The position numbers and the translations under genes were made by a program. From Sabellastarte sp. h YS-2021 (taxonomy: Eukaryota; Annelida; Polychaeta; Sabellida; Sabellidae), in assembly GCA_964017235.1 (NCBI GenBank), contig OZ024927.1, positions 48,613,293 to 48,677,292 of the forward strand: a stretch of 64,000 nt of DNA, in the 5' to 3' direction. This document shows, one piece after another, positions 1-64,000 of this stretch. Under the pieces are notes generated by a model. That model was not told where the DNA came from and did not search any database. It worked only from the letters and a program-made list of their open reading frames with translations. Position 1 is the stretch's first letter; each line of letters opens with the position of its first letter.

Positions 1-868
1 ATGGGCTGGGAATCTTTTGGTGTGGTCGGATTTGACCTTGGACCCCTCCTTCAAGGTCAAACGAGCATAGCCAAACTTAAAAGTGCTCATAACTTGCTTA
101 TTATTTGTCGTACAGGTTTGGGATGGCAAACCAACTTAAGGAAATCATGGACCGGGAATCTTTTTATGTGGTCAGATTTGACCTTGGACCCCCTCCTTCA
201 AGGTCAAACGAGGGTAGCCAAACTTAAAAGTGCTCATAACTCTCTTATTATTTGTCATACATGTTTGGGATGGTAAACCAACCTATAGGAAATCATGGAC
301 CGGGAATCTTTTTATGTTGTCAGATTTGACCTTGGACCCTCTCCTTCAAGGTCAAATAAAGGATACCCAAACTTAAAAGTGCTTATATCATGCTTATTAT
401 TGGTCCTAGAGGTTTGCAATGTGAAACCAACCTATAGGAAATCATGGGCTGGGAATCTTTTGATGTGATCAGATTTGACCTTGGGCCCTTCCTTCGGGGT
501 CAAACAAGGATAGCAAAATCTAAAGTGCTAATAAATCGTTTTTTCTTGGTCCTAGTGGTTTGTAATGTGAAAGCATCCTATAGGAAATCATGCGTTAGGA
601 ATCTTTAGATGTGATCAAATTTGAGCTTTGGCCCCTCTTTCAAGGTCAAATGAGGCTAGTCAAAATTAAAAGTGCTTATAACTCGCTTATTTGTCTTCCT
701 AGAGGTTTGCAATGTAACACCAACCTATTGGAAATCATGGGCTGAGAATCTTTTGATGTGTTCAGATTTTACCTTGGGCTCCTCTTTCAAGGTTAAGTGA
801 TGGTTGATTGGCGAGTTTTCTTTCTGATGGATACAATTTGCATCGGTTCTCCAATGCGCTAGGTCTAG
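1..868 (+). mobile_element. A-family HINE, 3' part (5' end outside window)
   Basis: Positions 1 to about 790 hold five to six diverging copies of a 147-bp minisatellite (S147), whose hallmarks are GGTCCTAGAGGTTTG, GGAAATCATGGGCTGGGAA and TTTGACCTTG...CAAGGTCAAA. The array runs into a 3' terminus: a degenerate subterminal ATGGATACA (inverse of the family's TGTATCC 5' end), a hairpin at 840-857 (GCATCGG-TTCT-CCAATGC, one mismatch), then CTAG at 865-868 followed by TT. The same terminus is intact at 30058-30102. Open reading frames in the array are repeat translations, not genes. Confidence 0.75.
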
Positions 869-1014
869 TTACATTTGTATCTTTCATTAAGCAAACATTT
901 TGTTTACTTAGTGTCCGTACAAGTTGCTCCCAAAAACACTTAGGCCCCCTCCCTACAGCTGTATATTTGTGTCAACCATAATACTCTGTATGTCACACTT
1001 CAACCATGTCCTGT

Positions 1015-1048
1015 CCGGGGATACACTGCGTCGAGACGCAATCTCTAG
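1015..1048 (+). mobile_element. D-family HINE 3' terminus
   Basis: CCGGGGATACA (1015-1025) is the inverse of the D-family 5' end TGTATCCCCGG seen at 1447. It is followed by a perfect hairpin TGCGTC-GA-GACGCA (1027-1040) and CTAG (1045-1048) before TT. Sequence 869-1014 shows no recognisable repeat. This may be the end of an older element into which the A element at 1-868 inserted; its own 5' end is not in the window. Confidence 0.65.
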
Positions 1049-1446
1049 TTAATATATTGTAGCTGATCAGTGTACATATAATATAAATTCCCAATTTTAG
1101 GCACATTAAAAAAATCCCACATGTGGATATGACGTTTCCTTTTTGGGAAAAAAAGCTTTAATTAGTTCAGCTTTTGTTTAGCAGCAGGAGTTGTTGATCT
1201 AGTTACTTATTCACATACACTATGTAAATTGGTCAAATGTATAGACTCGACTTCTTTCAGAAGATAAGATAACTGGAAAAAAAAAATGCTTTCTCATAAA
1301 CAGTTGTTTTATCTTAAGCATATTTATCTTATGAAAATGTTAAATAGGAATGAATTTTCAGAGGCATAAAATGCCTCAAAGATATACAACATATGAATAT
1401 CCCTATCTATAGCCAATTATAGTGTACTGTGGTGTATCTTTATTAT
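1049..1446. other. Unassigned AT-rich sequence
   Basis: About 400 bases between two transposon ends. I see no coding potential, no tandem structure and no terminal repeats. Confidence 0.5.
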
Positions 1447-1847
1447 TGTATCCCCGGCGCAAAGTGGGGATATTATGGATTCATCATCATTGTCGCCCGC
1501 GTCCGCAGAGATTTCTTGTTAGCGACCTATAGTTCACATTTCTTTCCAGATTTCTTTCATATTTGGCAGGTGGCTTGGTATGCTAGAGGACTCGCCACCC
1601 TATCTTTTTGTAGGGTTTATGTCTAAATTAGGCCTGTGGTAGACAAAAATGTCTAAAATCACCTACTCAAAATGAGTAAATGCGAATTGAAAGTATTGCA
1701 GATAGCCAATTTTTCTCAAATAACTCATTCACCTACTTTTGGAAGAGCTTTCACATGGTGAAGTTTCAGACCCATAGCTAATTACTCACCTACTCAAAAT
1801 GAGTAAATGCAAATTATCTCTAAAAGTATTGCAGATAGCCAATTTTT
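1447..1847 (+). mobile_element. D-family HINE D1, 5' end and start of satellite
   Basis: Starts after TT at 1446-1447 with GTATCCCCGG, and a palindrome (TATCCCCGGCGCAAAGTGGGGATA) covers 1449-1472. A GC-rich CGCCCGCGTCCGC leader follows, then the family-specific body with TTCTTTCATATTTGGCAGG and TAAATTAGGCCTGTGG. From about 1660 it becomes the 133-bp satellite S133. The D 5' body recurs at 13318. The array is interrupted by elements I and R1, and I could not assign its 3' end with confidence. Confidence 0.7.
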
Positions 1848-3933
1848 ATCTCCCGCCGGCCGGGTGGGAGATTATAAAACGCATTCCGTGCGTGTGTGCG
1901 TGTGTTCGTGTGTTATTGAGTGTGTGTCACGCTTTTATAAAGGGCTGTACATCACACTGGTTGTTTCTCCTTGGCCTTTTCAATGTTTTTTATGACCTTA
2001 TTGCTTATGTCCTTTCATTTGATGCTGTTATTTCACACCTAGGACCATAGCTAAGTGAGTAATAGCAATGGTGGCTACTTTGAGTAAAGTGCTCATAACT
2101 CCAAAACGACTGCATTTAGAGTGTTTCTGTAAAATACGTTGTTCAGCTACTTTCTCCATGCCTACAAGATGGTACCATTTTTAGGGTTCTATCTTCATAG
2201 CTAAGTGAGTAATAGCTATTTTCTGTTATTAACAATGAGCAAAATGAGTAAATTGATTTTGTCTTTGTAACTGTTACTTACAATATTGGCCTGAAATATG
2301 TTGTTCGACAACTCCTTCATGTACTATATCATGGTGAGGTGTCCAAGGTGTAGCACCATAGCTAACTGAGTAATAGCTATACTAAGTTTAACATTTGACC
2401 ATTGAGCAAGTCACTTATAACTCAAAAGCTATTGAATATAGAGGATTTTTGTCGAATATGTTGTTCACCTATCTTTTGGATATACTGTATTGTGATTTTC
2501 ATAGCTGTAACTCCATAGCCAACTGAGTAATAGCTACTTTGATGATAACCATAATGAGTAAATGGCTTATATCTTCAAAAGTATTGCAGCTACACAATTT
2601 TGTTCCAATATGTTGTTCAGCTACTATCTCCACAGCTACAACATGGTCACTAGTTTGGAAGTGTATCTCCATAGCTAAGTGAGTAATAGCTACTTTGTCA
2701 ATTTTTAATGATAACCATAATGAGTAAATGCGTTATATCTTCAAAAGTATTGCAGCTACACAATTTCTCTCAAATAAGTTGTTCATCTACTTTTTAAGTC
2801 ATTCATCTACTTTTGGGAGAGCTTTCACATGGTGAAGTTTCAGACTCGTAGCTAATTACTCACCTACTGAAAATGAGTAAATGCGAATTATCTCTAAAAG
2901 TATTGCAGATAGCCAATTTTTCTCAAATAACTCATTCACCTACTTTTGGGAGAGCTTTCACTTGGTGAAGTTTCAGACCCATAGCTAATTACTCACCTAC
3001 TGAAAATGAGTAAATGTGAATTATCGCTAAAAGTATTGCAGATAGCCAATTTTTCTCAAATAACTCATTCACCTACTTTTGGGAGAGCTTTCACTTGGTG
3101 AAGTTTCACACCCATAGCTAATTACTCACCTACTCAAAATGAGTAAATGTGAATTATCGCTAAAAGTATTGCAGATAGCCAATTTTTCTCAAATAACTCG
3201 TTCACCTACTTTTGGAAGAGCTTTCACATGGTGATGTTTCAGACCCATAGCTAATTACTCACCTACTGAAAATGAGTAAATGCGAATTATCTCTAAAAGT
3301 ATTGCAGATGGCCAATTTTTCTCAAATAACTCATTCACCTACTTTTGGGAGAACTTTCACTTGGTGAAGTTTCACATCCATAGCTAATTACTCACCTACT
3401 CAAAATGAGTAAATGCGAATTATCTCTAAAAGTATTGCAGATGGCCAATTTTTCTCAAATAACTCATTCACCTACTTTTGGGAGAACTTTCACTTGGTGA
3501 AGTCTCACATCCATAGCTAATTACTCACCTACTCAAAATGAGTAAATGCGAATTATCGCTAAAAGTATTGCAGATAGCCAATTTTTCTCAAATAACTCAT
3601 TCACCTACTTTTGGGAGAGCTTTCACTTGGTGAAGTTTCACACCCATAGCTAATTACTCACCTACTCAAAATGAGTAAATGCGAATTATCGCTAAAAGTA
3701 TTGCAGATAGCCAATTTTTCTCAAATAACTCATTCACCTACTTTTGGGAGAGCTTTCACTTGGTGAAGTTTCAGACCGATAACTAATTACTCACCTACTC
3801 AAAATGAGTAAATGCGAATTATCTCTAAAAGTATTGCAGATAGCCAATTTTTCTCAAGGAGTTTTGTCAAATATGTTGTTCACCTACTTTTTGATGTAGT
3901 GCGGCGGGAGATCATACCACGGCAGTGGTCTTG
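1848..3933 (+). mobile_element. I-family HINE, complete, inserted in S133
   Basis: The 5' end ATCTCCCGCCGG opens a palindrome at 1848-1872, followed by a GT-rich stretch. The body is S155- and S133-type satellite. At the 3' end GGCGGGAGAT (3903-3912) is the exact inverse of the 5' terminus, then a hairpin ACCAC-GGCA-GTGGT (3916-3929) directly abuts CTTG (3930-3933). Removing the element joins CCAATTTT to TCTCAA, the sequence of an uninterrupted S133 unit, so the insertion site is a TT. Boundaries should be right to within a base or two. Confidence 0.85.
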
Positions 3934-4213
3934 TTCTCAATAACTTATTCACCTTACTTTTGGGAAAGCTTTCACTTGAAGTTTCACACCCATAGCTAAT
4001 TATTCACCTACTCAAAATGAGTAAATGTGAATTATCTCTAAAAGTATTGCAGATAGCCAATTTTTCTCAAATAACTCATTCATCTACTTTTGGGAGAGCT
4101 TTCACTTGGTGAAGTTTTAGACCCATAGCTAATTATTCACCTACTCAAAATGAGTAAATGCGAATTATTTCTAAAAGTATTGCAGATAGCCAGTATTTCT
4201 CAAATAACTCATT
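3934..4213 (+). repeat. S133 satellite between elements I and R1
   Basis: About two units of the 133-bp satellite (hallmarks CTACTCAAAATGAGTAAATG, GTATTGCAGATAGCCAA, GAGAGCTTTCAC). It is the continuation of the array that elements I and R1 interrupt. Each unit carries a perfect small inverted repeat TACTCA-AAA-TGAGTA. Confidence 0.85.
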
Positions 4214-4629
4214 AAGCGTCCCGCAAGGGACGCTTGTTTGTGTATGGGAGAGCTTCAGGCTCCGCCGGCTCCGGCGGCTCCGCCGGCTCCGCCGGCTCCG
4301 CATTTTGTTTTCCTTATAACTCTGTAACCGTTAGGCGGATTCTTTTCAAATTTGGCAGGTTTAGGCAGTAGCCTTGGGGAATTTTTTTGAATATGCTGCA
4401 GTGACATTTCAACCAATCAGAGAGGTCACATGACCAAAAATGTCTTTTTTCGATGGGGAAGCTTGTCCGGATGATAACTTGAAAGGAATTTTATCAATTC
4501 ACCTGAAACTTGGCAAATACATTCATTCTATTAAAATCTGGAAATCATTAGATTTTGGCATTGATTGGTCAAGAAATGGCCGAGTAATTAATGATTAATT
4601 AATCATTACGAATTTTCCAAATAAGGAAA

Positions 4630-6070
4630 ACACAAAAATGTTTATATCTCGAAAACCGTGCTAGATAGAGCGATTTCGGCGAAATTTTTGACCCACAGGG
4701 TATCTCTGCAGAGTAGTTTTCCCAATTTTCAAAAAATTTTTGTCTCGCCCAAAATGGCGGCCATTTTGAATTTTCGAAATTTTCGCAAAAATTGCAAAAG
4801 ACAAAAATGCTTATATCTCAAAAACCGTGCTAGATAGAGCAATTTCGACAAAATTTTTGACCCGCAGGATATCTCTGCGGAGTACTTTTCCCAATTTTCA
4901 AAAAATTTTGGTCTCGCCAAAAATGGCGGCCATTTTGAATTTTCGAAATTTTCGCAAAAATTGCAAAACACAAAAATGCTTATATCTCGAAAACCCTGCT
5001 AGATAGAGCGATTTCGACGAAATTTTTGACCCAAAGGGTATCTCTGCAGAGTAGTTATCCCAATTTTGAAAAAAATTTTGTCTCGCCAAAAATGGCGGCC
5101 ATTTTGAATTTTCGAATTTTTCGCAAAAATTGCAAAACACAAAAATGCTTATATCTCGAAAACCGTGCTAGATAGAGTGATTTCGACGAAATTTTTGACC
5201 CACAGGGTATCTCTGCAGAGTAGCCATGCCAATTTTGAAAAAAATTTTGTCTCGCCAAAAATGGCGGCCATTTTGAATTTTCGAATTTTTCGCAAAAATT
5301 GCAAAACATAAAAATGCTTATATCTCGAAAACCGTGCTAGATAGAGCGATTTCGACGAAATTTTTGACCCACAGGGTATCTCTGCAGAGTAGCCATGCCA
5401 ATTTTCAAAAAAATTTTGTCTCGCCAAAAATGGCGGCCATTTTGAATTTTCGAATTTTTCGCAAAATTGCAAAACACAAAAATGCTTATATCTCGAAAAC
5501 CGTGCTAGATAGAGCGATTTCGACGAAATTTTTGACCCAAAGGGTATCTCTGCAGAGTAGTTATCCCAATTTTGAAAAAAATTTTGTCTCGCCAAAAATG
5601 GCGGCCATTTTGAATTTTCGAATTTTTCGCAAAAATTGCAAAACACAAAAAATGCTTATATCTCGAAAACCGTGCTAGATAGAGCGATTTCGACGAAATT
5701 TTTGACCCAAAGGGTATCTCTGCAGAGTACCCATGCCAATTTTGAAAAAAATTTTGTCTCGCCAAAAATGGCGGCCATTTTGAATTTTCGAATTTTTCGC
5801 AAAAATTGCAAAACATAAAAATGCTTATATCTCGAAAACCGTGCTAGATAGAGCGATTTCGACGAAATTTTTGACCCACAGGGTATCTCTGCAGAGTAGC
5901 CATGCCAATTTTCAAAAAAATTTTGTCTTGCCAAAAATGGCGGCCATTTTGAATTTTCGAATTTTTGCGCAAAAATTGCAAAACACAAAAATGCTAATAT
6001 TTGGAAAACCATGCTACATAGAGCGATTTCCACGAAATTTTTTATCTTCAGGGTATCTCTGCAGAGCAGC
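4630..6070 (+). repeat. S169 satellite array in R1
   Basis: Eight to nine units of 168-169 bp, for example CTTATATCTCGAAAACCGTG starting near 4978, 5147, 5316 and 5484. Each unit contains GATAGAGCGATTTCGACG, GGGTATCTCTGCAGAGTA and the near-palindrome AAAATGGC-G-GCCATTTT. Because 169 is not a multiple of three, reading frames rotate from unit to unit; the predicted peptides here are artefacts. Confidence 0.9.
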
Positions 6071-7800
6071 TATCCCAAAGAGCTTTCACTTGGTGAAGTT
6101 TCAGACCCATAGCTAATTACTCACCTACTGAAAATGAGTAAATGCGAATTATCTCTAAAAGTATTGCAGATAGCCAATTTTTCTCAAATAACTCATTCAC
6201 CTACTTTTGGGAGAGCTTTCACTCTGTGAAGTTTCAGACCCATAGCTAATTACTCACCTACTCAAAATGAGTAAATGCGAATTATCTCTAAAAGTATTGC
6301 AGATAGCCAATTTTTGTCAAATTAATCATTCACCTACTTTTGGGAGAGCTTTCACTTGGTGAAGTTTCAGACCCATAGCTAATTACTCACCTACTCAAAA
6401 TGAGTAAATGCGAATTATCTCTAAAAGTATTGCAGATAGCCAATTTTTCTCAAATAACTCATTCACCTACTTTTGGGAGAGCTTTCACTTGGTGAAGTTT
6501 CAGACCCATAGCTAATTACTCACCTACTCAAAATGAGTAAATGCGAATTATCTCTAAAAGTATTGCAGATAGCCAATTTTTCTCAAATTAATCATTCACC
6601 TACTTTTGGGAGAGCTTTCACTCTGTGAAGTTTCAGACCCATAGCTAATTACTCACCTACTCAAAATGAGTAAATGCGAATTATCTCTAAAAGTATTGCA
6701 GATAGCCAATTTTTCTCAAATAACTCATTCACCTACTTTTGTGAGAGCTTTCACTTGGTGAAGTTTCAGACCCATAGCTAATTACTCACCTACTCAAAAT
6801 GAGTAAATGCGAATTATCTCTAAAAGTATTGCAGATAGCCAATTTTTCTCAAATTAATCATTCACCTACTTTTGGGAGAGCTTTCACTTGGTGAAGTTTC
6901 AGACCCATAGCTAATTACTCACCTACTCAAAATGAGTAAATGCGAATTATCTCTAAAAGTATTGCAGATAGCCAATTTTTCTCAAATTAATCATTCACCT
7001 ACTTTTGGGAGAGCTTTCACTTGGTGAAGTTTCAGACCCATAGCTAATTACTCACCTACTCAAAATGAGTAAATGCGAATTATCTCTAAAAGTATTGCAG
7101 ATAGCCAATTTTTCTCAAATAACTCATTCACCTACTTTTGGGAGAGCTTTCACTCTGTGAAGTTTCAGACCCATAGCTAATTACTCACCTACTCAAAATG
7201 AGTAAATGCGAATTATCTCTAAAAGTATTGCAGATAGCCAATTTTTCTCAAATAACTCATTCACCTACTTTTGGGAGAGTTTTCACTCTGTGAAGTTTCA
7301 GACCCATAGCTAATTACTCACCTACTCAAAATGAGTAAATGCGAATTATCTCTAAAAGTATTGCAGATAGCCAATTTTTCTCAAATAACTCATTCACCTA
7401 CTTTTGGGAGAGCTTTCACTTGTTGAAGTTTCAGACCCATAGCTAATTACTCACCTACTGAAAATGAGTAAATGTGAATTATCTCTAAAAGTATTGCAGA
7501 TAGCCAATTTTTCTCAAATAACTCATTCACCTACTTTTGGGAGAGCTTTCACTTGGTGAAGTTTCAGACCCATAGCTAATTACTCACCTACTCAAAATGA
7601 GTAAATGCGAATTATCTCTAAAAGTATTGCAGATACCCAATTTTTCTCAAATAACTCATTCACCTACTTTTGGGAGAGCTTTCACTTGAAGTTTCAGACC
7701 CATAGCTAATTACTCACCTACTCAAAATGAGTAAATGTGAATTATCTCTTAATAGTATTGCAGATAGCCAATTTTTCTCAAATAACTCATTCACCTACTT
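6071..7800 (+). repeat. S133 satellite array in R1
   Basis: About 13 units with a 133-bp period (GAGAGCTTTC at 6211, 6344, 6477 and so on). Units are very similar and differ at recurring positions, such as TCTGTGAAG versus TTGGTGAAG and ATTAATCATT versus ATAACTCATT. These variants alternate, which points to amplification of multi-unit blocks. Confidence 0.9.
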
Positions 7801-8320
7801 TTGGCAGAGCTTTCACACACGAAAATGAAAAATTGTGAATATCTCGGAAAAGCTATTTCTTTTGCTTTAATGCTCGGCGGGAGATACATACCGCGGCAGT
7901 GGTTTTGACAAAAATTTTTGTCTCCCCAAAAATGGTGGCCATTTTGAATTTTCAAAGTTTTTGCAAAACACAAAAATGCTTATATCTTGAGAACCATGCT
8001 ATATGGAGCGAACTCAACAAAATTTTAGACCTGCTGGGTATCTCTGCAGAGTAGCCATGCCAATTTTCAAAATATTTTTGTCTCGCCAAATATAGCGGAC
8101 ATTTTTAATTTTTTTATTTTTTGCAAAACACAAAAATGCTTATATCTTGAAAACCGTGCTAGATAGAGCAGACTGCGCTTACTTTGGTTGCCACAACAGT
8201 ATAAGGCTAGAAACGAAGCATTTTCTTAATACTTTAGCACTCACCTTTATATCCTTTTCGGGACGCTTTGTTTTTGCTATGCAAAAACATTATCTTTTTT
8301 TTTTGCGAGCGATCCTCTAG

Positions 8321-9867
8321 TTCACCTACATTTTGGAGAGCTTTCAATTTGTGAATTTTCAGATCCGTAGCTAATTACTCACCTACTCAAAATGAGTAAA
8401 TGCCTATTATCACTAAAAGTAAAATGCAGATAGCCAGTATTTCTCAAATAACTCATTCACCTACATTTTGGAGAGCTTTTACATGCTAAAGTTTTTTTAT
8501 GAATTTTTAAAATAATTTTTAATGCATTAAAATTAATGAAATCATGCACTAAATCAATTGTAACTTGAAAAGTATTGCATTTAGAGCACTTTGTTAAAAA
8601 ATATTATTCAGCTACTTTTTCCATATCTACAACATGGTGAGTTGAGTAACTTGGTTGTCTATCTCAATAGCTAAGTGAGTAATAGCTACTTTTGGATTTT
8701 TCACTAACTTCCATCATGAGTAAAATCACTTGTAACTTGAAAACTATTGCATTTAGAGAATTTTGTGCAAATATGTTATTGATCTTCTTTTGGGGCAGCT
8801 ATAACATAATAAAATTTCAGACCTGTAGCTCATCCCATAACTGAGTAATAGCTACTTTTAAGTTATCACTGTTGAGTAAATCACTTATAACTTGAAAACT
8901 GTTGCATTTAGATTATTTAGTTTCAATATGTTATTCACCTATTTTGAGGCAGCTATAACATTGTAAAATTCCAGACCTGAGGCTCATTGCATAGCTGAGT
9001 AATAGCTACTTTAAGGTTCTTACTCAACACTAAATCATTTATAACTTGAAAAGTATTGCATTTAGAGCATTTTGTTAAAATATGTTATTCAGCTACTTTT
9101 TCCATAGCTACAACATGGTGAGTAACTTGGGTGTCTATCTCAATAGCTAAGTGAGTAATGGCTACTTTTGGACTTTTCACTAACGTCCATCATGAGTAAA
9201 ATTACTTGTAACTTGAAAACTATTGCATGTAGAGAATTTTGTGCAAATATGTTATTGATCTACTTTTGCGTCAGCTATAACATAATAAAATTTCAGACCT
9301 GTAGCTCATGGCATAACTGAGTAATAGCTACTTTTAGGTTATCACTGTTGAGTAAATCACTTTATAACTTGAAAACTGGTTGCATTTAGATTATTTAGTT
9401 TCAATATGTTATTCACCTATTTTGAGGCAGGTATAACATTGTAAAATTCTAGACCTGTGGCTCATTGCATAGCTGAGTAATAGCTACTTTGAGGTTCTTA
9501 CTCAACACTAAATCATTTATAACTTGAAAAGTATGGCATTTAGAGCATTTTGTTAAAATATGTTATTCAGCTACTTTTTCCATAGCTACAACATGGTGAG
9601 TAACTTGGGTGTCTGTCTCAATAGCTAAGTGAGTAATGGTTACTTTTGGACTTTTCACTAATTTCCATCATGGGTAAAATCACTTGTAACTTGAAAACTA
9701 TTGCATTTTGAGAATTTTGTGCAAATATGTTGTTCACCTACTTTTGGGTCAGCTATAACATAGTAAAATTTCAGACCTGTAGCTCGTGGCATAGCTGAGT
9801 AATAGCTACTTTTGCCTTTGCCGGTGGATACATCTTGCATCTGGCCACAGATGCATCCTTGGTCTAG
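8321..9867 (+). repeat. S133 then S155 arrays ending in an A-type HINE 3' terminus
   Basis: The S133 array continues to about 8480, then changes to the 155-bp satellite S155 (hallmarks GAGTAAATCACTTATAACTTG, CTATTGCATTTAGAG, CAGCTATAACATAGT, CATAGCTGAGTAATAGCTAC). It ends with CCGGTGGATACA (9821-9832), a perfect hairpin GCATCTG-GCCA-CAGATGC (9837-9854) and CTAG (9864-9867) before TT. S133 and S155 align along most of their length and appear to be diverged forms of one satellite. Confidence 0.8.
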
Positions 9868-10521
9868 TTATCTTTTTTTTCTCCTCCAACTCTGTATATG
9901 CTTTTGTGTGATATCTATCACACATCTAAAAATTTAATTACTCATATTAGATAAATGAAGTTGATGTTTTTTATTAATCTTTAGTTTTCTTGGGTTTATT
10001 CCTTAAGTTTGGAGGTTTAGAGTCGTTTACGTGAATTACAGAATTATCCAAAAGTCAAACATTCTCAAGTTACTGTTGTCTCTGTTCTTTTTGTGGAAGT
10101 CTCTTCCAAAGAAAACAATAAGAAGCCATGCTAAATGTGACAGCTCATTGCAGAGTAACTATTGTCTGTTCTTTTTGTGGTAGTCTCTTCTAAAATCAAA
10201 TAGAAGAAGCCATGCTATAGGTGACAATTCAGTCCAGAGTAACTGTTGTCTATCTATTCAGAGTCAGTTACAAGTAGCCGTGCTGAAGATCACAGCTCAT
10301 TACAAAGTAACTGTTTGGTCTTTGTTCTTTTTGTGGCAGTTCCTTCTAAAATCAATTCCATGAAGCCATATGATGAAGATCACAGGTCATTGCAAAGTAA
10401 CTGTTTTTCTCTCTGATGTCTTTGAAAGCGAAACTTTCTTGAATTCCCCAGTTAAGCCTCACAAAGCTTCAATTGCAATCCATATACATTGTGGGTGAAA
10501 AAGAACTTGCATAGACTTAAA
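9868..10521. repeat. Spacer with imperfect tandem repeat upstream of MULE
   Basis: After about 150 unassigned bases, 10070-10410 holds about four imperfect copies of a roughly 90-120 bp unit marked by GTCTGTTCTTTTTGTGG and CAAAGTAACTG. It lies just before the FLYWCH reading frame. Similar non-coding tandem blocks precede the other MULE remnants at 19185-19560 and 56120-56400, so it is probably the subterminal region of that transposon. Confidence 0.5.
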
Positions 10522-12320
10522 ATGGAGCTCATAGATAATGTTAGAGGTGGTCATAAATTATGTTTTGATGGGTTCATGTATACCAAGAAATATTCAAAGA
10601 ACAGTCGTATCAGATGGGAATGTTCTTCCAGAAAATCCAACAACTGTAAAGGATCAGTTATTACAAATTTGGCAGTTGACACTATCTTGAATTCAAAAGA
10701 ACATACCGTAAATGACCTATTTAGCGCATCCGCCCTTGTAACTCACCCTACCTCTTTTTCCCAGCAATATCGTCAGTGCACAATATCCACATATTTTTCA
10801 TATATTGTACGTATTTTTACTTAATAAATTGAATTTTTTGTCATGGCTTTCGAGCCTGTTTTCATCTACCGCCATATTTACAGGAAGTGGGTATTTCTAA
10901 ATGTCGAAACACTGTTTTTCTACCGGATTGACCTATACTTCATCCTGGAAAGTGTTTCATGATGGGTGCGCTAAAAGGGGATTTTTTTTCCAACCAAATA
11001 TTGAATAAAAATACACTTTGCTTAGCGCACTGTGCACTAAATAGGTCATTTACGGTAATCACAGTGGTGATAAAGTGAAAGTTCAAGCTACCAAAGCCAG
11101 GAACACAATGAAGAGTCAGGGTACAGCTTCAAGGGGGAAGCCATCTCAAATAGTGGCAGACACAGCAGTTAATATTCCTGTTGAAGTCCGAGAAGCCTTA
11201 GGCAACCTGGATACTGTGAAGAGGACAGGGAGGAATCACAAGAAGGGTGCCCTACCAAAACAGCCAGCATCACTTTCTACCCTTGACCTCCCTGATGACT
11301 GAAAGACATTTTAAGTTTCTCATCCATGACTCTGGCAAGGAATCAGTCTCAAGGGTTCTGCTGTTTGCTACAAAAGAAGTTCTAAGACATTTGGGCCGCA
11401 GTTGGCAATGGTTTATGGATGGTACAAAATGGATGGCTTAAAGCTGCCCCTAACCTTTTCACTCAGCTTCATGTTATTCGTGCGCCCCTGGGCGAGTCAG
11501 CAGTTACCTGTGCATATTCTTACCAGGGTAGTCACAGTGTGTTCATGAAGAAATGTTTGTTGCCATATTAAACAGAAGTTTAGAACTGGGCTTCAACCTG
11601 GATCCTTCCACTGTGAGTGTAGACTTTGAATTAGCTGCCATGAAGGCAGTTACCTCAGTGTTTGGAAGTCATGTAAAAATACAAGGGTGCTTTTACCATC
11701 TCACACAAAACACCTGGCGAAAAATACAGGAGCTGGGCCAAGCACAAACCTATAGAAGTGAGGATGATGTGAAGCTCTGTGGAATGATGGACACACTCAC
11801 CTTCCTGCCCTTGAGCCAAGTGAAAACTGGAATGGAATACCTCCAGTCAGTTTGCCCAGATGACCCCGAAGATCTGTTAGCCTACATCAAAACCATCTGA
11901 TGTTCCTACAAGAGACTACAAGTACCTGGTGCTCTCAGGGAAGGTGGAAGTGTCACTGTGGGAATGAGAAGAGTTCCTCTTATGTTCTGCCCTGAGTTGT
12001 GGAATGTGCACCAAGCAACCCTGACTCATGGACACAGAACCAACAACTTCTGTGAAGGGTGGAATCATGCATTCCATCAGCTGATTGGACACGACAACCC
12101 TTCTATCTGGGTTGCTATTGAAGCAATCCAAAAAGACCAAGCCTTGGTAGCTGCCTAGTTGCTACAGGCAGCAAGAGGTGAACCTCCCAGGAATAGAGTA
12201 AGACGGGAGACACAGAAGTTACAGAAGAAACTGAAAACTCTGTGTACTGAATTTTGTGATGGTGAAAAAACTGTTAGTGATTTTTTGGAAAGTGTTGGCC
12301 ATACAATAAGATACATTTAA
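10522..12320 (+). pseudogene. FLYWCH-MULE transposase, broken
   Basis: An ATG at 10522 opens a FLYWCH zinc-finger domain (GFMYTKKYSKNSRIRWECSS, then a C and an HNH-like motif). After an inserted MITE the frame continues from 11058 as a basic linker. Several frameshifted pieces then give a MULE transposase core: DGTxWMA near 11420-11440, FTQLHVI near 11460, VDFELAAMKAV then GCFYHLTQ in 11553-11900, and TNNFCEGWNHAFHQLIG near 12030-12080. A stop interrupts the C-terminus at 12156-12158 and the frame ends at 12318-12320. At least three frameshifts and one stop make it inactive. FLYWCH fused to MULE is typical of animal Mutator-like elements (Phantom-type is possible). Confidence 0.88.
10706..11055 (+). 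mobile_element. 350-bp MITE with TA target duplication
   Basis: Inserted between the FLYWCH domain and the rest of the MULE gene. The 23-bp terminal inverted repeats (10706-10728 and 11033-11055, starting CCGTAAATGACCTATTTAG) differ at one position. TA flanks both sides (10704-10705 and 11056-11057), and removal with one TA restores an EHNHSG reading frame, the usual end of a FLYWCH domain. A TA duplication suggests Tc1/mariner-type mobilisation. A related internal fragment lies at about 48104-48285. Confidence 0.88.
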
Positions 12321-12457
12321 ACTTTTGCTGTTAACCTCTATGTTGTTTAGTATATTCTGTGTATATATGTTTTGAGTAGTGGTTGTTTTATTTGTATGTG
12401 GTTTTGTATGTCTCTGTATTTAAAAATAAATTTTGTTTTAAAAAAATCTTTTTTAAA

Positions 12458-12615
12458 TGTGCGAACTTTTCCACCATTTGAACTTTGGACTGGGAACTTT
12501 TTCAGGTGGGTACTCCTGGGTGGGAACTTTTCCGGGTGGGAACATTTCCGTACACCAAGATATACAGAATGTAGGACATTTTGTACTCGGACATTTCGTA
12601 CCCGGATTTACAGCA
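12458..12615. repeat. Short-phrase repeat block, probable MULE end
   Basis: Clustered short motifs follow the MULE gene: GGGAACTTTTCCGGGTGGGAAC-like phrases, then GGACATTTTGTACTCGGACATTTCGTACCCGG in two near copies. Related phrases occur at 29220 and 29570-29640. No coding sequence. I read it as terminal or subterminal sequence of a MULE, by position and by analogy with 19076-19180 and 56013-56100. Confidence 0.45.
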
Positions 12616-12759
12616 AAAATGATATATTCTTTTCATAAAATATACCACTCTATGAAAGCACAATAAAGCTCACATTCTGCTTACAGTCTAATACTGCAAC
12701 TGATACAGTTTTCAGATAATCCACTTTCCATTAGATACAAAACACAGTAAAGCTTGAAT

Positions 12760-13010
12760 CCGGGAAAAAATGCCTCCTAAAAAAAAAAAGCCTCCTAGAA
12801 AGAATGCCCTCTGAATATTTTGTGGCTAGGAAAAATGCCTCCTGAGGAAAAAAAAAAAATTTCAACTTGTAAACATGTTAAATGTGAAAATTTTAACATG
12901 ATATCAAAAACATGTTATATTTCAAATAAATATTGTTAAAACCACTCCTGGGAAAAAAAATTATTTCAACTTGTAAACATGTTGTATATGAAAGTCGAAG
13001 CGAATCCAGG
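12760..13010 (-). repeat. GGAGGCATTTTTTCC block, inverted copy of 20775-20895
   Basis: Contains AATGCCTCCT three times plus two copies of TTCAACTTGTAAACATGTT. The reverse complement of about 12764-12900 matches 20775-20895 over its length (TAACATGTTTACAAGTT, CTCAGGAGGCATTTTTTCC, CTTTCTA). The two could be terminal inverted repeats of MULE-type elements, but transposase fragments between them are not in an order that makes one element. Confidence 0.5.
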
Positions 13011-13059
13011 ACAAAATGCCGGTGGACATAGTGCTGTTACTCTCTCAGTTAATTATACG

Positions 13060-13155
13060 AAAAGACTGAGAAAATGTACAAGAGATCTTCAAGAGAAACT
13101 TTTCAACCTGTGTGTGCAGAAGTCAAACCAAACCATCTCAATTGAAGACTTGTGA
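13060..13155 (+). pseudogene. MULE transposase C-terminal fragment
   Basis: A short frame reads KRLRKCTRDLQEKLFNLC and ends SIEDL-stop. It resembles the C-terminal helix of the MULE at 12190-12320 (QKLQKKLKTLCTEF ... SDFLESVG). It follows GGACAAAATGCCGGTGGACA (13013-13032), the inverse of the terminal phrase at 19076. A short match, so tentative. Confidence 0.4.
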
Positions 13156-13317
13156 TATAAGCATTAAATGCATCAATGTTGAATGCTGATATAAACGTTA
13201 AATGTATCAATATTGAATGCTCACTTTTTTCAAATATACTGTGCCAATAGTACTTGAAAATGTATTTCTGTGTTAAACTGTTTCTAGTAGATGTTTATTC
13301 AGCATTATTTTTTCATT

Positions 13318-14176
13318 GTATCCCTGACGCGAAGCGGGGATACTATGGATTCATCATCATTCTCGTCCGCGTCCGCAGAGATTTCTTGTTAGCGACCTAC
13401 AGTCCACATTTCTTTCCGGATTTCTTTCATATTTGGCAGGTGGCTTGATATGGTAGAGGACTCGCCACCCTATCTTTTTGGTAGGCTTTATGTCTAAATT
13501 AGGCCTGTGGTAGACAAAAATGTCTAAAATGTGGAATATTGCTTGTTAGCGACCTACAGTCCACATTTCTTTCCAGATTTCTTTCATATTTGGCAGGTGG
13601 CTTGGTATGCTAGAGGACTCGCCACCCTATCTTTTTGGTAGGCTTTATGTCTAAATTAGGCCTGTGGTAGACAAAAATGTCTAAAATGCATTAAAATTCA
13701 TGAAATCATGCACTAAATCACTTATAACTTGAAAAGTGTTGCATTTAGAGCATTTTGTTAAAATATGTTATTCAGATACTTTTTTCATAGCTACAACATG
13801 GTGAGTAACTTGGGTGTCTGTCTCAATAGCTAAGTGAGTAATAGCTACTTTTGGGCTTTTCAGTAACTTCCATCATGAGTAAAATCACTTGTAACTTGAA
13901 AACTATTGCATTTAGAGAATTTTGTGCAAATATGTTATTCACCTACTTTTGGGCCAGCTATAACATAGTAAAATTTCAGACCTGTAGCTCGTGGCATAGC
14001 TGAGTAATAGCTACTTTTAGGTTATCACTGTTGAGTAAATTACTTATAACTTCAAAAGTATTACATTTAGAGTATTTTGTTTCACTATGTTATTCACCTA
14101 TTTCGGAGTCGGCTCATTGCATAGCTGAGTAATAGCTACTTTGAAGTTCACACTGTTGAGTAAATCAGTTGTAATT
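13318..14176 (+). mobile_element. D-family HINE D2, 5' end with S155 array
   Basis: After TT at 13316-13317 it starts GTATCCCTGACGCGAAGCGGGGATA (palindrome), then GTCCGCGTCCGCAGAGATTT as in D1. The segment from TTGTTAGCGACCTAC is duplicated in tandem (13387 and about 13541). About three S155 units follow, until element E1 interrupts the array at 14177; S155 resumes at 17406. The 3' end was not identified. Confidence 0.7.
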
Positions 14177-14221
14177 ATATCCCCAGACGAAAGTCGGGGA
14201 TATATTGGATTCAGGTCCGTC

Positions 14222-14273
<52 letters not shown>

Positions 14274-17200
14274 AGAAATTTCCTTGTGGACGCGATAACT
14301 CAAAAACAAATTAATATTTTTTTTTCAAACTTGGTACACATGTTAAGGGTGCCCAAAGGAAGATCCCTATTTTAAGGTGACCTTAAACTCCCAGTAAAAA
14401 AGAACTTATGGCCACCTTAAGGTCAGAAATTGGACTTTTGGCCACTTAGAGCCTTGTAGGTCACAAACTATGATGCTCAGCTGGCTGAAATTTTACCTGA
14501 CAACACATTAATATGTTCTTAGTACATGTGCCGAAAATCATGACTTTAAGTTGAGGAGAAAATTGTGTTTGAGGCCCATAAATACCCCCACTTAGGGATT
14601 TTTTGCTATACTTTTCATATATTTTGTCCTATAATTTGGAAGTGGTAATTCTGATGAGTCTCAAACTGCGCTAGGTATAACTTTGATATGTAATCCTTGT
14701 CTGTAGAAAATTTTAGGGCTGTAGGTTTACCCAAAGGGGTCGACTTAAGGTCTCAAAAGTGCCCACAGAGACCCAATTTATGCACTTTTTGCCACTTTCA
14801 AGCACTGTAGCTTTCAAACTATGTCTCTCATCTAAGTTAAATATAATCTGGGAATATATCTATGTGTTTTCTTATATGTGCCCCAACATTTAGGCCTTTA
14901 ATAGACAGTTAACCTGTGTATCAGGACCATAAACACCCACCCGAGTGACCCTTATAAGACATTTTTCACATCTTTTTCCCTGTAACTTGGAAATGGTAAG
15001 TCTGACAAGTTTCAAACTGTATTAGATATATATTCTGTGTGTAATCTTAGTATGTAACAGATTTTAAGTCTGAAGCTTTAATTTTGAAGGTCAAATTGAG
15101 GTCTCTAAAAGGCTCCCAAAGACCCAATATTTGGACTTTTTGCTACTTTTAAGCCCTGTGACTGTCAAACTATGTGACTGATAGAGCTCAAATCCTATCT
15201 GGGAAGATATTAGTATGTTATTTTTATATGTGCCAAAAATTAAGGCTTTAAGAAGACATTTAACCTGTGTATGAGACCATAAATCCCCACCCGAGTGACC
15301 ATTTTTAGACATTTTTCACATATTTTTCCCTGTAACTTGGAAATGGTAAGTCTAAGAAGTTTCAAACTGTATTAGATGTATATTCTATGTGTAATCTTAG
15401 TATGTGACAAATTTTAAGTCTGAAGCTTTAATTTAAAGGCCACATTTAGGTCTCTAGAAGGCCCCATAAAGACCCAGTATTTGGACTTTTTGCCAATTTT
15501 AAGGCCTGTGACTGTTAAACTATGTGACTGATAGAGCTGAAATCTCATCTGGGAATACATTATTATGTTCTTTTTACATGTGCCAAAAATCAAGGCTTCA
15601 AGTAGACATTTAACCTGTGTATGAGGACCTTAAACACCCACCTGAGTGACACTTTTAAGACATTTTTCACATATTTTGCTCTGTAACTTGGAAATGGTAA
15701 GTCTGAGAAGTTTCAAACTTTATTAGATACATATTCTATGTGTAATCTTAGTATGTAACAAATTTTAAGTCTGAAGCTTTAATTTGAAAGCCACATCGAC
15801 TTTGGACTTTTTACCACCTTTAAGCCCTGTGACTGTTAAACTATGTGATTGATGGAGCTGAAATCCCATCTGGGAATACATTATTATGTCCTTTTTACAT
15901 GTGCCGAAAATCAAGGTTTTTAGTAGACATTTAACCTGTGTATGAGGGCCATAGACACTCGCCCAAGTGCCTTTTTTGACATTTTTTCCGTATTTTGCCC
16001 TGTTATTTGGAAATGCTTAGTGTGACAAGTCTTAAACTGTATTATATATAATTTTTGTTTGTTATGTATGTCCCCCAAAAAGTTTCAGATCTGTAGTTTA
16101 ATTGCTAAGGTCTCTTTAACAATTGTAAAATGCCCACAGAAACCCAATTTATGGACATTATGCCACTTTAAAGCCCAGTAACTGTCAAACTATGTGGGTT
16201 ATAGAGCTGAAATCTTTGAATTTTTCAAAGGAAATGCCTGTCTATTTAAATTTTGATTATTAATAATGTTATGGCTATCTTAGTCTTTTAAGAACTTATT
16301 TTTGTGTGTTATACCTCTGCTTGCTGAGTTTTTAACTTTTTAAAATGAAACTGGTTAAACATATTCAAGTAGACAAAATGGACACTTTAAGTGAGCTTTA
16401 AGTCCCAATATTAATGAAATTATATCCTTATGTAGTAAAACTAGGGGATTTTTAACCCTCAACTAGCCCAGTTTTATTCAACTTGCCTCAGTTAATTTTG
16501 ACACAGCTCCTACAGTTATGAACTCATTTCAGTTGATAATCACATACTTAAAATTCTCAATTCTTTTTGTATTTGAGTACCCCTTTTATATAGATTGTTT
16601 GTTTACCATTTATCCCCACCTCTGGGACCTCCAGCTATATTGAGTGACACTAAATAAACAAAGGTATTTAATGATATCAGATGAGAAACAAAGAACTCAA
16701 TGGGGTTGCAGATCTTGTGTAATAGTGAGAGAGGTGTGGAGAAGGGGAGAGGGGTGGGGGTGGGAGGTAGTGGGCTTCATTACATATAACACAAAGGGGA
16801 GTCAGAACTGAGATTGTGTCACATATTTAGGTTGCATATATATGGACCACATATATAGGTATAGAGGAAATGAATAACTGAAAACAATTTGCAAATTCTA
16901 AAAATAATATAATAAAATAATAATATAAATAATTTTTTTTTAAATAATATTTTATTTGTGAACAAATATAGAAACAGATATGCGCTTTTGGGATTATGAA
17001 TTTTAGAATGGACATTGAATCATCAATCATTTAAATACTTTGAAGGAAGATTGAAAAGTATGATGAGTTGAGTTAAAATAATATTTTATTTGTCAACAAA
17101 TATAGAAACAGATATGCTCTTTTGGGATTATTATTTTAGAATGGACATTCAATCATCAATCATTTAAATACTTCGAAAATAGGTTTAGAGTTATCATTGC

Positions 17201-17405
17201 AGGAAGATTGAAAATATAATTTGAGTTATGTATTCGGTGTCTGGGGATACACCATCTTCCTTGGGAAGATATAAACAGAGTAGATTGATGTGCTGAAGTT
17301 CATATAATAATGGGTAATTATGTTTTAAAAAATTCCCGATCAAAACCTGTGGCGTGAGTGATGACCTGTCTGGGGATATGTTGGCGCCGAGTTGGCCCAA
17401 TCTAG
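14177..17405 (+). mobile_element. E-family HINE E1, complete (3.2 kb)
   Basis: Begins ATATCCCCAGACGAAAGTCGGGGATAT (hairpin), then a long GCC run (14224-14272) and a leader with GCGATAACTCAAAAAC and TTTCAAACTTGGTACAC. The body is about five diverging units of roughly 345 bp (CCTGTAACTTGGAAATGGTAAG). Near the 3' end GTCTGGGGATAT (about 17368-17379) is the exact inverse of the 5' end, followed by a bulged hairpin TTGGCGCC-GAGTT-GGCCCAA and CTAG (17402-17405). Flanks GTAAT and TGGAAAAC rejoin to a normal S155 unit (compare 31907-31919). About 3% of the element, 16942-17174, is an AT-rich duplication of 100 bp. Confidence 0.88.
14224..14272. repeat. (GCC)n microsatellite in E1 leader
   Basis: About 16 uninterrupted CCG/GCC triplets. 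The same position in E2 (about 56941-56950) has only three, so the run expanded after the two copies separated. Confidence 0.95.
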
Positions 17406-17957
17406 TTGGAAAACTATTGCATTTACAGAAATTTGTGTAAATATGTTATTCAGCTACTTTTGGGTCAGCTATAACATAGTGAAATTACAGACCTGTAGCT
17501 CCTGGCACAACTGAGCAATAGCTATTTTCAGGTATTGACTGTTGAGTAAATGACTTGTAACTTGAAAAATATTGCATTTGGAGTATTTTGTTAAAATATG
17601 TTGTTCACCTACTTTTGGGTCAGCTATAACATAGTGAAATTACAGACTTATAGCTCATGGCATAGCTGAGCAATAGCTATTTTCAGGTTCTCACTATTGA
17701 GTAAATCAATAAAAAGCTATAACATAGAAAAAATTCAGACATGTAGCTCATTGCATAGCTGAGTAATAGCTACTTTGAGGTTATCACTGTTGAGTAAATC
17801 AGTTATAACGTGAAAACTATTACATTTACAGTATTTTGTTTAAATATGTTATTGACATAATTTTTGGTCAGCTATAACAGAGTGAAATTGCAGACCTCTA
17901 TGTCATGGCATAGCGTACCAATATCTACTTTCAGGTTCTCACTGTTGAGTAAATCAT
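17406..17957 (+). repeat. S155 array, right of E1
   Basis: Three to four S155 units continuing the array interrupted by E1. It ends at GAGTAAATCATT, where an A-type terminus TGTATCC begins. The same junction occurs at 33761. Confidence 0.85.
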
Positions 17958-19053
17958 TGTATCCACTGGATAGCCGCAGTGTGTAGAGAGATTTCACCAT
18001 TACCGCTCTAACGAAAAAAACATTATAGCTAGCCTTCTCAAGTTTGCAGGGTATATTACAGGGTGCACCACAGTATTCTATTGGTAGGCTTTATGTCTAA
18101 ATTAGGCCTGTGGCTAAATTACTTGCCTACTAAAAATGAGTAATTCTGCATTTTCTCTAAAAGTATTGCAGATAGCAAATTTTTCTTAAATAACTCATTC
18201 ACCTACTTTTGGGAGAGCTTTCACATGCTGAAGTTCCAGACCTGTAGGTAGTTACTCGCCTACTCAAAATGAGTAAATGCGAATTATCTCTAAAAGTATT
18301 GCAGATAGCCAATTTTTCTCAAATAACTCATTCACCTACTTTTGGGAGAGCTTTCACTTGGTGAAGTTTCAGACCCATAGGTAATTACTCACCTACTCAA
18401 AATGAGTAAATGCAAATTATCTCTAAAAGTATTGCAGATAGCCAATTTTTGTCAAATAACTCCTTCACCTACTTTTGGGAGAGCTTTCACTTGGTGAAGT
18501 TTCAGACCTGTAGGTAATTACTCACCTACTGAAAATGAGTAAATTCGAATTTTCTCTAAAAGTATTGTAGATAGCCAATTTTTGTCAAATAACTCATTCA
18601 CCTACTTTTGGGAGACCTTTCACTTGGTGAAGTTTCAGACCCGTAGCTAATTATTCACCTACTCAAAATGAGTAAATGCGAATTATCTCTAGAAGTATTG
18701 CAGATACCCAGTATTTCTCAAATAACTCATTAATATGAAAACAACTTGTAGGAAGTCATGGGCTGCAAATCTTTTCATGTGGTCAGATTTGACCTTGGGC
18801 CCCTCCTGCTTATTATTGGTCCTAGAGGTTTGCAATGTGAAAACGACTTATAGGAAATCATGGGCTGCGAATCTTTTGATGTGGTCAGACTTCACCTTGG
18901 GCCCCTGCTATAGGGTCAAATAAGGGTAGCCAAACTTAAAAGTGCTTTCAGCTTGCTTATTAACGAAAAATGCTGTTTATCTTCTAACTATGTTAGTTGG
19001 CCTTTGTCGGTGGATACATCCAGCATCTGGCCACAGATGCGTCCTTAGTCTAG
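17958..19053 (+). mobile_element. A-family HINE A3, short (1.1 kb)
   Basis: Starts TGTATCCACTGGATA (small palindrome) and a leader with GTAGAGAGATTT as in A1 and A2. It then holds a D-like piece (GGTAGGCTTTATGTCTAAATTAGG), an S133 array (about 18110-18730) and two S147 copies. The 3' end is CGGTGGATACA (19008-19018), hairpin GCATCTG-GCCA-CAGATGC (19023-19040) and CTAG (19050-19053) before TT. The left flank is S155 but the right flank is not, so one side has been rearranged. Confidence 0.75.
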
Positions 19054-19065
19054 TTTAAATATGAT

Positions 19066-19560
19066 TTGATGAAACCGGCATTTTGTCCACCCTGTCCAGA
19101 AACCAGCCGTTATTTTGTCCACCTATGCATATTTCACCGGCATTTTGTCCACCAGCATTTTGTCCACGCACCAGTCCTTTCAACCAGTTTCAAAGCAGAA
19201 TTCAGGGCTTTGCTGTTTGTTGATTTATTGTATTCTCATCCAATTATAAAAAAGGTTATCCCCACTGTGAGGAGTTGATTGCAGTTAGATATACTAGGAG
19301 GGGCAGGACTATAACTTCAAGAGAAAACCACAAGGTGCAATATCACAAAGTACAAATTACAAATTTCTTCTTAAAAGGGTATCCTTTCAACTATACTCAG
19401 GATCAGTTTCAAAGCAGATTTTGGGGCTGTGTTGTTTGTTGATGGACTATGTATTGTCACCCAATTACAATATAGGTTATCCCCTCTGTAAGGAGTTGAT
19501 TCCAGTTAGATACATTAGAAATGGCAGATTTATAACTTCAAGAGAATGAACCCTTTGTGT
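19066..19560. repeat. MULE-type terminal phrases and subterminal tandem repeat
   Basis: GGCATTTTGTCCACC or a close variant occurs four times in 19076-19170. Two copies of a roughly 200-bp unit follow (19190 and 19400; CAGTTTCAAAGCAGA ... TAACTTCAAGAGAA). A FLYWCH fragment lies downstream at 20152. Together these look like the left end of a MULE copy. Confidence 0.5.
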
Positions 19561-19698
19561 ACTCAGGACCAGGTGTAAATTGATAGTATTTTGTTTTTAT
19601 TGGCAGTGATGAAAGAATGTATAGTGTTAAAATTGTAACCCAGAGTACTGAGTTCAAAGTTGAGATTTTCTTTTAAATGTGCTCAGGATGATTACCGT

Positions 19699-20014
19699 CA
19701 GGGTTCTCACATCCTTGAAAATCCTTGAAAAAAATTGCATCATTTCAAGGTCTTGAAAGTCCTTGAATTTGGCCAAAGTTGAATAAAATTCTTGAAAAGT
19801 CCTTGAATTTGTTTTTGCCCAACTTTTGCATCTGCATCATTGAGTGTTGTGTTAAAATCATGTGAAAAAAAAATTTTGTGGGAGGAACGGACCATTAGAA
19901 GGGGAGATAAAGAAGGCCTTGGCTTAAAATATGTCCTTGAGAATTGTTGTTGTTGACCCTGAAAATCCTTGAAAAGACCTTGAATCCAGTTATCAAAAAT
20001 TTGTAGGAACCCTG
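19699..20014. mobile_element. hAT-type MITE (316 bp)
   Basis: Termini CAGGGTTC and GAACCCTG are exact inverted repeats, a common hAT end. The interior has many copies of TCCTTGAA near both ends, like subterminal transposase-binding repeats. Flanks TTACCGT and TTACCAC may be a decayed target duplication but do not match fully. Confidence 0.65.
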
Positions 20015-20151
20015 TTACCACAAAAACTTTAAAGCGTTCGCATCAGTATAAATATGGCCCCTTACATCAGTGTGACATTATTGTCACTGACAGTTAAGCA
20101 AAGTGTACAACTTTGGAGATTATTACTAGTAATAAAGATGCACAAAAAATC

Positions 20152-20265
20152 TGTCCAGATGGATATTTGAATACCAAGAAGTCTACCAAACCAGAGCAGA
20201 TTCAGTGAAGGTGCTCACAGAAGGATCTACATCTCTGTAGTGCTACCCTTTACACTAACCTTGAT
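20152..20265 (+). pseudogene. FLYWCH domain fragment of a second MULE
   Basis: Reads CPDGYLNTKKSTKPEQIQ, stop, RCSQKDLHLCSATLYTN. It matches the FLYWCH pattern with the conserved tryptophan codon replaced by TGA (20206-20208). GTAAGT follows directly and could be an old splice donor. No MULE core follows. Confidence 0.6.
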
Positions 20266-20269
20266 GTAA

Positions 20270-20774
20270 GTTTATTAGACAGATAAATAAACTCATCAAA
20301 GCTTTGCTATTGCAACTAAGTTAAAAATAATGCCATCAAAATTTTATCTTAAGAACCAAGTAATTATTTTAGTGCAATTATACTTTCCTATGACTTTGTA
20401 AGTTCTAACTACTTAAAAGTAGTAGAAAGTAATACTAAGTACTAAATAGTTATATTAGCAGTAATTATAATTGTACTAAATTATACTGAAAAGAAGATGC
20501 CACCATGATGCAGACAACTGGAATGATGGAAGCCAGGGGTGAGCAACCAGCCAAAAGAGTGAGCTGAACCAGCAAAACCTTGCAAGAGAAACTTAAGTAC
20601 CTTTGCTTAGCTAGGCAAAACAGGCAAAAGACTGTTTGTCAATTTTTGACAGGCATTGGCCACTGAATAAGACTCGAGTGAAAAATTGCAAATGCCTTTT
20701 AAGTTGCAATGTGAACCTGCAGTGCTGTAATACTTTATGATGTTGTATGTTGTAGCTTTAGCTGTATATATTTG
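20270..20774. other. Unassigned, AT-rich
   Basis: No repeat, terminal structure or convincing frame was recognised. Confidence 0.4.
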
Positions 20775-20895
20775 AAGTATAACATGTTTACAAGTTAAAA
20801 TCATTTTTTTTCTCAGGAGGCATTTTTTCCTAGTCACAAAACGTTCAGGAGACATTCTTTCTAAGAGATATGTTTTCTAGGAGGCATTTTTTCCA
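20775..20895 (+). repeat. GGAGGCATTTTTTCC block
   Basis: Inverted counterpart of 12764-12900, with AGGAGGCATTTTTTCC twice and a related AGGAGACATTCTTTC. Probably a MULE-type terminal repeat. It abuts the truncated start of C2. Confidence 0.5.
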
Positions 20896-20904
20896 GGAGA
20901 CAAA

Positions 20905-21799
20905 TTTTCATCAAAAGTGTGAAAGTTTTAACACTTTACCACAATTTTCTCAGTGACTATTGCAGGGATTTCTCTCATTTCTTGCGCATATGTACTAGGT
21001 CACAAGTAGATTCCCTTGTATGAGTATCAGGCCTGGGTCCTTTTTAATTATTTTTTTATGAATTTTTAAAATAATTTTTAATGCATTAAAATTCATGAAA
21101 TCATGCACTAAATCATTTATAACTTGAAAAGATTACATTTAGAGCCTTTTGTTAAAATATGTTATTCAGCCACTTTTTCCATAGCTACAACATGGTGAGT
21201 GACTTGGGTGTCTATTCCAATAGCTAAGTGAGTAATATCTACTTTCTGATTTTTCAGTACCTTTCATAATGAGTAAAATCACCTGCAACTCAAAAACTAT
21301 TGCATTTAGAGAATTTTGTATAAATATGTTATTCAGCTACTTTTGGGTCAACTATAACATAGTAAAATTGTAGACCTGTAGCTCATTGCATAGCTGAGTA
21401 GTAGCTACTTTGAGGTTATCACTGCTGAGTAAATTGCTTGTATCTTAAAACTGTTGCATTTAGAGTATTTTATTTGATATGTTTTTCATGTACTTTTGGG
21501 TCAGCTATAACATTGTAAAATTGCAGACCTGTAGCTCATGGCATAGCTGAGCAATAGCCATTTTCAGGTTCTCACTGTTGAGTAAGTCAGTTGTAAGTTA
21601 AACTTGAAAACTATTGCATGTAGAGTATTTTGTTTAAATATGTTGTTCACCTACATTTGGGTCAGCTATAACATAGTGAAATTTCACACCTGTATGTCAT
21701 GGCATAGCTGAGTAATAGCTACTTTCAGGTTCTCACTGTTGGGTAAATCAGAAAGTCATAACACAATCAGCTGACACAGAGCCCATTCATGGGCACTGA
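20905..21799 (+). mobile_element. C-family HINE C2, 5'-truncated
   Basis: From AAAAGTGTGAAAG onward it parallels C1 at 31064 (TTTCTCAGTGACTATTGCAGGG, GTACTAGG). About four S155 units follow. The 3' end is TCAGCTGACA (about 21767-21776), hairpin GCCCAT-TC-ATGGGC (21781-21794) and CTGA (21796-21799) before TT. The palindromic 5' end found at 30847 is missing. Confidence 0.75.
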
Positions 21800-21915
21800 T
21801 TATAATAATAATAATAATAGTAGGATTTATATAGCGCAAAATTGATACAAATCCTCTAATGCGCTTGAGTCCAAGAAGGGAGAGTCCAGGGACAGGGATT
21901 GCTTGTTTTGTATAC
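21800..21915 (-). mobile_element. L2-like LINE 3' tail (minus strand)
   Basis: On the minus strand it reads GCGCATTAGAGG ... TTTTGCGCTATATAAATCC followed by an (ATT)n tail at 21801-21819. GCGCTATATAAAT before a short microsatellite tail is typical of L2/CR1-type LINE 3' ends and SINEs that borrow them. Only about 110 bp remain. It is one of the few minus-strand elements in the window. Confidence 0.6.
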
Positions 21916-22600
21916 ACCGGCACCTCAGTACTATGAATAATGAGTGTGAATAACTTCCGGTTTTTCAACAATATCTCGGAAAGAATGTAACTTACAAATA
22001 TATATATAATATACCATTAGAAAGGTATTCTTACAGTGCTTCTGCTCATGTGAATTACATAAAACTCCATGTAGAAATGATTGAGATATTGCAAGTTAAA
22101 GATTGAAGTTTTTATATTCACTGTTGCAACTTCTTTTTGATAGCTTTTTCATGTTCGGTCGTTAAATATTCATGTTATTTAACCCATAAATCGTACAAAA
22201 TGGTGGATAATAAAAAAGTAAAACATCCCTCATCAGACATGTACAGAAAAAATATATCACTCATGAAGATAACAATATAATACTCGTGCTGCGCACTTAT
22301 AGAATATTGTTGAGTGATACACCGGTATTATTTGTAGCTGTGATTGTCTTTAATTAATATAGGTATGGGTGTGAATGTGTACTGCTCACCTGCACAGGTT
22401 TCTTGCCTACCCAAGTTCATCACTTACATTTTTTGACAGTATCGCATCACAATTATCTTTTCTTATAGAGTTATACATCATCAATATGAATATTTCTTCC
22501 ATTTGTTTCAGTATGAGTTGTGCATTGACTTTACAGTTTTTAAGTCAGCTGGCAAACTTGGGGTTGCCGACAAACTTTGGTAGGTTCATAAACGCTACAT
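21916..22600. other. Unassigned
   Basis: Contains one 122-codon open frame (22375-22743) without recognisable domains; its last third already overlaps degenerate S169-like sequence, so I do not call it a gene. No terminal structures seen. Confidence 0.4.
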
Positions 22601-24240
22601 TTTTTCTTAACACTGAAAAATGTTTGATATCTCATAACGGAGCGAGATACAGTGATTTTGACAAAATTTTTGGTCCAAAGTGTATTCGCAGACATCTGAC
22701 AATTTTTGTGAAAAAATCATTTTCCCCGCCACTTCCATCTTAAATTTCTGGGTAAAACTTAAATTGACATTTATCTCAGAAACGGTGTGACATAGAGTGA
22801 TTTTGGTTCATCTGTCACTCTTTCAAGAAGCATTTTCCTTCCATTTTTTTGCAAGCTGGTTGAATTTTATATAAATGGAAAAACATTTAAACAGAACAAA
22901 ATGATCATTTGAGCAAAATCATTAATGCTCACTGGGAAGCTTTGCTTTTGCTGTGCAAAATCGATTTCTCTTGCACAACAAGAGTCAACAACCCACTGTG
23001 GTACATGCAGTCATCTAGCACTTTTTGCCAAAAATTTTTTTGCTGTCATTGTCAACAGCCATCTTGAATGTTTGCATGAATTGCAAAAACACATTTATCT
23101 CAGAAACAGTGCGAGACAGAGCGATTTAGGCGAAATTTTTTACCCTACGGTATCTGGAGAGTCAACTAAGGACTTTTCCAGAAAATAGTTTTTCCGCCAT
23201 CTTGAATTTCTGTGTAAAATGCAAAAATGCATTTATCTTGGAAACGGTGCAAGATAGAGTGATTGTGATGAAATTTTTGACCTCCAGGTTGTCTGCAGAG
23301 TCAACTGGCACCTTTTCCCAAAGTTTGTTTTCCTGCCATTTTTGGTGGCCCATCTTGATTTTCTGTGTAAAATGTAAAAACACATTTGTCTCGAAAATGG
23401 TGTGAAATAGAGCGATTTATCTGCGGGTATCCGCAGAGTCAACTGGCAATTTTTCTTCCAAAATTGTTCTTTCCATTTTGGCGGCCTTCTTGAAATTTTG
23501 TGTAAAATGCCAAAAAAAACCTTCATCTAAGTAACCTTGCATTTTGGCAAAAGTTGAAAAAACATATTAAACATAAGAAGAAAGTCATTTCTACAAAGTC
23601 ATTAATACTCATTGGGATGCTTTGTTTTTGCTGTGCTTCTTACAAGTGATCCTTGATCATGAAAAATTTTCGATGATAACAGTCCTAGAAATTACACTTA
23701 TTTGTCTCTAAAAAGGAAGAGTGCCCCCTGGGAACTATTGCAGATGACATTTTGCAGGTCACATAGTCACAATAAATTCACATCTAGAGTTCTAGGTTCA
23801 ACACTACTTTAATGCAAAGATTTGCGTGGGCTGCCACTGCATTTTTATCAGTTAAATTTTATGAAGTTCAAATATGTATTTTTCTGTTGTGCAACTTAAA
23901 ACTTAAAAAGGATAAACATTGCTCATGAGTGCCCATGAAGCATTTAAAAAGCTAAAATTAAAACTATGAATACGTTTTGATGGCCATCTTGGATTTTTGC
24001 AATAAATGTAAAATCTTTTTTGTCTTGTGTAAACATGCAAGATAGAGTGGATTGTGTGACATTTATGTCAGTGGGATCTAAGAGAAGGTATATATGGAAA
24101 GTTACAAAAATTTGATTTTCTCAAGTTTTGGTGGCCATTTTGGATTTTTGCTGAAAATGTGAAATCATGTCTGTGAGATAAAGTGTGAGATAAAGTGACC
24201 TCAAATGAATACCATGCTCATTATGTCTATATAAAGGTTA
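22600..24240 (+). repeat. Degenerate S169-like satellite
   Basis: Recurrent diverged cores such as ATTTATCTCAGAAACRGTG, AGATAGAGTGATT and AAAATTTTTGACC at about 22620, 22770, 23095, 23225, 23380 and 24160. They share the plan of S169, including a ...GCCATCTTGAATTTCTG segment, at lower identity and variable spacing. It seems an old copy of the array. Confidence 0.7.
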
Positions 24241-24639
24241 TTGTATCCACCGGAAGCATCCGGTGGATACTTTGGTTTAGTGTTCGCTACCCCGCCGTCG
24301 CGCGTAGATAGATTTTCGCCGTTAACGCTCTCAGAGGAAAACTACACCAGCTAGGTTCACCAGATTTCCAGGATATCTTCATTGAAGCGTAAGCTTCTTT
24401 GGGAACGAATAGCCTCATTCTGAAAAACAAGACGGCTGCCGCGAGCATTTCTTTCAAAATAATCAACATTTTTCTACCGGCTGTTTCTCATATGTAGAAG
24501 GTTAAATCTCTTCATAGGTGATATGTATAACAGATATACATTTCCTCTACAACCTTGCACACATTTGACCTTGAAGCTCTTAATTCAAGATCATCCATGG
24601 AGTGCCGAAGTAACTCACACAGCGGACTTTAAAGTGCCA

Positions 24640-25180
24640 ATATCTCCCTTATAATTGGTCCTAGAGGTTGGCAATGTGAAACCAACCTGTAGGAAATCAT
24701 GTGCTGCGAATCTTCTGATGTGGTCAGATTTGACCTTGGACCACTCCTTTAAGGTCAAACAAGGATAGCCAAACTTAAAAGTGCTTATAATTTGCTTATT
24801 ATCGGTCCTAGAGGATTGGGATGGTAAACCAACATGTAGGAAATCATGGGCTGGGAATCTTCTGGTGTGGGCGGATTTGACCTTGGACCCCTTCTTCAAG
24901 GTCAAATGAGGATAGCCAAAGTTAAAAGTGCTTATAACTCGTTTATTATTGGTCCTAGATGTTTGGGATGGTAAACCAACCTGTAGGAAATCATGGGCGG
25001 GGAATCTTTTGGTGTGGTCGGATTTGACCTTGGGCCCCTCCTTCAAGGTCAAACAAGGATAGCCAAGGTTAAAAGTGCTTATAACTTGCTTATTATTGGT
25101 CCTAGAGGTTTGGGATGGTAAACCAACCTATAGGAAATCATGAGCTGGGAATCTTTTGGTGTGGTTGGATTTGACCTTGA
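24640..25180 (+). repeat. S147 satellite in A1
   Basis: Nearly four units; GGTCCTAGA falls at about 24656, 24804, 24951 and 25098, a 147-bp period. Each unit carries TTTGACCTTG ... CAAGGTCAAA, a perfect 10-bp inverted repeat around an 11-base loop. The array resumes after the hAT at 29862. Confidence 0.9.
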
Positions 25181-25344
25181 CAGGGTTGCCATTACACTAT
25201 ATTGTAAAGAGTACTCTTTATTTTTGGCAAAATGGAAAAATACTCTTTATTACTCTTTATTTCAGGCACTACTCTTTATTTTTAGGAAACCTCTCTACAT
25301 ACTCTTATTTTTGGTGTGGAAGTTGTAAATTTGAGTGTAAAAGT

Positions 25345-28300
25345 GGTGTAAAGATATTCAAGATAATCCCTACAATGCCTACTGTAACTGGTGCAAACGT
25401 AACATTTCTGTTGCTAATTTGGGAAAAGTGGCTCTCTTGCAACCCGCGAAGACTAAAATGCATTTTACTGTTGCAAAAACTGTAAAACAGTCAAAGTCCA
25501 TGAAATCTTTTTCTGCCAGAAAATCTGACCTACCTGATCATGACAACTTGGCAGCTAAAGCAGAGCTTCTTTTCTCAGTTGCATATGTAGAGCATAACAT
25601 ACCATTTTTGTTTGCTGATCGTCTTGATTTACTTTTTGAAAGCTGCTTTACCTGACAGTGAAGTTGCTAAACTGTTCCAATCTAAAGGAACCAAGGCAAC
25701 ATATCTCATCACCGATGGTTTGTATCCCAAGGTGAAGGATGACTTAATCAGAAAGATGAAAAATGAGCAATATTCACTGATGGTGGATGAAAGCAATAAG
25801 AAATTTGGATGTAAATGCTTGAATATTTTGGTACAGTTATTTGATTATGATCAAAATCAAGTTTGTGACATTTTTATAGAACTGTCAGTCTGGGACATGC
25901 AGGGGCTGAAGACATCACAAAAGCAATTGTCCATGTTTTGAGGAAGATTCAGTTCCTTGAGAAAAGCTCCTTCAAGTGATGTCGGACAGTTCAAATGTGA
26001 TGGGGGGAAAACACAAAGGTGTTCTTAAACTTATTAAGGATAGGCATGCTCCTCATATGTTGGATTTGGGAGGCTGCTCTCTTCATCATATTAGTAATAC
26101 AGTAGTATATGCTACAAAGGAATTTGGAGAGGACATTGAAGATTTCCATTAGTACTTATCCTATTTTTTTCGCAACCAGCCTGCAGCAGTTAAAGATTTT
26201 TGTTGAAACAAGATGGTTGAGTATTCTGCCTGTAGCAGAGAGAGTCTTAGAGCAGCTTGCAACACTAAGGGAATTATTCAAGTCTTTGAATTCTAGAAAG
26301 GACAACAAATCTTTGAAAAATAAACCAAGATTTAAGCGTATCTTGTGCGCTTTGAACAAACCAGAATTACCAGTTTATCTGACATTTACTTGCCATGGAC
26401 TGAAGGCTTTTCTCTGTTATGAAAAGATGTTTCATTGTGAGCAACCAACAATCCATTGTTTGTATTATGAAATGATGGAATGCACTAAATGTCTTGCTTC
26501 CCGGTTCATCAAAAAAGATGTGTTGCCTAAGATTAAACATGCCACTCATTTTCTTGATTTGAAGTATGCTGATTTGGGGCATCAGTTGGATGATTCTAAA
26601 CTCAGCCTGGGCAAAAGTACAAGGGAACTTCTCAAACACAACAAAGATAAACTCTCTGAACTTAGTCTTAAAGAAATTGCACTCAGGCACGGCCTTTCTA
26701 TGTTAAAGCATTTGAGAAGGTTGAATTCTAGAAAGGACAACAAATCTTTGAAAAATCAACCAAGATTTAAGCGTATCTTGTGCGCTTTGAACAAGCCAGA
26801 ATTACCAGTTTATCTGACATTTATTTACCATGGACTGAAGGCTTTTCTCCGTCATGAAAAGATGTTTCATTGTGAGCAACCAACAATCCATTGTTTTGGT
26901 GAGCAGCAGGCTGGACTACTGCAATTCACTCTTTTTATCCCTCACAGATTTTGAGTTAAGGAGATTGCAGCTAGTCCAAAATTCACTCTGCAGGGTTGTC
27001 ACCTGTTCCTCTGAATTCTCTCACATTACCCCTCAACTAAAAAACTCCATTGGCTTCCAGTCAGATACAGGGTACAATTCAAAATTGGTCTTATTACATA
27101 TAAAATTCTCAACCAGGGTCAACCAGTTTACCTAAGAGAATTAATTTACCCCAACTCCTCTTCCAGAAACACAAGGCGAAGTACCCCCAAACTCAAGTTC
27201 CTTCAAACCCTCACCTTTGATCGCAGAGTTCACAAAACAATAAAACACTTTTCTAACTCGTTTAGTCACTATGCCCCTGCCCTTTGGAACTCTTTCCCTT
27301 TCCATGTATGAAATAGTCCCTCTGTTGCATCTTTTAGGATGCGCCTTAAAACTCACCTCTTCAGCTCTAGCTTCCCAACTTAGTTTTTCTTCCCTGCTGG
27401 TCACACCCACAATCCTGGATTACCGACCTTGAACGCCCCTTGACTACCCTATAATAATGATTTTGTTTAATTAGTGTACTGAGTTCCCCTTTGTGGGGAA
27501 GATATTGCGCTTGCAAAGCAGTAGCTTACATTAGATTAGATTAGAAGGTATTGCACTACCTGCCATTCCATACTCGGATACTGGAAGATCTTGGTTTCCT
27601 CAACATTGAGCTCAGGATGACCGCATATTTTGTGACTGCTGTAAGAGGGTAGCATTTTCAGATTCCCAAATGTGATATCTGGATCAGAGGTTGATCAGTT
27701 GATGGATGAGTGGAAATTATTGACTCTAGATTCAAGTATTGGAAACATACTATCTCCTACTGATCAGTCATTGGTTTTACAAGGCAAGTCAAGGTTAGAT
27801 GTTTTGTGGTCAAGAGAGCATCAGTTACAAGGTCCATCAAGAGATTTAAAGTATCCTTTGATTGGTAAACTAACCAAGGCATGTTTGGCCTTGGCACATG
27901 GTAATGCTGACACAGAGTAATCTTTCTCAGATGTAGCCAATATAAGGAGAAAGGACTGGACCCGATTGGACTGTCTCGCATTAAATGCTCTTCTATCTGT
28001 AAGGAGTTATCTCCATGTTAATGGACTAAATTGTACCACTATGACAATTGATACAAGTCTCCTGTCTCTTGCAAGAGATGCCCGCAAGTCATACAATGAG
28101 AGACAGATGCAGCAACAGGGGGAAAGAGAAAGTGAACAAAAATCAAAGAAAACTAGTGAGGAAATTGATGCACTGAACAAGATGATTCAAACAGAAAAAG
28201 ACAAAAGTAACAAACTGAAATCTACAGAGACATGTGCATCTTCTGCATGTCAAAAGGACCAATATGTAGAGAAAAAGAGGAAAGAAGCAGTAGAAATGGT

Positions 28301-28403
28301 TGAAAGGGCTCAGTTATTGTTGGAAGAAGCTGAAAAGCAGGGGAAAGAAGCAGCAAAAGAACGAGAAGAGGCAGCAAAAACAGTTGAGAAAGGAAGAAAA
28401 TAA
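25345..28403 (+). pseudogene. hAT transposase with BED-like finger, broken
   Basis: From about 25360 the frame reads NPYNAYCNWC ... KMH, a BED-type C2H2 finger with the first histidine unclear. After a frameshift near 25640 comes a DDE-region segment (YSLMVDESNKKFGCKCLNIL, 25612-25941). After further breaks follow RWLSILPVAERVLEQL and a long helical part (26109-26720). An 822-bp insertion interrupts it. The frame resumes at about 27549 with RILEDLGFLN, then the C-terminal dimerisation region (CLALAHGNADTE, stop in place of a residue, SFSD, 27672-27990) and a charged coiled coil of about 100 residues to 28403. ZBED-like hAT proteins share this layout. Several stops and frameshifts make it inactive. 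Confidence 0.85.
26721..27542 (+). mobile_element. Chimeric hAT-fragment plus CR1/L2-like LINE insertion
   Basis: Flanked by AGAAGG at 26715-26720 and 27543-27548. The first 176 bp (26721-26896) copy 26286-26461 of the surrounding transposase with a few differences. From 26897 it is the 3' end of a CR1/L2-type LINE: SRLDYCNSLFLSL, RLQLVQNSLCRVV, then in another frame LHWLPVRYRVQFKI and ALWNSFPFHV. It ends with a TTAGATTAGATT tail. The flanking hAT reading frame is continuous across it apart from one base. Confidence 0.82.
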
Positions 28404-29846
28404 AATTGTCAACAAAACAATCAAAAGAGCAGCCAAAGAGACCACCACAAAATCAAAGAGAAAAAAGTAAACATGAAGCAAAATGTAATTGAGATGACTT
28501 TGTATACGTTTGGAGATGTTCAGATATTTAAGTGTTGGGATATCGTAAAATGAGAAATATTCATAAAAAGCTGGTAATTGTTTAAGACAATAAAACACTT
28601 AATTATAAGTATTCCACTGTGATGAGACCAAGTTAAATCTATCATATCAGTGTTTCTTTTTTTGTTTTTGTTTCATCAAACATCAAATCTATCATATCAG
28701 TTATTCTCAATTCACTTTTAAAGTAATCAACTGCCAGTGAATTGAAAAAAGTGATTATTTACTTGAATCATTGTTATCATGTAAATTATTCAATACATGT
28801 TTATTTAGTATATATTTGTTGTTTAGTGTAATCATTTTAAAGGGTAATTTAATAGTGTAACTGATCATGTGCATTGATAATTATTTCAATAACAAAGCAC
28901 ATTAATATTCAAGCATCTTAATCATTCTTTTCTTTTTCTAAAGTTTAAATTTATTATTTTTGTTAAAAATGTAAGTCTTGTATGAAAGAAAATGTTGGAT
29001 TAAAGATAGTACTAATTGTTTTATGATGTACTTTATAAAATTTGCAAAGTTTTAATCATAAATATATGTTACAAATTTTTCTTTTCAAAATCTGAATAAG
29101 TGGCAATGGTACATCAATGTTTCTTGTAGGGTAAATACATGATCATGTAATTATATGTGACCATGGAAAAGAGCATGTAAATATGTTGAGATGTGATTAG
29201 GTCATTTCAGTATTGCCCACACTAGAACATTTAGCACTGGGACATTTCGTATAAGAAAATATATTTCACATGACAATTTGTAAAAAAAACTAGACATCTA
29301 AATAATTGTTTTTAAAAATCTGCTCAAAAGAAATCTTTTGACGACTACCATAATCCCATTACAGCACAAATGTGTCATATACATGTATTCAGTAAAGAAC
29401 AGTCACTTTCATTATGTTGTTTAATTAAATCCAACATTATAGCTTTAACAATACATTTTGATCTGACAATATAATGGAAGTAACTCTGTGTGTTGTTAAA
29501 ATGCAGTGTATTTCATGTAACTTTCATGTATGCTATCCTAAAATTTTCATTTTTAAATGTTCAAGTATTAAATGTTCCACACTGGGTATGAATTGTCAGA
29601 TTATGAATTGTCCCTGAACAAAATTTCCCAGTACGAAATGTCTACACAATCCGACATTAGGGCCAGTTAAAAGACAGTACATGCATTTTAACCGGGTGTT
29701 CTGAGTGGTAAAATTTAACTGTTTGAGAATCATAAAATACTTGGGTCAATAAATGGTATTTCTTTTACTCTTTATTTACTCTTTATTTTGTTCTGATTTT
29801 CTCTTTATTTTTGAGGCACTGACTCTTTAAATTGGTTTTTGTTGAG
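28404..29846. other. hAT 3' non-coding region
   Basis: AT-rich, no further frame. Phrases ACTGGGACATTTCGTA (about 29234) and CCCAGTACGAAATGTC (about 29627) are inverted copies of the motif at 12580-12610 and bound a roughly 400-bp piece, possibly a separate small MULE-type MITE inside the hAT. TACTCTTTATTT repeats begin at about 29766. Confidence 0.45.
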
Positions 29847-30102
29847 TGGCAACCCTGCAGTTGGGCCCCTTCTTCAAGGTCAAATGAGGATAGCCAAACT
29901 TAAAAGTTCTTATAACTCGCTTATTATTGATCCTAGAGATTTACAGTACGAAACCAACTCATACAAAATCTTGGGCTAGGAATCTTCTGATGTTAGATTT
30001 GACCTTGGCCCCTCCAAAGGTCAAATGATGGTTCACTGGCTTTGATGAGTTGTCTTTCTGGTGGATACAAATTTGCATCGGTTCTCCGATGCATAGGTCT
30101 AG

Positions 30103-30846
30103 TTTTTAAGTCGTTTAAAATTTCAAGGGAATTTGTTTAGCTGATGGGTATTTCACATCTGTTAATGACAAGGCAAACACAAACATTATAATATTTACTG
30201 TATACAATAAAAGCAAATACTTACAATCAATTTTCTAAAAGTATTTCATTCAGTCCCAAATAAAAATATATCTTGCTTGTTTGATCAGTTTATCCAAGAG
30301 GCAAAACTATGTGGGAAGCATTTTGCTGGATTCAATTACTTCATTTAACATGGCCAATGTCTAAACAAACATTCATTCCTCGGACTATTGAATTTTTATA
30401 CATGACTAACTTATTAGGTACAAACATACATACTGGTATTGATCAAAGAAAACACAAACTAAAAGGATATTTATTTTTGCAAATGGAAAGAATGCAAGAA
30501 TGGAAAGAAAACAACTTTCAGTCCATGGTTTCTGTGTGAAGATAAACAGTAAAGTCACTACCATTTAAGTTTGGGATAGTTCACTTGAGAAGCTGAAGTG
30601 TGTTTTAATTTATTTCAGGAAAATGGTCCTTCTGTATCTCATAAAATTAAGTAGCTGTTTAAAATGACATCGGAAGTGTTGTGTTTGTTGTAAATGTGTC
30701 AATCAGATAGATATGTTTTTAGAGAAGTTCAATTAATTAAAAAGAATTGAAACCATTTTGATTTCTTTAAAAGTGAAACTACATATATATTGTCTTGTCA
30801 GAGTATGCAATCACTTTCTTGAAAATAGATCATTGGACTAATTTTT
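30103..30846. other. Unassigned between A1 and C1
   Basis: AT-rich. A 76-codon open frame at 30309-30539 has no recognisable domain. No tandem repeat or terminal structure. Confidence 0.4.
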
Positions 30847-31209
30847 ATGTCAGCTGACTTGTCAGTCAGCTGGCATTATGTCGTCACTCTGCGGCGTGGG
30901 CGTCCGCGTCCGCGTGAACAACTTCTCCTCCAAAACTACAAGGCCTAGAGACGTGCTGTTTTTTTAAAAGCTACCTTATCTATCGAGGATGAAAAATTGT
31001 TCAAGGCATGCAAATCTGTCTGTTCGTCTGTTTGCTAGAGACATTACAAGGGGGGTACCCCCACCAAAAGTGTGAAAATTTCAACACTTAATCACAATTT
31101 TCTCAGTGACTATTGCAGGGATTTCTCTCATATCTTGCATATATGTACTAGGCCACAGGTAGATTCTCTTGTGTGAGTATGAGACCTGGATCTGTCTTAC
31201 TTTTTTTTT

Positions 31210-33760
31210 AATAAATTTTTTTAATAATTTTTAATGCATTAACATTCATGAAATCATGCACAAAATCATTTATAACTTGAAAACTGTTGCATCTAGAGCA
31301 TTTTGTTAAAATATGTTATTCAGCTACTTTTTTCATAGCTACAATATGGTGAGTAAGTTGGGTGCCTGTCTCAATAGCTAAGTGAGTAATAGCTACTTTT
31401 GGGCTTTTCAGTAACTTCCATCATGAGTAGAATCACTTGTAACTTAAAAACTATTGCATTTAGAGAATTTCGTATAAATATGTTATTCAGCTACTTTTGG
31501 GTCAGCTATAACATAGTAAAATTTTAGACCTGTAGCTCATGGCATAGCTGAGTAATAGCTACTTTTAGGTTATCACTGTTGAGTAAATCGCTTATAACTT
31601 CAAAACTATTGCATTTAGAGAATTTCATATAAATATGTTATTCAGCTACTTTTGGGTCAGCTATAACATAGTAAAATTTCAGACCTGTAGCTCATGGCAT
31701 AGCTGAGTAATAGCTACTTTTAGGTTATCACTGTTGAGTAAATGGCTTATAACTTGGAAACTATTGCATTTAGAGTATTTTGTTTCAATATGTTATTCAC
31801 CTATTTTGGGATCAGCTAAAACATAGTGAAGTTTCAGATCTGTGGCTCATTGCATAGCTGAGTAATAGCTACTTTGAAGTTCTCACTATTGAGTAAATCA
31901 GTTGTAATTGGAAAACTATTGCATTTAGAGAATTTCGTATAAATATGTTATTCAGCTACTTTTGGGTCAGCTATAACATAGTAAAATTTCAGACCTGTAG
32001 CTCATGGCATAGCTGAGTAATAGCTACTTTTAGGTCATCACTATTGAGTAAATCAGTTGTAACTTGAAAACTATTGCATTTAGAGTATTTTGCTTAAATA
32101 TGTTGTTCACCTACTTTTGGGTCAGCTATAACATAGTAAAATTTCAGACCTGTAGCTCATGGCATAGCTGAGTAATAGCTACTTTTAGGTCATCACTATT
32201 GAGTAAATCAGTTGTAACTTGAAAACTATTGCATTTACAGTATTTTGCTTAAATATGTTGTTCACCTACTTTTGGGTCAGCTATAACATAGTGAAATTTC
32301 AGACCTGTAGCTCATTGCATAGCTGAGTAATAACTACTTTGAGGTTCTCACTATTGAGTAAATCAGTTGTAATTGCAAAACTATTGCATTTAGAGAATTT
32401 AGTATAAATATGTTATTCAGCTACATTTGTGTCAACTATAACATAGTAAAATTTCAGACCTGTAGCTCATGGCATAGCTGAGTAATAGCTACTTTTAGGT
32501 CATCACTATTGAGTAAATCAGTTGTAACTTGAAAACTATTGCATTTAGAGTATTTTGCTTAAATATGTTGTTCACCTACTTTTGGGTCAGCTATAACATA
32601 GTAAAATTTCAGACCTGTAGCTCATGGCATAGCTGAGTAATAGCTACTTTTAGGTTATCACTGTTGAGTAAATCACTTATAACTTGGAAATTATTGCATT
32701 TAGAGTATTTTGTTTCAATATGTTATTCACCTATTTTGGGATCAGCTATAACATAGTGAAGTTCCAGACCTGTGACTCATTGCATAGCTGAGTAATAGCT
32801 ACTTTGAAGTTCTCAATGTTGAGTAAATCACTTGTAATTTGAAAACTATTGCATTTAGAGAATTTAGTATAAATATGTTATTCAGCTACTTTTGGGTCAG
32901 CTATAACATAGTAAAATTTCAGACCTGTAGCTCATGGCATAGCTGAGTAATAGCTACTTTTAGGTTATCACTGTTGAGTAAATCACTTATAACTTGAAAA
33001 CTATTGCATTTAGAGTATTTTGTTGCAATATGTTATTCACCTATTTTGGGGTCAGCTATAACATAGTGAAGTTCCAGACCTGTGGCTCATTGCATAGCTG
33101 AGTAATAGCTACTTTGAAGTTCTCACTGTTGAGTAAATCAGTTGTAATTGGAAAACTATTGCCTTTACAGAAATTTGTGCAAATATGTTATTCAGCTACT
33201 TTTGGGTCAGCTATAACATAGTGAAATTACAGACCTGTAGCTCATGGCACAACTGAGCAATAGCTATTCTCAGGCACTGACTGTTGAGTAAATCAGCTAT
33301 AACTTGAAAAATATTGCATTTGGAGTATTTTGTTAAAATATATTGTTCACCTACTTTTGGGTTAGCTATAACATAGTGAAATTACAGACCTATAGCTCAT
33401 GGCATAGCGGAGCAATAGCTATTTTCTGGTTCTCACTATTGAGTAAATCAGTTGTAACTTGAAAACTATTGCATTTACAGTATTTTGCTTAAATATGTTG
33501 TTCAGCTACTTTTAGGTCAGCTATAACAGAGCAAAAATTCAGACATGTAGCTCATTGCATAGCTGAGTAATAGTTACTTTGAGGTTCTCACTCTTGAGTA
33601 AATCAGTTGTAACTTGAAAATTATTACATTTAGAGTATTTTGTTAAATATGTTATTCACAGACGTTTTGGTCAGCTATAACATAGTGAAATTGCAGACCT
33701 CTATGTCATGGGATAGCTGAGCAATAGCTTCTTTCAGGTTCTCACTGTTGAGTAAATCAT
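31210..33760 (+). repeat. S155 satellite array in C1
   Basis: About 16 units with a 155-bp period (GAGTAAATCA at 32046 and 32201, for instance). Alternating variants, such as ACTTTTAGGT versus ACTTTGAAGT after TAGCT, suggest higher-order two-unit amplification. Confidence 0.9.
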
Positions 33761-34178
33761 TGTATCCAACCTGTAGGAAATCATGGGCTGGGAATCTGTT
33801 AATATGGTCCGATTTGACCTTGGAACCCTCCTTCAAGGTCAAATGAGGATAGCCAAACATAAAAGTGCTTATAACTTGCTTATTATTGGTCCCAGAGGTT
33901 GGAATGAAAACCAACCTATAGAAAATCATGAGCTGAGAATTTTTTGGTGTGGTCGGATTTCACCATGGACCCCTCCTTCAAGGTCAAATGAGGATAGCCA
34001 AACTTAAAAGTGCTTATAACTCACTTATTATTGGTCCTAGAGGTTTCGAATGGAAAACCAACCTATAGAAAATCATGGGCTGGGAATCTTTTGGTGTGGT
34101 CGGATTTGACCTTAGACCCCTCCTTCCAGGTCAAACGAAGATAGCCAAACTTAAAGTGCTTTTTACTCGCGTATTATT

Positions 34179-37100
34179 AAGCGTCCCGCAAGGGACGCTT
34201 GTTTGTGTATGGGAGAGCTTCTGGCTCCGCCGGCTCCGCCGGCTCCGCATTTTGTTTTCCTTATAACTCTGTAACCGTTAGGCGGATTCTTTTCAAATTT
34301 GGCAGGTTTAGGCAGTAGCCCTGGGGAATTTTTTTGAATATGCTGCAGTGACATTTCAACCAATCAGAGAGGTCACATGACCAAAAATGTCTTTTTTCGA
34401 TGGGGAAGCTTGTCCGGATGATAACTTGAAAGGAATTTTATCAATTCACCTGAAACTTGGCAAATACATTCATTCTATTAAAATCTGGAAATCATTAGAT
34501 TTTGACATTGATTGGTCAAGAAATGGCCGAGTAATTAATGATTAATTAATCATTACGAATTTTCCAAATAAGGAAAACACAAAAATGCTTATATCTCGAA
34601 AACCGTGCTAGATAGAGCGATTTCGACGAAATTTTTGACCCGCAGGGTATCTCTGCGGAGTAGTTTTCCCAATTTTCAAAAAATTTTTGTCTCACCCAAA
34701 ATGGCGGCCATTTTGAATTTTCGAAATTTTCGCAAAAATTGCAAAACACAAAAATGCTTATATCTCAAAAACCGTGCTAGATAGAGCAATTTCGACAAAA
34801 TTTTTGACCCGCAGGATATCTCTGCGGAGTACTTTTCCCAATTTTCAAAATATTTTTGTCTCGCCAAAAATGGCGGCCATTTTGAATTTTCGAAATTTTC
34901 GCAAAAATTGCAAAACACAAAAATGCTTATATCTCGAAAACCGTGCTAGATAGAGCGATTTCGACGAAATTTTTGACCCTCAGGGTATCTCTGCAGAGTA
35001 GTTATCCCAATTTTGAAAAAATTTTTATCTCGCCAAAAATGGCGGCCATTTTGAATTTTCGAATTTTTCGCAAAACTTGCAAAACATAAAAATGGTTATA
35101 TCTCGAAAACCGTGCTAGATAGAGCGATTTCGACGAAATTTTTGACCCTCAGGGTATCTCTGCAGAGTAGTTATCCCAATTTTGAAAAAAAAATTTTCTC
35201 GCCAAAAATGGCGGCCATTTTGAATTTTCGAATTTTTCGCAAAAATTGCAAAACATAAAAATGCTTATATCTCAAAAACCCTGCTAGATAGAGCGATTTC
35301 GACGAAATTTTTGACCCGCAGGGTATCTCTGCAGAGTAGCCATGCCAATTTTCAAACAAAAAATTTCTCGCAAAAAATGGCGGCCATTTTGAATTTTCAA
35401 ATTTTTCGCAAAATTGCAAAACACAAAAATGCTTATATCTCGAAAACCGTGCTAGATAGAGCGATTTCGACGAAATTTTTGACCCACAGGGTATCTCTGC
35501 AGAGTAGCCATGCCAATTTTCAAAAAAATTTTATCTTGCCAAAAATGGCGGCCATTTTGAATTTTCGAATTTTTGCGTAAAAATTGCAAAACACAAAAAT
35601 GCTTATATTTCGAAAACCGTGCTACATAGAGCGATTTCGACGAAATTTTTTATCTTCAGGGTATCTCTGCAGAGCAGCTATCCCAAAGAGCTTTCACTTG
35701 GTGAAGTTTCAGACCCATAGCTAATTGCTCACCTACTCAAAAAGAGTAAATGCGAATTACCTCTGAAAGTATTGCAGATGGCCAATTTTTCTCAAATAAC
35801 TCATTCACCTACTTTTGGAAGAGCTTTCACATGGTGAAGTTTCAGACCCATAGCCAATTATTCACCTACTCAAAATGAGTAAATGTGAATTATTTCTAAA
35901 AGTATTGCAGATAGCCAATTTTTCTCAAATAACTCATTCACCTACTTTTGGGAGAGCTTTCACATGGTGAAGTTTCAGACCCATAGCTAATTATTTACCT
36001 ACTCAAAATGAGTAAATGCTAATTATCTGTAAAAGTATTGTGGATACCCAATTTTTATCAAATAACTCATTCATCTACTTGTGGGAGAGCTTTCACATGG
36101 TGAAGTTTCAGACCCATAGCTAATTACTCACCTACTCAAAATGAGTAAATGCGAATTATCTCTAAAAGTATTGCAGATAGCCAATTTTTCTCAAATAACT
36201 CATTCACCTACTTTTGGGAGAGCTTTCACTTGGTGAAGTTTCAGACCCATAGCTAATTACTCACCTACTCAAAATGAGTAAATGCGAATTATCTCTAAAA
36301 GTATTGCAGATAGCCAATTTTTCTCAAATAACTCATTCACCTACTTTTGGGAGAGCTTTCACTTGGTGAAGTTTCAGACCCATAGCTAATTACTCACCTA
36401 CTCAAAATGAGTAAATGCGAATTATCTCATAAAGTATTGCAGATAGCCAATTTTTGTCAAATTAATCATTCACCTACTTTTGGGAGAGCTTTCACTTGGT
36501 GAAGTTTCAGACCCATAGCTAATTACTCACCTACTCAAAATGAGTAAATGCGAATTATCTCTAAAAGTATTGCAGATAGCCAATTTTTCTCAAATAACTC
36601 CATCACCTACTTTTGGGAGAGCTTTCACTCTGTGAAGTTTCAGACCCATAGCTAATTACTCACCTACTCAAAATGAGTAAATGCGAATTATCTCTAAAAG
36701 TATTGCAGATAGCCAATTTTTCTCAAATAACTCATTCACCTACTTTTGGGAGAGCTTTCACTTCGTGAAGTTTCAGACCCATAGCTAATTACTCAACTAC
36801 TCAAAATGAGTAAATGCGAATTATCTCTAAAAGTATTGCAGATAGCCAATTTTTCTCAAATAACTCATTCACCTACTTTTGGGAGAGCTTTCACTTGGTG
36901 AAGTTTCAGACCCATAGCTAATTACTCACCTACTCAAAATGAGTAAATGCGAATTATCTCTAAAAGTATTGCAGATAGCCAATTTTTCTAAAATAACTCA
37001 TTCACCTACTTTTGGGAGAGCTTTCACTTGGTGAAGTTTCAGACCCATAGCTAATTATTCACCTACTCAAAATGAGTAAATGTGAATTATCTCTAAAAGT

Positions 37101-38594
37101 ATTGCAGATAGCCAATTTTTCTCAAATAACTCATTCACCTACTTTTGGGAGAGCTTTCACTTGGTGAAGTTTCAGACCCATAGCTAATTACTCACCTACT
37201 CAAAATGAGTAAATGCGAATTATCTCATAAAGTATTGCAGATAGCCAATTTTTGTCAAATTAATCATTCACCTACTTTTGGGAGAGCTTTCACTTGGTGA
37301 AGTTTCAGACCCATAGCTAATTACTCACCTACTCAAAATGAGTAAATGCGAATTATCTGTAAAAGTATTGCAGATAGCCAATTTTTCTCAAATAACTCAT
37401 TCACCTACTTTTGGGAGAGCTTTCACTTGGTGAAGTTTCAGACCCATAGCTAATTACTCACCTACTCAAAATGAGTAAATGCGAATTATCTCTAAAAGTA
37501 TTGCAGATAGCCAATTTTTCTCAAATTAATCATTCACCTACTTTTGGGAGAGCTTTCACTTGGTGAAGTTTCAGACCCATAGCTAATTACTCGTCTACTC
37601 AAAATGAGTAAATGCGAATTATCTCTAAAAGTATTGCAGATAGCCAATTTTTCTCAAATAACTCATTCACCTACTTTTGGGAGAGCTTTCACTCTGTGAA
37701 GTTTCGGACCCATAGCTATTTATTCACCTACTCAAAATGAGTAAATGCTAATTATCTGTAAAAGTATTGCGGATACCCAATTTTTATCAAATACTCATTC
37801 ATCTACTTGTGGGAGAGCTTTCACATGGTGAAGTTTCAGACCCATATCTAATTACTCACCTACTCAAAATGAGTAAATGCGAATTATCTCTAAAAGTATT
37901 GCAGATAGCCAATTTTTCTCAAATAACTCATTCACCTACTTTTGGGAGAGCTTTCACTTGGTGAAGTTTCAGACCCATAGATAATTACTCACCTACTCAA
38001 AATGAGTAAATGTGAATTATCTCTTAATAGTATTGCAGATAGCCAATTTTTCTCAAATAACTCATTCACCTACTTTTGGAAGACCTTTCACACACGAAAA
38101 TGAAAAATTGTGAATATCTCGGAAAAGCTATTTCTTCTGCTTTAATGCTCGGCGGGAGATACACACCACGGCAGTGGTCTTGACAAAAATTTTTGTCTCC
38201 CCAAAAATGGTGGCCATTTTGAATTTTCAAAGTTTTTGCAAAACACAAAAATGCTTATATCTCGAAAACTGTGCTATATGGAGCGAACTCAACAAAATTT
38301 TGGACCTGCTGGGTATCTGTGCAGAGTAGCCATGCCAATTTTCAAAATATTTTTGTCTCGCCAAATATAGCGGACATTTTTAATTTTTTAATTTTTTGCA
38401 AAACACAAAAATGCTTATATCGTGAAAACCGTGCTAGATAGAGCAGACTGCGCTGACTTTGGTTGCCACAACAGTATAAGGCTAGAAACGAAGCATTTTC
38501 TTAATACTTTAGCACTCACCTTTATATCCTTTTCGGGACGCTTTGTTTTTGCTATGCAAAAACATTATCTTTTTTTTTGCGAGCGATCCTCTAG
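34179..38594 (+). mobile_element. R-family HINE R2, complete (4.4 kb)
   Basis: Same ends and order as R1: AAGCGTCCC-GCAA-GGGACGCTT; fewer GGCTCCGCC repeats; S169 array (about 34570-35680); S133 array (about 35690-38090); buried I-type 3' end near 38150-38180; CGGGACGCTT; hairpin GTTTTTGC-TAT-GCAAAAAC; CTAG (38591-38594). Flanks TATTAT and TGGTC rejoin to the normal S147 sequence TATTATTGGTC, so the empty site is certain. Confidence 0.9.
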
Positions 38595-38997
38595 TTGGTC
38601 TTGGAGGTTTGGGATGGTAAACCAACATATAGGAAATCATGGGCTGGGATTCTTTTGGTGTGGTCAGATTTGACCTGGGACCCCTCCTTCAAGGGCAGTT
38701 GAGGATAGCCAAACTTACAATTGCTTAGAACTCGCTTATTATTGGTCCTACAAGTTTGGGATGGTAAACAAGCTACAGGAAATCATGGGCTGGGAATTTT
38801 TTTGTGTGGTCGGATTTGACCTTGGATCCCCTCCTTCAAGGTCAAACAAGGATAGCCAAACTTAAAAAGTGCCTATGACTCACTGATTATTGGTCCGAGA
38901 GGTTTGGGATGGTAAACCATCCTAAATTCTTTGGCTGGGAATCTTTTGGTATGGTCAGATTTGACCTTTGGACCCCTTCTTCATGGTCGAACGAGGA
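38595..38997 (+). repeat. S147 satellite, right of R2
   Basis: Nearly three units, continuing the array at 33770-34178. It breaks off at GAGGATATTGC, after which about 240 unassigned bases lead to the C1 3' terminus. Confidence 0.85.
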
Positions 38998-39280
38998 TAT
39001 TGCATTTATAGTATTTCTTTAAATATTTTTAACCTACTTTTTACCCTTAAACAATTACCTTGTTACTTTATTTCATAATACCATTTGCAGGGCACAACTT
39101 TTTTGTCCTTTTCTTCTGTCAGCTTCGAAATATCTTTCGAACATGCTGTTCAGTTACCATTTACTGTATTTCTGTACAGCCCTTTCCCTGATAATTATGC
39201 TTTCCTCTCATTATCACCATCACAAATCCAAAACATTCAGTCAGCTGACACAGTGCCCGTTCACGGGCACTCTCCTCTTG

Positions 39281-39682
39281 TTCAAAACATGAGACCAATC
39301 AATGGGACTTCACAGAAAAGGAATTTCTACTTCAACTTTTCCAAGTATGTGTCTATAAAACCTTAATCATTGAAACTCATAGAAAATGAAAATCAAGCTG
39401 TATAATTGGTGAGTGGTGGTCAGGGATTCTAGAAGTTTTTCTGTTTTTGGTTGCACTTGTGGTGTGTACAGATTTAAATGTTTTACAGACATTTAAATGT
39501 AGAAGAAAAATAATTACAGTGAAAAACCAAGGGAAACCACAATTGTAGAGCTTCAAAAATCCATTGTTTATAGTCCGGAATCTTTGGACCCACTTTATAA
39601 AGACCCTTGCATGACGTTTAGTCTCTGACATTGGCATCTGGCATTCTTACATAACATCACTGTTTTTGATCTTTGTATTCAG
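39281..39682 (+). promoter_or_regulatory. LARS1 upstream region / 5' UTR intron
   Basis: Between the C1 transposon end and the first coding exon. A splice acceptor TTTGATCTTTGTATTCAG ends at 39682, so an untranslated 5' exon probably lies upstream. I cannot place the transcription start; no clear TATA box or CpG-rich promoter is visible, and it may lie inside or left of C1. Confidence 0.45.
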
Positions 39683-39876
39683 GAAATACGATACAGTAGA
39701 ATCAGCAACAGTGCAGTTGAAAAGTTTATAAAGAAGATGAGTTCAGCAGCTGGAGGGAGGAAAGGCACTGCTAAACTCAATGAACTGTTGCAAATTGAGA
39801 GAACAGTTCAACAGCAGTGGGAGGACCAGAAGGTGTTTGAAGTGGACGCTCCAGCACAGGGTTCAGATGATGCCAA
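39683..39876 (+). CDS. LARS1: Leucyl-tRNA synthetase, cytosolic: first coding exon
   Basis: ATG at 39737 opens 46 codons plus two bases: MSSAAGGRKGTAKLNELLQI, then ERTVQQQWEDQKVFEV and DAPAQGSDDA. GTAKL..L..IE...Q..W....VFEV is the N-terminus of eukaryotic cytosolic leucyl-tRNA synthetase, which charges tRNA-Leu with leucine in the cytoplasm. The exon follows an acceptor at 39682 and ends at a donor GTGAGT (39877), phase 2. The first 54 bases are 5' UTR. Joined to the next exon it reads through without a break. Product identity is secure; only the extent of the UTR is uncertain. Confidence 0.95.
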
Positions 39877-40374
39877 GTGAGTTGCTTTGTTAACCTTATT
39901 AGGTCATTTATGATGAAGTTATAAGTCTGTCAGGCAAGGCTAGATGGTGTTTAGCGTATCACTTTTAAGGGCAGGGAGGGGATAAATATAAGTCTTATTG
40001 GATCTTTAGGATTATGATGAGTCACTTAAGTTTCAGCAGAATCCGTACTTTAACACTTTGCCTAATTTAATACAACATGCTTAATAAAGGAAAATATGAA
40101 TTAATAAAATTATTAATCAATGTTGATGTCTTTGTCAGACAATTATGGTGAAAATGTAATTAAACATTTTTCACTTACAGGTATCATTTTTGCGATATTT
40201 AAAAGAATAGGTGTCAAATGACATTGATATGAAGCAAACTTTAATTTGTGTATTTCTGAATTGTCTAAAGGGGGAAGTCTTATATCTAAGTGTTGAAACT
40301 TAAAATTTATTAATGTGGATTTTCTTTACAATAAATTCAATAATACTATGAAAAGTGATAGATATGTGTTCATT
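39877..40374 (+). other. LARS1 intron 1, left part
   Basis: AT-rich intron from GTGAGT to the R3 insertion; nothing else recognised. The right part (44364-44443) ends in the acceptor CATTTTTTTCAG. Confidence 0.7.
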
Positions 40375-43300
40375 AAGCGTCCCGCAAGGGACGCTTGTTT
40401 GTGTATGGGAGACCTTCAGGCTCCGCCGGCTCTGCCGGCTCCGCATTTTGTTTTCCTTATAACTCTGTAACCGTTAGGCGGATTCTTTTCAAATTTGGCA
40501 GGTTTAGGCAGTAGCCTTGGGGAATGTTTTTGAATATGCTGCAGTGACATTTCAACCAATCAGAGAGGTCACATGACCAAAAATGTCTTTTTTCGATGGG
40601 GAAGCTTGTCCGGATGATAACTTGAAAGGAATTTTATCAATTCACCTGAAACTTGGCAAATACATTCATTTTATTAAAATCTGGAAATCATTAGATTTTG
40701 GCATTGATTGGTTAAGAAATGGCCGAGTAATTAATGATTAATTAATCATTATGAATTTTCCCATTAAGGAAAACACAAAAATGCTTACATCTCGAAAACC
40801 GTACTAGATAGAGCGATTTCGACGAAATTTTTGACCCGCAGGGTATCTCTGCGGAGTAGTTATCCCATTTTTGAAAAAAAATTTGTCTCGCCAAAAATGG
40901 CGGCCATTTTGAATTTTCGAATTTTTCGCAAAAATTGCAAAACATAAAAATGCTTATATCTCGAAAACCGCACTAGATAGAGCGATTTCGACGAAATTTT
41001 TGACCCGCAGGGTATCTCTGCGGAGTAGTTGTCCCAGGTTTGAAAAAAATTTTGTCTCGCCAAAAATGGCGGCCATTTTGAATTTTTGAATTTTTCGCAA
41101 AAATTGCAAAACATAAAAATGCTTATATCTCGAAAACCGTACTAGATAGAGCAATTTCGACGAAATTTTTGACCCACAGGGTATCTCTGCAGAGCAGCTA
41201 TCCCAAAGAGCTTTCACTTGGTGAAGTTTCAGACCCATAGCTAATTGCTCACCTACTCAAAATGAGTAAATGCGAATTACCTCTAAAAGTATTGCAGATG
41301 GCCAATTTTTCTCAAATAACTCATTCACCTACTTTTGGAAGAGCTTTCACATGGTGAAGTTTCAGACCCATAGCTAATTACTCACCTACTCAAAATGAGT
41401 AAATGCTAATTATCTCAAAAACTATTGCGGATACCCAATTTTTATCAAATAACTCATTCATGTACTTTTGGGAGAGCTTTCACATGGTGAAGTTTCAGAC
41501 CCGTAGATAATTACTCACCTACTCAAAATGAGTAAATGCGAATTATCTCTTAACAGTATTGCAGATAGCCAATTTTTTTCAAATAACTCATTCACCTACT
41601 TTTGGAAGAGCTTTCACATGGTGAAGTTTCAGACCCATAGCTAATTATTCACCTACTCAAAATGAGTAAATGTGAATTATCTCTAAAAGTATTGCAGATA
41701 GCCAATTTTTCTCAAATAACTCATTCACCTACTTTTGGGAGAGCTTTCACTCCGTGAAGTTTCAGACCCATAGCTAATTATTTACCTACTCAAAATGAGT
41801 AAATGCTAATTATCTGTAAAAGTATTGCGGATACCCAATTTTTATCAAATAACTCATTCATCTACTTGTGGGAGAGCTTTCACATGGTGAAGTTTCAGAC
41901 CCATAGCTAATTACTCACCTACTCAAAATGAGTAAATGCGAATTATCTCTAAAAGTATTGCAGATAGCCAATTTTTCTCAAATAAATCATTCACCTACTT
42001 TTGGGAGAGCTTTCACTTGGTGAAGTTTCAGACCCATAGCTAATTACTCACCTACTCAAAATGAGTAAATGCGAATTATCTCTAAAAGTATTGCAGATAG
42101 CCAATTTTTCTCAAATAACTCATTCACCTACTTTTGGGAGAGCTTTCACTGTGTGAAGTTTCAGACCCATAGCTATTTATTCACCTACTCAAAATGAGTA
42201 AATGCTACTTATCTGTAAAAGTATTGCGGATACCCAATTTTTATCAAATTCTCATTCATCTACTTGTGGGAGAGCTTTCACATGGTGAAGTTTCAGACCC
42301 ATAGCTAATTACTTGCCTACTCAAAATGAGTAAATGCGAATTATCTCTAAAAGTATTGCCGATAGCCAATTTTTCTAAAATAACTCATTCACCTACTTTT
42401 GGAAGAGCTTTCACTTGGTGAAGTTTCAGACCCATAGCTAATTACTCACCTACTCAAAATGAGTAAATGCTAATTATCTCAAAAACTATTGCGGATACCC
42501 AATTTTTATCAAATAACTCATTCATGTACTTTTGGGAGAGCTTTCACATGGTGAAGTTTCAGACCCGTAGATAATTACTCACCTACTCAAAATGAGTAAA
42601 TGCGAATTATCTCTTAAAAGTATTGCAGATAGCCAATTTTTTTCAAATAACTCATTCACCTACTTTTGGAAGAGCTTTCACATGGTGAAGTTTCAGACCC
42701 ATAGCTAATTACTCACCTACTCAAAATGAGTAAATGTGAATTATCTCTAAAAGTATTGCAGATAGCCAATTTTTCTCAAATAACTCATTCACCTACTTTT
42801 GGGAGAGCTTTCACTCCGTGAAGTTTCAGACCCATAGCTAATTATTTACCTACTCAAAATGAGTAAATGCTAATTATCTGTAAAAGTATTGCGGATACCC
42901 AATTTTTATCAAATAACTCATTCATCTACTTGTGGGAGAGCTTTCACATGGTGAAGTTTCAGACCCATAGCTAATTACTCACCTACTCAAAATGAGTAAA
43001 TGCGAATTATCTCTAAAAGTATTGCAGATAGCCAATTTTTCTCAAATAAATCATTCACCTACTTTTGGGAGAGCTTTCACTTGGTGAAGTTTCAGACCCA
43101 TAGCTAATTACTCACCTACTCAAAATGAGTAAATGCGAATTATCTCTAAAAGTATTGCAGATAGCCAATTTTTCTCAAATAACTCATTCACCTACTTTTG
43201 GGAGAGCTTTCACTGTGTGAAGTTTCAGACCCATAGCTATTTATTCACCTACTCAAAATGAGTAAATGCTACTTATCTGTAAAAGTATTGCGGATACCCA

Positions 43301-44363
43301 ATTTTTATCAAATTCTCATTCATCTACTTGTGGGAGAGCTTTCACATGGTGAAGTTTCAGACCCATAGCTAATTACTTGCCTACTCAAAATGAGTAAATG
43401 CGAATTATCTCTAAAAGTATTGCAGATAGCCAATTTTTCTCAAATAACTCATTCACCTACTTTTGGGAGAGCTTTCACTTGGTGAAGTTTCAGACCCATA
43501 GCTATTTATTCACCTACTCAAAATGAGTAAATGCTACTTATCTGTAAAAGTATTGCGGATACCCAATTTTTATCAAATTCTCATTCATCTACTTGTGGGA
43601 GAGCTTTCACATGGTGAAGTTTCAGACCCATAGCTAATTACTTGCCTACTCAAAATGAGTAAATGCGAATTATCTCTAAAAGTATTGCAGATAGCCAATT
43701 TTTCTAAAATAACTCATTCACCTACTTTTGGGAGAGCTTTCACTTGGTGAAGTTTCAGACCCATAGCTAATTATTCACCTACTCAAAATGAGTAAATGTG
43801 AATTATCTCTTAATAGTATTGCAGATTACCAATTTTTCTCAAATAACTCATTCACCTACTTTTGGAAGAGCTTTCACACACGAAAATGAAAAATTGTGAA
43901 TATCTCGGAAAAGCTATTTCTTCTCCTTTAATGCTCGGTGGGAGATACACACCGCGGCAGTGGTCTTGACAAAAATTTTTGTCTCCCCAAAAATGGTGGC
44001 CATTTTGAATTTTCAAAGTTTTTGCAAAACATAAAAATGCTTATATCTCGAAAACCGTGCTATATGGAGCGAACTCAACAAAATTTTGGACCTGCTGGGT
44101 ATCTCTGCAGAGTAGCCATGCCAATTTTCCAAATATTTTTGTATTGCCAAATATAGCGGACATTTTTAATTTTTTAATTTTTTGCAAAACACAAAAATGC
44201 TTATATCTTGAAAACCGTGCTAGATAGAGCAGACTGCGCTGACTTTGGTTGCCACAACAGTATAAGGCTAGAAACGAAGCATTTCCTTAATACTTTAGCA
44301 CTCACCTTTATATCCTTTTCGGGACGCTTTCTTTATCTTTTTTTTTTGCGAGCGATCCTCTAG
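40375..44363 (+). mobile_element. R-family HINE R3 in LARS1 intron 1 (4.0 kb)
   Basis: 5' hairpin as in R1 and R2; only two to three GGCTCCGCC-like repeats; a short S169 array (about 40770-41200, under three units); a long S133 array (about 41210-43870) including a duplicated block of seven to eight units; buried I-type 3' end at about 43934-43970; CGGGACGCTT; CTAG (44360-44363). The 3' hairpin of R1 and R2 is deleted. Flanks GTTCAT and TTTCTTTTG fit a TT insertion. Confidence 0.88.
41210..43870 (+). repeat. S133 array in R3 with higher-order repeat
   Basis: About 20 units. Variant units (GCTAATTATCTGTAAAAG with GCGGATACCC; TTCATCTACTTGTGGG) recur in the same order in 41350-42440 and 42430-43520, so a block of about 1.1 kb was duplicated recently. 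Confidence 0.8.
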
Positions 44364-44399
44364 TTTTCTTTTGTGTTTAACAAATAGATTATTCTGTAA

Positions 44400-44546
<147 letters not shown>

Positions 44547-44599
44547 TAGTTACTTCAGTTGATGTTAATATATTGAAATGAAAAGTTTTCACATTTGTT

Positions 44600-45723
44600 A
44601 ACGCTCGACGATAGGAGAGGGTTATTGTAATCAGTTTGTTTCTGTCAGTCTGTCTGTCTGTCTGTCTGTGCACCGTTTCGCCCTTATAACTCAAAAACTA
44701 TAACACCAATCGAGCTCAAATTTGGTGGGCAGGTATTTTATGGGGTACAGACGGATTCTTTCAAATTTGGTGTAATTTGTGTGAAAACTAAAGCCAGGAG
44801 AGAGTTTTTCTTATTTTTAATTGGGCTTTTACAGTGAAATCTGCTTCTCTGTCTGTGCACCATTTTGCCCTTATAACTCAAAAACTATAACTTCAATCAA
44901 TCTCAAATTTGGTGGGAAGGTATTTCATGGGGTACAGACAGATTCTTTCAAATTTGGTGTAATTTGTTTGAAAATTAAAGCCAGGAGAGAGTTTTTCTTA
45001 TTTTAATTGGGAATACACAGTGAAACTGCTTCTCTTCATCACATACGTAAAAATCAATAATTTTGCTTTCTGATGAAGTCATTACTAAGTGATGTCACAA
45101 TGTAACTGCCATTGTGAGGTCAGAAACCTAGCTTGTGATACTTGATGTCTTTAAGTAAAAATATTTCTTCTCATTGTATGTCTTGAAATTGACATAAACA
45201 TAATAAAGAGGGAGGTGGTATATTCATCATTTTTATTAATTATTATTTCTGTTTTATTTTCTCTTTTTTCTTTCAATTCCTTGACAGTCCATCACAAAAA
45301 ATTACCATGCATGATTTTCACCAAGAAGTGACCTTTAAGCAGAATTTTTACCTCCACCAGCAGTTTATGTTTTTTTGTGTTAATTGTTTATGTTTGTTTT
45401 ATTTATTTTTTTTTGTGTGTGTGTTTAGATTACTCTAAAACTAATGAACAGATCTTTATTTAAAAATTTGTGAGTAGGACCTGACTGAAGGAAGAAGTTA
45501 CTAAAAGAAAGATCAGGATCTTATTTTAGATACAAAAAATTCATGATTTTTCAGAGGTCCCATTTCAATGTATTTTTAATGACTTTAGCTTTCTACTTGA
45601 TATTTCTATGAAAATTAATTTACATGTTTGGTTTTATTTTATTGTCTTCCTTACAATATTTTATATCACTTGAGAGACTGGTCACATGGAGTCGAGCGTT
45701 TTGCTCTCTCTGAGTGCATCTTG
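44600..45723 (+). mobile_element. H-family HINE in LARS1 intron 2 (1.1 kb)
   Basis: Starts AACGCTCGAC after TT (44598-44599), without an obvious 5' palindrome, then (GTCT)n and two tandem units of about 180 bp with CCTTATAACTCAAAAACTAT and TTCAAATTTGGTGTAATTTG. The 3' end is GTCGAGCGTT (45691-45700), the exact inverse of the start, hairpin GCTCTC-TCT-GAGTGC (45703-45717, one mismatch) and CTTG (45720-45723) before TT. Confidence 0.82.
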
Positions 45724-46539
45724 TTGAATCTGTATTAACGTAATACCCATTTCAAACCACAGGCAGTGTAACCCGCTGTTACATGCGTCTGCCTGCTGTC
45801 CGTATACTTGTGATACAGTGGCCCGCCGTCCCAATCCTTCAATGTTCTAAGGAAGTTTTAAAATGTTTAACATTTCCACCTCAGAATGTCACAATGTCAG
45901 GTACAATCAGTCACCGTCCCTTGTCCGCCCTACCACCATCCTTATATCCATGTCTGTCAGTCCATTTCAGTGACCCTCCGCAGATAAATTTTTCATATGG
46001 TAACCAAAGGTGTGGTCTGTGGTTTATATAAGGTTGTGACTCATTCTCTTTTCGGTAGCACGTGTTTATTCAATGGCTGAAGAAGGTTAGTTAAGGTTAA
46101 CACAGGTTAGCTCTTGCTGACCAACATTCGTACCAGTGTTGTTCCACTGTTATTGACAGTTACACGCCGTGTCTCATCACTGACCATGCACATGATACCT
46201 TATGGATACATCAAATCTCGGAAGATATGAGGCAGTTCCGCTGCCTTGTAAAACTTGTAACAGCGGATTATACCTGATACCGCCTGTAGTGTGAATGGGG
46301 CAGAAGTAATCAAGCAGTTTTAATTCCATGCTTCACTATAAGTACATTAAAATTCTGTGAATAAGTGTTCATAGCGAAAACAAGATATTGTGCCAATATT
46401 TGCAGTGCATTCCAATCTATTGATTGGACAAAATGTATGGTTTACATCATTGGCACCTTTCTTAAATATAAACACTGCAGTACAATAAATGTCAATAATA
46501 TGTTTCTTGATGCACCTTCTTCCAATGGTACTATCTTTA
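45724..46539 (+). other. LARS1 intron 2, unassigned part
   Basis: No repeat or gene recognised. An 82-codon open frame (45783-46031) has no recognisable domain. Confidence 0.5.
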
Positions 46540-46800
46540 AAGGCTGTGGGGTATTGTTTTTACTCATGGTGTCTGGGTTGTCAGGAAACATTTTGTCTGG
46601 GCTGTATCTCAGAAACCATGAAGAAGTTGTAGTGCACTGCTTTTAAGATTTTTTCGGATTTAACTCTGTCAGGCTTCCACAGCCTAAACCAATGCATAGA
46701 TTTTCACCAAACTATCAGGACATGTTTAATTTAGAGGATCTACAGCTGATTAAGTTTTGGGGGACTGCCTGGTTGCCATGGCAATGGTTTATTTTGGGGG
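46540..46800 (+). mobile_element. Degraded G-type HINE fragment
   Basis: CTGTGGGGTATTG, TTACTCATGGTGTCTGG and TTTGTCTGGGCTGTATCTCAGAAACC match the start of G at 53500-53600. The rest (to about 46800) is diverged satellite-like sequence. No ends are left. Confidence 0.55.
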
Positions 46801-46820
46801 GTCTTAAAGTTTGTCATAGA

Positions 46821-46970
46821 TCCTCAGTGGCCTAGTGGTTAGCAAGTTTGACATCTAAACACAGGCAGTTGCTGTGTGGGTTCAACTCCAGTGGCAAATG
46901 TTATGGACCTATCTCAATATGACCCTGGCTGTGAAACGGGATGTAAAGCATCAGCTTTAATGTGACTTTA
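46821..46970 (+). mobile_element. tRNA-derived SINE in LARS1 intron 2
   Basis: A-box TGGCCTAGTGG (46828-46838) and B-box GGTTCAACTCC (46879-46889) are spaced like an RNA polymerase III promoter. A tRNA-unrelated tail CTGTGAAACGGGATGTAAAG follows. I see no intact cloverleaf, so it is a SINE and not a tRNA gene. The family is not identified. Confidence 0.75.
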
Positions 46971-47313
46971 AGGTTGTTATTGTTCTACAGGCAATATCCA
47001 TACAACATTATTCATTCAAAGAATAAATAAAATCAGTAATTTTTTGACATTTGTGTGCATCTTACATTTGAAGATGATCCTTAATTTCCCCAAATCTCAA
47101 TGATGCTGGGGTTACTGCCTGCAGAGGCTGGCTGTTTTTAATTTTATGTTTTTCTAGAACTGCGTCATTTTTACTCGCATATTAATGTATAAATAAGATA
47201 TACATGGTCAGTAATCCACTGCTTACCATTGATATGTACATCCTCAATGTTTATTGTCTTTCAGTTTTATATTCACGAATTCAAAGACATTCCTTCATTT
47301 GTATTTGTTTCAG

Positions 47314-47529
47314 TTTGCCATAGGCTTCCAGAGACTTCAAGGCAAGAAATGTCTGTTTCCCTTTGGCCTTCACTGCACTGGTATGCCCATCAAGGCATGT
47401 GCAGACAAACTGCAGCATGAAATTGAGGACTTTGGTTTGCCACCTGTATTTCCAGTGGAAGAAGAACTAGAGAAACCTGCAGAGTCTGCAAAAGAAGATC
47501 CAGGCAAAGACAAAAATAAAGGCAAAAAG
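47314..47529 (+). CDS. LARS1: Leucyl-tRNA synthetase: third coding exon
   Basis: Acceptor TTTGTTTCAG ends at 47313; donor GTAACT starts at 47530. It encodes 72 residues in phase 0, [40 protein letters not shown] and an acidic-basic tail ending KDKNKGKK. The [14 protein letters not shown] stretch is diagnostic of eukaryotic cytosolic leucyl-tRNA synthetase, and the following charged linker matches the family's variable insert. This ends at residue 148 of a protein that is usually near 1,180 residues. The remaining exons are not in the window. Confidence 0.97.
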
Positions 47530-47921
47530 GTAACTTCACTGCAGGGGAATAGAGACTGTTGAATTGACTAGCCATAACTTATTTGCTAGTAGGGATTTGT
47601 CATAAAAAATGTGTACATCTGGAGCTTGCCAATGCAAAACCGTACAGATTTCCCGGACTTTGTGTTTTAGTGCACCCCAATAAAACATGGACGTTTCCTG
47701 TCAATGTAATCATAGTAAAAGTCCCCAAATGCACAAAATATGGGATAAAAGCATGTAATATCTTCAGATTTCTGTCCAATATTTTAAGTTTTCCTTCCAT
47801 TATACGTGTTGTCAAGTGAGATTTGGTTATAAAGTGTCGCAACCAAAACATGGAAGTTCTGCTCAAAGTATCACAAAAATGTCTGCAAATGGATGAAAAT
47901 ATGGGAATACAAGCTTATAAT
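47530..47921 (+). other. LARS1 intron 3, start
   Basis: Starts with donor GTAACT. Two open frames of 78-88 codons overlap here on opposite strands and neither shows a domain. Intron 3 continues past the end of the window. Confidence 0.6.
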
Positions 47922-48103
47922 TGTATCCACTGGAGGCATCCGGTGGATACTTTGGTTTAGCGTTTGCAACGCCGCCGCCACCACACGTAGTAGTGGGTGG
48001 ACAATTAGACGTGTGCTCGATTAATCGTCGGTGACAGCGTAAAATCGCGGTCGGTGATTAACGTTTTCTAATGATCGAATATTCAGCTTAAATCTTACCT
48101 TTC

Positions 48104-48285
48104 CTGATTTATCTCAATATCCACATATTTTCCATATATTTTACAATTTTTTACTTAATAAATTAACAGATTTGTCATGCATTTCGAGTTTGTTTAAGTG
48201 GGTGCTTTCAGTAGATTCTAAATGTCGGAACACCGTTATTCTTACCGGATTGACCTATACTTTATCCCGGAAAGTGTTTCTTAAA
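48104..48285 (+). mobile_element. Fragment related to the MITE at 10706
   Basis: Parallels about 10780-10965: ATATCCACATATTTT, TTTTACTTAATAAATT, TTCTAAATGTCG, TACCGGATTGACCTATACTT and CCGGAAAGTGTTTC. Neither terminal repeat is present. Confidence 0.65.
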
Positions 48286-48287
48286 TA

Positions 48288-49093
48288 CAGTAGAACCTCG
48301 ATTATCCGAACCCCATGGGAGACATACAATCCGGCCGGATAATCGAGGGGTTCGGATAGATGAAGGAAACCGAAATTCACCGTCTATGGGTTACCGAGTG
48401 GGCGATAATTGAAGAAATGTCGTTTTTATGCAATAAACATAGACGTTGGTGGTCGTTAATAAAATACTTTAATATATTTGTGACATATAATATAAGTGAC
48501 CCTTTAATTGTCGTTTCTTTGCTCCATATCCATGAATGTTGTTATTTTTATTTAAAATATTCCTCGGACGTGAGCTGGATGTGTTCGGTTGGTACTTGCA
48601 TTGTTTACGCTTTAATTTTAGATTACATCGTCCCGCATTTTGTCAAATGAAAAACTCCGGGAGATTATTTATTGTAAAATCCAAAGCAAACACGCCTTCA
48701 ATGATACGTGTGTTTGATTGGTAATGCATTGTTGACGTCTTTTCTTTTCTACACGTTGTCAGACTGTGAACCTACTCCGGGAGATTATAAATTGCAAAAC
48801 CCAATCGAACACACTTTCATTGATTGGCGCATGATCAAAGAAGTTGTGTAGCGGGGTAGTGTAATTGAATTAATCCCTCCCCTATTGTAACAATGGTGAT
48901 AAAGATCAAAGAAGTTAGGTGTCTCTGTGAATGGTACGTTTTATAAAGCACTGGAATTCAGCGTTTCCGAGACTGTGTAAAATCTTGCATTATCGCTCAC
49001 GCTTGACCGGTTTTAAATGTAGGGAGACATGATTTTGGTTCGGTTAATCCGGAGATCCGGATAATAGAAGGCCGGATAATCGAGGTTCTACTG
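48288..49093 (+). mobile_element. pogo/Tigger-type MITE (806 bp)
   Basis: Terminal inverted repeats CAGTAGAACCTCGATTATCC and its inverse at 49074-49093 are flanked by TA on both sides (48286-48287 and 49094-49095). The CAGTAGAACCTCG start is typical of pogo/Tigger elements of the Tc1/mariner superfamily. The 96-codon frame inside (48360-48650) does not resemble a transposase. It abuts the MITE fragment on its left. Confidence 0.85.
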
Positions 49094-50397
49094 TACTAAT
49101 CAACAATGGAGTAAAATACTCGATTATGAGTTGATCATCGGTCGGAAAGATAGACGAATAATCGACCATGAAAATTGGAGGCGATTCCCAACACTTGCAT
49201 GTAGAGAGATTTTTGGTATTAACGCTCTAAGGGGAAAACTACACCAGTTAGGTTCACCAAATTTGCAGGATATCTTCATTGGGGGACAAGTTTCTCTGGG
49301 ACTGAAAATAGCTTCATTCTGAAAAACAAGTTGGCCGCCACGGGCATTTCTTTGAAAATAATCTACATTTTTCTACTGGCTGAAGGTTGAATCTCTTCAT
49401 AGGTGATATGTATAACAGATATACATATCCTCTACAGCCTTGCACACATTTAACCTTGAAGCTCGTAATTCAAGGTCATCCACGGAGTGCCAAAGTAACC
49501 CACATAGCGGACTTTAACGGTGCCTATATCTCCCTTATTATGGGGTCCTAGAGGTTTGCCATGTGAAACCAACCTATAGGAAATCATGTGCTGCGAATCT
49601 TCAGATATGGTCAGATTTGGCTCGCTTATTATTGGTCCTAGAGGTTTGGGATAGTAAACCAACCAATAGGAAATCATGGACTGGGAATTTTTAGGTGTGG
49701 TCGGATTTGACCTTAGACCCTTCGTTCAAGCTCAAACGAGGATAGCCAAAGTTAAAAGTGCTTATAACTTGCTTATTATTGGTCCTAGAAGTTTGGGATA
49801 GTAAACCAACATATAGGAAATCATTGGCTGGGGGAATCTTCTGGTGTGGTCGGATTTGACCTTGGGCTCCTTCAAGGTCAAACGAGGATAGCCAAAGTTA
49901 AAAGTGCTTATAACTCGCTTATTATTGGTCGTAGAGGTTATGGATGGTAAGCCAACCCATAGGAAATCATGAGCTGGGAATCTTTTGGTCTGGTTGGATT
50001 TGACCGTGGACCCCTTGTTCAAGGTAAAACGAGGATAGCCAAACTTAAAAGTGCTTATAACTTGCTTATTAATGGTCCTAGAAGTTTGGGTTGATAAACC
50101 AACCTATAGGAAATCATGGGCTGGGAATCTTGTGGTGTTGTCGGATTTGACCTTGGGCCCCTCCTTCAAGGTCAAACAGGGATTGCCAAAGTTAAAAGTG
50201 CTTATAACTCGCTTATTATTGGTCGTAGAGGTTTGGGATGATAAACCAACCTATAGGAAATCATGGACTGGGAATCTTTTGGTTTGGTCAGATTTGACCT
50301 TGGGCCCTTCGTTCAAGGTCAAACGAGGATAGCCAAACTTAAAAGTGCTTATAACTTGCTTGTTATTGGTCGTAGAGGTTTGGGATGATAAACCAAC

Positions 50398-50890
50398 ATT
50401 TAAAACCATATGATAAAATGAACTTGTATTTAACAAATATACTGAAAACAAAAAAAAAAATCAACTATTTCTTTGATTTCTTTTGGAGTAGGGTGTTAAA
50501 CAGTGTATTTATATAAAGTAAGAAAAAATCGATCTCTTTTCATTTTGATTCCTATCTGAAATTTTGTAGAAAATGTAATTATGTGTTTTTCTTGTACATG
50601 GAGTGAGATAAAGGAATTTTGAGAGCATTTTTGAGTGATAGGGTGTGCACAATTAAATAGATTAAATATGAAAAAAAAATCAATTTCCATTTCAGATGAC
50701 CATCCTGGATTTTGGTGGAAAATATAAAAATGTATTTATCTTGTGAACATAGTGATTTTTAGTGTATTTTGGACCCATAGGGTATGCACAATTATATTTG
50801 TCAAATACAAAATTTTATTTGCTTATATTCCTTGTATTTATTTGGAAATCATGAAATCACCTTTATATCTTCAATGGAGTTAGAGTGATT
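50398..50890 (+). repeat. Degenerate S169-like satellite
   Basis: Two to three diverged cores (GTATTTATCTTGTGAACATAG, TGGACCCATAGGGTATGCAC, GATGACCATCCTGGATTTTGG) with roughly 160-bp spacing. It ends at TT before element F. Confidence 0.6.
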
Positions 50891-53068
50891 ATGTCCACCC
50901 CACTGGGGGGTGGACATATTATTTTTGCTTTTTCTGCCGTCCGGCGTCCCACTTGGTTTCCAGACATTTGAGGCAACAGTTCTTATCCTATCTTTACCAA
51001 ATTTGGCATGCAGGTTTATTGGGTTAATAGCTTGTATGGGATTGCTTTTGGTGATGATAGCTCTATAGCTAACTGAGTAATAGCTACTTTGCTACTTTTG
51101 AGTAGCTCTTTGGTTTCCAGACATTTTAAGGAATGCTATTAAGCCTAGCTTTGTGAAATTTGGTATGGAGGTTCATTGGGTTAATAGCTTGTATGGGATT
51201 TCTTTTGGGGGGAATTGCTTCATAGATGAGTGAGTAATTAATTAAATAAATGAGTAATTAGCTATTTTGAATACTGAAAAAGGCAAATGTGCTCATATCT
51301 CCTAAACCGTGCGAGATAGAGCGATTTCGTCGAAATTTTCGACCCACAGGGTATCTAAGGAATGTACTCTTTGCAATTTTCAAAACATTTTCCCCTCCCC
51401 AAAAATGGCGGCCATTTTGAATTTTCGAATTTTTGCCAAAAATGGCAAAACACAAATTTGCTTCTATCTCCTTAACCGTGCGAGATATAGCGATTTCGTG
51501 AAAATTTTCAACCCGCAGGGTATCTAAGGAGTGTACTCTGCGCAATTTTCGAAAAAATTTCCCCTCCCCAAAAATGGCGGCCATTTTGAATTTTCGAATT
51601 TTTGCCGAAAATGGCAAAACACAAATTTCCTTCTATCTCCTTAACTGTGCGAGATAGAGCGATTTCGTCGAAATTTTCAACCCACAAGGTATCTAAGGAG
51701 TGTACTCTTTGCAATTTTCAAAACATTTTCCCCTCCCCAAAAATGGCGGCCATTTTGAATTTTTGCCAAAAAATGGCAAAACACAAATTTGCTTCTATCT
51801 CCTTAACCGTGCGAGATAGAGCGATTTCGTCGAAATTTTCGACCCACAGGGTATCTAAGGAATGCAATCTTTGCAATTTTCCAAAAATTTTTCCCTCCCC
51901 AAAAATGGCGGCCATTTGGAATTTTCGAATTTTTGCCAAAAATGCAAAACACAAATTTGCTTCTATCTCCTTAACCGTGCGAGATAGAGCGATTTCGTCA
52001 AAATTTTCGACCCACAGGGTATCTCAGCATTGTACTCTTGGTAATTTTCCAAAAATTTTCCCCTCCTCAAAAATGGCGGCCATTTTGAATTTTCGAATTT
52101 TTGCCAAAAATGGCAAAACAATAATTTGCTTCTATCTCCTTAACCGTGCGAGATAGAGCGATTTCGTCAAAATTTTCGACCCACAGGGTATCTCAGCATT
52201 GTACTCTTGGTAATTTTCCAAAAATTTTCCCCTCCCCAAAAATGGCGGCCATTTTGAATTTTCGAATTTTTGCCAAAAATGGCAAAACAATAATTTGCTT
52301 CTATCTCCTTAACCGTGCGAGATAGAGCGATTTCGGCAAAATTTTCGACCTGCAGGGTATCTGAGAATTCTACTCTTGCCAATTTTTAAAAAGTTTACCC
52401 CTCCCCAAAAATGGCGGCCATTTTGAATTTTACAATTTTTCCCAAAAATGGCAAAACACAAATTTGCTTCTATCTCCTTAACTGTGTGAGATAGAGCGAT
52501 TTCGTCGAAATTTTCAACCCACAGGGTATCTAAGGAGTGTACTCTTTGCAATTTTCAAAAAATTTTCCCCTCCCCACATATGGCGGCCATTTTGAATTTT
52601 CGAATTTTTGCCCAAAATGGAAAAACACAAAGTGGCCTTAACCGTGCAAAATAGAGTTATTTCGTTGAAATTTTCGACCCATAGGGTATCTAAGAAATGT
52701 ACTCTTGGCAATTTTCAAAAAAAATTTCCTTTTCTGAAAAATGGCGGCCATTTTGAATTTTCAAATTTTTGCCAAAAATAGAAAAACAGGAATTTGCTTC
52801 TATCTTCTTAACCGTGCAAGATAGAGTGATTTCGTCAAAATTTTCTACCCAACCAATGCAAAAAGGCATGAACCTGAAATAATTTACATCTACACTAATA
52901 AATATTTAAGCATCATTGATATATTTTACAAATGAAACAGGGTCTTGTAAGACTACTGTACAATTTGGGCAAGGTTCATGGGGTGGACATTACACATGAT
53001 AATGTGTGTTCTTCTATGCTATCCTGTTTCTATTCGCATCTACTATCAACAGGGCGTCCTATTTCTAG
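50891..53068 (+). mobile_element. F-family HINE, complete (2.2 kb)
   Basis: The 5' end ATGTCCACCCC opens a palindrome (TATGTCCACCCC-ACTG-GGGGGTGGACATA, one offset), then CCGTCCGGCGTCCC and TACCAAATTTGGCATGCAGG. A nine-unit S169-related array fills 51290-52845. The 3' side has GGGGTGGACAT (52980-52990), inverse of the start, a perfect hairpin ACACAT-GATA-ATGTGT (52992-53007) and CTAG (53065-53068), an unusually long 57 bases later. E-type sequence begins exactly after CTAG, supporting that end; the left flank is not E-type. Confidence 0.75.
51290..52845 (+). repeat. S169-related satellite array in F
   Basis: Nine units of about 160-170 bp: CTTCTATCTCCTTAACCGTG at 51461 and 51630, for example. 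They align with S169 of the R elements (GAGATAGAGCGATTTCG, CCCACAGGGTATCT, AAAATGGCGGCCATTTTG), with consistent family differences such as CCTCCCC for TCTCGCC. The open frames in all phases are artefacts. Confidence 0.9.
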
Positions 53069-53499
53069 TTGTTTGTTAAGTATGTCCCCCAAAAAGTTTC
53101 AGATCTGTAGTTTAATTGCTAAGGTCTCTTTTAGCAATTGTAAAATACCCACAGAGACCCAGTTTATGGACATTATGCCACTCTAAAGCCCTGTAACTGT
53201 CGAACTATGTGGCTCATAGAGCTGAAATCAAAGGAAGTGCCTGGCTATTTAAATTTTGAATATTAATGATGTTATGGCTATCTTAGGCTTTTAAGAACTT
53301 ATTTTTGTGTGTTATCCCTCTGCTTGCTGAGTTTTTAACTTTTTAATATGAAACTGGTTAAACATATTTAAATAGGCAAAATGGACACTGTTATTTTCTG
53401 GTTAGCTTTAAGTCCCAATATTAATGAAAATATGTAGTATTAATAGCCTTATGCAGTAAAAATAGGGGATTTTTAACCCTCAACTAGCCCAGTTTTATT
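53069..53499 (+). mobile_element. E-family HINE fragment E3 (left piece)
   Basis: Matches 16060-16489 of E1 almost throughout (TATGTCCCCCAAAAAGTTTC to CAACTAGCCCAGTTTTATT), then is interrupted by G. It resumes at 55968 (TTCAACTTGCCTCAG) and ends at about 56012 at a MULE-like block. Confidence 0.85.
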
Positions 53500-55967
53500 A
53501 CCCCACAGTCCTTAAGGGCTGTTTTCACCCATGGTGTCCGGATGGGCGGGCGGGCGGGCTGCGGGAAAAAGTTTGTCCGGGCTGTATCTCAGAAACCGTA
53601 AGGTGTAGGAAGTTGATACTTGGTAGGGACATTGGTTAGGAGGTGTAGGTGTGCAACGTCATGGTCTGACCTTGATTTGACCTTTGACCTTGCCGTAGTG
53701 ACCTTGAGTTTGAAAATCTTGTCCGGGCTATATCTTGGAAACCGTAAGGTGTAGGAAGTTGATACTTGGTAGGGGCATTGGTTAGGGGGTGTAGTTGTGC
53801 AACGTCATGGTCTGACCTTGATTTGACCTTGCCACAGTGACCTTGACCTATAAAATCTTGTCCGGGCTATATCTCGGAAACTGTAAGGTGTAGGAAGTTG
53901 ATACTTGGTAGGGATATTGGTTAGGGGATGTAGGTGTGCAGTGTCATGGTCTGACCTTAATTTGACCTTTGACCTTGCCGCAGTGACCTTGACCTATGAA
54001 ATCTTGTCCGGGCTATATCTCGGAAACCGTAAGGTGTAGGAAGTTGATATGTGGTAGGGACATTGGTTAGGGGGTGTAGGTGTGCAACGTCATGGTCTGA
54101 CCTTGATTTGACCTTTGACCTTGCCGTAGTGACCTTGACCTATAAAATCTTGTCTGGGCTATCTCAGAAACCATAAGGTGTAGGAAGTTGGTATTTGGTA
54201 GAGACATTTGCTAGAGGGTGTAGGTATACACCGTCATGGTGTGACCTTGATTTGACCTTGCCGCAGTGATCTTGACCTATAAAATCTTGTACGGGCTATA
54301 TCTCGGAAACCGTAAGGTGTAGGAAGTTGATACTTGGTCGGGACATTTGTTAGGGAGTGTAGGTGTGCAACGTCATGGTGTGACCTTGATTTGACCTTTG
54401 ACCTTGTTAAAATGGTATACTTGATATTAATTGCCCCTCTACTGAATGGTGGTGTAATTCAAATACCAGCAACTGTTTCCAAAACCATACAGGTTAGATT
54501 ACCCTTTATTCAAACTTCCTCCAGACAGACAAAAAAGTCTGGAAATTAAATCTATTCAAAGAAAAAAAAATCCTGTTAACTCTCCCCCCTCAAAAAAAAA
54601 ATTAAATAAATAAAAATTGTAATTACGTAACTTTTAATCAAGGAGTAATAGGCCTGAAATTCAATACAGTGTGTGAAATTTGTAAACTACAGGAAAATGC
54701 CCCCTTAAAACACCAGGCACACTACAGACAGTGAATCCCACAGTTATAGGTATTGGGCGAATTGCCTCTGTCCTTTAAGTGCTGTCCAAGGTTTGTATGC
54801 AAACTTGTAGGTTTAAAAAAGTAGCCAACAGATATTTCAATCAGTGTAAAAACTAGGGTTTTTTACCCCATAGCCCTTATGCGCCGTCAGAGTATTGTTT
54901 TTACCCATGGTGTCCGGATGGGCATTCGGGCAGTCAGGCATCCGTGCAGGTGGGCAGTGGGAAAAAGTTTGTCTGGGCTGTATCTCAGAAACCGTAAGGT
55001 GTAGGAAGTTGATACTTGGTAGGGACATTGATTAAGGGGTGTTGGTGTGCAACGTCATGGTGTGACCTTGATTTGACCTTTGACCTTGCTATAGTGACCT
55101 TGAGTTTGAAAATTTTGTCTGGGCTATATCTTGGCAACTGTAAGGTGTAGGGACATTAGTTAGGGGTTGTATGTGTGCGACATCATGGTGTGACCGTGAT
55201 TTGACCTTACCATAGTGACCTTGACCTATAAAATCTTGCCCGGGCTATATCTTGGAAACTGTAAGGTGTAAGAAGTTGATACTTGAAAGGACATTGGTTA
55301 GGCAGTGTAGGTGTACAACGTCATGGTATGACCTTGATTTAACCTTTGACCTTGCCAAAGTGACCTTGACCTATAAAATCTTGCCTGGGCTATATCTCCG
55401 CAACTGTAAGATGTAGGAAGTTGATACATGACGGACATTGGTTAGAGGCAGTAGGTGTGCAACATCATGGTGTGACCTCGATTTGACCTTTGACCTTTTC
55501 ATAGTTACCATGAGTTTTAAAATTTTGTCTGGGTTATTTCTTGATTCCATAAGGTGTAGAAGGTTGATACTTGGTAGGGACATTGGTTAATTGGGAGTGT
55601 AGGTGTGCATCATGGTGTGACCTTTAACTTTGGCTCTGCCAAAGTGTGTTCACCTGCCATATTTGAGACATCTTTTTCTTCTGACAAAGATGATATATGG
55701 ATTGCTGTATTATTTACAGCTTCATAAATTTTAGTTTACTGATTAATGCTGTCATATTGCTATTGAATGGTCTTGTTTAATACTTTTATCTTTGTATACA
55801 TCTTCTTTCTCTTTGATGTTATTTTCTCTACTTAAATATTATTTTAAGCTTTATATAACTGACACTGCTCTGAAAGCATCCAGATCTGTGTACCTTTTCA
55901 CTACTATCTCATGGTGTTGAAAACTATTTCCCCAGGCTGTGGGGTACGGGCATCTCTGATGCTATTT
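53500..55967 (+). mobile_element. G-family HINE inserted in E3 (2.5 kb)
   Basis: The 5' end TACCCCACAG runs into a palindrome CAGTCC-TTAA-GGGCTG and a GGGCGG-rich stretch. Two blocks of a 139-146 bp satellite (S146) follow, separated by an unassigned 54410-54864 and a second G-like start at 54865. The 3' end has CTGTGGGGTA (55937-55946), exact inverse of the first bases, and hairpin GCATC-TCT-GATGC (55950-55962) running into CTAT. E1 shows the uninterrupted site TTTTATTCAACTTG; three extra T at the right make the last base uncertain. Confidence 0.8.
53575..55640 (+). repeat. S146 satellite blocks in G
   Basis: Six units at 53575-54410 and about five at 54960-55640. A unit contains GTCCGGGCTATATCTCGGAA, ACCGTAAGGTGTAGGAAGTT, GATACTTGGTAGGGACATTGG and a run of TGACCT half-sites including TGACCTTTGACCTTG. 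A second element start (ACCCCATAGCCC, 54865) separates the blocks, so a second G copy is nested here without its own 3' end. Confidence 0.85.
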
Positions 55968-56012
55968 TTCAACTTGCCTCAGTTAATTTTGATACAGCTC
56001 CTACAGTTATGA
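55968..56012 (+). mobile_element. E-family fragment E3 (right piece)
   Basis: TTCAACTTGCCTCAGTTAAT through CTCCTACAGTTATGAA matches 16488-16532 of E1 and completes E3 across G. Confidence 0.85.
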
Positions 56013-56400
56013 ATCCATGAAGAATGCCCATCAGGAACAATGCCCATCAGGTACTATGCCCATCAGAGCAATGCCCATCAGGAACTTTGCCCATCAGTAT
56101 CAGGATTGTATTAACAGGCCATCAAAGAACTTGGGGTGACTTATAATAGATATAGTTCACACACAGGCCTTAGAAGTGTACTCAGGATTATAGAATTTCC
56201 AAGGGTGATAACAAGATTCCTAATTGCACTTCATACATACATAACTAAGTTTAATCAAAAGGGGTTACATCAAAGGATTTAGGGTGACTTGTAATAAATT
56301 TAGTTCACACACAGTCTGGCCTTAGAAATGTACTCAGGACCATTGAATTGTCATGCAAGATTACAGAAAAATGCAATATGTAGGATTATTGCCATTCTAG
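56013..56400. repeat. MULE-type phrase block and tandem pair
   Basis: ATGCCCATCAGGAAC or a close variant occurs five times in 56023-56097. Two copies of a roughly 150-bp unit follow (GGGTGACTTRTAATA, TAGTTCACACACAG, GTACTCAGGA). Layout matches 19066-19560 and precedes a MULE fragment. Confidence 0.5.
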
Positions 56401-56454
56401 TAAAAATTACACTTGTAGATAATTTACAAAACAAAAATTTAAAAAAAATTCAAA

Positions 56455-56693
56455 CACATGTTGGGCCATAGTCATCCATCAGTTTGGGTTGCAATAGAGG
56501 CAATAAAGAAGGATCAAGCTCTAGTCGCCACAGCCCTACTTCAGGAAGCCCAGGGCCAGCTACAACCCAAAAGAACTAGGCTAGCCTCAATTCAGCTACA
56601 AAAGAAGTTGAAGCAATGTGCACAGACTATCAACATGGGGTTAAGACAATGAACAAATTTTTGCAATCAGTTGGAAACACTATAAAGCTCTGA
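56455..56693 (+). pseudogene. MULE transposase C-terminal fragment
   Basis: GHSHPSVWVAIEAIKKDQAL through KLQ-like helices matches 12087-12260 of the first MULE (GHDNPSIWVAIEAIQKDQAL). After a frameshift the ending FLQSVGNTIKL-stop (56657-56693) corresponds to FLESVGHTIRYI-stop. The FLYWCH and catalytic parts are absent. Confidence 0.8.
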
Positions 56694-56895
56694 TGTCATT
56701 TGTATTTACTATTTTTAGTGCTATCACTATCAATGTCATATGTATTTTGTGATGTGTTATCTTGATGTATGTATACTTCATCAATGTCAATAAAATGTCA
56801 ATAAAACCTATATAGAAACCATTAGTTTCACCAAGTTTAGATATTGATAATGCACCCAGGCCACCTGGTAGACTTTCCTTACCTAAAAAATTATT

Positions 56896-58643
56896 ATATC
56901 CCCAGACGAAAGTCGGGGATATATTGGATTCAGGTCCGTCGCGCCGCCGCCGTAGAAATTTCCTTGTGGACGCGATAACTCAAAAACAAATTAATATTTT
57001 TTTTTCAAACTTGGTACACATGTTAAGGGTGCCCAAAGGAAGATCCCTATTTTAAGGTGACCTTAAACTCCCAGTAAAAAAGAACTTATGGCCACCTTAA
57101 GGTCAGAAATTGGACTTTTGGCCACTTAGAGCCCTGTAGGTCACAAACTATGATGCTCAGCTGGCTGAAATTTTACCTGACAACACATTAATATGTTCTT
57201 AGTACATGTGCCGAAAATCACGACTTTAAGTTGAGGAGAAAATTGTGTTTGAGGCCCATAAATACCCCCACTTAGGGATTTTTTGCTATACTTTTCACAT
57301 ATTTTGCCCTATAATTTGGAAGTGGTAATTCTGATGAGTCTCAAACTGTGCTAGGTATAACTTTGATATGTAATCCTTGTCTGTAGAAAATTTTAGGGCT
57401 GTAGGTTTACCCAAAGGGGTCGACTTAAGGTCTCAAAAGTGCCAACAGAGACCCAATTTATGCACTTTTTGCCACTTTCAAGCACTGTAGCTTTCAAACT
57501 ATGTCTCTCATCTAAGTTAAATATCATCTGGGAATATATCTATGTGTTTTCTTATATGTGCCCCAACATTTAGGCCTTTAATAGACAGTTAACCTGTGTA
57601 TCAGGACCATAAACACCCACCCGAGTGACCCTTATAAGACATTTTTCACATCTTTTTCCCTGTAACTTGGAAATGGTAAGTCTGAGAAGTTTCAAACTGT
57701 ATTAGATATATATTCTGTGTGTAATCTTAGTATGTAACAGATTTTAAGTCTGAAGCTTTAATTTTGAAGGTCAAATTGAGGTCTCTAAAAGGCTCCCAAA
57801 GACCCAATATTTGGACTTATTGCTACTTTTAAGCCCTGTGACTGTCAAACTATGTGACTGATAGAGCTCAAATCCTATCTGGGAAGATATTAGTATGTTA
57901 TTTATATATGTGCCAAAAATTAAGGCTTTAAGAAGACATTTAACCTGTGTATGAGGACCATAAATCCCCACCCGAGTGACCATTTTTAGACATTTTTCAC
58001 ATATTTTTCCCTGTAACTTGGAAATGGTAAGTCTAAGAAGTTTCAAACTGTATTAGATGCATATTCTATGTGTAATCTTAGTATGTGACAAATTTTAAGT
58101 CTGAAGCTTTAATATTGAAGGCCACATTTAGGTCTCTAGAAGGCCCCATAAAGACCCAGTATTTGGACTTTTTGCCAATTTTAAGGCCTGTGACTGTTAA
58201 ACTATGTGACTGATAGAGCTGAAATCTCATCTGGGAATACATTATTATGTTCTTTTTACATGTGCCAAAAATCAAGGCTTCAAGTAGACATTTAACCTGT
58301 GTATGAGGACCTTAAACACCCACCTGAGTGACCCTTTTAAGACATTTTTCACATATTTTGCTCTGTAACTTGGAAATGGTAAGTCTGAGAAGTTTCAAAC
58401 TTTATTAGATATATATTCTATGTGTAATCTTAGTATGTAACAAATTTTAAGTCTGAATCTTTAATTTGAAAGCCACATCGAGATCTCTAAAAGGCCCACA
58501 GAGACCCAATATTTGGACTTTTTGCCACCTTTAAGCCCTGTGACTGTTAAACTATGTGATTGATGGAGCTGAAATCCCATCTGGGAATGCATTATTATGT
58601 CCTTTTTACATATGCCGAAAATCAAGGTTTTTAGTAGACATTT
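56896..58643 (+). mobile_element. E-family HINE E2, interrupted by DIRS
   Basis: From ATATCCCCAGACGAAAG it follows E1 (14177-15938) with few substitutions. Differences are three GCC triplets instead of about 16, and about 40 bases after CACATCGA (58476-58518) that E1 lacks at 15798. It stops at GTAGACATTT, where E1 continues ACCTGTG. The rest of E2 would lie beyond the DIRS element. Confidence 0.92.
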
Positions 58644-59065
58644 TATTGCGCTACAATACCTTACTTAGCTGGGACTGAATGCTTTACTGGTTGCCGCGAG
58701 GCACAGACGACCAACGCTCGAGAAAAACAAGCATGCAGTTGGTTCGGCCTCATAGGTTGTCGTGACGTCATCACTTCCTGTGTATCAGCCTCCTTTTCGT
58801 TGGTCGCCGCCATATTGGATGCTCTGCTAAGTTTTCAAAGCTGTTTTCTATTATATCTCTGGATATATTGTTTGTCATTCGTCCATAATTCGGCTTTTCC
58901 TTTATTTAGCAGTATAGAATCTTATACCCAATTTTCAGCACTTCCGGTGCTGTATTTTGTCAGTTTTTTAACGTCTTCTTTTTTCGCGTGTTGTGTGCTC
59001 GCCACTACACTAGTACTGCTCGAATCTTCGGTTCGGAGTATTTTCATATTTTATTGCATTAAAAC

Positions 59066-61156
59066 ATGGCCACCGCCCACCAGTCTTCTAAAGATAAACC
59101 CAGATCCAGCAAATGCAATCATTTCTGTCAGCCATTCGACAGTCATGGCTATTGCCCTTCCTGCAGAGATGCAGGGAAGGGCGATGATCTGTGTGTTACA
59201 AAAGCTGGTACTTGTCAAATCTGTGCGTCTTTCACAGACGAACAGTCCACTAAAATTGCTAATAGAAGACGATACAAGAAAAAACATCCCACTTCTCAGG
59301 CATCGGACAAAGATCGGGACGAGGTTCTTGGCGATTCTTTTGAATCGTTTTCTGGATCGCAAGCCGAACTTGAAGCTGCGGCCGATCATTTGTTTACTTC
59401 ACCTCCACGTCCCAGACCCTTATCTTTCGATCCTTTGCCTCTTACTACACCAGGGCGTACTGTTCCTCCCACTCCCAGTACAGCCTTACATCATAAAGTC
59501 CATTCTTCTGTAGAAAAGTCTTTGGACCACAAATTTGATCAGAAATTCGGTGTTTTTCAGGCCAACATCTATGATGCCCTTAAATCTGTGCGTGAAGATT
59601 TCCTAAAATCTCAACAAGGGCTGGCTGATAAGATCGCCTCTTCGGCTGTTCGCACCGAACCTCAGACCTCTGTCAGTGCTTCTGAACCCATGGATATTGA
59701 ATATGGCCCTTCTCTTCCTCCTCGCCTTCAGGCCGAGCAAGGTTCGGACGTTCGTCTTAGCTCTTCCGAACAGACACAGTCTGTTCGCCCCAAGACGTCC
59801 TCTCACAAGGTTAGCCATGCTCCAATCTCAGGTTCGGGATCTGATTCCGATCATGATCGCCCTTCATATTCTAGACCTAAAAAGCACTCTGACAAGTCTA
59901 AACATAAGTCAAGGTCCGCATATTTGCCCTCATCGTCTGGGGAGGATCAGTCCCCTAGACGTAAACACAGGTCTCCCAAGCCCCAGAGAATGGCCTCTGA
60001 TGATCAGGAACATCCTCAAATTGACCTTGACCCGCCCTACTATAGGGATGTGGCTCTGGCTGACATCCCAAATCAATATGCGGAGGAGGTAGATACTTTT
60101 CGACGTATCCTCAAATTACCTGATCCGAGGGATTCAGTCCCCAGACCTGCTACTGCTATCATAGGTATCGATGACGAGGTGGCCGTCCAAGAGCTGAGAC
60201 CTACGGGTCCATCAGCTATGTTGCCCCTCAACTCTGGTATAAGAGATGCCTTTGACAAATTCAACAATGACCTTATGGCTGCAAACCTGGCAGAGGGCAA
60301 ATACCCAAAGCCCCCCCCTTCCACTTCTAAGTGGTACAAGGTTGGACAACCTTGTTTTTCGGAGAAACTCCAAGACTTAAATGCAGACTTTGCCAAGATC
60401 TGTATATCTCCTAAACCTTCGGGGGCCCCTTTAGGCAAGGTCCCACTCTCTGTCCTCAAGGACTTAGAACAACAGGCAAGGTACAATCTAACCACTTTGA
60501 ATTTCACGACCACTTTTGCCAAGACATCCTCCTCCTGTAACTCTACCATGAGGAGGTGTCGTTATGGACTAAAAGAAACCTTCAAGAAGGTCAAGTCCCA
60601 GGTCAGGAAAGGTGCCGACCCTGAAAAAGCAGTAAAACATGGTTATGATGAGGCCTATGACTACTTTGATCTCTGGGAGAAGACCCTCACTATTCAACAT
60701 AAAGCCATAACCTGCCTGAGCAAATCCCTTGCCCATATTTTACAAAGGGAACTTTATACAATGGCAACTTCCGGCTTGCTTAGACGCGAAGCCGAAATGT
60801 CCCATCTGCAGCCACAATTAGGGGAAACCAGACGTCAAGAGCTCAGGAATTCCTCTCTCTGGACTCGTTCCCTGTTCAACTCCCAGTCAGTGAAGGAAGG
60901 CGAGGACTTCCTTCTCAAAAAAGGCACCTCAAAAGATGCTCAGGGTTTCGGACCCTACCAAAATAAGCCCTTTTGTGGTTCCCACCACAATAAGAGAAGA
61001 GGCTCCTACAGGAAACGCCCCTTTGGGGGCAATTCCTCCCAAAGCAGCAACTATTCGTTTCCCTCTTCTAGAGGAAAACCAAACTTCAGAGGCTCCAGGG
61101 GTCGCTTTCGACCCCACAACAAAGGAAAAGGGCGTGGAAACCCCTCTTCCCAATGA
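59066..61156 (+). CDS. DIRS gag-like protein
   Basis: 696 codons from ATG at 59066. The N-terminus is a cysteine/histidine-rich region (residues about 17-55: CNHFC, HGYCPSC, C, CQIC) that could bind zinc. A long serine/proline-rich acidic middle follows (about 90-320), then a helical region (about 340-600) of the kind found in DIRS ORF1 proteins. The last 60 residues are basic and glycine-rich (RRGSYRKRPFGG, RGSRGRFRPHNKGKGRG), probably RNA-binding. It presumably packages the element RNA, as gag does. Its last 221 bases overlap the RT frame. Confidence 0.85.
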   Translation: MATAHQSSKDKPRSSKCNHFCQPFDSHGYCPSCRDAGKGDDLCVTKAGTCQICASFTDEQSTKIANRRRYKKKHPTSQASDKDRDEVLGDSFESFSGSQAELEAAADHLFTSPPRPRPLSFDPLPLTTPGRTVPPTPSTALHHKVHSSVEKSLDHKFDQKFGVFQANIYDALKSVREDFLKSQQGLADKIASSAVRTEPQTSVSASEPMDIEYGPSLPPRLQAEQGSDVRLSSSEQTQSVRPKTSSHKVSHAPISGSGSDSDHDRPSYSRPKKHSDKSKHKSRSAYLPSSSGEDQSPRRKHRSPKPQRMASDDQEHPQIDLDPPYYRDVALADIPNQYAEEVDTFRRILKLPDPRDSVPRPATAIIGIDDEVAVQELRPTGPSAMLPLNSGIRDAFDKFNNDLMAANLAEGKYPKPPPSTSKWYKVGQPCFSEKLQDLNADFAKICISPKPSGAPLGKVPLSVLKDLEQQARYNLTTLNFTTTFAKTSSSCNSTMRRCRYGLKETFKKVKSQVRKGADPEKAVKHGYDEAYDYFDLWEKTLTIQHKAITCLSKSLAHILQRELYTMATSGLLRREAEMSHLQPQLGETRRQELRNSSLWTRSLFNSQSVKEGEDFLLKKGTSKDAQGFGPYQNKPFCGSHHNKRRGSYRKRPFGGNSSQSSNYSFPSSRGKPNFRGSRGRFRPHNKGKGRGNPSSQ

Positions 61157-63212
61157 CTCCTATCAAGCCTCAGTCAATCCACCAGTAGGAGGTCGCCTCC
61201 GTTCTTTCAGGAGAGACTGGCACGCAAACAATTGCTCAGCCAAAGTGTTAAATATCATCACCAATGGCTACGTTCTGCCATTCCTCTCAAGGCCAAACTT
61301 GATAAGATTTCCTCTGATTGTGTCAGAGTACAAGGCCCCTCAAAAAGACCAAGCCTTGGCCGATTGCATCCAGTCTCTCCTGTTAAAGAACGCTATCGAA
61401 AGGGTGGAAAATGTAAAATCTCTCGGGTTTTACAGTCGCCTCTTTCTTGTACCCAAGCCTCACCAAAGGTGGAGGCCAGTAATAGACCTAAGCAGGCTCA
61501 ACACTTTTCTACACGTAGAAAAGTTCAAAATGGAAACGCCAGAGTCCATCAGGACTTCTCTGATTCCGGGGGAATGGGTAGCGTCAATAGACCTGTCGGA
61601 CGCTTACCTCCACATCCCCATCCATCCAAACTCAAGGAAGTATCTAAGATTTTGCCACAGGTCACAGGTGTTCCAGTTCACCTCGCTCCCATTCGGACTA
61701 GCCACAGCCCCCCAGGTATTCACCATGGTCGTCAAAGAAGTGAAGCTCATGGCCCTCAGCAGAGGACTCAGACTTCATCAATACCTGGACGACTGGCTGA
61801 TCAGGTCTCAGTCCCAGGAGGAAGCATTAGTGGACACTCGGACAGTGGTAGATCTCACCCAGTCCTTGGGATGGATCTTAAACCAAGAGAAATCAGAACT
61901 GAAACCAACTCAGGTGTTCTCGTTCGTGGGCTACGAATACCACCTAGATTCAGCCCTTGTAAAACCCACTCAAGAGAGATGGCTCAAACTTCAGGATTTG
62001 ATCCTACGACTCAAGTCGAAACATGTTTTGACTGCAAGATGTTTGATGTCTCTAATTGGGTTGCTAGCCTCAACGGAGAAGATGGTCCCGGAGGGACGCC
62101 TTCACATGAGACCGTTTCAGTTTCACCTGAAAGAGCACTGGAAATTTCCTCAGTCGCTGGACAGCCTCCTTCCCTGGACAGAAGTCATTTCTGCTCATCT
62201 GGACTGGTGGCAGAATCCTGCAAAGGTGATGATAGGCGCCGACCTTCATCCCAAAGACCACAGTATCCAACTCTTTACAGACGCCTCAAACGAAGGCTGG
62301 GGCGCTCACTTAGAACAAAGTTCTACAAAAGGGCTGTGGTCACCTCAGGAAAAAGGACTTCACATAAATGTCCTAGAATTGAAAGCTGTCTTTCTGGCTT
62401 TGAGACACTTCAAAGACCAGTGTCAGGACCAAACAGTGCTAGTTGCCACGGACAACTCAACTGTGGTAGCTTACATAAACAAACAAGGGGGAACACACTC
62501 GGCGGAGATGTGCGCACTCCTGTGGAGACTCATGACCTGGTGCCACCACTATCACATAATCTTGAAAGCCAGACACATTCCAGGGTGCCTGAATGTGATG
62601 GCCGACCTACTTTCCAGGTCGAACCAGGTTCAGTCGACCGAATGGTCACTCCATCCACAGGTGTTCAAACAGATCTGCCGAAAGTGGTTCACTCCCCACG
62701 TGGACCTTTTTGCCACTCATCTGAACCACAAGCTCCCTCTGTACGTGTCTCCTATCCCAGACCCCCAGGCCTGGGACATAGATGCTCTAAACATAGACTG
62801 GACGGGTCTCACTGCTTATGCTTACCCTCCAACGGCTCTCCTTTACAGGGTGATCCAAAAAATCAGGCAATGCACCTGCCTGATCATTCTAATAGCCCTA
62901 GGCTGGCCAGGGATGCCCTGGTTCTGGGACCTAGTGCAGCTCTCAACAGAGATCCCTCTACAACTCCCGGTGTCGACAACTCTCCTCAAGCAGTCCCACA
63001 ACCTTGTGTTCCACAGCTCCCCGCAGCACCTCAACCTCCACGCCTGGTCTCTAGGAGTGGACAACTCCAAGAACAAGGCTTCTCTGTGGAAGTGGCAGAG
63101 AGAATTGCTGCACCTCAGCGGTCTTCAACAAGGAACATCTACAAATCAAAGTGGGCCCTATTTGAAAAATGGTGCAGAGATAATTCGGTGGATTTCTCCT
63201 CACCATCTGTGA
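60936..63212 (+). CDS. DIRS reverse transcriptase-RNase H
   Basis: Open from 60936 to the stop at 63210-63212. The first 75 codons overlap the gag-like frame, so the true start may be later or reached by frameshifting or re-initiation. RT motifs: VIDLSRLN (motif 1), SIDLSDAYLH with D219, LPFGLATAPQVF, and the YLDD box with D285/D286. RNase H: TDASNEGWGAH D449, ELKAVF E481, ATDNS D506 and a fourth acidic D557 in NVMADLLSRS. Residues about 575-690 (VDLFATHLNHKLPLYVSP, DALNIDW, PPTALLYRVIQKI) are the conserved block after RNase H in DIRS proteins, sometimes annotated as methyltransferase-like. All catalytic residues are present. Confidence 0.95.
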   Translation: MLRVSDPTKISPFVVPTTIREEAPTGNAPLGAIPPKAATIRFPLLEENQTSEAPGVAFDPTTKEKGVETPLPNDSYQASVNPPVGGRLRSFRRDWHANNCSAKVLNIITNGYVLPFLSRPNLIRFPLIVSEYKAPQKDQALADCIQSLLLKNAIERVENVKSLGFYSRLFLVPKPHQRWRPVIDLSRLNTFLHVEKFKMETPESIRTSLIPGEWVASIDLSDAYLHIPIHPNSRKYLRFCHRSQVFQFTSLPFGLATAPQVFTMVVKEVKLMALSRGLRLHQYLDDWLIRSQSQEEALVDTRTVVDLTQSLGWILNQEKSELKPTQVFSFVGYEYHLDSALVKPTQERWLKLQDLILRLKSKHVLTARCLMSLIGLLASTEKMVPEGRLHMRPFQFHLKEHWKFPQSLDSLLPWTEVISAHLDWWQNPAKVMIGADLHPKDHSIQLFTDASNEGWGAHLEQSSTKGLWSPQEKGLHINVLELKAVFLALRHFKDQCQDQTVLVATDNSTVVAYINKQGGTHSAEMCALLWRLMTWCHHYHIILKARHIPGCLNVMADLLSRSNQVQSTEWSLHPQVFKQICRKWFTPHVDLFATHLNHKLPLYVSPIPDPQAWDIDALNIDWTGLTAYAYPPTALLYRVIQKIRQCTCLIILIALGWPGMPWFWDLVQLSTEIPLQLPVSTTLLKQSHNLVFHSSPQHLNLHAWSLGVDNSKNKASLWKWQRELLHLSGLQQGTSTNQSGPYLKNGAEIIRWISPHHL

Positions 63213-64000
63213 AGCAAATCTCAGATTTCTTTATGTATCTGTACCAAGACCTAAACAGGCGCCCCTCTACCATTGATGGTTACAGGACAGCTATTGTTGA
63301 CACCCTAGGTCCTACGGCCCAGCATATTGCCCATAATGAGGACCTTCACAGGTTGCTCTCCAGTTTTCACAGGGATCGCCCCAAGAGTTCCAGAAACCTT
63401 CCTCAGTGGAACCTATCTGTTGTCCTCAATGAGCTCACAAAAGCGCCCTTTGAGCCTATGAAAGACACAGACCTCAAACATCTCACTCTCAAGACTGCTT
63501 TCTTGCTAGCTCTGGCCTCCGGCAAACGCCGCAGTGAAATCCACGCCTGGGTCGCCAACAAAGTATCTAATCTAGGCCAATGGGAAAAGGTAGCCTTGTT
63601 CCCTTCATCCGATTTTATAGCCAAAAACCAGCTAGCAAGAGAAGGTTCTCAAAGTGTGTCTCCGGTGACTATTCCTGCCTTGACTACCATTGTAGATAGA
63701 CAATTCAAAGAAGACAGGACCTTGTGTCCTGTACGGGCTTTGAGGTACTATCTGGACCGAACCAAGGACTTGAGAGGGTCCCGGTCCCTTCTTTTCATCT
63801 CCTTCAAGAAAGGACATACCTCAGATATCAGACCCGCTACTCTCTCTTCATGGTTGAAACAAACCATTCTACTTTGTTATAAGCAAGCAGACCAGCAAGC
63901 CTTGGACTTAGTCCAAGTTAAAGCGCATGACATTAGGGCCTTCGCAGCCTCTAAGGCTTTTTACAGTGGGGTATCGGTGGACCAGATCATGCAAGCGTGT
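62870..64000 (+). CDS. DIRS tyrosine recombinase (partial)
   Basis: A third frame overlaps the end of RT; the first in-frame ATG in the overlap is 62870, although the frame is open further left. About 80 proline-rich residues come first, then a recombinase with a SAM-like N-domain (IYKSKWALFEKWC, STIDGYRTAI) and the catalytic domain: arginine I in SGKRRSEIH (63527-63529) and the HxxR pair in KAHDIRAFA (63926-63937). The nucleophilic tyrosine should lie about 30 residues further on, past the window edge. It would insert the circular cDNA without making target duplications. Confidence 0.93.
   Translation, partial: MHLPDHSNSPRLARDALVLGPSAALNRDPSTTPGVDNSPQAVPQPCVPQLPAAPQPPRLVSRSGQLQEQGFSVEVAERIAAPQRSSTRNIYKSKWALFEKWCRDNSVDFSSPSVKQISDFFMYLYQDLNRRPSTIDGYRTAIVDTLGPTAQHIAHNEDLHRLLSSFHRDRPKSSRNLPQWNLSVVLNELTKAPFEPMKDTDLKHLTLKTAFLLALASGKRRSEIHAWVANKVSNLGQWEKVALFPSSDFIAKNQLAREGSQSVSPVTIPALTTIVDRQFKEDRTLCPVRALRYYLDRTKDLRGSRSLLFISFKKGHTSDIRPATLSSWLKQTILLCYKQADQQALDLVQVKAHDIRAFAASKAFYSGVSVDQIMQAC

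Follow-up and report, generated by a model that had tools for sequence, protein, structure and literature searches.

Canonical Helitrons (Helitron1) are marked by a 5' TC, a 3' CTRR and insertion between A and T (PMC4067079). Helentrons, in the cases treated in the cited part of PMC4067079, have subterminal inverted repeats (subTIRs) in common with their own non-autonomous derivatives, the HINEs. The elements described here are new members of this already described kind, for which precedents are reported in oyster, mite and fly (PMC7492417, PMC4067079).

The window, i.e., the whole stretch of DNA that was analysed (64 kb), consists in large part of about nine families of small rolling-circle elements, inserted into or beside one another. 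These families are very probably non-autonomous Helentron derivatives. An assignment to canonical Helitrons was rejected: the 5' ends of the families are not TC and the target is TT; CTAG alone fits CTRR.

A typical element begins with the 10–12 nt subTIR of its own family, which in most families folds back onto a complementary inverted repeat. Usually a GC-rich microsatellite follows, and then one or two satellite-like arrays; the distal part consists of the inverted subTIR, a hairpin and mostly CTAG or CTTG. Downstream of 15 5' ends, the GC content averages 0.55 (range 0.39–0.87; 0.36 in the window). The parts observed in the window are the following.

824..868, + strand: 3' end of A0 (subTIR, hairpin, CTAG; by eye), following a 147-bp array at 1–793; no 5' end was seen in the window, and it presumably lies beyond the edge
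1014..1048, + strand: J'-type 3' end (subTIR, hairpin, CTAG, then TT)
1447..9867, + strand: J1 element, 5' end TGTATCCCCGG, 133- and 155-like arrays, hosting I1 and R1
1848..3933, + strand: I1 element, subTIR ATCTCCCGCC, 133-bp array, within a 133-bp unit; empty site 7586–7703
4214..8320, + strand: R1 element, subTIR AAGCGTCCCG, within a 133-bp unit; empty site 2877–2994
6079..7907, + strand: I element, 5'-truncated, comprising a 133-bp array and an I-type 3' end, inside the 169-bp repeats of R1
13317..19053, + strand: J2 element, hosting E1
14177..17405, + strand: E1 element, subTIR ATATCCCCAGAC, CGC microsatellite, ~350-bp array, within a 155-bp unit; empty site 33090–33207
21767..21799, + strand: C0, a C-type 3' end (CTGA, then TT) behind a 155-bp array at 21293–21751; no 5' end recognised in the window
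24242..30102, + strand: A2 element, subTIR TGTATCCACCGG, 147-bp array, other DNA, CTAG end
30847..39280, + strand: C1 element, subTIR TGTCAGCTGACT, 155- and 147-bp arrays, with R2 nested
34179..38594, + strand: R2 element, within a 147-bp unit; empty site 25037–25155
40375..44363, + strand: R3 element
44600..45723, + strand: H1 element, subTIR AACGCTCGAC, TCTG microsatellite, 187-bp array; folds not significant
46533..46553, + strand: decayed G-type 5' end, inverted repeat CTGTGGGGTA kept, subTIR mutated (by eye against 53499)
47922..50397, + strand: A5, an A-element 5' end with a 147-bp array behind; 3' end not found in the window
50891..53068, + strand: F1 element, subTIR ATGTCCACCCC, 169-like array, CTAG end; directly behind the CTAG, homology to 16055 onward sets in; left flank unmatched
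53500..55967, + strand: G1 element, subTIR TACCCCACAG from 53499, GGGC microsatellite, 146-bp array; uninterrupted site 16419–16522
56896..58643, + strand: E2, an E element of which the 5' part is present, ~350-bp array; its E homology extends to 58643, followed by retroelement-bearing DNA

The A/J-type 3' end at 9821–9867 presumably belongs to J1. The assignment of the 3' end at 19008–19053 is ambiguous: it could be that of J2 or of a decayed A copy starting at 17958. A chimeric reading of J1 and J2, with the 5' end from J and the 3' end from A, was considered first and later dropped: no nested A 5' end is in view for J1's ending, so the simpler assumption is a J family whose 3' subTIR is slightly mismatched. 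A match at 46544 was likewise rejected as a 3' end, being by eye the inverted-repeat half of the decayed G 5' end. The eight families listed in the preliminary description were all recovered, but the list was incomplete, lacking J as the ninth (1447 and 13317).

The eight 5' words quoted in that description are present exactly in the window, and each recurs elsewhere on the same strand as its reverse complement (8/8). Its placing of TT was confirmed as well: TT lies at the 5' ends or 1–2 nt from them, and most 3' hairpins are followed by CTAG or CTTG and then by TT. The pairing of the ends is family specific: the 5' 13-mer of a family gives 10–12 against its own 3' subTIR and at most 7 against those of other families (eight families, one each). 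The eight families compared have no terminal sequence in common. Their subTIRs, family specific and 10–12 bp long, agree with the approximately 11–15 bp by which HINEs are recognised.

A strict scan accepted a 5' word only if TT preceded it, if inverted copies of it occurred both locally and at a distance, and if a hairpin and CTNN-TT were present. It returned seven places on the + strand (families A, C, F, I and R) and one on the – strand, against a mean of 0.13 and a maximum of 1 in 60 block-Markov sequences. Omission of the local 5' inverted copy gave 51 places on + and 11 on –, close to chance (Markov mean 28.6, maximum 41), and this variant was dropped as evidence because of its noise. 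Owing to its weakness, G and H are assigned by exact pairing and position rather than by a chance test. The direct-copy control of the strict scan (10 places on +, 33 on –) is uninformative, since tandem arrays swamp the counts. A looser de novo scan served for finding candidates (A copies and J), not for counting; it gave 33 local inverted-repeat places on + and 24 on – (8–23 in six Markov sequences), among which repeats internal to the 147-bp unit are numerous, as well as 66 pairs on + and 24 on – (Markov 31–49).

Twenty stretches were folded as DNA, each against 200 shuffles. None of the 200 shuffles folds as well as the 5' end in families A, C, E, F, I and R (z –3.2 to –7.2); for G, H and J, 14, 12 and 9 shuffles, respectively, are equally good, and these 5' ends are unremarkable. 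The earlier claim that most 5' ends fold on themselves thus holds for six of the nine families; the feature had been called unusual, but a palindromic subTIR or a complementary 5' inverted repeat is already published (PMC4067079, PMC7492417). Among eleven 3' stretches, the hairpins of A (two), C (two), G and R stand out, with 0–3 of 200 shuffles equal, and those of H (69), J' (34), E (21), I (14) and F (13 of 200) are not above shuffles at 0.05.

The borders of ten elements were examined by a search for empty sites within the window. Four were found (I1, R1, R2 and E1), in each of which the best join shares exactly TT, in support of the proposed ends and target. G1 provides a fifth fit once its 3' end is moved by eye from the CTTG at 55976, proposed before, to about 55967, inside a T run. 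The end of F also had to be corrected: it is probably the CTAG at 53068, 89 nt past the start of the 3' subTIR, since homology to another copy begins there. For the other five elements (A2, C1, R3, H1 and F1) no empty site was found in the window, and their borders are therefore putative. Insertion at TT without further target duplication is thus seen in four of the ten elements, and in G1 after border correction. That the elements are ordinary MITEs or TIR-bearing cut-and-paste transposons is highly improbable: both ends do carry inverted repeats, and elements of the HINE kind were once annotated as MITEs (PMC4067079), but here the 3' copy is situated about 30–90 nt internal to the end with a hairpin after it, and the four directly found empty sites have no duplication past the shared TT. 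The HINE assignment is borne out by the anatomy and by the TT-sharing empty sites, the same parts being described in PMC4067079 and PMC7492417. The HINE set as such is expected biology; it is demonstrated here via natural empty sites within a single 64-kb window.

Transposition of these HINEs could proceed as follows. A Rep/helicase encoded elsewhere would nick the 5' end of the element and peel one strand off. Peeling would stop at the matching 3' subTIR and hairpin, the latter acting as a putative terminator, and the freed strand, a presumed single-stranded intermediate, would be joined into a TT site. HINEs also enter each other's arrays, and arrays are thereby stacked within new carriers.

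Nesting itself is directly observed. In R1, a 169-bp array is followed by a 133-bp array, an I-type 3' end and the R 3' end. R1, R2 and R3 each hold a nested 5'-truncated I element, with the same junctions in R2 (35687) and R3 (41207). The three R copies suggest that a two-array HINE arises when another HINE inserts and is carried along, and so point to a route by which a HINE gains a second satellite array.

No Rep/helicase domain was found in 23 distinct stretches (25 Pfam query entries) of the 57 stop-to-stop stretches of at least 90 aa. A single type of Helentron had been proposed as the partner. Judging from the termini, several partner lineages may be just as likely as one, since the families have no common termini and the subTIRs of published Helentrons recur in the HINEs belonging to them (PMC4067079). 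The window also contains an RT-bearing retroelement (~58.6–64 kb, + strand), whose ORF protein search gave 3546 relatives among 8000 candidates scored, and FLYWCH/MULE fragments (10.5–11.9 kb, + strand). The 169-bp unit had no match in the viral contigs scanned, and Rfam and tRNA searches of the window gave no match.

The preliminary description had missed the common orientation of the families. All 14 recognised 5' ends lie on the + strand, as do all 3' ends found, the query ends themselves being derived from + finds. Self-matches in the window number 2074 in plus against 5 in minus orientation, a count dominated by matches within and between arrays. The share of TT on the + strand is 0.53, and it is at most 0.58 for six longer or shorter T motifs counted; a strand bias this small cannot explain the orientation.

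Chance or nesting is a real, if minor, possibility: asymmetric targets in oriented arrays would make nested copies follow their hosts, and six of the 14 5' ends lie inside or against other HINE sequence (I1, R1, E1, R2, F1 and G1). However, the eight 5' ends not seen nested also agree (two-sided 2 × 0.5^8 = 0.008), and the eight families compared have no common ends.

A rather unlikely explanation is that the elements enter the one strand that is exposed at a moving replication fork or in a transcription bubble, as in bacterial IS200/IS605, so that orientation would record the direction of the fork or transcript. The uniform ends, the excess of plus self-matches and the small TT bias are consistent with it; moreover, the lack of target modification has been interpreted as a sign of a single-strand intermediate (PMC4067079), and IS608 and ISDra2 offer a precedent (PMC5371812). 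Against this, the pattern was noticed after the fact in one window, array matches dominate the self-match count and only eight of the 14 ends were not seen nested. In addition, the queries were taken from + finds, so that a single-copy family confined to – could have been recognised by the de novo scans alone. Oyster Cg_HINEs integrate both ways (PMC7492417), with which local coherence is compatible. It is quite unlikely that insertion of Helentron-type elements is strand specific, with single-stranded DNA on one arm of the fork, or on the displaced strand of a replicating HINE, as the target; unrelated neighbours would then be co-oriented over tens of kilobases. If true, the orientation of HINEs in animal genomes could serve as a fossil trace of the direction of replication or transcription.

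It is decidedly doubtful that selection retained only one orientation, on the model of a flamenco-type unistrand piRNA cluster. Such clusters exist in Drosophila (PMC10643416), and the retroelement and the FLYWCH/MULE fragments also lie on +, but another repeat pair (12759–12986 and 20778–20898) occurs in opposite orientations. The co-orientation of about nine unrelated families suggests a connection, directly open to testing, between rolling-circle transposition in eukaryotes and the direction of replication or transcription. In our literature search, orientation coherence was described for bacterial elements (the cited part of PMC5371812) but not for Helitrons or Helentrons; the principal papers on the distribution of plant Helitrons lay outside this search, and an earlier report is possible.

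Among known systems, FoHeli/Helitron2 of Fusarium resembles these elements in its asymmetric terminal inverted repeats, its terminal hairpins and the composite elements proposed to arise by self-insertion, but it encodes its own transposase (PMC5148889). FoHeli1/2 also differ in ending in ATTTT and inserting between TNAT and T, and the model proposed for FoHeli (PMC5148889) stops at the first 3' terminus encountered; the R copies in the window, by contrast, continue beyond an internal I-type 3' end.

HINE-Mo of the mite and DINE-1 of Drosophila have in common with them the subTIRs, a palindromic or inverted repeat-bearing 5' end, two or more T flanking either side and no target modification in the cited account (PMC4067079); their 3' palindrome has a clear counterpart in A, C, G and R. 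The mite subTIRs are 12–15 bp long and lie 2–4 nt from the 5' terminus, whereas in the window the subTIR begins at TT or directly beside it; unlike HINE-Mo and DINE-1, the present elements are dominated by long satellite-like arrays (PMC4067079).

The Cg_HINEs of Crassostrea gigas (PMC7492417) are alike in anatomy, the feature on which the comparison is based. Their subTIRs are 11–12 bp long (10–12 nt here), with a complementary inverted repeat of 7–12 bp located 1–12 bp away, and a 5' inverted repeat is likewise present in most families here. Both sets carry a microsatellite and repeat arrays (mostly 140–180 bp in the oyster, some elements with two arrays), and a 3' subTIR with a palindrome (here clear in A, C, G and R), and both use a TT target with no duplication found, for the oyster in the cited part of the source. 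The number of families, previously regarded as unusual, has a counterpart in the eleven distinct, densely interspersed Cg_HINE elements (PMC7492417). Cg_HINEs are reported in both orientations, whereas the copies recognised here are all on +; and the oyster double arrays are ascribed to recombination or junction fragments, whereas one here appears to be derived from a nested insertion (PMC7492417).

The GC content is about 36% over the first 58 kb of the window, which has a eukaryotic look, and tandem arrays abound, their unit lengths being about 133, 146, 147, 155, 169, 187 and 350 bp. All eight termini quoted in the preliminary description (families A, C, E, F, G, H, I and R; J was added here as a ninth) occur in the window, and all eight also recur inverted on the same strand. 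The layout described for them holds as well: TT lies at the 5' ends or 1–2 nt away, and at most 3' ends CTAG or CTTG and then TT come after a hairpin. With one 5' 13-mer per family, the 3' inverted copy (subTIR) of the same family scored 10–12 and that of any other family at most 7. The full pattern, including a local inverted copy of the 5' terminus, is found at seven places on the plus strand (A, C, F, I, R) and one on the minus strand; in 60 block-Markov sequences its mean is 0.13 and its maximum 1. Omission of the local 5' inverted copy gives 51 places on the plus and 11 on the minus strand (Markov mean 28.6, maximum 41), which is close to chance, so that the case for G and H depends on their position and on how exactly their ends pair. 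Arrays swamp the direct-copy control of the scan (10 plus, 33 minus). Family E is not picked up by the full-pattern scan, probably owing to its interrupted hairpin.

Among nine 5' ends folded as DNA, those of A, C, E, F, I and R fold better than 200 of 200 shuffles, and those of G, H and J are unremarkable (14, 12 and 9 of 200 shuffles equally good). Eleven 3' stretches were folded: two copies each of A and C, together with G and R, are distinct from their shuffles, unlike E, F, H, I and J' (21, 13, 69, 14 and 34 of 200, respectively). In the 62 nt that follow the 5' end, GC averages 0.55 over 15 ends (range 0.39–0.87) versus 0.36 for the window.

Several copies (family letter plus number) are nested:

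1447–9867, plus strand: J1, hosting I1 and R1
13317–19053, plus strand: J2, hosting E1
30847–39280, plus strand: C1, hosting R2
Behind the A 5' end A5, plus strand: F1 and G1, the latter within an E-like fragment

For ten elements the 60-nt flanks were joined and an uninterrupted counterpart was sought elsewhere in the window. I1, R1, R2 and E1 each have one empty site, in array units resembling those entered, and in all four the join sharing exactly two bases (TT) is the best of six possible joins. A related uninterrupted site for G1 lies within E1 (16419–16522); read by eye from it, G1 ends in the T run at ~55967, again sharing TT. At the 3' border of F1, homology of 53069 with 16055 begins immediately past the CTAG ending at 53068; its left flank has no match in the window. 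No joint-spanning empty site was found within the window for A2, C1, R3, H1 or F1. The shared TT fits either a two-base duplication or two T owned by the element; a similar uncertainty over the distribution of T appears in passages of PMC4067079.

The shared facing of the elements was not remarked upon in the preliminary description. When termini of both kinds (ten 5', nine 3') were searched for on both strands, all 14 distinct 5' ends lie on the plus strand, as do all 3' ends, the query ends being derived from plus-strand finds, by which a single-copy family present on the minus strand alone would be missed. The three minus-strand matches are 5' palindromes read in reverse, and de novo scans of both strands gave one weak minus-strand place. 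Self-comparison at E <= 1e-3 yields 2074 plus matches, mostly array-derived and hence not independent, versus five minus matches (two self-palindromes, two from one non-HINE repeat and one of 23 nt); at E <= 1e-10 minus matches are 1 of 1267. The TT share on the plus strand is 0.53. Decayed or partial copies at 17958, 46533, 868, 1048 and 21799, found by eye or by one end alone, agree with the plus strand. The non-HINE repeat among the minus matches, 12759–12986 and 20778–20898 (~84% identity over 123 nt), is the sole clear repeat in both orientations and is not a HINE end.

An autonomous Helentron or Helitron2 enzyme would act in trans, nicking the 5' terminus and peeling off a single strand up to the 3' subTIR and hairpin; this strand would then join a TT target. 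The common orientation would be accounted for if single-stranded target at replication forks were captured in a strand-specific manner; fork-linked insertion has a precedent in IS200/IS605 (sections of PMC5371812). Alternatively, the orientation could reflect a unistrand piRNA cluster. Chance plus nesting is the other alternative. The two-sided sign probability of 14/14, observed post hoc and in one window, is ~1e-4, but six of the 14 (I1, R1, E1, R2, F1, G1) are nested in other HINE sequence or abut it; the remaining eight (J1, J2, A2, C1, R3, H1, A5, E2) give 0.008.

All three R copies carry a 5'-truncated I element within their 169-bp repeats, comprising a run of 133-bp units and a recognisable I-type 3' end that has a few substitutions. 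Its junctions are identical in the three copies, 169-bp sequence borders it left and right, and the target lacks about five bases. Most simply, the insert predates the spread of R, and R copies read through the I-type 3' end inside them and stopped at their own. Such read-through fits a mechanism in which the subTIRs must match, or an I end already inactive (TT is missing on its outer side). The R copies (4214–8320, 34179–38594, 40375–44363) are about 93–96% identical, with 8.6, 6.6 and 2.6 copies of the 169-bp and 13.1, 18.1 and 20.1 of the 133-bp unit; arrays seem, judging from them, to gain or lose units faster than bases change. Double arrays are attributed to recombination or junction fragments in parts of PMC7492417, and composite Fusarium Helitrons to self-insertion, as proposed in passages of PMC5148889. 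An A-type 5' start, ATTGTATCCA, lies at 17958 (J2) and ~33759 (C1), by eye at the identical point of the 155-bp unit, which suggests one common ancestral nested insertion, since decayed or deleted. Two diverged R-like 3' ends (22934 and 23614) around 169-like repeats (22913–23720, plus strand) probably mark an old decayed R relative.

No Rep/helicase domain was found by Pfam in 23 distinct stretches, out of 57 with at least 90 aa. A reverse transcriptase/RNase H ORF (60936–63212, plus strand) lies in 58643–64000, DNA beginning where the E2 array stops; its protein search gave 3546 relatives among 8000 scored candidates. Overlapping long ORFs on both sides have no Pfam match, and a DIRS-like element with tyrosine recombinase is a guess by eye. 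Between J1 and J2 (10456–11897, plus strand), a FLYWCH zinc finger (E 9.7e-13) and a below-cut-off MULE transposase match (E 0.001) make a Mutator-like remnant or a host gene candidates. Inside A2, several overlapping plus-strand ORFs of 91–282 aa (25144–28400), with no Pfam match above cut-off, are possibly a captured gene or old transposon.

The oyster Cg_HINE, as described in parts of PMC7492417, has a parts list identical to that of the elements here, and HINE-Mo/DINE-1 resembles the elements here closely (passages of PMC4067079); the likeness extends to the 5' fold, the microsatellite and the arrays. The self-folding 5' ends, considered unusual in the preliminary description, already belong to the published parts list. 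In the oyster assembly DNA transposons dominate, and Helitrons are the most abundant superfamily among them (excerpts of PMC7992393), so the density of elements here is not strange by itself.
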